Shown: one piece after another, positions 1-36,021 of the stretch | How positions within the stretch are numbered: position 1 is the first letter of the stretch | How the letters are laid out: each line of letters starts with the position of its first letter | IMG/VR virus record: IMGVR_UViG_3300014962_000024 | Location: 1-36,021 of that record | DNA: 36,021 nucleotides | Direction: 5' to 3' (one strand) | Source: a virus | Made by a program: the position numbers and the translations under genes | The notes under the pieces: model-generated | The model's database searches: none | What the model was told of the DNA's origin: nothing | The model's input: the letters and a program-made list of their open reading frames with translations, nothing else

Positions 1-90
1 CGCCAAAATGCGAGGCGTCGCAACATCTGGAATGGTTATCGATGTGCGGAGATTTTCTGCGCTGTCGATGGCGAATGTCAAAGTTGTCAT
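1..90 (-). CDS. Partial small phage protein, N-terminus only
   Basis: Thirty codons are visible, starting MTTLTFAID, and remain open to the window edge. The start ATG shares one base with the stop of the upstream 71-aa gene (TGATG), the coupling seen throughout this minus-strand operon. Function is not recognisable. Position, downstream of a fibre-like gene in the structural operon, suggests a small virion-associated or late protein. The rest lies outside the window. Confidence 0.6.
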   Translation of the reverse strand, partial: MTTLTFAIDSAENLRTSITIPDVATPRILA

Positions 91-305
91 CAGGCATGTC
101 CTTCGTCGGTTTCAATCGGCGCGGTCGATTTTGCGACAGCCGCATTTCTTTCTTCATTAACTTTTGCGACGGCCATTTCTATTTTCGCCAAAACAGGCGT
201 TGCCATTTTGGCCCCCTGCAAACCCGTCGCTTTGATCGCATGGTCAGAAAGCCACATGATCGCGTTGAGATCGTCTTGGTTCAAAGTAACCGTCACGGTA
301 TCCAT
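90..305 (-). CDS. Small conserved-type phage protein, unknown function
   Basis: A 71-aa acidic, alanine-rich, probably helical protein that starts MDTVTVTLNQDDL. There is no signal peptide or membrane segment. It lies last but one in the visible structural operon and is coupled to the partial gene downstream by TGATG. Its start follows an AGAGAGAGAAGA purine run that acts as the Shine-Dalgarno. That run sits in the arm of a hairpin at 315-343, so initiation may be controlled. Similar short proteins occur near tail genes of other phages, but I cannot name a family. Confidence 0.65.
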   Translation of the reverse strand: MDTVTVTLNQDDLNAIMWLSDHAIKATGLQGAKMATPVLAKIEMAVAKVNEERNAAVAKSTAPIETDEGHA

Positions 306-314
306 TGATTCTTC

Positions 315-374
315 TCTCTCTAAGCGCCCACCCGGTAGAGAGACCGCCGGGCCGGATGGGCTTGCTCCCGGCGG
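315..374 (-). promoter_or_regulatory. Two adjacent hairpins between fibre gene and 71-aa gene
   Basis: On the minus strand the fibre stop is followed by a hairpin with arms CCGCCGGG and CCCGGCGG (344-374, 15-nt loop). Directly after it comes a second one with arms TCTCTCTA and TAGAGAGA (315-343, 13-nt loop). The first resembles a terminator stem without a U-tract. The second pairs the purine-rich ribosome-binding region of the next gene. Both are seen directly; regulation of translation or mRNA ends is inference. Confidence 0.45.
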
Positions 375-382
375 CGTTGGTG

Positions 383-1588
383 TTACGCCAGCAGTCCGGC
401 GTTGCGAAGCGCCCGCACAACTTGAGGGATGGTGTAGCCATCGAACGTCGTGCTGGCGGCGACGACATCGCCTGTGCCCGTCGCTGCTACAGTCGCGCCG
501 GCGACAGCCGTAGTGGGCTGCGCAATCGGCGTAGCATTCCAGAAGCCGATCTTCTGGCCGGTCGCGGTTCCGATCTTGCTGCCCGTCGTCGTCGAGAAGG
601 CGAGATTGAACGTATCGGCGATGGTGATGTCTTTTGTGGCAGCGATTGTGAGTGCCGGTGTGTAAGCGTTCTGCGCCGTTCCGCTGGACCCAGCCGGAGC
701 GACCTGCAACACGATGGAACCGCCGACGCCCGTGCCCGTGCCGCGTGAGCCGTTGATGTTGAAATTGACGCCAGCGGTGTTGGATGTGCCCGCTGAAACG
801 CTTTGAACTTGCATCGCCTGCGCGATAGGCGAAGCAGCATCTGCGATACCCAATTGTAATGTCGCGACACCGCCGCGCGATAGATATGTGTCACCAGTGG
901 AGCTGGTGGTATTTACTGTCCATTGAATATATCGATCACTACGCAGAAGCACGCCATTCGCCCCTATGCGGGCTTTTACGGGGTTTCCAGACGCGCCGTC
1001 GTCAAATGTTATGGCTCCGTTTTTAGCGAATTGATAACGGCTGACACCACCAACCTGCCAATCTGCAAACAAAGAGCCGCCGCCGGACGTCGAATCCGTT
1101 ACGTTGAACAACAGTCCCGTGAATGTAACGGCGGCGTTGTTCCATGTTTGCGTCAAATTCAACAACGGCTGCGACGCGGTGATCGCGCCGCTGGCCATCG
1201 TCAACTGTCTAGTCGTATCGTTCCACGTTACGCCAGACATGCCGGCCAGTGAGCCGCTCGAATTGTATTGAAGCTGTCCGTTTGTGCCGCCAATGAAATC
1301 CTCGGCCGCCGCCGTGATAAAAACTTGCGCCGTTCCAGAAAGCGAGATCGCCGCATTGGCGTTCGTGCTTTTAAGGACAGATCGCGTCAGCGTCGTGCCG
1401 GCCGCCGTGTAAGTGCCACGACCGATTTCACGATTATTCCCGTCCTCGATCGCATAGGTGATTTCCTCGCCGTCCTGCACGCCGGCGCTGGCGAAGCTCA
1501 GAAATCCCGATGCGGCGGAACCGAGCGTTATTGTTCCCGTCCCCGTCGTCGCCGTCGACATGCGGGCAAGATTATAGAGCTTCGCCAT
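383..1588 (-). CDS. Tail fibre-like / receptor-binding structural protein
   Basis: The protein is 401 aa, very rich in Gly, Ala, Ser and Thr, with short beta-strand-like repeats and no enzymatic motif, as expected for a fibrous virion protein. The first 100 residues (MAKLYNLARMSTATTGTGT, then a stretch ending in FITAAAEDF) match the general pattern of N-terminal virion-attachment modules in fibre-like proteins of alphaproteobacterial phages (recalled pattern, not searched). The middle reads like a trimeric beta region, and the C-terminus ends in a short helical segment (TIPQVVRALRNAGLLA). SD AGGAG precedes ATG. It follows the 142-aa tail protein after 15 bases. It could be a fibre or an adhesin-like decoration protein. 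Confidence 0.72.
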   Translation of the reverse strand: MAKLYNLARMSTATTGTGTITLGSAASGFLSFASAGVQDGEEITYAIEDGNNREIGRGTYTAAGTTLTRSVLKSTNANAAISLSGTAQVFITAAAEDFIGGTNGQLQYNSSGSLAGMSGVTWNDTTRQLTMASGAITASQPLLNLTQTWNNAAVTFTGLLFNVTDSTSGGGSLFADWQVGGVSRYQFAKNGAITFDDGASGNPVKARIGANGVLLRSDRYIQWTVNTTSSTGDTYLSRGGVATLQLGIADAASPIAQAMQVQSVSAGTSNTAGVNFNINGSRGTGTGVGGSIVLQVAPAGSSGTAQNAYTPALTIAATKDITIADTFNLAFSTTTGSKIGTATGQKIGFWNATPIAQPTTAVAGATVAATGTGDVVAASTTFDGYTIPQVVRALRNAGLLA

Positions 1589-1603
1589 GTTGGGGCTCCT
1601 GCT

Positions 1604-2032
1604 TTAGTCTTCGGTAATCGTAGACGACGTGCCAATTCGCGGAGCGACGCCGTTCGCGATCGCTATGGTTGGGGAGATCGCTCCCTTATACAGGACTTTG
1701 CCAGCGCCAGACGCTGCCGTGCCGATCGCAAAGTGAGTAGCTGTTGCCGTGCCCGCAGTGCACTGGGGGAAGTCAATGTTCGCCGCCGGAGATACGCTGT
1801 TGGCTGTGACGGTCCACCCTGAACCAGAACGCGCGACAGCGACGCGGGCATAGCCAGTGTAGCTGACCTCGTTTGTCGTCTGAGAGCCTGCCTCCCCGAC
1901 GTCAGCCGTATGCAGAGACACATACAGATTTGTTATCGGTGACGAAGCCGCATTATCCGCGAGATTACCGATCGCGGTCCCGTTGAATATGAGCTTCAAC
2001 AGATCATTTTCGAATGTGTCGCTTTTGGACAT
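1604..2032 (-). CDS. Tail-associated structural protein, putative
   Basis: The protein has 142 aa and begins MSKSDTFENDLLKLIFNGTA. A helical N-terminus is followed by a Thr/Ser/Ala-rich beta-type region with LYVSLHTAD, TGYARVAVAR and an acidic end (STITED). Proteins of this pattern are commonly annotated as phage tail or tail-fibre proteins, and the gene sits directly upstream of the fibre-like gene. The SD is AAGGAG, about eight bases before ATG. No catalytic residues are visible. Its exact place in the virion cannot be judged from sequence. Confidence 0.7.
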   Translation of the reverse strand: MSKSDTFENDLLKLIFNGTAIGNLADNAASSPITNLYVSLHTADVGEAGSQTTNEVSYTGYARVAVARSGSGWTVTANSVSPAANIDFPQCTAGTATATHFAIGTAASGAGKVLYKGAISPTIAIANGVAPRIGTSSTITED

Positions 2033-2044
2033 CTATCTAACTCC

Positions 2045-2650
2045 TTATCGGTAGGTTTTACGTCGGTTGAAAGACTGCGGAAATCGCCAAGTCTGGCCGC
2101 CGTAGACATACCTGCGTTGTGCTTCGGCACGGGCCATAGCGATTGCAGATGCGAACCGACGCTCGTGGTAAATAGCCAACTGTGTGTTTGAGTAGGGTTT
2201 GGCAGGCTGCGACATCATGCGAGCCAGCACGCCATCGATAATGTCGGACTGATAGACGCTCAGCACCCATGCGGGAAATTGCGGATAGCCCTCCTTGTCT
2301 ACAGGGTCATCAACACTCAGAGCGACTTGCGCAACATAAGTTGCAGCGTTTGCCGGAGCCTGCGCTAGCGCGAGCTCCTGAGTGATAAGATCGATCGACG
2401 CACTGACAGGAAACTTATTGTTGTCCTCAACGCTCATAAGCCGGACAACTTTTGCATTACCCATCGGGGTAAGGTCGTAGTTTGTGACGTCGGGGACGAC
2501 GTAAATTTCGATGTTCTCGCGCCAGATGTTCGAGCCCATGAAGAACTCGGTAAGCACGTTGAACAGTTCCATCTGCAGGGCGGTATCGACCGCGCCGGGG
2601 AGACGGACCCGAAGGTTATCCATGAGGCGGTTGACGTCGGCGTTCGCCAT
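2045..2650 (-). CDS. Head-tail connector / tail tubular A-like protein
   Basis: The protein is 201 aa: helical start (MANADVNRLMDNLRVRLPGA), central beta region (NIEIYVVPDVTNYDLTP), then helices with FPAWVLSVYQSDIIDGVLARMM and a C-terminal basic end. Length and layout fit the adaptor (gp11/tail tubular A-like) proteins that dock the tail onto the portal in podoviruses. It begins one base after the stop of another connector gene, so translation is coupled. The assignment rests on size, fold impression and gene order, not on a diagnostic motif. Confidence 0.65.
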   Translation of the reverse strand: MANADVNRLMDNLRVRLPGAVDTALQMELFNVLTEFFMGSNIWRENIEIYVVPDVTNYDLTPMGNAKVVRLMSVEDNNKFPVSASIDLITQELALAQAPANAATYVAQVALSVDDPVDKEGYPQFPAWVLSVYQSDIIDGVLARMMSQPAKPYSNTQLAIYHERRFASAIAMARAEAQRRYVYGGQTWRFPQSFNRRKTYR

Positions 2651-2651
2651 G

Positions 2652-3011
2652 TTACGCCCCCACCGTCAGCATCTGCGCGGTAAACTTATTCAAGAACGCC
2701 AGCGAGCGGGCGTCCTGAACGTCTTCAGCGTCGCGTAACTGCGCTTGGCCGCAGATGTAGTAAAGCAGCGCTACCCTATACTGGACGTCGAGCGCTACGC
2801 TGATCGTGCTGGCGTTCTGAATGGTGTGTCTCGGGATGGACGTGCGGAACGTGGACGCCATCAGGTCAGGCCGCAGCCTGCGAATTTCGAGAAGCCCCAA
2901 ACTGAGGTTCTCCGCCAGCTCTGCGCTGGAGTAACGGTAGGGCTCGACCGTATCCTGCAAGAGAACACGGGCGTCGGCGATGTAATCTGCGACCGTGTCT
3001 AGCGCCGGCAT
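2652..3011 (-). CDS. Head completion / adaptor protein (gp6-like)
   Basis: A mainly helical protein of 119 aa: MPALDTVADYIADARVLLQD, then PYRYSSAELAENLSLGLLEIRRLRPDL, then ALLYYICGQAQLRDAEDVQDARSLAFLNKF. This arrangement is typical of small head-tail adaptors (DUF6682/gp6-like in the phages I know). It lies between the capsid gene and the tail-tubular-like gene, exactly where such adaptors sit. The start is supported by a minus-strand copy of the repeated palindromic ribosome-binding motif (3013-3030). Confidence 0.65.
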   Translation of the reverse strand: MPALDTVADYIADARVLLQDTVEPYRYSSAELAENLSLGLLEIRRLRPDLMASTFRTSIPRHTIQNASTISVALDVQYRVALLYYICGQAQLRDAEDVQDARSLAFLNKFTAQMLTVGA

Positions 3012-3012
3012 A

Positions 3013-3030
3013 GGTTACCCCTCGGGTAAT
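3013..3030 (-). promoter_or_regulatory. Palindromic start-associated motif, minus-strand copy
   Basis: Read on the minus strand this is ATTACCCGAGGGGTAACC, immediately before TATG of the 119-aa adaptor gene. It is the same motif found before many plus-strand genes between 12172 and 29563. GAGGGG serves as Shine-Dalgarno. Its presence in the late operon shows that the motif family is not limited to the early region or to one strand. Confidence 0.7.
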
Positions 3031-3052
3031 CGGGAGGCGCGAACGCCTCCCG
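3031..3052 (-). terminator. Strong UUCG-loop hairpin after capsid gene
   Basis: Nine-base perfect arms CGGGAGGCG and CGCCTCCCG enclose a 4-nt loop (UUCG on the minus strand). It lies 9 bases after the capsid stop. There is no U-tract, so it may act as a partial terminator or as an mRNA-stabilising end that keeps capsid transcripts abundant relative to the downstream genes. Confidence 0.5.
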
Positions 3053-3061
3053 GTTTGATCA

Positions 3062-4051
3062 TTAGCCCTTGGTGATGATCGCCTGCGCAATCGCCTTGTC
3101 GTCGACGACCTTGTAGCCGTAAACCTGCAGGCCGCGCACAAGCTGACCAAACGTGCGCTCCGAGCGCAGCGTCTCCATCTTCGTGAACTGCGACGCGAAG
3201 GTGAGGCCGTGGGCGTGACCCGCAAACACGACATGCTCGCCCGCTGCAACGCCACCACTCGTGCCTTTCGGCAAGAGGTTCGAGACATAGATGGTGAAGC
3301 GGTCGACCATGCCGAGACGGCCATTGCGCAGCATCGTAGTCGCGTCACCCGACAGGTAAGCCTGACGAAGCTCGGACTTCTTGATGAGCGTGGCGACCCA
3401 CGTCGGAATGATCAGCCAGCGGCCGGTTTCGGGGATGTTCTGCTCGTCAAGAACCTGACCGAGGCGCAGGATCAGATCGAGGACATCGACCTTACTGGTC
3501 GCCGGAGCGGCGGTAACCGCAAGCGGACCCGTGCTCGTAACGCCAAGGTTGATGTCACCGGAGATCACGCCCGCCGCTGCGCCACGGTTCGTGGTGGCGG
3601 CTGCGCCGTTCACGAGCCCACGCAAGACCGCCGTGTCAACGGTAATCTTGAACTGCTCGGAAGCGTCGTCAGCCCACATCGACATCAGGTTGAGGTCCGA
3701 CTGGACTTCCATGACGTCGTCAAGGATCAGGTTGAAGTATTTGCCCTGATCGATCGTGAGATCGAGGTAGGAGCCTTCCGGACGATCAACAGCGAGGTCG
3801 CCGTCAGCGCGATAGTCGCGGATCGTGATCGTCGGCTTGGTGCGGATGCGCACCGAGTCGCCGGCGTTCTTGATCTCGCCTTCGTAGTCGGTGTTGGAGA
3901 TCGCGGCGAGAACCGTCGCGGCATAGAACTTTTCGACGAGCTTACCCGACCAAATCTGAGGGATAAAGCCGTTAGCGGCAAGCGCGTTCGCCGTCGAACC
4001 AGACGGGTATAGGGCGGGTGTAGTTCCCGCACCTGCTATAGGATAAGGCAT
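3062..4051 (-). CDS. Major capsid protein
   Basis: The 329-aa protein has the size and character of a HK97-fold coat protein. A short N-terminal arm (MPYPIAGAGTTPALYPSG) leads to a segment with IWSGKLVEKFYAATVLAAISN and GDSVRIRTKPTITIRDY. Then come a long helical spine region, AELRQAY-like loops and a C-terminal beta region (GLQVYGYKVVDDKAIAQAI). The motif pattern 'IWS..l...f......a.i.n.dyege' is typical of podovirus capsid proteins. The start has a strong SD (TTGGAGG), fitting high expression. It follows the scaffold-like gene by 23 bases, the classical order, and is followed by a stable hairpin. No protease gene is visible, so maturation cleavage is not implied. Confidence 0.85.
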   Translation of the reverse strand: MPYPIAGAGTTPALYPSGSTANALAANGFIPQIWSGKLVEKFYAATVLAAISNTDYEGEIKNAGDSVRIRTKPTITIRDYRADGDLAVDRPEGSYLDLTIDQGKYFNLILDDVMEVQSDLNLMSMWADDASEQFKITVDTAVLRGLVNGAAATTNRGAAAGVISGDINLGVTSTGPLAVTAAPATSKVDVLDLILRLGQVLDEQNIPETGRWLIIPTWVATLIKKSELRQAYLSGDATTMLRNGRLGMVDRFTIYVSNLLPKGTSGGVAAGEHVVFAGHAHGLTFASQFTKMETLRSERTFGQLVRGLQVYGYKVVDDKAIAQAIITKG

Positions 4052-4074
4052 TTAGGGCCTCCAAGAGAGAAGAG

Positions 4075-5085
4075 TTACTTGATCCGCCCTTCACGCTGAG
4101 CCTCGAAGATCGCCTTCTCGAACTTCAGCTTCTCCTCGTCCCGGCCGTTGTAACGCCCAGCGGCGCAATCGGCGTAGAACTTGGATATTTGAGCGGACGT
4201 GATGATTGGCTTCTCAGCAGGGGCGTTAGTAGCCGCTGCAGTCTTGGCTCTGCCCGGTGCCGCGAAGGTTTCCAGCGGGACTTTGCCGGCCTGTCTGGCG
4301 GGCGTCTCGCTACCTGCGGGACCTTGGTAGGCAGCCTCTTCAGCGAGGAAGCCTTTGAAGAAAGCAGCAACTCGAGGGCCGTCGTGGCGCTCCCATGCTG
4401 CTTTCAGCATATTGTGACGTATATCGCCTGAGTATGGATCAGGCAACGCCAGCCACTGAAGAAACTCTGGATTAACATTCTGGTCGCGCCAACCCGGCAC
4501 GTCGCGGTCAAGCCCGTCCATCATGCGCCCCTGCGCATCTTGTTGGACGTAGTTGCCAACACCATTGAGCTGCGACTTCAAACTCACGATTTCTTCGTCG
4601 CGCTTGCGCAGTTCGGGCAAAAGCTCCTCGCGCGCCTTCTTCGCGACAACCTGCAGGAAGTCCGGCCCGTAATCAGCCTCTTCCTCCGGCGTAATCAGCC
4701 GCTCAGCCCGAAGCTCGTTGCTCGGGACAGTTTTTGGCGTCGTGGCCTGCATCGTGGAGACCAGACGCTCAAGCGACGATATGCGTTCGGCCTGCTGCGT
4801 CAGCGTAGACTGCGCGCGCTCGAACCTGCCCTTCATCGAGTTGTATCGATGCTCCCAACCCTCGTCAGTTACCTGCGGGGTAACTTTTGGCGCTTCCTTC
4901 GGAGCTTCGGCCGTCAGCGGCGGATCGCTCGGGAGCTGCTCAGCCGGCGGCTCTTCGGCCGGAGGCGCTTCACCAGCGTCGCCGGCGTAGGCTTGCTTAT
5001 GCAGCTCTTCGGCGGCGGCCCCCAGCGCTTTCACGGCGTCGGGAATTTTCACATCGGGGTCGATAGGGGAAAAGTTCTTTTTCAC
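4075..5085 (-). CDS. Capsid assembly scaffolding protein, putative
   Basis: The protein is about 336 aa from a GTG start (MKKNFSPID) that overlaps the preceding stop as GTGA and has SD ACGGAG. A longer ATG-initiated reading exists upstream but would overlap the 83-aa gene heavily. Residues 20-75 are acidic and rich in Pro, Glu and Ala. Residues 85-180 form a likely coiled coil (RYNSMKGRFERAQSTLTQQAERISSLERL; EELLPELRKRDEEIVSLKSQL), and the C-terminus is helical and basic. Acidic, coiled-coil proteins directly upstream of the capsid gene are typical scaffolds. It also contains an intragenic copy of the dispersed palindrome (4868-4884). Confidence 0.72.
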   Translation of the reverse strand: MKKNFSPIDPDVKIPDAVKALGAAAEELHKQAYAGDAGEAPPAEEPPAEQLPSDPPLTAEAPKEAPKVTPQVTDEGWEHRYNSMKGRFERAQSTLTQQAERISSLERLVSTMQATTPKTVPSNELRAERLITPEEEADYGPDFLQVVAKKAREELLPELRKRDEEIVSLKSQLNGVGNYVQQDAQGRMMDGLDRDVPGWRDQNVNPEFLQWLALPDPYSGDIRHNMLKAAWERHDGPRVAAFFKGFLAEEAAYQGPAGSETPARQAGKVPLETFAAPGRAKTAAATNAPAEKPIITSAQISKFYADCAAGRYNGRDEEKLKFEKAIFEAQREGRIK

Positions 5086-5333
5086 TTGCGTTTCTCCGTT
5101 ATCTGGTCGGCGGTTTTCAGGCACGTTTCGAACATCCGCAGGAGCGAGGCCGCTTCGCGGGCTCGGCCTTGCGAGATGAAGATCGTGTCTGCCGGCGACG
5201 AGACACACTCGTCACGCCTATGGGTGGTGAGGTTCTTCAGAGCTTCGAGGAGCTCGCCCCATTCTTCGGGGGCTCTACGCGCGACAGTGGCGGCGCGTAG
5301 AGCAATCTGTTTGCCGATCTCTGCTTCGGTCAC
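5082..5333 (-). CDS. Small helical protein in morphogenesis operon
   Basis: An 83-aa, mainly helical protein that starts from GTG (MTEAEIGKQIALRAATVARR). It is linked by four-base GTGA overlaps at both ends, so it is translated as part of a chain from the 65-aa gene to the scaffold. It has no membrane segment. There are two cysteines (DECVSS, FETCLK) but no recognisable domain. Function unknown; such small genes between portal and scaffold are common in podoviruses. Confidence 0.62.
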   Translation of the reverse strand: MTEAEIGKQIALRAATVARRAPEEWGELLEALKNLTTHRRDECVSSPADTIFISQGRAREAASLLRMFETCLKTADQITEKRK

Positions 5334-5527
5334 ATAAACCTACGGAACATCGCCATCATCGGGTCGTTGGGGGTCTTCGGCTGGTTTTTTCCGTAGTTGC
5401 CCATCAACCGTTGCGTAAGGTCGCCACCGAAAATCGTCGCTTTCGCCATGCGGCTGGGCAACGTCTCCTCGGAGACGCACTTACCTTCCTTGTAGGACTT
5501 GAAGCCTTTCGGCTTGCAGCACTTCAT
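5330..5527 (-). CDS. Small basic Cys-containing protein, unknown
   Basis: A 65-aa, strongly basic protein starting MKCCKPKGFKSYKEGKCVSE, with three Cys in the first 17 residues and a Met/Pro-rich tail (PNDPMMAMFRRFM). The ATG overlaps the upstream stop by one base (TAATG) and the stop overlaps the next GTG start. The N-terminal cysteines could bind a metal, but this is only a possibility. No family recognised. Confidence 0.58.
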   Translation of the reverse strand: MKCCKPKGFKSYKEGKCVSEETLPSRMAKATIFGGDLTQRLMGNYGKNQPKTPNDPMMAMFRRFM

Positions 5528-5745
5528 TACTGGCTGTCCCGAGCCGTGCGGCCGGGAGCGCGCGGAGACGCGGAGCCCTTACCGAACATCTTGGTGTTGC
5601 CGCCGGCGGCGAACTTGCCGCCCGAACCAGACTTGGACGCCGTCGTGCCCGGCGTGCGCGGACCAGCCGACTGCTTGCCGAACATCTTGGTGTTGCCGCC
5701 CATCGGGAACTTGCCCCCGGTGCCTTTGCTACTAGCTTTTGCCAT
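5527..5745 (-). CDS. Small Gly/Lys-rich protein with internal duplication
   Basis: A 72-aa protein of low complexity, basic and without hydrophobic core. The block GGKFxxGGNTKMFGKxSAxPRxPG occurs twice (about residues 10-33 and 43-66). The DNA of the two blocks is also nearly the same (around 5577-5604 and 5677-5702), so the duplication is recent or is being homogenised. Similar Gly/Met/Lys small proteins lie next to portal genes in several alphaproteobacterial phages, with unknown role. It is coupled to the portal by TAATG. Confidence 0.62.
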   Translation of the reverse strand: MAKASSKGTGGKFPMGGNTKMFGKQSAGPRTPGTTASKSGSGGKFAAGGNTKMFGKGSASPRAPGRTARDSQ

Positions 5746-7838
5746 TATCCCACGCCTCCAGCTATGCGCGTTCGAGGACCCATATCTTGGGTCGTGTTGC
5801 CGCCTGCTGGGGTTTGACCCCCTTGGGCGTCGGCGGCGTTTTCGCCCATCCCGGCGTGGCCGGGCATCCCTTGCGCCTGCGCCATGGCGGCGGCTTGCTG
5901 CTGCATGGCGTTAAGCTCGTCTTCGGTGGGGACAATACTGTCGCCCTCAATGCCGATCGTCTGCGCCACAGAGCGCAGAATTGCCGCACGACCCTTCGGC
6001 CCGACGATCTGCGCGTCGACCGGATTGGCGGTGATCTGCAGGAACTCGAGCTGGCGAGCGCGCTGCGTTTCACGCTGGACCGCAACCGACACGCCCATGA
6101 CGCGGATTTGCTCTTGGCCGGTCAGAAGTCCGCTCTGATCCGTCAGCATCAGCATGTCGAAGAGTTGCTGAAGCAGCGGTTCGAACACATCGCGATCGAT
6201 GTTGGCCGCGACGGTCTGCAAAATCTTGCTGGCGTTGTTCATGAGCATAGACAGGCCGGACGCGGTTCGACCCGCGCCCGCGCCCGCGCCCCCACCCGTG
6301 ACATATTTCGGGATCGCCGAGATGTCGTCGGCCAGCCCGTTCAGCCATTGATACACGCCCATCATCTCCTGCGCGTTCGACGTCGGCATGAAGAACGAGA
6401 TGGGCGGCTGGCCGCCATTGGAGAGCGGATCGTTCTGGACGAACCAGCGCTTCCACGGATACATCTCTTCAGCGTCCTCGTTGGGAGCGAGCCGTTCCGC
6501 GTTGACGACAACTTGCGGTCCGGAGCTGATCGACAGGTTGTTGATCAGCGCCCGGAGCGTGGCGTTGCATGCCTCCTGAATGTCCGCGAGGATGTCCGTC
6601 AGGCCGTTACCAAGCGGCGTGCCGGGCACCTTCTCGAACGAAGTCATAAAATAGGGGTGGCGCTTACGCGGCGACGGCGAAAGCTGCACCTTGATGACGT
6701 GACTGCCGATCAGCCATGCCTGCACGTAGTAATCGCGCAGCTCGTCATCGATCAGCTTCTTGTCCATGCCATAGTCGAGCAACATGCGACCCTGCACATT
6801 GCCGTGAAACTCAAGGCAGGTGATCATCCCCGATCGGTTCATCTGCGGATTTTCGCGGCTCTCGAGGATCGCCCGCTCGCTGTCCGTGCTGTCCCAATTA
6901 TCGGCGATGCCGCCACGACCGTATTCGTCCAGAACCGAGCGAATGGCCTCGTGATTGTAGCCGGGAAGATCGAGAAGATCGTTCAGGTCAGCGCGCGATA
7001 CGCGCGTTTTCTCAATAACCGACGCGTCCTCGATGTCGGAGACGCCCGGCGTCCACCAAATATCGAACGGACTGATGCGCGTCCAAAACAGTCGTGGTTT
7101 TTGCTCGACCGTCGGCGCAGCATCCGCCCACGTCACCGTCGGCACGATGCGCACGACGGGACCTTTGATGCAGGCGAAGGGAAAAACGGGCAGGTCGGTG
7201 ATAAATTCGCTGAGCGCCTTGTAGAAGCCGCCCTGCTGAAGGAGCTCGTCGATTTTGTCTTCGGCGATCTGCGATTGAAGCTGCGCTTTTTTCTTCGCCG
7301 CCTCTCGCGCGCCTTGCATGAGCTGCATGACGCGGTCGCGGATCGCTCCAACGTCGGCCTGCTGACCCATCGCCTGCAACTGGCCGATCTCGGCCTGCAC
7401 AAATTGGTTGATCTGCTCGACGATTGCCGGCGGCACGTCCGGGTCCGCCGGGGGCTCGAGCCCCCACGAACGGTCCGGCGACAAGTAAACGTCTCGTAGA
7501 AGCGAAGATGCGCCGCGACACTTCATCGCGATAAGCCGCGCATATACTTCTGATCCACCAAACTTTTTGATTTCCGCAAGTTTTGTCGGGTCATACATGC
7601 CATTGAAGGCGCGTAAAGCCGACAAAAGTCGGTTACTCCAGCCCGCAGAGACATCGTTTCGGTGGTTCCGAAACATCTCAAATTGCGTGCGGATAAAAGC
7701 CCCTAAGTCACTGAGTTCAGGCGCATTTAGCGCATCTTCAGCTTGGGCTTTCGCTTTGGCGTCACGCTGCAACGAGGCTTCCAGCTCCGCTGGGCCAACC
7801 ACACGCAGCACGCCTCGTTGGGGCAAGGTCTCGACCAT
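5745..7838 (-). CDS. Portal protein
   Basis: The protein is 697 aa, in the size range of large podovirus portals such as that of P22. Portals form the dodecameric ring through which terminase pumps DNA and onto which connector proteins dock. The sequence has long helical segments, the stretch FWTRISPFDIWWTPGVSDIEDA, the core TSFEKVPGTPLGNGLTDILADIQEACNATLRALINNLS and GRTASGLSMLMNNASKILQTV, which are typical of podovirus portals. The last 70 residues are Gln/Ala/Gly-rich and probably disordered. It is the first gene of the leftward structural operon, divergent from the terminase genes. Confidence 0.88.
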   Translation of the reverse strand: MVETLPQRGVLRVVGPAELEASLQRDAKAKAQAEDALNAPELSDLGAFIRTQFEMFRNHRNDVSAGWSNRLLSALRAFNGMYDPTKLAEIKKFGGSEVYARLIAMKCRGASSLLRDVYLSPDRSWGLEPPADPDVPPAIVEQINQFVQAEIGQLQAMGQQADVGAIRDRVMQLMQGAREAAKKKAQLQSQIAEDKIDELLQQGGFYKALSEFITDLPVFPFACIKGPVVRIVPTVTWADAAPTVEQKPRLFWTRISPFDIWWTPGVSDIEDASVIEKTRVSRADLNDLLDLPGYNHEAIRSVLDEYGRGGIADNWDSTDSERAILESRENPQMNRSGMITCLEFHGNVQGRMLLDYGMDKKLIDDELRDYYVQAWLIGSHVIKVQLSPSPRKRHPYFMTSFEKVPGTPLGNGLTDILADIQEACNATLRALINNLSISSGPQVVVNAERLAPNEDAEEMYPWKRWFVQNDPLSNGGQPPISFFMPTSNAQEMMGVYQWLNGLADDISAIPKYVTGGGAGAGAGRTASGLSMLMNNASKILQTVAANIDRDVFEPLLQQLFDMLMLTDQSGLLTGQEQIRVMGVSVAVQRETQRARQLEFLQITANPVDAQIVGPKGRAAILRSVAQTIGIEGDSIVPTEDELNAMQQQAAAMAQAQGMPGHAGMGENAADAQGGQTPAGGNTTQDMGPRTRIAGGVG

Positions 7839-7900
7839 GTCATACGAATTACTGTATATCTATCGTAAATAAAAGCACGTTTCCCTCACGGAGTAGCAGG
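7839..7900. promoter_or_regulatory. Divergent promoter region between portal and terminase
   Basis: Sixty-two AT-rich bases separate the two divergent operons. They include TACTGTATATC (7850-7860), which recurs exactly at 10377-10387 in another intergenic region, and TATCGTAAATAA, which could supply -10 hexamers in either direction. I see no convincing -35. A weak SD (ACGGAG) precedes the small terminase start. Confidence 0.45.
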
Positions 7901-8380
7901 ATGGAAGTAGTCAAACTCGAGCCTCAAGACGTGAGCGAGTTGACCTTGCTTAAACTTTCAAGGGAAATTGCCAGAGACATTCATCCAATCGAAACTATAC
8001 TTGAACGCTTCGGAATTGACGCCAATCTATGGGAAACTATACGCCAACTTCCTCGGTTCATCAGCCTTCTTCAGAGCGAACTTGAGGCGTGGCACGGGGC
8101 CGGAAACACCTCCGAACGCGTCAAAATAAAATCTCTCAGCCTCGTCGAAGAACTGCTCCCCGAGATGTATGCGCGCGCCCACGATCCGCGCGAGCCCCTC
8201 TCCGCCAAAGTCGAGCTGCTCAAGACAATCGGCAAATTCGGAGGTGTGGGGGTGTCAAGTTTTGAAGGTGCGATCGGCGAAAAGCTCTCCGTCACGATCA
8301 ATTTAGGGGCCGACAGTCAACTTCGGTTTGAAAAAGACGTTACCCCGCAGGTAATCGAGGGGTCGAATGAGCAAGATTGA
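7901..8380 (+). CDS. Terminase small subunit, putative
   Basis: A 159-aa, mostly helical protein that overlaps the large terminase gene by 14 bases, the usual position for the DNA-recognition subunit that selects packaging sites. Residues 20-65 contain REIARDIHPIETILERFGI, a possible helix-turn-helix-like start. Residues 95-140 read VKIKSLSLVEELLPEMYARAHD and KVELLKTIGKFGG, a helical oligomerisation type region. The C-terminus is beta-like and acidic. The assignment rests on gene order and size. An intragenic palindrome (8339-8355) overlaps the last codons. Confidence 0.72.
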   Translation: MEVVKLEPQDVSELTLLKLSREIARDIHPIETILERFGIDANLWETIRQLPRFISLLQSELEAWHGAGNTSERVKIKSLSLVEELLPEMYARAHDPREPLSAKVELLKTIGKFGGVGVSSFEGAIGEKLSVTINLGADSQLRFEKDVTPQVIEGSNEQD

Positions 8381-9824
8381 GTTCAACGCGCCGCCAACAG
8401 TGGCGCGCTTTATGAAGTCCGAGGCGTTCTTCCGTATCATCGCCGGCCCGGTCGGCTCGGGTAAGACCACCGGATGCCTCTTCGAGCTCTTTCGCCGCGC
8501 CTGCGAGCAAGCGCCAGCGCCTGACGGTTACCGCTACACCCGCTTCGCCATTGTCCGCCAGACTCTGAAGCAGTTGAAGGACACGGTGTTGAAAGACATC
8601 ACCGGCTGGCTGCAGGGCATCGCCGAATACAAGGTGAGTGAGAACACGGTGCATATCCGCATCGGCGACGTTGTATCCGAGTGGCTACTTATCCCCCTCG
8701 ACAGTCCAGAAGATCAACGCCGGCTGCTCTCGCTGCAGCTCACCGGCGCGTGGATGTCGGAGAGTATTGAGATGGACTACACCATCGTTTCTCCGCTCGC
8801 CGGCCGTATCGGCCGTTACCCGTCGGGTAACCTCGGCTCCCCCACTTGGTTCGGCATGATTGCCGACACCAACATGCCGTCCGAGGGCTCGGATTGGCAC
8901 AAGGTAATGACCGAGCCGCCGCCGGACACGCAAGTTTTCATCCAGCCGGGCGGCCTCGAAGACGACGCCGAAAACCTCGAATATCTCGTCCAGACAGCGG
9001 AGACGGTGAAACTTGATCTCAATAACCCTGAACAGCGCGCGGAGCGCCGTGCGCAAGGCCGCACATACTACGAGAGATTTGTTCGAAACAATTCACCTGA
9101 TTGGTGTAAGCGTTATGTTCATGCTCAGTTTGGCGACGATCCTTCTGGCACTGCTGTTTTCCGCGAGAGCTTTAAGCACTCGTTCCACGTCGTCGAAGAC
9201 ATCGAGCCCGTGGCGTCATTCCCCCTTCTCGTCGGACAAGATTTCGGGCGCGACCCCTGCTCAATTATTTGCCAGCTCGATCATCGGGGACGCCTTCTCG
9301 TCTTGGAAGAAGTGGTAGCCGAAGACATCGGCCTCGAGCTCCATATCGAGCGCTCCCTGCGCCCGACGCTGATGAAGGACCGTTACCTCGGCAAGTCGAT
9401 CGCGGTGATCGGCGATCCGTCCGGCGTCGCCAAGAGCTCGATCTACGAAGAAAACAGCTTCGACGTAATGAAGCGCGCCGGCTTCATGGCGTTCCCCGCG
9501 CCGACCAACGACCTTGCACCGAGAATACGAGCCGTCGAGGCGTTCCTCCTCGCCCAGCGCGAGGGCGGCCCCGCGTTCATGATCGACGCCAAGCGCTGCC
9601 CGGTCACCGTGCGGGCGCTCAACGGCGGCTACCGCTTCGCCAAGACGCGCGCCGGCGTGCGCAAGCCCACTCCCGACAAGAATGAATACTCACACATCGC
9701 GGACGCACTCCAATATGCCTGTCTGGCGGCGCACGGCGGCATGGTGGGGATGATCGGAAACAGATTGGGCGGCCGGATGAGGTTCTCCGACCGCCCGAAA
9801 ATCACCAAAGGTGGGTGGACTTAG
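8367..9824 (+). CDS. terL: Terminase large subunit (ATPase-nuclease)
   Basis: The 485-aa packaging motor has Walker A GPVGSGKT at residues 27-34, an acidic Walker-B-like stretch in LTGAWMSESIEMD near residue 130, and a C-terminal RNase H-fold nuclease with GQDFGRDP near 291, GDPSG near 349 and HIADALQY near 443. The three acidic sites (D in QDFG, D in GDPSG, D in IADA) are the expected metal ligands. It cuts concatemeric DNA and drives it into the prohead through the portal. Unusually it is encoded on the strand opposite to the portal. Its stop overlaps that of the convergent HTH gene. It contains a perfect TTACCC-type palindrome (8815-8831). Confidence 0.93.
   Translation: MSKIEFNAPPTVARFMKSEAFFRIIAGPVGSGKTTGCLFELFRRACEQAPAPDGYRYTRFAIVRQTLKQLKDTVLKDITGWLQGIAEYKVSENTVHIRIGDVVSEWLLIPLDSPEDQRRLLSLQLTGAWMSESIEMDYTIVSPLAGRIGRYPSGNLGSPTWFGMIADTNMPSEGSDWHKVMTEPPPDTQVFIQPGGLEDDAENLEYLVQTAETVKLDLNNPEQRAERRAQGRTYYERFVRNNSPDWCKRYVHAQFGDDPSGTAVFRESFKHSFHVVEDIEPVASFPLLVGQDFGRDPCSIICQLDHRGRLLVLEEVVAEDIGLELHIERSLRPTLMKDRYLGKSIAVIGDPSGVAKSSIYEENSFDVMKRAGFMAFPAPTNDLAPRIRAVEAFLLAQREGGPAFMIDAKRCPVTVRALNGGYRFAKTRAGVRKPTPDKNEYSHIADALQYACLAAHGGMVGMIGNRLGGRMRFSDRPKITKGGWT
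8815..8831 (+). repeat. Intragenic palindrome inside terL
   Basis: GTTACCCGTCGGGTAAC has perfect 7-base arms around GTC. It encodes RYPSGN in the large terminase, and the repeat starts at a different codon phase from copies in other genes. It is one of the cleanest members of the dispersed TTACCC/GGGTAA family. Confidence 0.8.
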
Positions 9825-10042
9825 GCCGCCTCATCCGCTGGCTTCACCACGCTACTCGCGATCCACTCATCAACGTCAGTTTTTCGGTAAAAAATCGACC
9901 GTCCCAGCTTAGCGTGTGCTGGGCCTTTGCCCGCCGCGCGCCACATGGACAGCGTGTGCTTCGTCACGCCCAGCAGCGCCGCAACGTCATCGGGGGTCAT
10001 TATACCGATTGCAATGCGAAGTTCTTGAGTATCGCCGCTCAT
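9821..10042 (-). CDS. HTH DNA-binding protein, AlpA/excisionase-like
   Basis: A 73-aa single-domain protein. TPDDVAALLGVTKHTLSMWRAAGKGPAHAKLGRSIFYRKTDVDEWI matches the MerR-like winged HTH (HTH_17) pattern of AlpA regulators and phage excisionases: helix-turn-helix, a 'GKGP' wing and a final 'Y...DVxxWI'. Such proteins control excision or early transcription. No integrase is visible, so a regulatory role is as likely as excision. It is convergent with terL (stops overlap) and has SD GGAG before ATG. The upstream region holds four 11-bp phased repeats that it could bind. Confidence 0.75.
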   Translation of the reverse strand: MSGDTQELRIAIGIMTPDDVAALLGVTKHTLSMWRAAGKGPAHAKLGRSIFYRKTDVDEWIASSVVKPADEAA

Positions 10043-10299
10043 TGTTTGGGGTCTCCTAGCCCTTTGGTTCGACTAAGTCGACTCGTTTACTGTGCATTAG
10101 GCTACGTGTAGGCCCATTAGAAATCAATCAGAAATAATCAGAAACAGGCGTATTATCATAGGTTTACTGAGCGTTTAGCTTACGTTTACTGACGGTTTGT
10201 TACGTGTAACATCCGAATAGACGCTCGTTTTGGAACCTGACAAGGAACCAAGCTCGGCAGTGGCGGGGGTGTAAGTTGTTGGGAGTTTTGGAGATGAAA
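10043..10299. promoter_or_regulatory. Intergenic control region with phased 11-bp repeats
   Basis: There is no gene here. From 10162 to 10205 four 11-base units follow each other without gaps: GTTTACTGAGC, GTTTAGCTTAC, GTTTACTGACG, GTTTGTTACGT. All start GTTT and are spaced by one helical turn. GTTTACTG occurs again at 10085-10092. Other elements are CGACTAAGTCG (10070-10080, palindrome), the doubled AATCAGAAA near 10120-10135, and ACGTGTA in two copies. The arrangement looks like an operator or iteron array. Confidence 0.55.
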
Positions 10300-10336
10300 G
10301 GGCGATCCGCTGTTGTTACGCGATGACGGATCGCCC
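10300..10336 (-). terminator. Hairpin, probable terminator of the minus-strand cassette
   Basis: Perfect 10-base arms GGGCGATCCG (10300-10309) and CGGATCGCCC (10327-10336) flank a 17-nt loop. On the minus strand the stem is followed by TTTCATCTCC, a weak U-rich stretch, so it could end transcripts of the three-gene cassette at 10479-11243. The U-tract is poor. Confidence 0.5.
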
Positions 10337-10478
10337 CTCTCGTTCCGACGCTGACTCTCGAGTTTCAGCGAAGAACTACTGTATATCATACTAATCAACG
10401 TCAATCAACAGCCAAGTGATAAGATAACCAAACCCACCGCCAAGTAAAGCGACAAGTATTTCTTGTAACTTGCGCATT

Positions 10479-10706
10479 TCATTCACGCCGAACCCCGCCC
10501 AGTCGTCCATGCACGCCTCCGCCTATAATTGCCTGCCCAGCGGCGTTCAGGCCGCTGTTGCAGCACACGCAATATTCACGCCCGTCCAGCGACCTCAGTA
10601 TCGCTTCCGCATACACGCCGTTGTCGGCGCAGTATTTGCGGTAGTGCGCCACAACTCGCTTCCCTTCCGGCAGTTCGAGCACCGTGTAGATCACTCTAGT
10701 CATCAT
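10479..10706 (-). CDS. Small Cys-containing protein, unknown
   Basis: The protein has 74-75 aa (two adjacent ATG codons) and begins MTRVIYTVLELPEGKRVVAHYRKYCADNG. It has a beta/alpha-looking N-terminus with a central CVCC motif (EYCVCCNSG) and a Gly-rich C-terminus. SD GGAGAAAG precedes ATGATG. It is the last gene of a three-gene minus-strand cassette and overlaps its upstream neighbour by 11 bases. Four cysteines might bind metal. No family recognised. Confidence 0.55.
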   Translation of the reverse strand: MMTRVIYTVLELPEGKRVVAHYRKYCADNGVYAEAILRSLDGREYCVCCNSGLNAAGQAIIGGGVHGRLGGVRRE

Positions 10707-10929
10707 CTTTCTCCAAGCACCGAACGCGCCGCAGTGAGATGATCGTCATGCGCACGCCGCCGCGCGCTTTCGGTTGGTGCGCGTTGACGCTGTCGACTGC
10801 AGGTTTTGATGTGCTGGCGACGGGGATCAGCATGCCGTCGGCGATGATCTCGCTGTAGGCGACGTTGCCGTAAAGCGCTACGCGTTCGGCACGCTCTACG
10901 TCGAGTTTTTTACGTGCGATTGTCGCCAT
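10696..10929 (-). CDS. Small basic protein, unknown
   Basis: The protein has 77 aa, MATIARKKLDVERAERVALYG..., and is basic with a C-terminal Arg/Lys/Asp-rich tail. There are no membrane segments or known motifs. Its start shares a base with the stop of the signal-peptide protein gene upstream (TAATG) and its end overlaps the next gene, which supports real translation in a coupled operon. Function unknown. Confidence 0.52.
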   Translation of the reverse strand: MATIARKKLDVERAERVALYGNVAYSEIIADGMLIPVASTSKPAVDSVNAHQPKARGGVRMTIISLRRVRCLEKDDD

Positions 10930-11243
10930 TAGAATGGAATTACTCCGATCATCGGGTATCCAGCGTTGGGATACACCGGCACCGCGATCGATCCTTCATG
11001 CAAGCACACGAAGTTCTGCTCCGCGAATATGTCGTTGTTGCGCATGCCAACTGCGAAATCCGGAAAGCCTTTACTTCTGCAGAACGCCGCGATTTTGCGC
11101 GCGATCGACGCGTCGCTTTCGAACGGATTGGTGTCGGTCATGTAGGAGTTGCCGCCGACGGGGTAAGGGTCGAACGCGGCAGCGGGAGTGGCGAGCGTGC
11201 CTAAAACCGTCACAACTGCCACCATCTGAAGAGCTGTTTTCAT
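10929..11243 (-). CDS. Exported small protein with signal peptide (moron-like)
   Basis: The 104-aa protein has a clear type I signal peptide: MKTALQMVAVVTVLGTLATPAAA followed by FDPYP, with AAA as likely cleavage site near residue 23. The mature part of about 80 residues has two cysteines (AAFCRSKG, NFVCLHEG) that could form a disulphide in the periplasm. It leads a three-gene cassette on the strand opposite to its neighbours, with its own strong promoter at 11281-11309. That set-up is typical of morons that alter the host surface or exclude other phages, but the role here is inferred. Confidence 0.65.
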   Translation of the reverse strand: MKTALQMVAVVTVLGTLATPAAAFDPYPVGGNSYMTDTNPFESDASIARKIAAFCRSKGFPDFAVGMRNNDIFAEQNFVCLHEGSIAVPVYPNAGYPMIGVIPF

Positions 11244-11280
11244 AAGGTTTCACTTGGGTTGGGTATAGTTTCGTATAGTA

Positions 11281-11309
11281 ATAGTATGCGAGGTTTGTAG
11301 TTTTGTCAA
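11281..11309 (-). promoter_or_regulatory. Sigma-70-type promoter for the exported-protein cassette
   Basis: On the minus strand TTGACA (11304-11309) is followed after exactly 17 bases by TACTAT (11281-11286), a perfect -35 and a 4/6 -10. The start codon of the exported protein lies about 38 bases downstream of the -10. GTATAG copies (11263, 11273) lie just downstream and may be an operator. Confidence 0.75.
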
Positions 11310-11581
11310 GGTATAATGAAGGTTTAATTTTGGTTTTTGAGGTTTTATGTTTGTGGGTCCCCTAACAAACGCGCGCCCCCCGGCCCCCCGGCCTGTCCAT
11401 CTACCCGGCCGGGTAGCATCCCCCCGGTCCCTATACTGTAGGAAGGGCCGCCAAGCGGGCGGATTGTGAGCCCCCGGCTCCTACTACAGGACTGCCAACG
11501 TAGGAGGTGTTTGGACGAAACAGGAGGATCGCGGCTTGCCCCCGCGACGCGCTACGGTCAACCCACAGGAGACCGCCCCGT

Positions 11582-11671
11582 ATGCGCGTATTATCGGTCG
11601 AAAACGGGAGCGCATTAGGGCGCGAACCGGGACGTGAGCCACTAACGGGTGACGACAATACACCCCGCTAG
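11582..11671 (+). CDS. Possible 29-aa leader peptide
   Basis: ATG opens a frame MRVLSVENGSALGREPGREP... of 29 aa ending in TAG. Ten bases upstream is AACCCACAGGAG, the left part of the repeated start-associated motif, which is the main argument that it is translated. The composition is unremarkable and no family is known. It could instead be a decayed gene start. Confidence 0.3.
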   Translation: MRVLSVENGSALGREPGREPLTGDDNTPR

Positions 11672-11787
11672 ACCATGGCAGGAAGCCGGAAAAGGATTGC
11701 CTCGCGCACCCCGGCTTTCGATCCGGTGAGGATCAAAACGCGAGACGGTTTCAGTCTTTCAAAGCCTAAAAGACTGTCAACATTGCA

Positions 11788-11818
11788 AGCCCGCGACCTA
11801 GCAAGTCGCGGGCTTTGC
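11788..11818 (+). terminator. Intrinsic terminator-like hairpin
   Basis: Ten-base arms AGCCCGCGAC and GTCGCGGGCT with a 7-nt loop, followed by TTTGCG and then GTTAGTCAATTTT. The U-tract is short. The sequence directly after it (CGTTAGTCAATTTT, 11818-11831) is repeated after another hairpin at 12086-12099. Confidence 0.6.
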
Positions 11819-11858
11819 GTTAGTCAATTTTGACGCCTTACTTTTAAGGGTAACAACT

Positions 11859-12062
11859 ATGACGAAAGCTGAACTGCGCGCCATTGCGGCGCAAGTTGTC
11901 AATCTTGCGCCGGTCGTCGGCGCGACAATCAAAATCATCCCGGCGCATACGCCCCGCAAGTCGCGGGTTCTGGCGCACATATCCTATGTCGCCAAGTATG
12001 CCGACGGCTCGCGTGCGGTTTTCTCGCGCGACGCCCGGTCTATGGTTCACAAGTGCCACTAA
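11859..12062 (+). CDS. Small basic protein, unknown
   Basis: The protein is 67 aa: MTKAELRAIAAQVVNLAPVVGATIKIIPAHTPRKSRVLAHISYVAKYADGSRAVF..., rich in Arg, Lys and Ala with a helix then beta-strand pattern. The start follows AAGGGTAACAACT, which contains the GGGTAAC half of the repeated motif. It is flanked by two hairpins that share a downstream 14-base repeat, so it looks like a single-gene transcription unit. No homologous family recognised. Confidence 0.55.
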   Translation: MTKAELRAIAAQVVNLAPVVGATIKIIPAHTPRKSRVLAHISYVAKYADGSRAVFSRDARSMVHKCH

Positions 12063-12068
12063 CATATT

Positions 12069-12086
12069 GGCGCGATACGTCGCGCC
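12069..12086 (+). terminator. Hairpin after 67-aa gene
   Basis: Perfect arms GGCGCGA and TCGCGCC around a TACG loop, then GTTAGTCAATTTTC. It starts six bases after the gene's stop. The tail matches that after the 11788 hairpin. Confidence 0.55.
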
Positions 12087-12171
12087 GTTAGTCAATTTTC
12101 AAACCACCTAAAAATTGACCTTTGCACTCCCGATAGGCGGGCGCTGCAATGTTACCCAAAGGAGTAAACTC

Positions 12172-12864
12172 ATGACCATCAGCAATCAAGTTGACACGTT
12201 CGAAGCCGTCATGAAAGACGTTCGCAAGTTTGGCGAAACTGGCGGCGCTGGCGAAAACGCCCGCGCCAATATGTATATTCGCCTCGTTCGCGGCGCTGCG
12301 AATGGCGTCGTCGATACGATCAAACGTGATGCTACTGGTAACGAAGTCGCCAAAGGCGGGCGCGACCATGCCGACATAGCGTATGACGCCTATGTGGCAG
12401 GGTTTGCCAAAGGTAACGGCCATAATGCCGATACCAAAGCGACAAAGACCGCCGCATTGCGGGCGGGCATCCGTCTAGGTCAGACGCATGGCGACGACGC
12501 AATCGAACTGATGAACCGCACACACGTCCTTTACAAGGAACTGGAAGGGACAAAAGGTCGCGTTCAACCGTTCGAAGCGTTCTATCGTGTGAGCTTGGCG
12601 CAAGCCAAGTCGACGACGCGTCTCACGGATGATGAGTTGCGGGCTTGCATCGTGCGCGATCCGGCGGAACGCGACGCTGCGGCATACTTGCGCACGGCAG
12701 TGAAGGCGCTTGAGAAGGCGTGCTCGCTCGACGATACGGACGACGCGCGCAATGCTCTGGAAGCCACGCAACGGGCGCTTGCCGCTTACATGGCGGAAGA
12801 GCAGAAAGCGAAAGACTTGGCGGCGCTTGCTGAATTGCAGGCGCGGCTGGGGATTGGAGCCTAA
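12172..12864 (+). CDS. 230-aa soluble helical protein, unknown early gene
   Basis: The start is the ATG at 12172, preceded by TTACCCAAAGGAGTAAACTC, one of the best start-associated motifs; the frame is open further upstream but has no ribosome site there. The 230-aa protein begins MTISNQVDTFEAVMKDVRKFGE, has no membrane segment, and ends in a long helix (ALEATQRALAAYMAEEQKAKDLAALAELQARL). The middle has VLYKELEGTKGRVQPFEAFYRVSLAQ. I recognise no domain. It is the first sizeable gene of the rightward region and is closed by a strong terminator, so it is its own transcription unit. Confidence 0.65.
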   Translation: MTISNQVDTFEAVMKDVRKFGETGGAGENARANMYIRLVRGAANGVVDTIKRDATGNEVAKGGRDHADIAYDAYVAGFAKGNGHNADTKATKTAALRAGIRLGQTHGDDAIELMNRTHVLYKELEGTKGRVQPFEAFYRVSLAQAKSTTRLTDDELRACIVRDPAERDAAAYLRTAVKALEKACSLDDTDDARNALEATQRALAAYMAEEQKAKDLAALAELQARLGIGA

Positions 12865-12874
12865 CAAACTAATA

Positions 12875-12909
12875 ACCCGGCTGGGTAAAAATCCCGGCCG
12901 GGTGTTTTT
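12875..12909 (+). terminator. Strong Rho-independent terminator
   Basis: Arms ACCCGGCTGGG (12875-12885) and CCCGGCCGGGT (12893-12903), eleven pairs with one G-U, loop TAAAAAT, followed by GTTTTT. It ends the 230-aa gene's transcript. Its U-tract is also the beginning of the 18-base inverted repeat at 12905-12960. Confidence 0.85.
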
Positions 12910-12960
12910 CTGATACGTCGTTACGACTATCGTCGATAAGTCAACGACGTATCAGAAAAA
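12905..12960. repeat. Perfect 18-bp inverted repeat with nested symmetric core
   Basis: Left arm TTTTTCTGATACGTCGTT (12905-12922), right arm AACGACGTATCAGAAAAA (12943-12960), a perfect match. The 20-base spacer is itself nearly symmetric (GACTATCG / CGATAAGTC). The structure overlaps the U-tract of the terminator before it. It could be a second, bidirectional terminator, a protein-binding dyad, or part of a replication origin. Confidence 0.8.
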
Positions 12961-13538
12961 TTTGAAACCGTCAACCCGAACCGTGTATGTGAACTTAAAG
13001 TAACGAGGTGAAGTATACAATCTAAGTTGTTGTAAGTATGTGAGTTTGTTAGGTTAGTGTGGCAGCATGTCGCACCCCATCGGGCCGGACACAGGCGGCA
13101 GCCGACGTGCGGAATTGCGTGTAAGCCATTGATTTTGTTTGGCTTGTTTTTGGTGAGTGTATAAGTGGTTGTTATTATATATATATATATATGTATTTGT
13201 AAATTCTAAATTCTAATTTTATTTTTTCTAGGCTGTGGGCCTTCTAGGTCAACTCAAGGTTGGCCGGAGGTTGTCAGCGTCCGCTCTATTCCCCGCTCTA
13301 AAACGGATTTTTCGCCGAGAATTAGGTAATAAACCTAAAACCCTAACACCATCAAACACTTACACACCAAAAAAATACATGTCGGTTGTAACGAAAAATG
13401 AATGTGAACACTTATCATAATCAAACACTTAGAAACAAAATATAATACGAAGCAACCTTCGCTATACTTTGAGAATAACCCACAAATCACTTCGTATTAC
13501 TCGCGAGGGTAAACTTTCGCACCCAAAGGAGCGCACTC
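12961..13538. other. AT-rich non-coding island with iteron-like repeats (candidate origin)
   Basis: There is no convincing gene in nearly 580 bases. Contents: a (TA) run around 13174-13192; ATCAAACACTTA at 13351-13362 and 13420-13431 with a relative TGAACACTTA at 13405-13414; the inverted repeat TAATACGAAG (13443-13452) / CTTCGTATTA (13490-13499); CGAAG-CAAC-CTTCG (13449-13462); and AGTATAG on the minus strand at 13462-13468. A 61-codon frame (13235-13420) has no ribosome site. The AT island, direct repeats and adjacent large dyad together resemble a replication origin or a major promoter region. Confidence 0.5.
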
Positions 13539-14048
13539 ATGCCTGCCGACGTGACGGCGACGACTATCAATCAACTCGCCGACCTGCTCACCTATAACGC
13601 TCGCACGGGCGCGCTCCTCTGGCGTGCCGACAAGCGGCCGGCTACCCGTGAGAGTAACGGGCGTCTGTTCATCTATGCGATCAGACGCCCGTTTTATGCT
13701 GAGAGGGTTGCGTGGCTACTCGCCAAGGGTCATTGGCCGTCGCGCATAACCTTCATGAACGGCGACAAGACCGACCTGCGCATGTGTAACCTGCGCATAC
13801 TCTCCTCTGCCGAGTTGCGAGACTTGCGGCGGCAGTTTCAGGAGGAGGCGTCGCGCGTCGCCGCCCGAAAGCGCTCATCCTTACCCCATCGGGTTATCGA
13901 GTGCCGGGAGACGGGGCTGTTTTATGCTCGCGTAATTGTGCGAGGGGAGATCAAGGTCTCTCCCAAAGTTCGCACCCCTGAAGAGGCGCGCGTGCTGCGC
14001 GACGCCATGCTAACCCGAGAGGGTAACGATGCAAGTAAACGGCTATGA
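13539..14048 (+). CDS. Degenerate HNH / AP2-type homing endonuclease-like protein
   Basis: The 169-aa protein follows the phage HNH pattern: LLTYNARTGALLWR, then VAWLLAKGHWPSRITFMNGDKTDLRMCNLRIL. In active relatives the motif is IDHINGDxxDNRxxNL, where His is catalytic; here that position is Phe72 and the final Asn of DNR is Leu. The C-terminal part (IECRETGLFYARVIVRGEIKVSPKVRTPEEA) fits an AP2-like DNA-binding module. So DNA binding may persist while cutting is lost. SD AAAGGAG precedes ATG. It overlaps the pentapeptide gene by 20 bases. Confidence 0.72.
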   Translation: MPADVTATTINQLADLLTYNARTGALLWRADKRPATRESNGRLFIYAIRRPFYAERVAWLLAKGHWPSRITFMNGDKTDLRMCNLRILSSAELRDLRRQFQEEASRVAARKRSSLPHRVIECRETGLFYARVIVRGEIKVSPKVRTPEEARVLRDAMLTREGNDASKRL

Positions 14049-14643
14049 GATAAAACCCGACGCGAACCTATTCGAAGCGGACCTGCACAACGCGGACCTG
14101 CGCAACGCGGACCTGTCCGGCGCGGACCTGCGCAACGCGGACCTGCACAGCGCGAACCTGTTCAAAGCGGACCTGTCCAGCGCGGACCTGCGCAACGCGA
14201 ACCTGATCGGCGCGAACCTGATCGGCGCGACCCTGTTCAACGCGGACCTGTCCAGCGCGGACCTGCGCAACGCGAACCTGTTCAACGCGGACCTGTCCGG
14301 CGCGAACCTGTTCAAAGCGGACCTGTCCGGCGCGACCCTGCACAGCGCGAACCTGATCGGCGCGAACCTGTTCAAAGCGGACCTGCGCAACGCGAACCTG
14401 TTCAACGCGAACCTGTTCAACGCGGACCTGTTCAAAGCGGACCTGTCCGGCGCGGACCTGTTCAAAGCGAACCTGTCCGGCGCGAACCTGATCGGCGCGG
14501 TCCTGTCCGGCGCGAACCTATTCGAAGCGAACCTGTTCAACGCGAACCTGTCCGGCGCGAACCTGATCGGCGTAGACCTGCGATACACAATCATAAGGTG
14601 CGCACGCCTGCACACCGCAAAACTCGGACGGCTAGCACCCTAA
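14029..14643 (+). CDS. Pentapeptide-repeat protein (right-handed beta-helix)
   Basis: The protein is 204 aa. Residues 11-190 are about 36 consecutive pentapeptides of the A(D/N)LxX type (for example ANLFE ADLHN ADLRN ADLSG). This family folds as a right-handed quadrilateral beta-helix. Some members mimic DNA and inhibit gyrase (Qnr, MfpA), but most have no known role. A short N-terminal cap (MQVNGYEIKPD) and a basic C-terminus frame the helix. The 15-base units are nearly identical at DNA level, with codons such as GCG GAC CTG used again and again, which indicates recent expansion or gene conversion. Start motif TAACCCGAGAGGGTAACG directly precedes ATG, inside the previous gene. Confidence 0.9.
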   Translation: MQVNGYEIKPDANLFEADLHNADLRNADLSGADLRNADLHSANLFKADLSSADLRNANLIGANLIGATLFNADLSSADLRNANLFNADLSGANLFKADLSGATLHSANLIGANLFKADLRNANLFNANLFNADLFKADLSGADLFKANLSGANLIGAVLSGANLFEANLFNANLSGANLIGVDLRYTIIRCARLHTAKLGRLAP

Positions 14644-14667
14644 CACCCTAACACCCTAACACCCTCT
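14636..14667 (+). repeat. Four tandem 8-bp repeats (CACCCTAA)
   Basis: CACCCTAA occurs three times and a variant CACCCTCT once, running from the last codons and stop of the pentapeptide gene into the spacer. The same CTAACACCCT string appears after other stop codons (15093, 20800, 25405, 30506). It may be slippage-prone relics of the start-associated repeat's left arm. Confidence 0.75.
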
Positions 14668-14685
14668 AACCCACAGGAGTAACCC

Positions 14686-14874
14686 ATGACCGGGGACTTG
14701 CAAGACTGGTTGGACTGGGCCGCTTACCATCCAACCTACAGCGTGCCGACCTACACACCCACACAAGGCGCATGGTCCAAACCAAGATCGGTTGACGAAC
14801 TGCTTGCCGAACTGTTTCGCTGCAACGACAGCGAGTATGGGCTGATCTGGGACGCTATGTTTTTCTGGCCGTAA
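14686..14874 (+). CDS. 62-aa acidic Trp/Tyr-rich protein, unknown
   Basis: MTGDLQDWLDWAAYHPTYSVPTYTP... is an acidic, aromatic-rich protein of 62 aa with no membrane segment. The motif AACCCACAGGAGTAACCC sits directly before ATG and gives strong support for the start. It lies in a string of tiny genes that all use the same ribosome-binding module. No known family. Small acidic phage proteins often inhibit host enzymes, but nothing here shows that. Confidence 0.65.
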   Translation: MTGDLQDWLDWAAYHPTYSVPTYTPTQGAWSKPRSVDELLAELFRCNDSEYGLIWDAMFFWP

Positions 14875-14889
14875 CCCGGAGAGGTAACG

Positions 14890-15096
14890 ATGCTGCTCAC
14901 CAAGACCAAGTTCATCGTTACGCCAGAAACAGACTACCAGACCGATCTTGTTAAATTTTATGGCGACGTCTGGACTATGGTCATCGTCCACATGCCCTTA
15001 TGGGCAGTGGACCGTGGGTCCATAACTCTCGCCGTCACGTCGCCATACGAAAAACTAGTCGTGTGGCGTCGCTCGCAGATAAAGCTGCACAGCTAA
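14890..15096 (+). CDS. 68-aa protein, unknown
   Basis: MLLTKTKFIVTPETDYQTDLVKFYGDVWTMVIVHMPLWAVDRGS... shows alternating strands and hydrophobic residues, so a small beta-rich soluble domain is likely. It starts after TAACCCGGAGAGGTAACG, a start-associated motif. It is the last gene before a strong terminator at 15142-15172, so it ends the unit that includes the HNH-like and pentapeptide genes. Function unknown. Confidence 0.62.
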   Translation: MLLTKTKFIVTPETDYQTDLVKFYGDVWTMVIVHMPLWAVDRGSITLAVTSPYEKLVVWRRSQIKLHS

Positions 15097-15141
15097 CACC
15101 CTCACACCTTCTCCCCGGCGCGATCTCTCCCGCGCCCAACT

Positions 15142-15172
15142 GGCTCGCGCACTCACCTGCGCGAGCCTTTTT
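15142..15172 (+). terminator. Strong Rho-independent terminator
   Basis: Perfect 10-base arms GGCTCGCGCA and TGCGCGAGCC, loop CTCACC, followed by TTTTT. It separates the pentapeptide unit from the following 15199 gene. Transcription of the long gene string after it needs read-through or a new promoter, which I do not see. Confidence 0.9.
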
Positions 15173-15198
15173 CGTTCCTACCCAAAGGAGTAACCACC

Positions 15199-15636
15199 AT
15201 GTCAGCTTGGCTTTGTTCACAGGACCACATCAACCTGATCGTCAATGCGTCCGATGATCCAAACGAGGAGACTTTCAAATTGCTGCTTGAGGAGAACCTC
15301 AAGAGCTTGCGGTATCGCTATCCGGGGCGTGACTTCCTACAAGAGTGGGAGGACGCGGCGAAGTCGTATCAGTTCGAGCGCATTGCGCCGATCGACCTGA
15401 TCCAGCGCGTCTATGCCGAGCAGCGAGACCTTGCCAAGGGTTACCCCGCAGTTACCCAAGGAGTAACGCTGGAGCGCGTCCGTGCACAGATGCGCCAATC
15501 GTGCGCCAGCTTAGACTATCAGTCGTGCGAGCACCCCGAATGGGAGACGAGCAAGGCGCACGCAATCGTGCATGGCGTTATGAACAACACCCCTGCAAAC
15601 GAGCGACTTGAGAACGAAGCGCTCTGGTCGTTCTAA
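15199..15636 (+). CDS. 145-aa conserved-type phage protein, unknown
   Basis: MSAWLCSQDHINLIVNASDD... resembles small phage proteins I have seen starting 'MSAW..s..Hi..lv', but I cannot name the family. It is mixed helix, soluble, with four Cys (CSQ, QSCASL, YQSCEH). The start follows CTACCCAAAGGAGTAACCACC. The gene carries two tandem intragenic copies of the repeat motif (15441-15467, encoding YPAVTQGVT). It begins a long run of tiny genes. Confidence 0.65.
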   Translation: MSAWLCSQDHINLIVNASDDPNEETFKLLLEENLKSLRYRYPGRDFLQEWEDAAKSYQFERIAPIDLIQRVYAEQRDLAKGYPAVTQGVTLERVRAQMRQSCASLDYQSCEHPEWETSKAHAIVHGVMNNTPANERLENEALWSF

Positions 15637-15652
15637 CCCCACGGAGTAACTC

Positions 15653-15922
15653 ATGCGCCCCCCGACCCCCCCGCGCCCCAGACTTGGAGAGCGGTATCGC
15701 TTCGTATCATCCGCACCATGGCTTGGTGGGTATCCGTGGACTGAGCATGCCGATAATACACACTTTGGGCAGATAGCGCGGGTGCTACGCTACTGCGTGC
15801 AAAGCGACGACCAAATAGACGTGGCATACCCCGAGCGCTGCTGCTGGATTGTATTCGGTGACGGATACATCACCGTTGCCGGGGATAGAGAGTTGATACC
15901 AATAACTAACCCAACGGAGTAA
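15653..15922 (+). CDS. 89-aa protein, paralogue of the 17366 gene
   Basis: A beta-rich small protein of 89 aa. LGERYRFVSSAPW..., IARVLRY..., WIVFGDGYITVAGDRELIPI is the same plan as 17366-17623 (GGRYQYNYVSPW..., CRILRR..., YVVFDDGYITVASSEGELCPL). This looks like duplication followed by strong divergence. The shared end (VFxDGYITVA..EL.P) is the best conserved part. Function unknown. Start motif TAACCCCACGGAGTAACTC. Confidence 0.65.
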   Translation: MRPPTPPRPRLGERYRFVSSAPWLGGYPWTEHADNTHFGQIARVLRYCVQSDDQIDVAYPERCCWIVFGDGYITVAGDRELIPITNPTE

Positions 15923-15927
15923 CCACC

Positions 15928-16131
15928 ATGGCGCTCACCACCAAAGACATCGGCATCCTAATCCGTGACCGCATCGAAGGTGACGACGTTGCCGAACACG
16001 ACTGGACACGCCCTTACATCAAAGTAGTCGACAAGCATGAAGTTGTTTTCGTCGATGTGTCCGACGCCAACAACCCGATCATCCACGCCGACAACGGGCA
16101 GAAGTTCAAGATCGTGATCCTCGCCATCTAA
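15928..16131 (+). CDS. 67-aa protein, unknown
   Basis: MALTTKDIGILIRDRIEGDDVAEHDWTRPYIKVVDKHEVVFVDVSD... is acidic and beta-rich with no motif known to me. It has a very good start-associated motif, AACCCAACGGAGTAACCACC, before ATG. The stop TAA is at once the first base triplet of the next motif (TAACCCATAGGAG), showing the compact stop-plus-SD design used in this region. Confidence 0.62.
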   Translation: MALTTKDIGILIRDRIEGDDVAEHDWTRPYIKVVDKHEVVFVDVSDANNPIIHADNGQKFKIVILAI

Positions 16132-16146
16132 CCCATAGGAGTAACC

Positions 16147-16314
16147 ATGCGCTCGCAACCAAGCGCGCACATCAAAGAGCGTGCCGACTTTTTCTTTCAG
16201 GAACAGTGCAAGCGGCTCGGACCAATCACTATCATCCCGGTGGTCCCTGTTGCGCACTCACCAGCGCCCGCCCGCAAGCGCGGACGCCCCCGCAAAACTA
16301 ACCCCGGAGGGTAA
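16147..16314 (+). CDS. 55-aa AT-hook mini-protein
   Basis: A short protein MRSQPSAHIKERADFFFQEQ... ending RKRGRPRKTNPGG. Residues 43-50 are an AT-hook (RKRGRPRK, core GRP 46-48), a minor-groove AT-tract binding motif. The N-terminal half is amphipathic. The last residues NPGG and the stop are encoded by the start motif of the following gene, whose ATG follows one base later. A nucleoid-type binding or transcription modulating role is plausible; AT-rich targets include the island at 12961-13538. Start motif TAACCCATAGGAGTAACC. Confidence 0.62.
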   Translation: MRSQPSAHIKERADFFFQEQCKRLGPITIIPVVPVAHSPAPARKRGRPRKTNPGG

Positions 16315-16315
16315 C

Positions 16316-16504
16316 ATGAAAAAACAAAGGCCACCCGCGTCGTATCGAGAGGTATGGGCGCTTGCTGAAGACGGGCAAGAGTATCTGTTGTGTTACTGCA
16401 AGGTAAGGGAAGCCTTTATAGAGCCCGTTACCGGCGACCTTGCTGAAGAGATTATAGGTCCAATTATACGGTGGAGATATACAGAAGCTCCAACCTATAA
16501 ATAA
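16316..16504 (+). CDS. 62-aa protein, unknown
   Basis: Start ATG at 16316 directly follows CTAACCCCGGAGGGTAAC; the frame is also open upstream but the motif decides the start. MKKQRPPASYREVWALAEDGQEYLLCYCKVREAFIEPVTGDLAEE... has a beta-hairpin-like middle with two Cys (CYC). Same spacing as neighbours. Function unknown. Confidence 0.58.
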   Translation: MKKQRPPASYREVWALAEDGQEYLLCYCKVREAFIEPVTGDLAEEIIGPIIRWRYTEAPTYK

Positions 16505-16523
16505 ACTAACCCCGGAGGGTAAC

Positions 16524-16793
16524 ATGACCATCCTCAAAATGCTTGACCTCTCGACAGCGCACGTCTCGAAAGAGACTGCGCAAATGCTCGATGATGATCG
16601 ATTATCAGACTTCGTCGTGCCCTACCAAAAGGGAGATTTTGGCTGGTTTATATGGGTTCCGCCAGTGGAACATGAAGGCGTGCCTGCCGACTTGCGCGCA
16701 GTTTTAGCATACGCTCGCACGCAACAGTGTGATTGGGTTATGCTCGACTGCGACGCAGAAACTATCGACAATCTGCCGTCGTTCGACTGGTAA
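16524..16793 (+). CDS. DUF5983-like protein
   Basis: The 89 aa follow the pattern I know for DUF5983: LDLSTAHVSKETAQMLDDD at the N-terminus, GWFIWVPP in the middle, and DLRAVLAYARTQQCDWVMLDCDAETIDNLPSFDW at the end. The family occurs in phages and plasmids, sometimes beside anti-restriction or accessory genes, and has no defined biochemical role. Length is close to the single-domain size. Start motif CTAACCCCGGAGGGTAAC, identical to those of the genes at 16316 and 16812. Confidence 0.72.
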   Translation: MTILKMLDLSTAHVSKETAQMLDDDRLSDFVVPYQKGDFGWFIWVPPVEHEGVPADLRAVLAYARTQQCDWVMLDCDAETIDNLPSFDW

Positions 16794-16811
16794 CTAACCC
16801 CGGAGGGTAAC

Positions 16812-16919
16812 ATGATCGAGTTCATCGTCGACGCGATCGGCGCAGCCATCGGCATCGTGCTGGCGGTGGTTGTGTTGGATTTATTAACTGAGTGGATCGC
16901 CCGCACTGCGATCCACTAA
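16812..16919 (+). CDS. 35-aa single-span membrane mini-protein
   Basis: MIEFIVDAIGAAIGIVLAVVVLDLLTEWIARTAIH: one hydrophobic helix (about residues 4-24) followed by a short amphipathic tail. It is below normal gene-finder limits, but CTAACCCCGGAGGGTAAC before ATG and the motif after its stop support translation. Small single-span phage proteins can act as holin-like, exclusion or membrane-protein regulators; there is no direct evidence. A hairpin (16892-16916) covers its last codons. Confidence 0.58.
   Translation: MIEFIVDAIGAAIGIVLAVVVLDLLTEWIARTAIH
16892..16916 (+). other. Hairpin at the end of the mini-protein gene
   Basis: Perfect arms GTGGATCGC and GCGATCCAC with a 7-nt loop, coding for the last residues of the 35-aa protein and ending at its stop. 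There is no U-tract. It may protect or process mRNA between the tiny genes. Confidence 0.6.
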
Positions 16920-16935
16920 CCCGCAGGAGTAACCA

Positions 16936-17103
16936 ATGAATGAAGATCAGTTCACCGCGCTCGTCGATCTGATCGAAGCCATCATCAACGAGAACCTAGC
17001 TGAGAATAACGACGCGCCGCCCGGCGTCATGCTTGAAGCGCGTCAGAACGCTGAGAAGTGCCGACGAGAAGCGCACAAACTTCTCGTCAACCCGCAGGAG
17101 TAA
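16936..17103 (+). CDS. 55-aa acidic helical protein
   Basis: MNEDQFTALVDLIEAIINENLAENNDAPPGVMLEARQNAEKCRREAHKLLVNPQE is two helices joined by a Pro/Gly turn. Its final residues NPQE and stop are the ribosome-binding motif of the next gene (AACCCGCAGGAGTAAGCC). Its own motif is TAACCCGCAGGAGTAACCA. Function unknown; dimerisation by helices is possible. Confidence 0.58.
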   Translation: MNEDQFTALVDLIEAIINENLAENNDAPPGVMLEARQNAEKCRREAHKLLVNPQE

Positions 17104-17106
17104 GCC

Positions 17107-17361
17107 ATGCACTACAACGACCTGAAGGCTGAAACGAAAGAACGTCGTCGCACTCGTGCGCTGCGCGAACCCGCCAAAACAAAAGAGCGGGTGAACGACA
17201 TCGCCATGCGCGCCACCACCAACAACCCTGTCAGCGTGCTCGCTTTGGGTAAAGTCACCGACTTCGTCCGACACTGCATCATGTTGGGTGCGGACGACAA
17301 CCAAGCAGTCGAGGCGACGCGTAAGTTCATCGAGCAGTTGAACGGTAACCCAGTGAGGTAA
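17107..17361 (+). CDS. 84-aa basic helical protein, unknown
   Basis: MHYNDLKAETKERRRTRALREPAKTKERVNDIAMRATTNNPVSVLALGKVTDFVRHCIMLGADDNQAVEATRKFIEQLNGNPVR has a highly basic N-terminus followed by two or three helices. The basic stretch suggests nucleic-acid contact, but this is only composition. Its last codons (NGNPVR) again run into the next gene's start motif (GTAACCCAGTGAGGTAAC). Function unknown. Confidence 0.6.
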   Translation: MHYNDLKAETKERRRTRALREPAKTKERVNDIAMRATTNNPVSVLALGKVTDFVRHCIMLGADDNQAVEATRKFIEQLNGNPVR

Positions 17362-17365
17362 CGTC

Positions 17366-17623
17366 ATGAAGTTAAAGCTGGGGGGCCGTTACCAATACAA
17401 TTACGTCTCGCCTTGGGACATCGATAAAGTGGCGCTCGACAAGGCTCATCACGGCCTCTCATGCCGCATCCTTCGACGCATCGTGTCGAGAGAAATACCA
17501 AACTATTTTGCTAACCCTCTGACCTGCGCAGACTTAGACCACCTAGCTTATGTCGTTTTCGATGATGGATACATCACTGTTGCAAGCTCAGAAGGTGAGC
17601 TGTGCCCATTACCTATGGAGTAA
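17366..17623 (+). CDS. 85-aa protein, paralogue of the 15653 gene
   Basis: MKLKLGGRYQYNYVSPWDIDKVALDKAHHG... ending AYVVFDDGYITVASSEGELCPLPME. It is clearly related in pattern to the 15653-15922 product, with the same opening, central ILRR and terminal VFDDGYITVA. The two genes lie 1.7 kb apart in the same gene string. Start after GTAACCCAGTGAGGTAACGTC. Function unknown. Confidence 0.65.
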   Translation: MKLKLGGRYQYNYVSPWDIDKVALDKAHHGLSCRILRRIVSREIPNYFANPLTCADLDHLAYVVFDDGYITVASSEGELCPLPME

Positions 17624-17625
17624 AG

Positions 17626-17808
17626 ATGAAACGCTTCCAGATACACGTCACCAAACAGTTCCGTGCAGAGGTCATCGTTGAAGCGGAGAGCGAGCAGCTC
17701 GCCCGTGGATACGTCCTCTCGTTGGAGAACGACCAACTCAAGTGGACGAGCGATGCGCCCACCAAACTGGAGCACGTCGATCAGCTCGACGGTAACCCCG
17801 AGGAGTAA
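17626..17808 (+). CDS. 60-aa protein, DpnD/PcfM-like pattern
   Basis: The ATG at 17626 is chosen because ATTACCTATGGAGTAAAG precedes it. MKRFQIHVTKQFRAEVIVEAESEQLARGYVLSLENDQLKW... resembles the short 'kF.i.v...f.aevivEAeseeeA' proteins (DpnD-PcfM-like and other small domains), a beta-strand-helix unit. The role of such proteins is unknown. It ends NPEE within the next gene's motif GTAACCCCGAGGAGTAACC. Confidence 0.58.
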   Translation: MKRFQIHVTKQFRAEVIVEAESEQLARGYVLSLENDQLKWTSDAPTKLEHVDQLDGNPEE

Positions 17809-17810
17809 CC

Positions 17811-18041
17811 ATGATGCTCTTCTATGTATGCTCGCGAGACAAGGTTGGCCTCGATCCGGGCAACGACGCCGGGCGCTTAATCAGCGCCCACAGCGTAGAG
17901 GAGGCAGTGGAGATGTGGGTCATGGAGACCGAGCGCGACGACGCAATGGTATTCCGCGTCCCATCGGTATCTCCAAAACCGATGGTGCACAGGTGGCACG
18001 CATTATGGACGGAGCGCGGAGCGCAATGCCTTCTCAAGTAA
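17811..18041 (+). CDS. 76-aa protein, unknown
   Basis: MMLFYVCSRDKVGLDPGNDAGRLISAHSVEEAVEMWVMETERDDAMVFRVP... is an alpha/beta small protein. The middle SAHSVEEAVEMWVMETERDDAMVFRV recalls small domains in which a helix packs on strands. A good start motif (GTAACCCCGAGGAGTAACC) precedes ATGATG; either ATG may be used. Function unknown. Confidence 0.6.
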   Translation: MMLFYVCSRDKVGLDPGNDAGRLISAHSVEEAVEMWVMETERDDAMVFRVPSVSPKPMVHRWHALWTERGAQCLLK

Positions 18042-18056
18042 CTCAGAGGAGTAACC

Positions 18057-18533
18057 ATGCAAACATTCCTACCCTACGACAACTTCGCGAGCTCTGCCCA
18101 TGTGCTCGACAACAAGCGTCTCGGCAAGCAACGCGTCGAGACGCTGCAAATCCTCAACGCGCTGCGCGTCCCCAACTACGGCTGGAAGAACCACCCCGCC
18201 GTGCGTATGTGGATCGGGCATGAGTATCTGCTGTGCGTCTACGGCAAGGTGATGTGCAACGAGTGGGTGCGGCGTGGGTTCGCTGACACCTGCTGGCTGA
18301 AGATCAACGCGATCCAGAAAGAGATCATGCGTGATAACCCGACGAGTAACCTGATGGGAGCCAACCCTTGGTGGTTGACCGATCTCCGCCTAACACGCTC
18401 ACACCAATCCAACCTCATACGAAAGGACCCCGAGCACTATCGTCCGTTGTTCCCCGACGTGCCGCCCGACCTTCCATATTTCTGGCCCAACAAAGAGAAA
18501 CCGAGAGCAGGAGTAATGAATGAAGCCGCATGA
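18057..18533 (+). CDS. Pyrimidine-dimer DNA glycosylase-like protein (MSMEG_6728 family)
   Basis: The 158-aa protein begins MQTFLPYDNFASSAHVLDNKRLGKQRVETLQILNAL and continues with YGWKNHPAVRMWIGHEYLLCVYGKVMCNEWVRRG. This is the pattern of the MSMEG_6728 family, related to the T4 endonuclease V type (Pyr_excise) family that removes UV pyrimidine dimers. The conserved DNKRLGKQRVE, HPAV and W/G residues are present. In T4 the N-terminal Thr is the catalytic amine; here the second residue is Gln, so activity is uncertain. Start motif GTAACTCAGAGGAGTAACC. Confidence 0.72.
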   Translation: MQTFLPYDNFASSAHVLDNKRLGKQRVETLQILNALRVPNYGWKNHPAVRMWIGHEYLLCVYGKVMCNEWVRRGFADTCWLKINAIQKEIMRDNPTSNLMGANPWWLTDLRLTRSHQSNLIRKDPEHYRPLFPDVPPDLPYFWPNKEKPRAGVMNEAA

Positions 18534-18867
18534 CGTTCTAACCCAAGCGAGTAACCTGATCGGCGAGCGCGGTCAGGACTACGGCGGGATCGAGGATAAC
18601 TTCTCGAACATCGCCAACATATTCACCCGCATGACCGGCAAGGCGTTCGACGCATACGACGTCGCGCTGGTCATGGTCGCCGTGAAGATCGCTCGCATCC
18701 GACAGTCGCCCTACAAGGACGACAACTATCTGGACGCGATCAACTACCTCGCGATCGCACATGAGCTGCGCCCGAACCCACCGCAAGTTCCCCCCGCTCT
18801 CTATGATGAGCCGGTCGAAACTCCAGTGGACAAACTGCGCCGGCTGGCGAGAGCAGGGAGAGTATGA
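18520..18867 (+). CDS. DUF6378-like phage protein
   Basis: The 115 aa read VLTQASNLIGERGQDYGGIEDNFSNIANIFTRMTGKAFDAYDVALVMVAVKIARIRQSPYKDDNYLDAINYLAIAHEL, the pattern of DUF6378 (short helical phage proteins with RxxDYG, DVALxMvxvKxAR and DnylDaxxYlaia). The arrangement of acidic residues on helices recalls MazG-like nucleotide pyrophosphohydrolases, but the diagnostic ExxE motifs are not clear. It overlaps the glycosylase-like gene by 14 bases and the next gene by ATGA. Confidence 0.75.
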   Translation: MKPHDVLTQASNLIGERGQDYGGIEDNFSNIANIFTRMTGKAFDAYDVALVMVAVKIARIRQSPYKDDNYLDAINYLAIAHELRPNPPQVPPALYDEPVETPVDKLRRLARAGRV

Positions 18868-19067
18868 GCGTATTTCACCCGGAGGGCGGCATGCCGAGAT
18901 TGATCCGCTTCGTGCCGTCGTCGCAGATGCCAAGCGACGACACCCTAACAACCTATGACCCCAAGTATAACTTGGTGATCATAAACAAGGAGCTCTACGA
19001 CAGATCAGAGTTCTACATCCAGTATCAAGCAATCCGCGCCACCACCGCGCTCGTTATCGACAACTAA
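18864..19067 (+). CDS. 67-aa protein, unknown
   Basis: MSVFHPEGGMPRLIRFVPSSQMPSDDTLTTYDPKYNLVIINKELYDRSEFYIQYQAIRATTALVIDN starts in a four-base ATGA overlap with the DUF6378-like gene and so is probably translationally coupled to it. It has a beta-rich middle. A second possible start at MPRLIRF exists. No family recognised. Confidence 0.6.
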   Translation: MSVFHPEGGMPRLIRFVPSSQMPSDDTLTTYDPKYNLVIINKELYDRSEFYIQYQAIRATTALVIDN

Positions 19068-19091
19068 CCCCTACCCACAGGAGTAACCACC

Positions 19092-20174
19092 ATGAAGCTC
19101 AACGATGTCATCCGCCACATGCCCCGCTGGTATAAGTCACGCATCTCCGTGCACCTGTCATCAGCGCCCGGCCGTGGCAAGTCTACGGCGATCGAGGCTG
19201 CGCCTCGCATCATCGGCGACAAGCTCGGGCTCAACATCGGCGTCGTCGTCATCAACGCCGCCATGCTCACCCCGATGCACGTTCTTGGGTTCGGCGTGCC
19301 CAAGCACAACGACACCCACTCGCAGATGATCTTCACCGATCCGTTCTTCTGGACTACCCAAGAGGGTAAGCGCCTCGACGAGTATGATGGAGGCATCATC
19401 TTCATCGACGAGGCCGACAAGGCCGACGTCGACGTCAAGAAGGTGTTCGGCGAGGGTCGTCTGACGGGTCGCTTCGGTCCGCATCGTCTGCCCGACGGCT
19501 GGGTCGTCTGGTCCGCCGGCAATCGTGCGTCCGATCGATCGGGCTCCACCAAGTCGCTCGACCATGAGATCAACCGCACGAAGATGGTCAACATCTCCGA
19601 CGATCTGGATAGCTGGATCGACTGGGCCGATCGCAACGGCGCGCTGCCCGTCACCAAGTCCTTCGCGCAGTCCAACTTCGAGATCGTCTTCGCTGCCGGC
19701 GTCCCCGACAAGCAGGGTCCGTGGTGCACGCCGCGCTCCCTCATGCTGGTCGATCGCGACCTGCAGTGCATGATCGAGGAGTATGGCGCGATCCCCGACG
19801 AGCCGTTCGTGCTCGAGGAGATTGCCGGTCTGATCGGTGACGGCGCTGCTGCGCAGCTCTGGTCGCACATCAAGTTGGAGATGACGCTGCCCAAGTTCGC
19901 CGACATCGTCGCCGCTCCGGACAAGACGCCGGTGCCCGCCGCCGCCGACGCGCGCATGCTCGTCTGCTACCACGTCGCGCATCAGGTTACGGCCGACACC
20001 ATCGAGGCGGTGATCAAGTATGTGTCGCGTCTGCCTGATCCGTTCGCCATCACCTTCTGCAAGGCGGCGGTGCAGCGCGCTCCCATGCTGCAGGTCAGCA
20101 AGCCGATGCTCGAGTGGACGCGCAAGAACAACGCGCTCATGACGCTCATGCACTCGCTGCAGGCGATCAAGTAA
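19092..20174 (+). CDS. MoxR-type AAA+ ATPase
   Basis: The 360-aa protein has Walker A SSAPGRGKST (K30), an A-loop/sensor layout with VVVINAAMLTPMHVLGFGVP, Walker B GGIIFIDEADKAD (D106, E107), and the sensor-1 segment WVVWSAGNRASDRSG. This matches MoxR-like AAA+ ATPases, which act as chaperones or unfoldases, typically with a VWA-domain partner that loads metals or assembles complexes. A VWA/HExxH gene follows at 20776, so the two probably form one machine. The substrate is unknown. Start motif CTACCCACAGGAGTAACCACC. An intragenic palindrome (19354-19369) is present. Confidence 0.85.
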   Translation: MKLNDVIRHMPRWYKSRISVHLSSAPGRGKSTAIEAAPRIIGDKLGLNIGVVVINAAMLTPMHVLGFGVPKHNDTHSQMIFTDPFFWTTQEGKRLDEYDGGIIFIDEADKADVDVKKVFGEGRLTGRFGPHRLPDGWVVWSAGNRASDRSGSTKSLDHEINRTKMVNISDDLDSWIDWADRNGALPVTKSFAQSNFEIVFAAGVPDKQGPWCTPRSLMLVDRDLQCMIEEYGAIPDEPFVLEEIAGLIGDGAAAQLWSHIKLEMTLPKFADIVAAPDKTPVPAAADARMLVCYHVAHQVTADTIEAVIKYVSRLPDPFAITFCKAAVQRAPMLQVSKPMLEWTRKNNALMTLMHSLQAIK

Positions 20175-20186
20175 CCCGGAGGGGTA

Positions 20187-20549
20187 ATGATGGGCGGGTC
20201 GATGGCCTCGGCTCCACCGCCGAACTGGACTATCACATACCACAATGAAACGTGGAGCGCGTTTCTACGCGCTCGCGATCGCTTCAACCTAACAAAAATC
20301 AGACTAGAACGCAGAGGAGTAAACACGATGTCTCTCACAACTCTCACCCTCGAAATCCGCAACGACTTCGACGATCCGATCAAGCACGAAGCCATGCGCG
20401 AAGCAGTCAAGATCGCAGCCCGCGACCTGATCGCCACCGCCACCCTGCTGCAGGAGCGGCAGGTCCCCGAGATCAATCTCTACGAGAACACGATGGAGGG
20501 GTCGACCGAGGTCAATCTGCTGGAAGAGGCGAGCAACCCGGAGGGGTAA
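20187..20549 (+). CDS. Small protein with two possible starts
   Basis: The frame gives 120 aa from ATG at 20187 (after GTAACCCGGAGGGGTA) but also has an in-frame ATG at 20328 after CGCAGAGGAGTAAACACG, which fits the start-associated motif too. The shorter 73-aa form (MSLTTLTLEIRNDFDDPIKHEAMREAVKIAARDLIATATLL...) is compact and helical. The upstream 47 codons (MMGGSMASAPPPNWTITYHNE...) look like a separate former mini-gene fused by loss of its stop. Both products may be made. It lies between MoxR and the VWA gene, so it may serve that system. Confidence 0.6.
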   Translation: MMGGSMASAPPPNWTITYHNETWSAFLRARDRFNLTKIRLERRGVNTMSLTTLTLEIRNDFDDPIKHEAMREAVKIAARDLIATATLLQERQVPEINLYENTMEGSTEVNLLEEASNPEG

Positions 20550-20551
20550 CG

Positions 20552-20767
20552 ATGCACCCCAACACGACCTACAAACAGCTCGTCGAGCTCGTCACCATAG
20601 TTGCTGGCGTTCCCATAAACGGGAACGCCATGGCTACACTTAAAGTCCTCTCGGACAGAGCTCGCGAGTTGCTCGGCGAGGCTCCGCGCGGCGACTTTAC
20701 CTATGACGCCCGCAACGATCAGTATGTGATCCGCATCGACGCCAACCGTTTTCACAAATTCAAATAG
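20552..20767 (+). CDS. 71-aa protein, unknown
   Basis: MHPNTTYKQLVELVTIVAGVPINGNAMATLKVLSDRARELLGEAPRGDFTYDARNDQYVIRIDANRFHKFK starts after AACCCGGAGGGGTAACG. Helices come first, then a beta-hairpin. A perfect 9-bp hairpin (GGCGTTCCC / GGGAACGCC, 20606-20629) lies in the coding sequence. It sits between MoxR and the VWA gene. Function unknown. Confidence 0.6.
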   Translation: MHPNTTYKQLVELVTIVAGVPINGNAMATLKVLSDRARELLGEAPRGDFTYDARNDQYVIRIDANRFHKFK

Positions 20768-20775
20768 GAGTAACC

Positions 20776-22074
20776 ATGTCGGACGCAATCAAACTAACAC
20801 CCTCACAGGCAAGTGAGTGGGACAAGGTCATCTCCGCGCTGACCTTGCACTATCCCGCCTTCTCGCACCTGATGTATTCGTTACTCGACAAGGTAAGCGA
20901 GGAGCATGTCGCCATGTTCACCGACAAAATCCCGGTGGCTGCGACTGACGCCAAGGTGCTCATGCTCAACCCCGAGACGTTCTTCGGCAAGGAGCTCACC
21001 CTGCCGAACCGTGTGTTCATCACCGCGCACGAGCTGCTGCATGTTGTGTTCGAGCATGTCATCCTGTCTTACCGCATAGGGGTAACCGGCAAGGTGCAGC
21101 TCAAGAGCGGCAAGTCGCTGCCATACGACCACGCGACGATGAACAAGGCGATGGACTATATTGTCAATGCTGTGCTCATCCACGACAAGATCGGCGCAAT
21201 GCCGACGGGTCGCTGGGCCGGTCTATATGATCCATCGATCTCGACTGCTGGCGACGACGATGTCATCGACGTCTACGAGAAGCTCTACCGCCGGCAAGGC
21301 GGCAAGGGTGGCGGCGGCGCGGGTCAGCCGGGTCAGGGCGATAAGCAGGGCAAGGACCATGGCGGTGGGTTCTGCCAGCACGAGCAGCCCGGCTCGGCGA
21401 CCGGCAAGTCCGCAGCGCAGACTGTCGCCGACCACAACCCTATGCAGGTGCAGACCGCCGTCGCTGCCGCCGTCAACGCCGCGCGCATCATGGGCAAGTT
21501 ACCCGGCGGGTTAGCCCGTGTCATGGACCGCATCCTGCAGCCGTCCGTCAACTGGCGCGAGCATCTGCGCGCACTCATCATGCGCAAGGCCGGCTCGGGC
21601 GGTTACGACTGGACCAAGGCTGACGAGGAGCTGATGGTCCGCGACATTTACGCGCCGCGCCGCTCGGGGCATGGCGTCGACACCATCGTCTGCGCGATCG
21701 ATACGTCAGGTTCTGTCACACAGGCCGACTACGATCTGTTCTACGGCGAGGCGGCGGGCATCATCGACGACATCCGCCCGCGCAAGCTGCACGTCCTCTG
21801 GTGCGACACGCACATCAATCATTCCGAGGAGATTGACAATGCGCAGGACCTGCTGTCAGCCAAGATCGATGCTGGTGGCGGCACGTCGTTCGTGCCTGTG
21901 TTCGACGAGATTACCCGCATGGGTATCAAGCCGGACGCGCTCATCTATCTCACCGATGGGCAGGGCACGTTCCCACAGCAAGCGCCGGACTACCACGTAA
22001 TCTGGGGATCAATCTACGAGCCGAGCAAGTATCCGTTTGGCGACGTTGTGCAGGTCCCCAAACAAGCTGCCTGA
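20776..22074 (+). CDS. VWA-domain protein with HExxH metallopeptidase-like motif
   Basis: The 432-aa partner of the MoxR ATPase. Residues 83-94 are TAHELLHVVFEH, a zincin motif (H85, E86, H89), with an AMDYIVNAVL helix after it, as in DUF2201-type metallopeptidases. A Gly/Gln/Lys-rich linker (about 170-210) leads to a C-terminal VWA domain with MIDAS DTSGS (D309), GGGTSF and YLTDGQG. In bacteria, MoxR plus DUF2201/VWA pairs are common and thought to process or assemble proteins. In this phage the target is unknown; virion assembly or host takeover are possible. Preceded by ATAGGAGTAACC. Two intragenic palindromes (21499-21513 and 21911-21925) lie in its second half. Confidence 0.85.
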   Translation: MSDAIKLTPSQASEWDKVISALTLHYPAFSHLMYSLLDKVSEEHVAMFTDKIPVAATDAKVLMLNPETFFGKELTLPNRVFITAHELLHVVFEHVILSYRIGVTGKVQLKSGKSLPYDHATMNKAMDYIVNAVLIHDKIGAMPTGRWAGLYDPSISTAGDDDVIDVYEKLYRRQGGKGGGGAGQPGQGDKQGKDHGGGFCQHEQPGSATGKSAAQTVADHNPMQVQTAVAAAVNAARIMGKLPGGLARVMDRILQPSVNWREHLRALIMRKAGSGGYDWTKADEELMVRDIYAPRRSGHGVDTIVCAIDTSGSVTQADYDLFYGEAAGIIDDIRPRKLHVLWCDTHINHSEEIDNAQDLLSAKIDAGGGTSFVPVFDEITRMGIKPDALIYLTDGQGTFPQQAPDYHVIWGSIYEPSKYPFGDVVQVPKQAA

Positions 22075-22263
22075 GAAAGGGTAGTTTCCCCCGCAGCCGG
22101 CGCAGGACACGGGCGAACGTGAGCGTGTAGCGGTGTTTGACATGACGCTACATAGCGAGGCGACATCAAGGCGGAGCTCTGGCCCTTTCTCGGGCGACAG
22201 CGCGTAGCACCAGCGAAGCTCCGCAATTCCTGCCAACCACCCCATAACCCACAGGAGTAAACT
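22075..22263 (+). other. Non-coding spacer with a structured element
   Basis: There is no gene. Perfect 8-base arms GCGGAGCT and AGCTCCGC (about 22171-22227) enclose inner pairing (GGCCC / GGGC), giving a long hairpin that could be a small RNA or a leader for the 22264 gene. The gene after it has the usual start motif ATAACCCACAGGAGTAAACT. I see no clear promoter. Confidence 0.4.
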
Positions 22264-22929
22264 ATGAGCAAGCTACGCAAGCCGCCCCCAAAGACGATCG
22301 GCAACAAGGTAATCGAGCGCGTGGAGGACACGCTCGCTACACTCTACCGACGCATGTGCCACCACATCGACTTCGAGTTCACCGAGCAGATGGCGTATGA
22401 GACGCTCGTCCGCCCCGAAGACGTCAAGATCGTCAAGCGCGCGTCGGAGCTCTACAGACGTTTCAGGAGTTACTACTTTGCGGGCGGCGCTGCGCGCATG
22501 CTCGTCGGTGAGTATGAAATTCGTATCGAGTTTGACCCCAAGCTGTGTTTCATGCCGCCGAACTACCTTGTGACCGGCCCGAGGCTATTAGATGGCAACC
22601 ATACTGATTTCTGTAGGGCTATTGCGCCATGGATGGAGCAGATCGTGCCGATCTACGAGATGCACTCTACTACGTTATATGCGTGGAGAGAGTTGTGCGA
22701 GCTGACGGGTGGCGACTACGCCCGCATCCGCGTTCTCTGGCCGACGATCGACGTCATAGCGACGACGGCGGGCTACACCGTCCCGAAGATGGGTAACCCG
22801 CGCGGGTTACCAGCGACGTCGCCCAGTCTGCGCGAGAGGCTCAACATCGGCCAGACATTTGTCAATTCCGCGATGATGATGCCGGAGCCGGATAAGCGCG
22901 CTCGCCCGATCGAGCTCTTCATCGAGTAA
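22264..22929 (+). CDS. 221-aa soluble protein, unknown
   Basis: MSKLRKPPPKTIGNKVIERVEDTLATLYRRMCHHIDFEFTEQ... has a helical N-terminus (residues 15-75) and a mixed C-terminal half with YEIRIEFDPKLCFMPPN and QIVPIYEMHSTTLYAWRELCELTGGDYARIRVLWPTI. No domain I know. It carries a 20-bp perfect palindrome (22792-22811, coding GNPRGLP). The gene is followed by a hairpin. It probably belongs to the early gene string. Function unknown. Confidence 0.6.
   Translation: MSKLRKPPPKTIGNKVIERVEDTLATLYRRMCHHIDFEFTEQMAYETLVRPEDVKIVKRASELYRRFRSYYFAGGAARMLVGEYEIRIEFDPKLCFMPPNYLVTGPRLLDGNHTDFCRAIAPWMEQIVPIYEMHSTTLYAWRELCELTGGDYARIRVLWPTIDVIATTAGYTVPKMGNPRGLPATSPSLRERLNIGQTFVNSAMMMPEPDKRARPIELFIE
22792..22811 (+). 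repeat. Perfect 20-bp palindrome in the 22264 gene
   Basis: GGTAACCCGCGCGGGTTACC is its own reverse complement and codes for GNPRGLP. It is a perfect, inverted version of the dispersed motif (GGTAACCC arms). This is the longest perfect member seen, inside a gene, with codon phase different from copies in the polymerase. Confidence 0.85.
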
Positions 22930-22936
22930 ATAAAAA

Positions 22937-22967
22937 GGCGGCGAGGGGAACCACCACCCTCGCCGCC
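22937..22967 (-). terminator. 11-bp hairpin, U-tract on the minus strand
   Basis: Perfect arms GGCGGCGAGGG and CCCTCGCCGCC with loop GAACCACCA follow the 22264 gene. On the plus strand no U-run follows (AAAG). On the minus strand the stem is followed by TTTTTATTTA, the proper layout of a terminator for leftward transcripts. It may therefore stop antisense transcription or act as a bidirectional mRNA end. Confidence 0.55.
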
Positions 22968-22996
22968 AAAGCTCCCACCCACAGGAGTTTGCGCCC

Positions 22997-23134
22997 ATGC
23001 AGCGCAATGACCTACTACATATAGACGGGTCGCCGCTTCGTCAACCCCTAAAATACCTTGAGGTAACCGAATGGATTATTGGTTCATCGATTACGAAACT
23101 TATTACTCCACAGAGTATTCACTCCGACGCATGA
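22997..23134 (+). CDS. Possible 45-aa ORF overlapping the polymerase start
   Basis: ATG after CCACCCACAGGAGTTTGCGCCC opens 45 codons (MQRNDLLHIDGSPLRQPLKYLEVTEW...) in a different frame from the polymerase and overlapping its first 60 bases. The left part of the start motif supports it. Alternatively it is a leader that couples translation to the polymerase. Low confidence. Confidence 0.35.
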   Translation: MQRNDLLHIDGSPLRQPLKYLEVTEWIIGSSITKLITPQSIHSDA

Positions 23135-24942
23135 CGGTGCCGGAGTATATCCTTGACCCCCGCTTCGAGTGCATGGGCGCGGCGGTGAAGAAGCTGGGCT
23201 CTGCAGGCAAGTGGATCGACGCGAAGGACCTGCCGGCGTTCTTCGATAGCCTCGACCCGGCGAACACCATGCTGATCTCGCACAATGCGTTGTTCGACGC
23301 GTGCATCACGGCGTGGGTCTATGGCTTCCACCCCAAGCTCACAGGCGACACGCTGGGCATTGCTCGCGCGTCTCTGGGGCACGAGCTCCGCAGCCTATCG
23401 CTGGCGTCCGTTGCGGTGCATCTCGGCGTGGGCGTGAAGGGCGACACGATCAAAGCGGTCACCGGGATGAACGCCGCCGCCATCAAGCAGGCCGGGCTCT
23501 GGGACGCATACACAAGTTACGCCATCAACGACGCCGAGCAGTGCGCCAACATCTGGCAGGAGCTGGTGATCAATCGTCGTTTCCCGGCGCGCGAGATCGT
23601 CCTGATGGACCGCATCATCCGCTGCGCGACGCGGCCGAAGTTCCAGCTCGACCAGAACGTCCTGCACCTACACCTTGCCGAAGTGAAGGCGAAGAAAGAA
23701 GCGCTGATGCAGCGCATTGGGTTCTCGCGTGAGGACCTGATGTCCAATGATAAGTTCGCCGCCGCGCTCATTACCCTCGGGGTAACGCCGCCGCGCAAAA
23801 TATCTCCAGCCACAGGAAAAGAGACATGGGCGTTCTCGAAGACGGACCCGCAGTTCATCGAGCTCGAGGAGCACGAAAGTCACGAGGTGCAGGCGCTGGT
23901 CGCCGCGCGCCTTGGGGTGAAGACCACACTGGAGGAGAAGCGCACGGAGCGCTTCATTGCGCTGTCGAACCTGCAGTGGGTGGAGGGCGATCGCTGGATG
24001 CCTATTCCGCTGCGCTACGGCGGAGCGCATACGCACCGTCTCTCTGGCGAGTGGAAGCTGAACCTGCAGAACCTACCCCGTGGGGGTAATCTGCGCCGCG
24101 CACTCATCGCACCGCCCGGCTACAAGGTCATCGCTCCGGACAGTTCGCAGATCGAGGCGCGCATCAACGGCTGGCTCGGTGGCGAGATCGAGCTGATGCA
24201 GGCGTTCCGCGAGGAGCGCGACATCTACTCGGAGTTCGCGTCGACGGTCTTTGGGTATCCTGTTAATAAGAAGATGAAGAAGGAACGCTTCCTTGGCAAA
24301 ACTTCGATACTCGGGCTCGGCTACGGGATGGGCTGGGCGAAGTTCCAAGCGACTGTCAAAATACAGTCTCGTCTGCAGCTCGGCGAAGAAATTCTTCTCG
24401 ACGACGTCGAAGCTCAGCGCATCGTTCAGACTTACCGCAACACATACGCAGGTATCGTGCGTTCGTGGAACGCGCTCGGCGCTGCCGGCATCCCGGCGCT
24501 GGTCAGCGGTGGCGGGTTCGAGATCGGCCCATGTCGGTTCGAGCAGAACAGGATCAGATTACCCAGCGGGTTATATCTTCACTACCACGACCTGAAGTTC
24601 GACGCCGGCAAGCGAGAGTGGACATACAGCTACGGCGGCATGCCCAAGCGCACATATGGGGCAAAGCTGCAGGAGAACATCACGCAGGCGCTGGCGCGTA
24701 TTGTGGTGATGGACGCGGCGCTTGCTATCGAGAAGCGGTTCGAGCGCGAGTTCGATAACCCGCCGGGGTTAGCGCTGCAGGTGCACGACGAGTTGGTCTA
24801 CATCGTGCCGGACGCGCTGGTCGATCGCGCTGTTGAGATATGCGGCGAAGAGATGCGCCGGCCGCCGGTGTGGGCTCCGAACTTGCCGCTGAGCAGCGAG
24901 TGCGATGTAGGCCAGAACTATGGTGACGCCAAGCCGGCGTAA
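23071..24942 (+). CDS. DNA polymerase I, family A, with 3'-5' exonuclease domain
   Basis: The 623-aa replicative polymerase lacks a 5'-3' nuclease. DEDD exonuclease: FIDYET (D7, E9), SHNALFDACI and YAINDAEQC. Polymerase motif A is APDSSQIEAR (D357; Tyr of the usual DYSQIE is Ser here), motif B is RFLGKTSILGLGYG (R406, K410, Y418), motif C is QVHDELVY (D573). The residue equivalent to E. coli Phe762 is Leu414, a variant discussed for viral PolA as linked to temperate or slower replication. SD GAGG followed by TAACCGA precedes ATG. Four intragenic palindromes occur (23771, 24073, 24559, 24756), in all three codon phases. Confidence 0.93.
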   Translation: MDYWFIDYETYYSTEYSLRRMTVPEYILDPRFECMGAAVKKLGSAGKWIDAKDLPAFFDSLDPANTMLISHNALFDACITAWVYGFHPKLTGDTLGIARASLGHELRSLSLASVAVHLGVGVKGDTIKAVTGMNAAAIKQAGLWDAYTSYAINDAEQCANIWQELVINRRFPAREIVLMDRIIRCATRPKFQLDQNVLHLHLAEVKAKKEALMQRIGFSREDLMSNDKFAAALITLGVTPPRKISPATGKETWAFSKTDPQFIELEEHESHEVQALVAARLGVKTTLEEKRTERFIALSNLQWVEGDRWMPIPLRYGGAHTHRLSGEWKLNLQNLPRGGNLRRALIAPPGYKVIAPDSSQIEARINGWLGGEIELMQAFREERDIYSEFASTVFGYPVNKKMKKERFLGKTSILGLGYGMGWAKFQATVKIQSRLQLGEEILLDDVEAQRIVQTYRNTYAGIVRSWNALGAAGIPALVSGGGFEIGPCRFEQNRIRLPSGLYLHYHDLKFDAGKREWTYSYGGMPKRTYGAKLQENITQALARIVVMDAALAIEKRFEREFDNPPGLALQVHDELVYIVPDALVDRAVEICGEEMRRPPVWAPNLPLSSECDVGQNYGDAKPA

Positions 24943-25007
24943 CCAAACATATATCGAAAGTAAACATAGTTGTTTTCAAGGTTAGTTTCAGTATAGTTTA
25001 GTATAGG

Positions 25008-25035
25008 TTGACAACGGGTAAATAATAAGTAATAT
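25008..25035 (+). promoter_or_regulatory. Sigma-70-type promoter upstream of winged-helix gene
   Basis: TTGACA (25008-25013), 16-base spacer, TAATAT (25030-25035). Just upstream AGTATAGTTT and AGTATAGGTT stand in tandem (24990-25009); AGTATAG recurs at other intergenic sites (11431, 13462 on the minus strand) and may be an operator. The promoter would serve the genes from 25121 on. Confidence 0.65.
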
Positions 25036-25120
25036 CAAGGTTGTCGCCCAGCTCTTCTCGGGCGGCAATCTCCCTAACTACCCTGCCGGCAACGGCGGGG
25101 ATTTTTCTAAAGAGTGTTCG

Positions 25121-25408
25121 ATGACGATGGACGACGCAGACATTGCGTTTTTGTTCTCGCTACCGCCCAAACTCGAGAAGCTCTTCCGCCTGCTGCTGCT
25201 GCACTCGCGGGTCACCACCGCGATGATAGTAGCTGAGCTCGGCGCTAAAGCAGATGCGAAGATGACCATCTTCCGCTTGCGCAAGTATCTCGCAGAGAGC
25301 GGGCACGAAGTCGACATCAAGTCAAAACGCCACCTCGGTTATTGGATCGAGCGGGACGACAAAAGTCGTCTGATGGAGAAGATGAACATTACTCTGCCAA
25401 GTAACTAA
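25121..25408 (+). CDS. Winged-helix DNA-binding protein (OmpR-type wHTH)
   Basis: A 95-aa protein consisting of one wHTH: LEKLFRLLLLHSRVTTAMIVAELGAKADAKMTIFRLRKYLAESGHEVDIKSKRHLGYWIERD. The end (IFRLRKYLAxxG...IxxxxxxGYWI) matches the recognition helix and wing of OmpR/PhoB C-terminal domains (hisRLRrKL, vRGvGYrl). It has no receiver domain. It is the first gene after a near-consensus promoter with AGTATAG repeats and could be an autoregulator or the binder of the dispersed palindromes; the latter is speculation. No obvious SD (AAAGAGTGTTCG). Confidence 0.75.
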   Translation: MTMDDADIAFLFSLPPKLEKLFRLLLLHSRVTTAMIVAELGAKADAKMTIFRLRKYLAESGHEVDIKSKRHLGYWIERDDKSRLMEKMNITLPSN

Positions 25409-25427
25409 CACCCTCGGAGAACCACAG

Positions 25428-25634
25428 ATGGTGAAGTATGTCGTGGTCATGTCCGACCACAAACACCCGAAATACTACGTCGCTCGCAAGATGATCGGTC
25501 AGAATAACTACGCGGTCGTCTGCACAGCGCACAGTCAATTCAACGCTGAACTAATCGCCGGCGCGATGAACGGCTTCGGCGACGAGCCGAAGGTCGAGCA
25601 GCGGATTGTCCCCCTCAAACGGAAGCGCGCATGA
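25428..25634 (+). CDS. 68-aa basic protein, unknown
   Basis: MVKYVVVMSDHKHPKYYVARKMIGQNNYAVVCTAHSQFNAELIAGAMNGF... has a beta-beta-alpha look with a basic tail (LKRKRA). It starts after CTAACACCCTCGGAGAACCACAG, a degenerate start motif, and overlaps the nuclease gene by ATGA, so the two are likely made together. Function unknown. Confidence 0.62.
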   Translation: MVKYVVVMSDHKHPKYYVARKMIGQNNYAVVCTAHSQFNAELIAGAMNGFGDEPKVEQRIVPLKRKRA

Positions 25635-26314
25635 TCCAGACAACGACAACTCGCTCACGTCCGAAGGCGTTCTCTTGGTCATTTAGCAAGATCAAAAATT
25701 TTGAGACGTGTCCGAAGCGCTACTGGCACTATGACGTCAGCAAGGACGTCAAAGAGCCTGAAGGTGAAGCGCTTCAATACGGCAACGCGGTGCACGCCGC
25801 TCTCGCTGCCGCACTGCTGGGGGGCGAGCTGCCGGCGCACTTCAAAAACTTACAGCCTTGGGTCGACCGCATACTTACTCGCGAAGGTAAAATTCTGACC
25901 GAGCAGAAGCTGGCGATAACCGACGAGTTCGAGCCCTGCGATTGGTTCGCCAAGACGGCGTGGTATCGGGGCATCGCCGACGTCATCAAGATCACCGGGC
26001 GCGTGGCGCTGGCGATAGACTGGAAGACCGGCAAGATCGTCGAGGACGGATCGCAGCTTGCGCTGATGGCGCAGTGCATATTCTCGCATCACCCCGACGT
26101 GCAGCGCATCCGCACCGAGTTCGTCTGGCTCAAAGAGGACGCGACGACGCGCGCCGACTTTGCCCGAGACGACATGGCGGACGTGTGGAAGGGGATACTC
26201 CCACGGGTAACCCTGCTGCAGAACGCACACGAGACGATGACCTTCCCACCGAAGCCGGGCGGGCTGTGCAGGAAGTGGTGCGCAGTTCACTCGTGCCCGC
26301 ACCAAGGACAGTGA
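25631..26314 (+). CDS. Cas4/RecB-like PD-(D/E)XK nuclease with Fe-S cysteines
   Basis: The 227-aa protein has the RecB/Cas4 nuclease order: SFSKIKNFETCPKRYW (first Cys, C27), GNAVHAALAAAL (His motif), GIADVI (D117), AIDWKTGK (D130, K132), QLALMAQ, and a C-terminal LCRKWCAVHSCPH (C213, C217, C222). Four cysteines in this order are the Fe-S cluster signature of Cas4 and AddB. It probably trims DNA ends in replication, recombination or packaging. No CRISPR array or cas1/cas2 is near, so a phage replication role is preferred. Translationally coupled to the gene before. Confidence 0.85.
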   Translation: MIQTTTTRSRPKAFSWSFSKIKNFETCPKRYWHYDVSKDVKEPEGEALQYGNAVHAALAAALLGGELPAHFKNLQPWVDRILTREGKILTEQKLAITDEFEPCDWFAKTAWYRGIADVIKITGRVALAIDWKTGKIVEDGSQLALMAQCIFSHHPDVQRIRTEFVWLKEDATTRADFARDDMADVWKGILPRVTLLQNAHETMTFPPKPGGLCRKWCAVHSCPHQGQ

Positions 26315-26315
26315 C

Positions 26316-26630
26316 ATGACCGAGACGAAATGGACGCCGGGAGATTGGGAAAACCAAGGCGAAGATGCTTTCGCAGACATGCCATTTATTCGCATCGGCG
26401 TCGGAGATCGCACAATTTGTGAGGTGCTGCCTCCAATTGATGTAGATGAAATCGACGACGAGACGCGCGCCAACGCGAACCTGCTACTGTGCGCGAAAGA
26501 CTTGTATGCGGCTTTGGAGAATATTCTCGCTGTTTGGCGTAATGAAGGGAAAAAGCCCGGCTGGGTAAAGCGCCTTGATGCAGCGCAAACGACCGCCCAC
26601 AGAGTATTAGAAAAAGCACGAGGGCAGTAA
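26316..26630 (+). CDS. WTPG-family small phage protein
   Basis: The 104 aa, starting MTETKWTPGDWENQG and ending NANLLLCAKDLYAALENIL...KARGQ, belong to the common phage family with a WTPGpW head and 'NA.L.aaa.dLYaALe' tail. A related module forms the C-terminal half of the 34529 gene (WTPGPH..., YAAASDLYAALE, KARGE). Function unknown in the family; single genes of this type cluster in accessory regions. It begins one base after the nuclease stop. Confidence 0.72.
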   Translation: MTETKWTPGDWENQGEDAFADMPFIRIGVGDRTICEVLPPIDVDEIDDETRANANLLLCAKDLYAALENILAVWRNEGKKPGWVKRLDAAQTTAHRVLEKARGQ

Positions 26631-26812
26631 TGGTTGACCTGACTGAGCTCGCTCGCATGAACCAGATCATCACGTCGCTTGACAAGATGCACAACGGCTT
26701 GTTGGCGGTGATTGACGCGCACCACAAGCTCGAAAAGGAGCTCACCGAGCGCATCGAGAAGCTGGAGAAACTTTCTACCCCTGCAGGTAATGCCGAAACA
26801 CGGCCTTCCTGA
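26630..26812 (+). CDS. 60-aa coiled-coil protein
   Basis: MVDLTELARMNQIITSLDKMHNGLLAVIDAHHKLEKELTERIEKLEKLSTPAGNAETRPS is almost all helix with heptad pattern, likely a coiled-coil dimer. It starts in a TAATG overlap with the preceding WTPG gene and overlaps the 26790 HTH gene by 23 bases, whose start motif (CTACCCCTGCAGGTA) lies in it. Function unknown. Confidence 0.62.
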   Translation: MVDLTELARMNQIITSLDKMHNGLLAVIDAHHKLEKELTERIEKLEKLSTPAGNAETRPS

Positions 26813-27044
26813 CAAGGTGCTGGCGGACGCCAAGCGCATATTGAGTAACGGGCACTCCGCTACGAACGCCGCTCGGCTTTTGTCCAAAAAATACGACCGC
26901 AAGATCAGCGGCTATGTCCTGCGCTACTGGCTCGATGAGGGGTTCCGAGAGCGGAAGCAGCAGAAGTGTCGAGAACGAAACGCGAGGGGCCGCAGTGACG
27001 CCAGAGGGAAAAGTAAAGGCGAAAGTAAAGCGCCTCCTCGATAA
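26790..27044 (+). CDS. Small HTH-like DNA-binding protein
   Basis: The start ATG at 26790 follows CTACCCCTGCAGGTA, a start motif; the frame is open upstream but without a ribosome site. The 84-aa protein begins MPKHGLPDKVLADAKRILSNGHSATNAARLLSKKYDRKISGYVLRYWLDEGFRERK, a helix-turn-helix type helical core, followed by a strongly basic disordered tail (NARGRSDARGKSKGESKAPPR). It overlaps the VRR-NUC gene by 50 bases. It could regulate genes or bind DNA for the nuclease and helicase beside it. Confidence 0.6.
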   Translation: MPKHGLPDKVLADAKRILSNGHSATNAARLLSKKYDRKISGYVLRYWLDEGFRERKQQKCRERNARGRSDARGKSKGESKAPPR

Positions 27045-27369
27045 ATACAAAGCGCGCTACGAGTTCTGGCCGGTGCCGTATGGCTACGGCGCGTCGACGC
27101 TGGATTGTCTGATTTGTTTCTGTGGGCGGTTCATCGCCATCGAAACAAAAGCGCCCGGAAAGAAACCGACCGACAGACAAAAAATGATCATCGAGAAGAT
27201 ACGACACGCCGGCGGCGTGGCTATCGTCATCGACGGCGATGAAGGACTAACTCAACTTGAGGACCACCTAGAAAGTATCAAACATGCAACCCACCCACCT
27301 AGCTCCCAAACACAAGATGATCGCGGTGCCGACCACCACCCAGATCAAAAACCTGTTCCCAAGCGCTAA
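26995..27369 (+). CDS. VRR-NUC domain nuclease
   Basis: The most likely start is GTG at 26995, right after GAGGGGCCGCA, giving 124 aa: MTPEGKVKAKVKRLLDKYKARYEFWPVPYGYGASTLDCLICFCGRFIAIETKAPGKKPTDRQ.... Stand-alone VRR-NUC nucleases of phages have this order: PEGKVK, pvPyGyGxStlDcl (catalytic Asp), AIETKap (catalytic E-x-K) and GG. They are Holliday-junction or flap-type nucleases. It overlaps the HTH gene before it and the helicase after it (86 bases), which argues for a single functional unit. Confidence 0.85.
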   Translation: MTPEGKVKAKVKRLLDKYKARYEFWPVPYGYGASTLDCLICFCGRFIAIETKAPGKKPTDRQKMIIEKIRHAGGVAIVIDGDEGLTQLEDHLESIKHATHPPSSQTQDDRGADHHPDQKPVPKR

Positions 27370-28840
27370 AGAGATTACCTTTCAGGGTAGGTCGCTCGTC
27401 GCCCTGCCGCACACGCCGACTGAGACGTTCCTCCTGCGGCAGCTCGGCTACGACGCGCCGGCTCCGATCCTCGTCAACTACGACTGGCCCGGCCCGCAGC
27501 CGCCGTTCGAGGTGCAGAAGAAAACCTGCGCCATGATGACGATGAACGAGCGCGGCTACGTGCTCAACGACATGGGAACGGGCAAGACGCGCTCCGCGCT
27601 GTGGTCGATCGATAGCCTGATGACCAGCGGCTCGATCCAGAAAGCGCTGATCGTCGCGCCCTTGTCGACGCTGCACTTCACATGGGGCAGGGAGATATTC
27701 ACTGTCCTGCCGCATCGCCGCTTTGCTGTGCTGCACGGTGACAAGACCAAGCGCAAGGCGCTGCTTGCCAATCCCGAGGTCGAGATATTCCTGATCAACC
27801 ACGACGGGTTGAAGGTCATCATCGACGAGATTACCCAGCGGGGTGACATCGACTGTCTGTGCATCGACGAGCTGTCCGTCTACCGCAATGGGCAGTCGGA
27901 GCGCACCAAGACGATACGCGCGTTGGCGTCGCGGATGAAATATGTGTGGGGCATGACCGGCTCGCCGATCCCCAACTCGCCGACCGACGCATGGGGTCTC
28001 GCCTCTGTCGTCACACCTCACACCATACCACGCTACTTCGGTCGCTTTCGTGAAGCGCTGATGACGCGCGTCAACCAATACAAGTGGGCTCCCAAGCAAG
28101 ACGCTGTCGAGCAGGCGTTCGCAGTGCTGCAGCCAGCGGTGCGCTACACGCTGGACGACGTCGTCGAGCTGCCGGAGTGCGTCGAGCGGACGATCGACGT
28201 CGATCTCGGGATGAAGCAGGCCAAGGTCTACAAGCAACTGATGGATCACTGTCATGCAGCAGTCCAGAACAAAGAGATTACGGCGGCTAACGCCGGCGCT
28301 GTCATGTCCAAACTACTCCAAGTCTCGACTGGATGGGTCTACTCTGCGGATAAGGGTGTCGTTCCGCTGGATAACGATAAGCGTGTCCAAGCCCTCATGG
28401 ACATCGTGTCCGATACGGACAAAAAACTCTTGGTCTTCGTTCCGTTCAAACACGCGCTTGCCGGCATCTCCGAAGCGCTTACCCGTGAAGGTTACGAGCA
28501 CGCAGTCGTGTCCGGAGACACGGCCGCGACGGACCGAGCCCAAATTTTCAACCTTTTTCAGAACACGGAAAAATACAAGGTCCTCGCTGCGCATCCACAG
28601 TGTTTGGCGCACGGCATCACCCTCACCAAAGCGACGACCATCGTGTGGTTTGCGCCGGTGATGGACCTTGAAGTGTTCGAGCAAGCCAACCGCCGCATCC
28701 GTCGCGTCGGTCAGAAACTCAAGCAGCAGATCATCATGCTGCAGAGCACGCCAGTAGAGCGGAAAATCTACAACATGCTGCAGCGCAAGCAGAAGGTGCA
28801 GTCGCAACTGCTTGAGCTGTTCGAAGATGCAAGTGAATAG
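27284..28840 (+). CDS. SNF2/DEAD-type DNA helicase
   Basis: The 518-aa superfamily 2 helicase has Walker A VLNDMGTGKT (K101), DEAD-like box IDEL (D195, E196), motif III MTGSP, and motif VI FEQANRRIRRVGQK. Phage SNF2-like helicases remodel replication forks or branched DNA and often stand beside VRR-NUC nucleases, as here. The first ATG overlaps the nuclease gene by 86 bases; a second ATG at 27317 would also fit, but neither has a good SD. An intragenic palindrome occurs at 27831-27846. Confidence 0.88.
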   Translation: MQPTHLAPKHKMIAVPTTTQIKNLFPSAKEITFQGRSLVALPHTPTETFLLRQLGYDAPAPILVNYDWPGPQPPFEVQKKTCAMMTMNERGYVLNDMGTGKTRSALWSIDSLMTSGSIQKALIVAPLSTLHFTWGREIFTVLPHRRFAVLHGDKTKRKALLANPEVEIFLINHDGLKVIIDEITQRGDIDCLCIDELSVYRNGQSERTKTIRALASRMKYVWGMTGSPIPNSPTDAWGLASVVTPHTIPRYFGRFREALMTRVNQYKWAPKQDAVEQAFAVLQPAVRYTLDDVVELPECVERTIDVDLGMKQAKVYKQLMDHCHAAVQNKEITAANAGAVMSKLLQVSTGWVYSADKGVVPLDNDKRVQALMDIVSDTDKKLLVFVPFKHALAGISEALTREGYEHAVVSGDTAATDRAQIFNLFQNTEKYKVLAAHPQCLAHGITLTKATTIVWFAPVMDLEVFEQANRRIRRVGQKLKQQIIMLQSTPVERKIYNMLQRKQKVQSQLLELFEDASE

Positions 28841-28851
28841 GAGAAGAGAAG

Positions 28852-29103
28852 ATGGAACTGATGATTTTTTCTATGCTGGTGATCGTCGTCGTGTTGATGA
28901 CGTATCTCTTCGTCGAGCAGAGCGTGCTGCGTCGCGTGATGTGGATCGATCCCATCGAACACTGGCAGGAGTATTATGACATGCGAGCTGAGTGGAGTGC
29001 AAAGTTCGACGAGCTCGACGCAAGGCTCGATGCCGAGCTCGCAGAGGAGCAGGGGCCGTTCATGCGCCTCTGGTTCGAGAAGCTGGCCCGCTTCTTCCGC
29101 TAA
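28852..29103 (+). CDS. Membrane-anchored small protein
   Basis: The 83-aa protein has a very hydrophobic N-terminal span (MELMIFSMLVIVVVLMTYLFV, residues 1-21) and a charged, helical, probably coiled-coil cytoplasmic tail (YYDMRAEWSAKFDELDARLDAELAEEQG). It sits between the helicase and the SSB-type genes; SD GGAGAAGAG. It may anchor a replication or host-takeover factor at the membrane. Function not known. Confidence 0.65.
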   Translation: MELMIFSMLVIVVVLMTYLFVEQSVLRRVMWIDPIEHWQEYYDMRAEWSAKFDELDARLDAELAEEQGPFMRLWFEKLARFFR

Positions 29104-29123
29104 CCCAACGGAGTAAACCCACA

Positions 29124-29546
29124 ATGAACGCCCATGTGACCACCACTGAGACCAGCGCAGAGAAGTTCGACGCTGACCGCTACATCCGCGCTTTAATCCA
29201 GCTAAAAGATTATATCAAACAGAAGGACGACGAGCACGAAGAGAGCTTGAAGTCCTATAAAGAGAAGCGCGACAAGCTCGAGCGCCTCATTCTAGGCCAC
29301 CTGCTCGAGAACAACGCGAAGAATGTCAGCACAGATTGTGGGACGGCGTCGGTCTTGCACCGCAAGTCGGCGTCTCTCGAGGACCCCGCAGCGTTTATGA
29401 ACTACGTAATCGAGAACCAAGCGTGGGACCTGATCGACCGCAAGGCGAACGCCAAGGCGGTCGAGGACTTCATCCACAGCAACAACTCCCCGCCGCCCGG
29501 CGTGAAGTTCAGCGACATGCTGACCCTTGGTCTTCGCCGCAAATAA
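29124..29546 (+). CDS. Helical phage protein beside SSB-like gene, unknown
   Basis: The ATG at 29124 follows AACCCAACGGAGTAAACCCACA; the frame is also open upstream. The 140-aa protein is helical at first (FDADRYIRALIQLKDYIKQKDDEHEESLKSYKEKRDKLERLIL), then alpha/beta (TDCGTASVLHRKSASLEDPAAFMNYVIENQAWDLIDRKANAKAVEDFI). Similar two-part proteins lie upstream of SSB-like genes in other phages and are sometimes compared with Gam-type proteins, but no clear motif supports that. Likely part of the replication module. Confidence 0.62.
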   Translation: MNAHVTTTETSAEKFDADRYIRALIQLKDYIKQKDDEHEESLKSYKEKRDKLERLILGHLLENNAKNVSTDCGTASVLHRKSASLEDPAAFMNYVIENQAWDLIDRKANAKAVEDFIHSNNSPPPGVKFSDMLTLGLRRK

Positions 29547-29562
29547 CCCCTTGGAGTAACCT

Positions 29563-30507
29563 ATGAGCAATATCATCCCCGCAAATTTTGGCCGCGCCTC
29601 TTCCAAATTCGCCAGCGTCCAGATCAACAACGACGCCGCTGCCGGCATCGAGAGCGGCTATGCCGTCATGAAATACAAGGGCAAGGTCTGGGCGATGGAG
29701 TATCGCGGCGAGCACAAGCCGATCATGCGCCCAGATGGCGACGGTCCGGCCAACTCGATCGAGGTGGTCATCGTCTCCGCGTCACCTGTCAAGTCGAAGC
29801 TCTACTACAAAGGTTACAACGACGGCGCGAACGATCGTCCGATTTGTTTCTCGTCGAACGGTGTGACCCCCGACCAGCGTTCGCAGGCTCCGCAGGCCAA
29901 GGCGTGCGCCGTCTGCCCGCAGAACCAGCGCGGTTCGCGCGTGGACGAGAACGGTCAGGCGCGCGGCACCGCTTGCCGTGACAACAAGCGCGTCGCCGTC
30001 GTGCCGCTCGCAGACCTGCAGAACGAGGTCTACGGGGGGCCGATGCTCCTGCGCATCCCGGCGGCGTCGCTCAATGACTTCGCCCAGTTCACCACCAAGC
30101 TGGAGCACATGGGCATGCCCTATTGCTCGGTCGGCATGAAGATCGCGTTCGACTCGGAGCAGGCGTATCCCAAGTTCCTGTTCAGCGGTGTGCGCACGCT
30201 GACGGACGAGGAGGCTGACATCATCCTCGAACTGCGAGACAGCCCGCAGGTCAAGCGCATCATCAGCGAGGACAGCGGCACCGCGCCGGTTACCCCGCAG
30301 GTAACGCACGATGACGGCCTGTCAAAGCTCGCCGCGCCGAGCGCCAAGTTTGAGCAGGCGAGCGCGCCGGCCGAGCCCGCACCCGCCGCGAAGAAAGCGG
30401 CCCCGAAGAAGGCTGCAGCGCCGGCCCCGGTCGAAGCCCCGGCCGAAGACGAGGAGCAATCCACCGGCACCTCGCTTGACGACGAGCTGGACGCTCTGCT
30501 GGCCTAA
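29563..30507 (+). CDS. Single-stranded DNA-binding-like protein
   Basis: The 314-aa protein has a beta-rich core (residues 20-210) with a zinc-type cluster (ACAVCPQN ... TACRDNKR), a Pro/Ala/Lys-rich linker (residues 265-295) and an acidic tip SLDDELDALLA. Core plus linker plus acidic tip is the arrangement of phage SSB proteins such as gp2.5-type, where the tail recruits polymerase and helicase. The order SSB then primase-helicase also fits. I cannot show the OB fold from sequence alone. Start motif ATAACCCCTTGGAGTAACCT. Contains the palindrome GTTACCCCGCAGGTAAC. Confidence 0.7.
   Translation: MSNIIPANFGRASSKFASVQINNDAAAGIESGYAVMKYKGKVWAMEYRGEHKPIMRPDGDGPANSIEVVIVSASPVKSKLYYKGYNDGANDRPICFSSNGVTPDQRSQAPQAKACAVCPQNQRGSRVDENGQARGTACRDNKRVAVVPLADLQNEVYGGPMLLRIPAASLNDFAQFTTKLEHMGMPYCSVGMKIAFDSEQAYPKFLFSGVRTLTDEEADIILELRDSPQVKRIISEDSGTAPVTPQVTHDDGLSKLAAPSAKFEQASAPAEPAPAAKKAAPKKAAAPAPVEAPAEDEEQSTGTSLDDELDALLA
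30289..30305 (+). repeat. Intragenic palindrome, same 17-mer as in scaffold gene
   Basis: GTTACCCCGCAGGTAAC lies in the SSB-like gene. The identical 17-mer occurs on the minus strand in the scaffold gene (4868-4884), and with one end change in the small terminase gene (8339-8355). Three unrelated genes thus share it. Confidence 0.8.
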
Positions 30508-30521
30508 CACCCTAACACCCT

Positions 30522-30551
30522 GATGGTCCCGAAATCTGTTTCGGGACCATC
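30522..30551 (+). other. Perfect 13-bp hairpin between SSB and primase genes
   Basis: Arms GATGGTCCCGAAA and TTTCGGGACCATC with loop TCTG, followed by CTGAAAACC, without U-tract. A strong mRNA end or RNase III-type site that separates abundant SSB message from primase message is plausible. Confidence 0.7.
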
Positions 30552-30582
30552 CTGAAAACCCCCACCCCCGCAGGCGTTTTAC

Positions 30583-33519
30583 ATGAGCGATCTCACTCCG
30601 CTACGAGTATTTTTGTCTCGCGTTCTGCCGTGGTCGGACCCGGACGAGCCTCAGACCTACGTCGGCATACACTGGAAACAGAAGGGTCAGTTCAAGGAGT
30701 TCTGGACCGGCCGCGCCGTGCGCAACGTCGACGAGGCGGTTCGCACAATCAACTGGGCGGAACAGCTACCCGACACCCGCGACATCTACATCGCGATGGC
30801 CGCGCAACGTGAAGCCGAGCAGGCGACGTCGAAGGGCGGCCACAACTACCTCAAACCGATCCGCAACCAGACGAACGTCGCCGCGCTCAAGGACCTTTAC
30901 CTCGACATCGACATCAAGGGCGGCGACAAGGGCTACGACGACATCAAGTCGGCGGTCGCCGCGCTGGGCGAGTTCATCAAGGCGATCGACCTGCCGAGAC
31001 CGACCATGCTGGTTGGGTCGGGCGGCGGCGTCCATGCGCATTGGGAGCTCGACCGCGCACTCACGGCAGCCGAGTGGCAGCCGCTCGCCAACGCCCTCGC
31101 CGAAGCGGCCCGGCAGAACGGGCTCAAGTGCGACACGCAAGTCACCGTCGACAGCGCCCGCATCCTGCGCCCGCCGCAGACGAAGAACTGGAAGACCGAT
31201 CCGCCCAAGCCAACTACCCTGCTGGGTAAGGTGGTGGAGGGCGCTTACTCGGTCGAGCGCATCGAGCGCGCGCTGGAGCCCTACAAGACTGTCAGCCATG
31301 CGCCGGCGGTCACCGGGCTGGGTAAGGCGTCGGACAAGTTCGCCGGCGTGAAGAACGACGCCGCCGCCGACATCTCGATGAGCCGGCCGATCGACCTCGA
31401 CGCGATCGCCGCCGAGTGCCCCTTTATTAAAGAGGCGCTGGACACCGGCGGGGCGGACTTCGGTCAGCCGTTGTGGAACCTGTCAACGCTGCTCGCCACC
31501 TTCACAGGCGACGGGCGCGCGGACGCGCACCGCATGGCGGCAGGGCACCCCGGCTACACTGAGGAGAGCACCGACCAGCTTTTCGACCGCAAGCTGCGCG
31601 AGCGCGAGGAGAAGGGGCTGGGCTGGCCGTCCTGCGCGTCCATTCTCAACGCCGGCTGCACGTCCTGCGCCCAGTGCCCGCACCTGCCCAAGGGCAAGAG
31701 CCCGCCGGCGTTTACGCCGAAGCCTGTTATCCCGACCGGCCCGCCGCCGAGCGGGTTACCCGTTGGGTATTCGCACAACAAGGCGGGGTTCATTTGCTAC
31801 CCGAAGATCGACGACATGGGCAACACGCACATGATCCCGCTGTTCGAGTATGCGGTCTCCGACGCGTGGATGCAGAAGGACCCGTGGGTGCTGCACTTCA
31901 CGGCGATCATCCACGACAACATAAAATCCAAGATCGAGATACCTGTCGGATCGATGGCGGCCAAGGACACCTTGGTCAAGCTCCTCGCCGAGAACGGCAT
32001 CTCGACGGAACCATGGCTTGGTAAAGTCATTCAGGAGTTCTTCATGAGCTGGGTTCGCACACTTCAAGCGCGTAAAAATGCAGTAGTAGAGAGTTCACCC
32101 TATGGCTGGAACACCAACCAAGGTCAGATCGACGGCTTCTGTTTTGGAGGTGAGGTCTGGACAATTAACGGCTCAAGACCCGCCCCCAATGCCGACCATG
32201 TTCTGCGCCGGCAGTATCAGCCGACGGGGTCCGCCGACCCATGGCACGACGCCATCAAGCTGATTACCCAGCGGGGTAGGCCGGAGCTGGAGGCGATCGT
32301 CGCTTCAGCGTTCGGCGCACCACTGGTGAAGGCGACGGGCTGGTATGGATCGTTCGTCTCCGCCTACAGCCAAGAGAGCGGCATCGGCAAGACGACCGCG
32401 ATGAAGATCGCGCAGGCGGTGTGGGGCGACCCCGTCACCGCTATGCAGGGGCTAGACGACACCATCAACTCCGTCACCCACAAAATCGGATCGATCCGCT
32501 CGCTGCCGCTCTACTGGGACGAGATCAAGGGCGACGACAATACGAGGAAGTTCGTAAAGCTGGCGTTCCAGCTCACCGGCGGCAAGGACAAATCGCGCCT
32601 CGGCCGCGACGCCTCGTTACGCGAGGTGGGTAAGTGGCAGACGATGCTGGTCAGCGCCACCAATGAGAGCCTCGTCCCCTACATCGCGGCGCAGACATCG
32701 GGCACCACGGCCGGCATCTACCGCCTGTTCGAGATTGAGGTGGCTCCGAAAGAAAAGGTCATCGGCGACGTCGACACCGGCGAGGCGCAGCGGCTGCTCG
32801 GCCGGCTCGATGACAACTTTGGCGTAATCGGGCAGGACTACGCCCAGTGGCTCGGCCAGAACTACAACCAGATCGACGCCGACGTCGGCGAGTATATGAA
32901 GCAGCTCGAGAAGCGCGCCAACATCCGGCAGGACGAGCGCTTCTGGCTCTGCACGATCACCTGCGTTGTGATGGGCGCGCGCTATGCGAAAGAGCTCGGT
33001 CATGCCGACTTCGACGTCGACGCGCTTGAGGCGTTCATGCTGCGCACCCTCGACGCCATGCGCCGGCAGATCAAGGATAGCCATGTCGACCTGACCGAGA
33101 CGCCCAATCTGGTCAACATCTTCACCCAGTTCCTGAAGGCCATGTCCCGCCACACCCTCTGGACGAACCGCATCCCGGTCGGGCGCGGCCGGCCGAAGGC
33201 GGGCGACTACAAAATCCTCAAAGGCGCGACGCTGATCGATGGGCTCCATGTGCACATCGGCAAAGAGGACAAGCTGATCCGGGTCTCAAGCACGCGGTTC
33301 AGCGAGTGGCTCGACGAGCGCCGCATCTCTCGGATGATCTTCACCCGCGAGTTCCACAAGCAGTTCGGCTCGCGCGAGACGAACGCACGGCTCGGCTCGG
33401 GCACCAGCATGGCGCAGAGCGAGGAGTATGTGATCGAGATCAAAGCCGCCGGCAGCCCGCTCGCGGCGCTGATCGACGAAGCCGACGCAGAGGAGACCAC
33501 CGATGACGCGAACGCGTGA
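30583..33519 (+). CDS. Primase-helicase: AEP-type primase fused to DUF927-like ATPase
   Basis: The 978-aa protein. N-terminal half: archaeo-eukaryotic primase-like motifs LYLDIDIKGG (D108, D110), GGGVHAHWEL (H151, H153) and DSARILRPPQTKNWK. Middle: a cysteine cluster CASILNAGCTSCAQCPH near residue 355, a possible zinc site. C-terminal half: DUF927-type P-loop helicase with ESGIGKTTAM (K603), LYWDEIKGDD (D646, E647). It would synthesise primers and unwind DNA for the PolA polymerase. It carries palindromes at 31214, 31756 and 32264. Overlaps the GcrA-like gene by 17 bases. Confidence 0.85.
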   Translation: MSDLTPLRVFLSRVLPWSDPDEPQTYVGIHWKQKGQFKEFWTGRAVRNVDEAVRTINWAEQLPDTRDIYIAMAAQREAEQATSKGGHNYLKPIRNQTNVAALKDLYLDIDIKGGDKGYDDIKSAVAALGEFIKAIDLPRPTMLVGSGGGVHAHWELDRALTAAEWQPLANALAEAARQNGLKCDTQVTVDSARILRPPQTKNWKTDPPKPTTLLGKVVEGAYSVERIERALEPYKTVSHAPAVTGLGKASDKFAGVKNDAAADISMSRPIDLDAIAAECPFIKEALDTGGADFGQPLWNLSTLLATFTGDGRADAHRMAAGHPGYTEESTDQLFDRKLREREEKGLGWPSCASILNAGCTSCAQCPHLPKGKSPPAFTPKPVIPTGPPPSGLPVGYSHNKAGFICYPKIDDMGNTHMIPLFEYAVSDAWMQKDPWVLHFTAIIHDNIKSKIEIPVGSMAAKDTLVKLLAENGISTEPWLGKVIQEFFMSWVRTLQARKNAVVESSPYGWNTNQGQIDGFCFGGEVWTINGSRPAPNADHVLRRQYQPTGSADPWHDAIKLITQRGRPELEAIVASAFGAPLVKATGWYGSFVSAYSQESGIGKTTAMKIAQAVWGDPVTAMQGLDDTINSVTHKIGSIRSLPLYWDEIKGDDNTRKFVKLAFQLTGGKDKSRLGRDASLREVGKWQTMLVSATNESLVPYIAAQTSGTTAGIYRLFEIEVAPKEKVIGDVDTGEAQRLLGRLDDNFGVIGQDYAQWLGQNYNQIDADVGEYMKQLEKRANIRQDERFWLCTITCVVMGARYAKELGHADFDVDALEAFMLRTLDAMRRQIKDSHVDLTETPNLVNIFTQFLKAMSRHTLWTNRIPVGRGRPKAGDYKILKGATLIDGLHVHIGKEDKLIRVSSTRFSEWLDERRISRMIFTREFHKQFGSRETNARLGSGTSMAQSEEYVIEIKAAGSPLAALIDEADAEETTDDANA

Positions 33520-34012
33520 AGAGCTCGACGAGCTCAAGCAGAAGCTGATTGAGTTCCGTGCGCAAGGACTGTCGGAAACCGAGATGGGCGCGCGCCTCGG
33601 CCTGACCAAGAACCAAGTGTCAGGCCACATCAACCGGATGATCCGGGGTTACAAGTCCAAAACCCAATACGCAGCGAAGAAGGCGGCAGAGGCAGCGCCG
33701 GCGCAGGCGGAGTTCGTGCCGCCCACCAGCGGGCCGCGCCCCAAACCCTCACAACCTATCACCCTCGCAGAACTGCCCATCGTCAAAACAGACCTGTCGT
33801 TCGAACCATTACCCGGAAAGGTAAACGTGTGGAACGTCAAACACGGGCAGTGTCGGTGGGTGGACGATGGAGGGTTCTTCTGCGCCGAGCCGACGAGCGC
33901 GCCCACCAAATCCTATTGTAAAACGCACCACCAAATTTGCTTTTATAAACCAACGAAGAAAGTTAATCCGCGATGCAACTCTCTGCCCAATCCATCCGTA
34001 AACTTTGCGTAA
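33503..34012 (+). CDS. GcrA-like cell-cycle regulator homologue
   Basis: The 169-aa protein has an N-terminal helix-turn-helix (ELDELKQKLIEFRAQGLSETEMGARLGLTKNQVSGHINRMI) and a C-terminal block QCRWVDDGGFFCAEPTSAPTKSYCKTHHQICFYKP. This matches GcrA: N-terminal DNA-binding domain, Pro-rich linker, and CRWp...fCg....g.pYC..H......P block that contacts sigma-70. In Alphaproteobacteria GcrA activates sigma-70 promoters at CcrM-methylated GANTC sites. The phage version may redirect host transcription. It overlaps the primase and the deaminase genes. Confidence 0.85.
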   Translation: MTRTREELDELKQKLIEFRAQGLSETEMGARLGLTKNQVSGHINRMIRGYKSKTQYAAKKAAEAAPAQAEFVPPTSGPRPKPSQPITLAELPIVKTDLSFEPLPGKVNVWNVKHGQCRWVDDGGFFCAEPTSAPTKSYCKTHHQICFYKPTKKVNPRCNSLPNPSVNFA

Positions 34013-34545
34013 AAGAGCCGCACATGATCTCGCCGTTTGTCGGCGAGAAGGTCGTCGTCAACGGTAAGAGTTATGGGTTGTCGGGAGCGAGTTATGACGT
34101 GCGGATCGCACATGATCTGACGCTCGGACCCAGCCCCGACAAGCTGCTCGCCAGCATGATGGTGCGGAACCGGCAATATACGGCAGAAGCTATTATGGAG
34201 ATGTGGCGGGTCAAGCTCCAGAACCTGCCACCCTCACACGCTCTTGCGCATACAATCGAGGACTTCAACATGCCTACCAACGTCGTAGGCTATGTGTGCG
34301 ACAAGTCGACGTATGCGAGGGTGTTTGTGTCTGCGTTCAACACGCTGTTCGATCCGGGCTTCAGAGGTAACGCGACATTGGAGCTGGTCAATCTTGGCGA
34401 CAAGACAGTCTACATCAAGGAAGGTGATCCGATCTGTCAGTTCACTTTCCACTGGCTCGATGAAGCGACGGAGCTACCCTACTCGGGTAAATACCAAAAC
34501 CAGACTAAAGCAGCGCACGGAGCAAGATATGAAACCAAACGATAA
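33973..34545 (+). CDS. dCTP deaminase / dUTPase-family protein
   Basis: The 190-aa protein follows the dCTP deaminase pattern: LSGASYDVRIAHDLTL, CDKSTYARVFVSAFNTLFDPGFRGNATLELVNLGDKTVYIKEGDPICQFTF, then KYQNQTKAAHGARYETKR. In Dcd enzymes the Glu of TLEL is catalytic and the C-terminal KYxNQ closes the site; both are present. The product would be dUTP or dUMP from dCTP, helping to balance the nucleotide pool for replication. Bifunctional Dcd-Dut activity cannot be ruled out. Starts 40 bases inside the GcrA gene. Confidence 0.82.
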   Translation: MQLSAQSIRKLCVKEPHMISPFVGEKVVVNGKSYGLSGASYDVRIAHDLTLGPSPDKLLASMMVRNRQYTAEAIMEMWRVKLQNLPPSHALAHTIEDFNMPTNVVGYVCDKSTYARVFVSAFNTLFDPGFRGNATLELVNLGDKTVYIKEGDPICQFTFHWLDEATELPYSGKYQNQTKAAHGARYETKR

Positions 34546-34981
34546 AGCGATTGAGGCTGGCGACGAAAAGTTTCGTGAAGTAATAGGTTATGGTGACAAC
34601 ATTTTAGTTGAGCGCATAATCACCGCCGCCTACGCCGCGCAATTCCAGAGCGAGGAATATGCGGGGTTGATTGCGCGACGCAAGGCGAGGGGGGATGTGA
34701 TGACCGAGCCAAAATGGACTCCGGGGCCGCATTTTGCGGAAATAACTCGTTCTCAAATACCAGAAAGTGAGGACGCAGACATTACGTATATAATTACTGA
34801 TAAAGATAAAAATGAAATTGTCACATTTTACAATGAGTCCGCCGAAACTTTTGCCAACGCCCAACTCTACGCCGCAGCGTCGGACCTGTATGCGGCGCTT
34901 GAAATAGTCAGTGGTATGGACCTGCATCAAGAGGTTTTGGCGATTGTTGACGCAGCCATGCGCAAGGCGAGGGGTGAGTGA
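34529..34981 (+). CDS. Two-module accessory protein (fusion)
   Basis: The start ATG at 34529 follows CACGGAGCAAGAT; the frame is open upstream. The 150 aa combine an N-terminal module MKPNDKAIEA...AAYAAQFQSEEYAGL, also the start of the 35112 gene, with a C-terminal module MTEPKWTPGPHF...YAAASDLYAALE...KARGE, the family of the 26316 gene. They join without a stop (KARGDV-MTEP). This looks like in-frame fusion of two neighbouring accessory genes; the internal ATG may still be used. Lower GC than the genes before it suggests recent arrival. Confidence 0.65.
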   Translation: MKPNDKAIEAGDEKFREVIGYGDNILVERIITAAYAAQFQSEEYAGLIARRKARGDVMTEPKWTPGPHFAEITRSQIPESEDADITYIITDKDKNEIVTFYNESAETFANAQLYAAASDLYAALEIVSGMDLHQEVLAIVDAAMRKARGE

Positions 34982-35115
34982 TGGCAAGATTTGTTAATTG
35001 CCGTTTGAAAGACGGGAAATACTACGCGGTTTTATCTGATGGATCAGTAATCGAATGGTCTGTCTATTGTGCAGCTAAGGCTGAAGATATTCGCAAGGCG
35101 AGGGGTGAGCCATGA
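34981..35115 (+). CDS. 44-aa small protein
   Basis: Starts in a TGATG overlap and stops in an ATGA overlap with the next gene, so translation is chained. MARFVNCRLKDGKYYAVLSDGSVIEWSVYCAAKAEDIRKARGEP is a beta-hairpin then helix; the end KARGEP matches the tail module of its neighbours. Function unknown. Confidence 0.55.
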   Translation: MARFVNCRLKDGKYYAVLSDGSVIEWSVYCAAKAEDIRKARGEP

Positions 35116-35942
35116 AACCGAACGATAAAGCGATTGAGGCGGCGCTTCTAGCTGCAAAAACAGTCCTTTGCAATGATGAAATTACGATTGACAGCGCAAT
35201 TTTTGCCGCTGTTAACGCCGCCTACGCCGCGCAATTCCAGAGCGAGGAATATGCGGGGTTGGTGAAATTTATTCGTGAGTTTGCCAGAAAAGAGCAACTT
35301 AAACGCTATGGAGTTAGAAACCCCTTAGACGACGCCGCCGACGCTATTGAGGCGTTGCTGGCGGAGCGGGATGATTTTGCAGAACAACTTGCATTGCGTT
35401 CCGAAAGCGGCATGGCAAAAGATATGCAAGAGATTATGCGTATCAACAATAAACTAGTGGCCGAGCGGGATGCTTTGAAAGCCGAGAACGATCAGCATAA
35501 ATCAGTTTATCAAAAATACGTCGAAGCCATTGACCGCATGAATGGAACGCCTTGCGAGCAGGTGCGTCACCATTACGAAGTATCTGAATTGCGCTCCGAA
35601 CTCGCCTTAGCGGTCTCTGAACGCGACGCCCTCGCCGCCCGTCTCGCGCCTGTGGATGACGAGGCGCTGGTGGAGATGGCGGCTGTCGCTATACGGCGGA
35701 ACAAATTTGAACGAACTGGACGCTTAGATTGTTTCGATCCCAGTAATTTAACGCCGGAGGAATTAGGAGAAGGCCGCGCCGCCATCGCCGCCATCCGCCC
35801 GCATATCGAGGCGGCGGAGAGGGAGAGGTGTGCGAAGATCGCAGAAGGAAACTACGAAAAATTAGAGCCAGCTTCACAGAATAGCGAACATTATAAAAAC
35901 GGCAGGCTTGCCGCCGCCGCAGCAATCAGGAGCGGGAAATGA
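35112..35942 (+). CDS. 276-aa coiled-coil accessory protein
   Basis: Begins with the MKPNDKAIEAALLAAKTVL...YAAQFQSEEYAGL module shared with the 34529 gene, then a long coiled coil (residues 75-180; LLAERDDFAEQLALRSES..., AERDALKAENDQHKSVYQKYVEAI, SELRSELALAVSERDALAARLAP) and a C-terminal stretch with LVEMAAVAIRRNKFE and RERCAKIAEGNYEKL. This is a widespread modular phage accessory type (Ead/DUF-like arrays) without known function. Confidence 0.65.
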   Translation: MKPNDKAIEAALLAAKTVLCNDEITIDSAIFAAVNAAYAAQFQSEEYAGLVKFIREFARKEQLKRYGVRNPLDDAADAIEALLAERDDFAEQLALRSESGMAKDMQEIMRINNKLVAERDALKAENDQHKSVYQKYVEAIDRMNGTPCEQVRHHYEVSELRSELALAVSERDALAARLAPVDDEALVEMAAVAIRRNKFERTGRLDCFDPSNLTPEELGEGRAAIAAIRPHIEAAERERCAKIAEGNYEKLEPASQNSEHYKNGRLAAAAAIRSGK

Positions 35943-36021
35943 GTGACCAATACAAAATTGGCTATACAGACGGCTATAATGATGGATATTCAGACGGCCA
36001 TGATGATGGACTGGTGGAATG
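35939..36021 (+). CDS. Partial small protein, Tyr/Gly/Asp-repeat start
   Basis: ATG overlaps the preceding stop as ATGA. The visible residues MSDQYKIGYTDGYNDGYSDG show a repeating GY(T/N/S)DG pattern, frequent in short phage proteins. The gene runs out of the window. Confidence 0.55.
   Translation, partial: MSDQYKIGYTDGYNDGYSDGHDDGLVE

Follow-up and report, generated by a model that had tools for sequence, protein, structure and literature searches.

Why should one short palindrome recur inside unrelated genes of a virus? The window, the whole 36,021-nucleotide stretch of viral DNA analyzed here (IMG/VR record IMGVR_UViG_3300014962_000024), raised this question when a preliminary description reported about 24 intragenic copies of TTACCC-N3-5-GGGTAA. 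Taken literally, the pattern occurs only four times: at 2457..2472, within gene 2045-2650; at 3015..3029, outside any called gene; at 8816..8830, within terL; and at 23771..23785, within the DNA polymerase gene. The reported number holds when one mismatch is allowed across the 12 arm bases with a spacer of 3 to 5 bp, the site definition used here for the window, which yields 30 sites, six outside called ORFs and 24 fully within them, some of the 24 (8340, 12152, 14011, 16299) being at a gene edge or in a doubtful ORF.

Palindromes and start-associated copies in the window

Codon-preserving shuffling, the check proposed in the preliminary description, gave a mean of 1.25 and a maximum of 5 intragenic sites in 200 shuffles, against the 24 observed. 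The same procedure applied to the cultured Rhizobium phage RHph_TM3_14A, where 30 of 46 sites lie within genes, gave a mean of 2.71 and a maximum of 7 (n = 200). Chance or codon usage was therefore rejected as the cause in both genomes. Spacing between the arms is restricted: ten window sites have a 3-bp spacer, 16 have 4 bp and four have 5 bp, and there were no sites with spacers of 0-2 or 6-9 bp.

Sites with one mismatch are found within gene 4075-5208 (4869..4883), at the end of 7901-8380 directly upstream of the terL ATG at 8367 (8340..8354), and directly upstream of the ATG at 12172 (12152..12167). Two are outside called genes (12873..12888 and 13497..13512), and single copies lie within 13539-14048 (13881..13896), 15199-15636 (15452..15466) and 19092-20174 (19354..19369). 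The VWA-like gene 20776-22074 contains three (21069..21085, 21499..21513, and 21911..21926), and the polymerase gene two more (24073..24089 and 24559..24573). Further sites occur within 27284-28840, a relative of an annotated SNF2 helicase (27831..27846); within 29563-30507 (30290..30304); at four places in 30583-33519, the putative primase of the preliminary description (31214..31229, 31756..31770, 32264..32279, and 32617..32633); within the GcrA-like gene 33503-34012 (33809..33824); and within 33973-34545 (34474..34490). As had been claimed, codon phase differs even within the polymerase gene, being 1 for the site at 23771 and 0 for those at 24073 and 24559. The reported long identities were also found: unrelated genes carry identical 16-base stretches, the sites at 8340 and 30290 having GTTACCCCGCAGGTAA in common and those at 27831 and 32264 GATTACCCAGCGGGGT.

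A second, weaker class of the form TAACCC-N3/4-GAGTAA, absent from the preliminary description, overlaps the ribosome-binding site directly upstream of start codons in the window. By eye it accompanies about 23 of 40 hand-picked starts, mostly of early genes. Five start-associated copies are palindromes: 14011..14026 (before the ATG at 14029), 16299..16314 (16316), 16507..16522 (16524), 16795..16810 (16812), and 20172..20187, at the ATG at 20187. Weaker copies precede the ATGs at 14686 (14667..14682), 14890 (14872..14887), 15199 (15178..15193), 15653 (15634..15649), 15928 (15907..15922), 17366 (17346..17361), 17811 (17793..17808), 18057 (18039..18054), 19092 (19071..19086; the ATPase gene previously called MoxR), 22264 (22245..22260) and 29563 (29544..29559). 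Others in this class are at 16129..16144, 16917..16932, 20534..20549 and, at a gene junction, 29101..29116; a copy at 18539..18554 has no clear start downstream. Judged by sequence, the start-class copies resemble degenerate versions of the palindrome seen at other places. Most sites of RHph_TM3_14A and most one-mismatch window sites lie away from translation starts.

Distribution, dialects and conservation in related phages

When all tetramer half-sites were scanned, with no motif preset, the palindrome came out on top in 26 of 31 records; four of the remaining five are outgroups. On these sequence comparisons the palindrome is a property of one phage clade, partly infecting root-nodule bacteria. 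Copy number reaches 43 in the related record G001 and 68 in G010, the record with the cleanest motif. The motif is an inverted repeat and not an asymmetric site with one orientation to transcription; its half-site is of the type GTTACYN, and the six-base arms are 3-4 bp apart, sometimes 5. The TTAC core is shared, and the bases adjoining it differ between lineages, forming dialects. All three records with known hosts, one Rhizobium and two Bradyrhizobium phages, have the GTTACCT dialect, so dialect could follow the host.

Among loci of at least 10 kb recovered by capsid and primase scans, which cover mostly structural genes where site density is low, the family half-site ranked first in 19 of 38 and not first in the other 19. 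The exact TTAC core is absent from five capsid-scan loci of at least 8 kb (L120, L150, L154, L156, and L165), of which L150 carries a GTAACT variant. A scan with the 30583-33519 protein gave two relatives only. The titles and abstracts listed in searches of open-access papers contained no earlier report of a GTTAC palindrome in these phages.

Sites often hold their position at 75% DNA identity, and the kept sites are in alignable coding DNA. In two Bradyrhizobium phages all eight outer arm bases are kept at 9 of 12 aligned sites (1.7 expected), in G001 and G002 at 4 of 4 (0.5 expected), and in G006 and G008 at 6 of 11 (1.8 expected). The site at 4869 retains 12/12 arm bases in L006, has one altered in L008 and is lost in L009; the terL site at 8816 is found in L005, L006, L008, and L009 with a variable center, and also in L007, where one arm base differs. 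The preliminary description had proposed relatives as a check, and positional conservation was found in several pairs but failed in others (window/L009, 1 of 3 sites; G023/BR27, 0 of 1; G001/RHIZ, 0 of 1).

Tyrosine integrases are encoded in nine related records; of these, three are near-identical and G022 is only distantly related. A phage region in Bradyrhizobium sp. 139 contains 22 sites, with zero in the flanks examined, and is apparently an integrated prophage. The element extends over a clade that includes a phage cultured on Rhizobium and, in a sequenced Bradyrhizobium genome, an apparent prophage; together with its natural dialects and the few candidate binders, this makes the function of such elements testable. 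The sites also reveal selection at the DNA level inside essential genes, which bears on how codon usage and conservation are read in phages.

Proposed operators and alternative explanations

The palindromes look like docking sites for a putative phage protein, probably one that keeps viral genes quiet. We tentatively favor, with somewhat less than even confidence, the reading that a symmetric dimer encoded by the phage binds them as operators and silences transcription; they would act like stoperators without being of the Cluster A type. The interpretation in the preliminary description is partly supported: of its three options (dispersed operators, RNA structures, a spreading repeat), dispersed operators fit. 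Each operator would consist of two inverted GTTACYN-type half-sites, with up to about one operator per kb. The candidate protein would occupy early genes, ribosome-binding sites and the interior of long genes, and when bound would block or slow RNA polymerase; the phage genome would thereby be silenced in a prophage and perhaps also at an early stage of infection. Protein and operators would drift together, which would give rise to lineage-specific dialects. This reading draws support from the excess over shuffled sequences in two genomes, the narrow range of spacers, the independent variation of half-sites at two arm positions, positional conservation, dialects around a common core, the separation between sites, the excess outside genes in RHph_TM3_14A, the higher density in early genes, and the integrases and apparent prophage of the clade. 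Several observations count against the operator reading. Searches with PF00589 and PF00239 detected no integrase in the window, G001, G008, G010, G016 or RHph_TM3_14A, although sites are kept there. Late genes hold many internal sites, and a symmetric site, unlike a Cluster A stoperator, has no orientation relative to transcription. For a rigid dimer, tolerance of arm spacings from 3 to 5 bp would be unusual.

A possible but distinctly less probable alternative is that a phage protein uses the sites to fold, condense, mark or segregate phage DNA, with no role in transcription control. Sites avoid clustering in several genomes, and over 16 records together 15 gaps are shorter than 200 bp where about 57 would be expected. 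Early and late gene blocks both contain sites, as do records without a detected integrase. Three features point instead to gene expression: a density in early genes about twice that in late ones (150 sites over 175.4 kb against 69 over 173.2 kb), the excess outside genes in RHph_TM3_14A (16 sites against 5.3 expected, P 3e-5), and the start-associated class of the window. ParB_N-based partition was rejected, with ParB_N found in 0 of 18 records, in which fragments could hide one.

It is unlikely that the sites serve a host protein, recombination or DNA processing, as Chi-like or modification-linked marks accumulated by the phages would. The motif is short and dense over whole genomes in coding DNA, and the dialect common to the three known-host records would fit such marks, but the 8.7 Mb genome of a Bradyrhizobium host is not motif-rich: it has 34 matches to the pattern, 18 on a 60.6 kb phage contig and 16 elsewhere, against 117 for the backward control.

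Less likely again are RNA hairpins controlling translation or RNA processing. Short-spacer palindromes could fold into hairpins, start-associated copies overlap ribosome-binding sites, and at arm position 4 there are 102 Watson-Crick pairs against 73.3 under independence, with sense-strand T..G at 27 versus C..A at 11; pooling of dialects can produce such a pair excess. At positions -1 and 5, however, the counts of Watson-Crick, G-U, and A-C combinations come close to those predicted by independence, which argues against hairpins; such variation would be predicted if a protein contacted each half-site, not if the two paired. In six of seven records (the exception being G001) most one-mismatch sites do not pair, and the TAACCC..GAGTAA start form is unpaired at two of six positions. 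The independent arms and non-pairing one-mismatch sites led us to reject hairpins as the main explanation, and the RNA structure option fits poorly.

A short mobile, spreading or template-copied repeat, suggested by the 16-base identities between unrelated genes, is very improbable and was rejected as a REP-like element, since the arms vary by lineage dialect and, in five close relatives, lost sites show substitutions and, in several cases, small gaps, and never a clean absence of the unit.

Returning to operators, the closest published case that we found is the 17-bp inverted repeat of Corndog and other Cluster O mycobacteriophages, probably a different group from the present clade. The repeat, TGTTCGG-N3-CCGAACA, has 34 copies, about one-third within genes; among five close phages its arms do not vary and its spacer is always 3 bp; it is mostly at similar positions in related phages and sometimes lost through point changes; the authors suggested dimer binding and assigned no function, and no lysogens were recovered (PMC4351075). 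Scattered palindromes without an assigned function are thus already in print. Both elements are short-spacer inverted repeats with many copies genome-wide and a large share within genes, but the present one has a GTTACYN half-site, a 3-5 bp spacer, lineage dialects, up to 68 copies and a start-associated class, and its clade includes integrase-encoding members and an apparent prophage.

Other published systems resemble it less closely. Stoperators of temperate Cluster A phages such as L5 are 20-30 repressor sites spread over the genome and divergent between related phages; each is an asymmetric 13-14 bp sequence recognized by a monomer, aligned with the direction of transcription, and located in a promoter or short intergenic gap (PMC6550527, PMC9283540). 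The present phages likewise have at least 20 sites over the genome (46 in RHph_TM3_14A, and the G001 and G010 counts given above), but these are symmetric and mostly intragenic, as in RHph_TM3_14A, although outside-gene sites are in excess there. The TAACCC-N3/4-GAGTAA class at early-gene starts recalls the Start Associated Sequences of Cluster K, an asymmetric conserved 13-mer found where translation of some of the genes begins (PMC3203893); the present start class, in contrast, looks like a degenerate palindrome, and most sites are not at starts. The SPBRE of Bacillus phage SPbeta was, like the present element, first noticed through sequence analysis alone, and is bound at about ten promoter regions by the phage master repressor MrpR, which has a tyrosine recombinase fold (PMC10516654).

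Candidate binding proteins

Our best guess for a gene encoding the putative binder, by distribution only, is the g028 family, represented in the window by a 230-aa protein encoded on the plus strand at 12172..12864; EVB41_028 is another member. Pfam and PHROG scans of the family gave scattered weak matches and nothing above chance, and the best PDB sequence match of its profile had an E value of 0.028, to a chain named PS1. In fold searches the full model matched helical PDB entries, mainly coiled coils, and two BFVD entries at E < 0.001, one as long as the Rhizobium phage protein; we take the two to be members of the same family. A model of the N-terminal domain (pLDDT 91) had no Foldseek match at E 0.001. 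With VIA it gave matches up to Z 5.6, including sigma factors at Z 3.1 to 4.5, which we treat as a common helix arrangement. None of the g028 fold matches suggested DNA binding; unlike MrpR, this candidate binder had no tyrosine recombinase fold match, an absence that excludes nothing.

Dialect is not significantly correlated with g028 (Spearman 0.14, Mantel P 0.13), and is significantly correlated with the 27284-28840 and 30583-33519 proteins (0.59 and 0.55) and more weakly with terL and other proteins. Phylogeny alone may therefore explain the dialects. It is conceivable, but we consider it doubtful, that a clade with rhizobial and temperate members has a genome-wide symmetric operator code in coding sequence, read by a g028 repressor of undescribed fold; if so, the lineage dialects would define immunity groups.

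The second candidate is a small protein encoded on the plus strand at 25121..25408, whose sequence we read as winged-helix-like; Pfam did not confirm this, with Trans_reg_C at just E 0.2. EVB41_062 belongs to this protein's family. The preliminary description had put forward the 25121 product as a binder, but it was not found in G010, despite the clean motif of that record. Another of its suggestions, the HTH_17 (excisionase-like) protein encoded on the minus strand at 9821..10042, was rejected as a universal binder because it was not found in RHph_TM3_14A, G001, G008 or other motif-bearing records. HTH_3 domains occur in 8 of 22 records, five above the cut-off, and a 9821-type HTH_17 gene adjoins an integrase gene in six relatives.

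Palindrome abundance in the window and its relatives

The window, a 36,021-base IMG/VR virus record with a GC content of 58%, contains four exact copies of TTACCC-N3-5-GGGTAA. With at most one mismatch over the 12 arm bases, there are 10 sites with a spacer of 3, 16 with a spacer of 4 and 4 with a spacer of 5, and none with spacers of 0-2 or 6-9. The preliminary description had counted about 24 intragenic copies, a figure that does not hold for the exact pattern but is recovered at one mismatch or fewer, where 24 of the 30 sites are fully within called ORFs. The codon-preserving shuffle that it proposed supports the excess: 200 shuffles gave a mean of 1.25 intragenic sites and a maximum of 5, and the exact intragenic copies number three against a shuffled mean of 0.07. 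Its observation that codon phase differs among copies, even inside the polymerase gene, is also correct (phases 1, 0, and 0).

Many starts in the early region of the window are preceded by a second and weaker variant, TAACCC-N3/4-GAGTAA, that overlaps the ribosome-binding site. AACCC-N4-GAGTAA occurs 24 times at one mismatch or fewer and the N3 form five times, three of them coinciding with N4 places, whereas each other spacer within 0-11 yields 0-1 copies. By eye, the element is present at approximately 23 of 40 hand-picked starts. Two adjacent gene starts (34510-34669 and 35093-35261) share a partial duplication that includes an identical 46-base block, and a 15-base tandem pattern at 14029-14643 codes for a 204-amino acid protein with the look, by eye, of a pentapeptide repeat.

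The palindrome is common to many terminase relatives and capsid relatives, the capsid scan covering 80 of at least 599 relatives. Counts of TTAC-Nk-GTAA are maximal at k = 7 and 8, respectively 8 and 8 in the window, 14 and 32 in the cultured Rhizobium phage RHph_TM3_14A, and, in the related phage records, 5 and 38 (G001), 15 and 11 (G006), 14 and 10 (G008), and 19 and 49 (G010). In 885 kb of pooled loci, which partly overlap the other loci analyzed, there are 74 matches at k = 7 and 116 at k = 8, against 3 to 13 at every remaining k in the range 0 to 15. When all 256 tetramer half-sites were scanned without bias, the palindrome took first rank, in one register or another, in 26 of 31 records, which are not independent because G006, G007, and G009 are near-identical; G003 (5 sites) and G014 (4 sites) are weak positives, and G022 is a distant relative. 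It was not ranked first in G011 (six exact-core copies) or in the outgroups G012, Rollin, KPP25, and BcepC6B, the scan covering the first 50 kb each of Rollin and KPP25. Among 47 distant capsid relatives in bacterial genomes (at least 10 kb each, capsid identity at most 56%), a family half-site ranked first in one, with five copies and a weak score. Some loci from the capsid scan are also without the palindrome. The palindrome is real, strongly non-random, and clade-wide.

Half-sites, conservation, and placement

Half-sites in this family follow the pattern GTTACYN. They were tabulated for 20 records with a search pattern that fixed the core TAC and a C or T after it. In most of the records G is the most frequent base at -1 and T at 0, though weakly so in some, T at 0 falling to 0.45 in G021, 0.49 in G025, and 0.51 in G020. 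The two bases following TAC differ by lineage as a dialect, which reads CC in the window, TT in both G001 and G002, TC in G016, CA or CT in G023, and CT in the two Bradyrhizobium phages and in RHph_TM3_14A.

Arm covariation was analyzed in seven genomes, with strands assigned by hand and start-proximal sites excluded. The arms are near independence at position 5 (A-C 27 vs 32.5 expected, G-U 19 vs 18.9) and position -1 (G-U 23 vs 21.4, A-C 20 vs 18.2). At position 4, Watson-Crick pairs number 102 against 73.3 expected, an excess that pooled dialects can produce, and G-U pairs (27, expected 43.6) outnumber A-C pairs (11, expected 23.3). One-mismatch sites are mainly non-pairing in six of seven records, the exception being G001 (G-U in 20 of 35). 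We conclude that the palindrome is read as DNA, with position 4 the sole point against.

Conservation was scored as retention of all eight outer arm bases at aligned sites, relative to same-frame shifted controls. Between two Bradyrhizobium phages, 9 of 12 sites are kept (1.7 expected), and the reverse comparison keeps 7 of 12 (2.0 expected). Retention is 4/4 for G001/G002 (0.5 expected), 6/11 for G006/G008 (1.8 expected; reverse 7/14 vs 2.3), 3/4 for window/L006 (0.9 expected), and 2/3 for RHph_TM3_14A/BR28 (0.2 expected). It is not significant for the window with L007 (1/2), L008 (2/4), or L009 (1/3), for G011/window (1/2), or for RHph_TM3_14A/BR27 (1/3), and no site is kept in G023/BR27 (0/1) or G001/RHph_TM3_14A (0/1). 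The terL site at 8816 is found in L005 to L009 with a variable centre and, in L007, one arm change. In these five relatives, lost sites show substitutions and small gaps, with no clean absence of a unit. The alignment of relatives suggested in the preliminary description thus shows conservation with turnover.

In RHph_TM3_14A, 30 of 46 sites are intragenic (codon-shuffle mean 2.71, maximum 7), and the 16 outside genes exceed the 5.3 expected (P 3e-5). Summed over 16 records, 15 gaps are shorter than 200 bp where about 57 would be expected; this avoidance is strong in G010 (0 vs 12.7), G001 (0 vs 5.8), and RHph_TM3_14A (1 vs 6.2), but G018, G020, and G005 lack it. With module borders placed by hand in six genomes, early genes carry 150 sites in 175.4 kb and late genes 69 in 173.2 kb.

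Candidate binding proteins

An iterated profile search with all annotated RHph_TM3_14A proteins, covering that annotation and the outgroup parts searched, identified families present in five of five records (window, G001, G006, G008, and G010) and none of four outgroups: g010-g014, g016, and g018 within the capsid and packaging block, together with g028 (window 12172-12864). When the search was widened, g028 was found in 25 of the related records and not in G003 and G014 (both fragments), G017, or G018. Its predicted model is helical (pLDDT 86; 91 for the N-terminal domain alone) and gave no informative fold match, and searches of Pfam and PHROG returned weak scattered rows only. Divergence of g028 does not follow dialect, which counts against it as the binder. 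The second candidate, the family of window 25121-25408, was not found in G010. HTH_3 and HTH_17 proteins, present in 8/22 and 13/22 records, respectively, are thus not universal. Separately from the candidates, the phage protein at window 33503-34012 matches the cell-cycle regulator GcrA in Pfam (E 1.7e-10).

Apparent prophage occurrence and the proposed silencing

Tyrosine integrases adjoin the HTH_17 gene after terL in G002, G006, G007, G009, G011, and G013, and lie elsewhere in G015, G019, and G022. The corresponding stretch of the window (9821-12150) is gene-poor; the L006 integrase, a 378-residue ORF, had no match in the window at E 1, and L005 retains a 45-residue integrase remnant. PF00589 and PF00239 detected no integrase in G001, G008, G010, G016, or RHph_TM3_14A, most records being possibly fragments. 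The RHph_TM3_14A record (L080, L082) has annotated attL and attR, and its relative of window 30583-33519 is labelled putative integrase, a label unsupported by PF00589 and PF00239; the window gene itself was called a primase in the preliminary description.

In an 8.7 Mb Bradyrhizobium genome, 18 of 34 TTAC-N7-8-GTAA matches are on one 60.6 kb phage contig. The Bradyrhizobium contigs L199 and L200 cover strain Rp7b, with a contig of phage size (60.6 kb), and Bradyrhizobium sp. 139, with what appears to be an integrated prophage. In the latter strain, 22 of 43 matches fall in the apparent prophage, divided between two contigs; in the flanks, the first 29 kb of one and 25.2-42 kb of the other are free of sites. 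The last of the phage genes encodes a large serine recombinase of 576 residues (PF07508, PF00239), the genes after it appear by eye to be of the host, and from its sequence this copy appears to be an integrated prophage.

If a dimeric DNA-binding protein had many targets, the expected traces would be symmetric, independently varying half-sites, lineage dialects, and selection inside genes. Our main reading, plausible but somewhat short of probable, is that the palindromes are operators of a phage-encoded symmetric dimer that silences transcription. Silencing is favoured, not decisively, over pure genome packing by the surplus of sites outside genes, their bias to early genes, their overlap with ribosome-binding sites, and their presence in an apparent prophage. 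That the sites instead serve a host protein, recombination, or DNA processing is improbable, although all three records with known hosts have one dialect in common.

Other scattered phage or plasmid operators include the phiC31 inverted repeats and KorB sites. The putative silencing would be akin to the action of Cluster A stoperators, but symmetry and location separate the palindromes from that group. In the literature searched, we found one published case of this kind, itself without explanation; in form, the Corndog repeat (PMC4351075) is the nearest found. A Candidatus Magnetomicrobium contig (L210) carries 22 copies of an unrelated, REP-like palindrome with TGCG-N4-CGCA as its core, some copies recurring in tandem every 24 bases.

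Follow-up and report, generated by a model that had tools for sequence, protein, structure and literature searches.

Phages that carry an AAA+ ATPase of the MoxR clade together with a metallopeptidase–VWA partner are not new. The pair is already known as gp24 and gp25 of N4 and belongs to the core genes of N4-like phages, where both genes are expressed from middle transcripts (PMC4193335). A MoxR–vWA pair with an N-terminal metallopeptidase was also noted in group 2.2 jumbo phages in 2021 (PMC7824862), and in the archaeal virus ATV the MoxR ATPase p618 is present in virions and binds the VWA protein p892 (PMC4124505). Members of the MoxR clade generally pair a ring-shaped ATPase with a VWA protein, and the MIDAS of the latter binds a peptide of the substrate, as in midasin and RavA/ViaA (PMC7159879). 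The surprise at a phage-borne pair that was implied in the preliminary description of the present locus is therefore not warranted. On the other hand gp24 and gp25 are long-standing core genes of N4 that lack an assigned function, and the same pair is found in hundreds of phage genomes, usually mislabelled as an "HNH endonuclease".

The stretch of DNA analysed here (the window) is an entire IMG/VR virus record of 36,021 bases. As the genomes of its nearest relatives are about 60 kb, the window is probably a fragment. Two sets of relatives are referred to below. The divergent set aligns the partner of the window with 17 others that are 19–47% identical to it (18 partners). The clade set consists of contigs found by scanning IMG/VR with clade alignments, plus the window and a Rhizobium phage, all from a group with genomes of about 60 kb; these searches were started from either gene and were hence not limited to pairs, and the set holds a few near-duplicate contigs.

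The ATPase and its metallopeptidase–VWA partner

The two genes share one operon, and their features are as follows.

19092–20174, plus strand: MoxR-clade AAA+ ATPase, 360 aa, homologue of N4 gp24 (phrog_1297, 1e-58)
19161–19184, plus strand: Walker A, residues 24–31 (SAPGRGKS), read from the sequence; G29 and K30 invariant
19395–19412, plus strand: Walker B, residues 102–107 (IIFIDE), read from the sequence; E107 invariant, D106 in 45 of 47 clade contigs
20776–22074, plus strand: partner with zincin-like metallopeptidase and VWA-like domains, 432 aa, homologue of N4 gp25
21028–21042, plus strand: HExxH, residues 85–89 (H85-E-L-L-H89), without change in the 18 divergent phages and the 47 clade contigs
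21154–21156, plus strand: D127, candidate third metal ligand, invariant in the 18 and the 47
21700–21714, plus strand: MIDAS DxSxS, residues 309–313 (DTSGS), invariant in the 18 and the 47
21883–21885, plus strand: T370, which completes the MIDAS with D394; invariant in the 18 and the 47
21955–21957, plus strand: D394 of the MIDAS, invariant in the 18 and the 47

A MoxR ATPase followed by an HExxH/VWA partner is what had been described at these positions, and this is borne out, with the coordinates of both reading frames exact. Besides Walker A and B the ATPase has the remaining elements of an AAA+ protein, i.e., sensor-1 N144, the arginine finger R162 and sensor-2 R215. These catalytic residues are invariant across 17 divergent phages and nearly so across the 47 clade contigs, in which G29, K30, E107, N144 and R162 never vary, while D106 is kept in 45 and R215 in 46. 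Taken alone, the ATPase of the window matches Pfam weakly; among the 17 members of the family AAA_5 was found in 10 and bpMoxR in two, and MoxR proper (PF07726, AAA_3) gave no match to the window ATPase and a weak match in five of 17 relatives. Searched against solved structures, the family profile reaches the AAA domains of midasin best (8e-27), and CbbQ/NirQ/NorQ are among the further matches (CbbQ, 6e-8). From the phrog_1297 match and the profile matches to midasin and CbbQ/NorQ structures, the ATPase is assigned to the broadly defined MoxR clade (MoxR, midasin, CbbQ), outside Pfam's MoxR family proper.

The partner matches two Pfam families far above their curated cut-offs, DUF2201_N, a "putative metallopeptidase" (PF13203, 1e-20, 75 bits against 23.2), and DUF2201, "VWA-like" (PF09967, 1.2e-23, 84 bits against 26.4). 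At the level of sequence the matches of ATPase and partner are whole-domain homology, and a chance motif is ruled out. Fully invariant among the 18 partners are H85, E86, H89, A125, D127, N131, D152, D309, S311, S313, G369, T370, D394 and the first methionine, and none of the 47 clade contigs departs from HExxH, D127, N131 or any of the five MIDAS residues. The HELLH and MIDAS motifs, earlier said to look intact, thus have all their residues and do not vary among the phages aligned. In the predicted structure of the partner (pLDDT 86) HELLH would lie inside a helix of residues 76–91 and D127 and N131 inside another of residues 119–136. The VWA fold is upheld on this model (VIA-align Z 12.2, 132 residues, 2.9 A). 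The whole-model fold search was dominated by the VWA domain, which was the only one matched, and returned no zincin of known structure; the partner profile hints at M48-type peptidases, and two of the partners weakly match the CoxE VWA family. Matches of the partner to pentatricopeptide entries in the PDB were discarded, since they consist of a 29-residue likeness to designed repeats that the family profile does not support.

The partner also matches phrog_1314 (3e-75), and this family, RefSeq and many GenBank records carry the label "HNH endonuclease". The presence of the label in so many records is what speaks for such an enzyme. Pfam, however, covers the whole partner as metallopeptidase plus VWA and finds an HNH domain in none of the 18 members, so that an endonuclease of this kind is vanishingly improbable and the database label, judged by domain content, is wrong.

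Genomic setting and small genes

In the window the minus strand carries the head and portal genes at about 3–8 kb, and the plus strand the terminase at 8.4 kb and, at 23–33.5 kb, a replication module with PolA, exonuclease, helicase and primase/helicase (Pfam and PHROG matches). The pair stands at the front of this module, on the strand opposite to the head and portal genes, and the "early region" to which it was first ascribed is better called a replication or middle module. Long antisense reading frames opposite the ATPase (e.g., 19161–20243, minus strand) are regarded as a high-GC codon artefact. The neighbours of the pair are:

18864–19067, plus strand: gene of 67 aa directly upstream of the ATPase, conserved neighbour found in 37 clade contigs
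20328–20549, plus strand: clade-specific third gene, 73 aa, acidic (pI 4.3); homologues lie between ATPase and partner in 43 of the 47 clade contigs
20552–20767, plus strand: second small reading frame, 71 aa, restricted to the window and found in no other clade contig
22264–22929, plus strand: gene of 221 aa directly downstream of the partner, conserved neighbour in 40 clade contigs, unmatched in Pfam and PHROG
23071–24942, plus strand: family A DNA polymerase (Pfam DNA_pol_A, 7.5e-29), at the same position in 40 clade contigs

The conserved order in the clade is accordingly 67-aa gene, ATPase, 73-aa gene, partner, 221-aa gene and PolA. That PolA follows the pair in 40 clade contigs, with the head and portal genes on the other strand, speaks for middle timing.

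Two small genes had been placed between the pair, and co-conservation of both had been suggested as a check. Both reading frames are present, but the first most likely starts at 20328 and not at 20187, because an ATG behind GAGGAG is found there and the homologues align from this position. The 20328 gene is indeed co-conserved, its 43 occurrences having been found with a profile at E below 1e-10 (with one additional doubtful case), whereas the 20552 frame, confined to the window, is ruled out as a conserved component. Among isolates the third gene was found in four Rhizobium phages only, and it had no match in the complete sequence records of N4 and 13 further divergent isolates, among them jumbo, cyano and Vequinta-type phages. 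The protein belongs to no Pfam or PHROG family; it is modelled as a long helix and a hairpin (pLDDT 88), for which no significant fold match was obtained in the PDB.

Conservation in phages and in bacterial chromosomes

By tblastn against 50,697 phage records the partner was detected in 465 and the ATPase in 301. Gene neighbourhoods were inspected in 15 divergent isolates (N4, LIT1, Possum, ort11, R2C, D520, At2, CRP-7, Pag-Yong1, S-TIM66, Paride, 121Q, phiTE, PhAER-3, and phage G). All 15 have both genes, the ATPase first and usually with few or no small genes in between; in phage G the ATPase at first seemed absent and sits 4.4 kb upstream of the partner. In the window, too, a phrog_1297 gene lies upstream of a phrog_1314 gene on the same strand, as in phage pairs of the N4 gp24/gp25 type. 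In the clade set 47 contigs have both genes and three others have the ATPase at a contig end. One of these three has the partner at its other end, consistent with circular permutation, and the remaining two stop just after the ATPase, which gives co-presence in 48 of the 48 clade members whose sequence extends far enough to judge. The preliminary description had named frequent partner loss in related phages, or loss of the metal and MIDAS residues, as the finding that would speak against the pair; no case of partner loss was seen among the clade contigs or the 15 divergent phages, and the residues were kept throughout. dN/dS is about 0.05–0.22 for ATPase and partner in eight pairs, with synonymous sites partly saturated, and 0.05–0.20 for the third gene, and all three genes are, by these ratios, under purifying selection. 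The distances of ATPase and partner are correlated (r = 0.74, Mantel p = 0.0005), a value that still contains the shared phage phylogeny.

This pattern bears on the proposal that the pair serves host takeover or counter-defence by unfolding, degrading or inactivating a host protein, e.g., a transcription or defence factor. The pair is surrounded by many small genes of early or middle type, MoxR–VWA modules recur in conflict systems (PMC7159879), and in one cyanophage a neighbour of the pair is annotated as AcrVA2. However, strict conservation over many hosts without patchy loss is unlike typical host-specific counter-defence genes, and a search with PADLOC models matched no family of known anti-phage defence systems. 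We therefore regard such a role as unlikely.

Homologues are also encoded in bacterial chromosomes, with DUF2201_N above the cut-off in 14 of the 398 genomes sampled from one phylum and in 61 of 185 from one class, and in nearly all cases inspected an ATPase gene adjoins. Among 48 bacterial homologues, a sample that is not phylogenetically independent and in which one class dominates the count, HExxH is kept in 34 and lost in 14, with varied replacements (HHxxH, HQxxH, RxxxA, and others), and the bacterial forms without it are found on separate branches of the tree. The MIDAS is kept in 46 and altered in two. Gene neighbourhoods in bacteria yielded no consistent hint of a function. That HExxH can be lost while the MIDAS is kept indicates that phages do not retain the motif simply as a by-product of the fold; catalysis looks selected for in phages, and we infer that they need the peptidase activity. 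Unvarying peptidase and MIDAS residues in phages, set against loss in bacteria, lead to a concrete prediction, ATP-coupled proteolysis.

The same comparison can be read differently. Several bacterial homologues without HExxH keep both MIDAS and ATPase, which suggests a core machine able to function even in the absence of peptidase activity, and it is possible that the HExxH domain binds zinc but does not cleave protein. It is conceivable that the zinc domain is structural and that the pair is a maturation factor that inserts a cofactor or metal into a phage or host enzyme, or reactivates the enzyme, in the manner of CbbQ/CbbO, NorQ/NorD and CoxD/CoxE; the reach of the ATPase profile to CbbQ and the CoxE matches of two partners point in this direction. 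A purely structural site would nevertheless be expected to drift, as it does in bacteria, whereas all phage sequences examined have HExxH unchanged, and a non-proteolytic role thus appears quite improbable.

Possible function and comparison with known systems

It is fairly probable that the pair is a machine that remodels proteins at the expense of ATP, contains its own protease and acts in the middle, i.e., replication, phase. The ATPase would form a ring of the MoxR/midasin/CbbQ type and hydrolyse ATP, and the partner would dock on this ring. The metal-loaded MIDAS of its C-terminal VWA domain may then grip an acidic or extended segment of the substrate, and the N-terminal HExxH zinc domain may cut the exposed chain. 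Ring formation, docking, the grip of the MIDAS and proteolysis are here extrapolated from related families; a biochemical test of a phage member was not found in the literature searched. Made in the middle phase, the machine would most likely remodel and clip a protein complex active at that time. A target of the replication phase is favoured because N4 gp24 and gp25 are middle transcripts and because the pair is placed before PolA in the clade; which protein it might be is a guess.

The main rival is a chaperone-protease for virion assembly or maturation, in which the pair remodels and clips structural proteins. Such a role was proposed for the jumbo phages (PMC7824862) and inferred for the ATV pair, whose p618 is present in virions and binds p892 (PMC4124505). 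In agreement with it the pair of 121Q is found among structural genes, roseophages have a second structural module near the pair, and purified virions of phAPEC6 contain an "ATPase" of 49.52 kDa, matching the homologue of 121Q in mass (49.51 kDa) and in gene position (PMC7247149). The same virion list also has SSB, RecA and thymidylate synthase, which makes co-purification weak evidence, and the 54-kDa partner is not on it. Furthermore, N4 gp24 and gp25 are middle genes, and the occurrence of the pair in bacterial chromosomes and in phages of podo, myo and jumbo type, whose virions are unrelated, renders a virion-specific substrate unlikely as the ancestral role. Middle-phase timing is compatible with a virion role, and the same machine could serve either target, so that the two readings overlap; as an explanation of its own the virion role is possible rather than probable.

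With the remodelling protease as the preferred reading, the acidic 73-aa protein would most likely be an adaptor, a regulator or a dedicated substrate, and the product of the conserved third gene is, in this one phage group, a candidate for either an adaptor or a substrate. It is tempting to speculate, although only tentatively, that the pair and the 73-aa protein form a dedicated three-part ATP-dependent metalloprotease, in which substrate captured by the MIDAS is fed by the AAA+ ring to the zinc domain for cutting, with the small protein as adaptor. If true, such an enzyme would represent an ATP-dependent protease class separate from FtsH, Lon and Clp. In this reading phages always keep the catalytic site while their bacterial cousins repeatedly become pseudo-peptidases.

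Compared with known systems, the window pair is like midasin, CbbQ/CbbO, NorQ/NorD and RavA/ViaA in joining a MoxR-clade ATPase to a MIDAS-bearing VWA partner. The VWA partners of these systems are not known to carry a zincin domain, and their substrates differ. ATV p618/p892 is likewise, by description, a viral MoxR ATPase with a VWA partner, yet it lacks the peptidase domain and is a virion component. Bacterial MoxR plus DUF2201 pairs share the two adjacent genes and differ in the loss of HExxH in 14 of 48 sampled. In the jumbo phages 121Q and Paride the architecture is the same, the members align and all motifs are kept; unlike the window clade, these phages have large genomes and no third gene, and the 121Q pair is embedded among structural genes. 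N4 and the N4-like phages (Schitoviridae) have the same two genes with the same order, domains and invariant residues, but the N4 proteins are only 27% (partner) and 17% (ATPase) identical to those of the window, the N4-type partner forms a separate, fully supported branch of the partner tree, and N4 is without the 73-aa gene. The nearest isolates are the Rhizobium phages RHph_TM3_14A, TM27A/B and TM29 (partner 44.6%, ATPase 50.6% identical), which like the window have the third gene and PolA downstream and unlike it have extra small genes between ATPase and partner. Against this background, and as far as the literature shows, three points are apparently new: the pair is a fixed feature of a clade of phages with genomes of about 60 kb, which has a third gene of its own; the peptidase site is kept by every one of the phages examined but repeatedly lost in bacteria; and the "HNH endonuclease" label is recognised as wrong.

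Peptidase site of the bacterial homologues

Among the bacterial DUF2201_N proteins, which are homologues of the metallopeptidase-VWA partner, the glutamate or the histidines of HExxH are repeatedly gone (loci L076, L077, L080, L086-L089, L091, L092, L116, L117, L119, L128 and L129), and the VWA MIDAS and the adjoining ATPase are nearly always retained in the proteins without an intact motif. Those with an altered HExxH are likely to be pseudo-peptidases. Bacteria whose homologue has the HHxxH form carry, next to the pair, a similar-looking gene (L106 4115-4903, L111 4876-5565, L112 7912-8622). Its protein starts LSPETL.. or VTPKTV.., and it is possible that this gene provides a third component there.

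Database names of the partner

The label 'HNH endonuclease' is attached to the partner (20776-22074) and its phage homologues in phrog_1314 and in many RefSeq/GenBank records. The 121Q record names its homologue 'T4-gp25-like', apparently through confusion of N4 gp25 with T4 gp25.

Surroundings of the pair

18057-18533, pyrimidine dimer DNA glycosylase, upstream of the pair (PF03013, 4e-22)
19161-20243 and 19064-19957, minus strand, two very long ORFs antisense to the ATPase gene
22264-22929, gene for 221 aa that separates the partner from PolA, conserved in 40 clade contigs

The antisense ORFs recur across the clade and are probably a by-product of GC-rich codon usage. The 221-aa gene has no family match in Pfam or PHROG. 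Planktothrix phage Pag-Yong1 has, two genes further downstream than its partner gene, a gene with the annotation anti-CRISPR AcrVA2 (L008 6088-7128). The glycosylase is present in only four clade contigs; cyanophage S-CREM1 likewise encodes both a MoxR ATPase and a pyrimidine dimer DNA glycosylase (PMC9964418).
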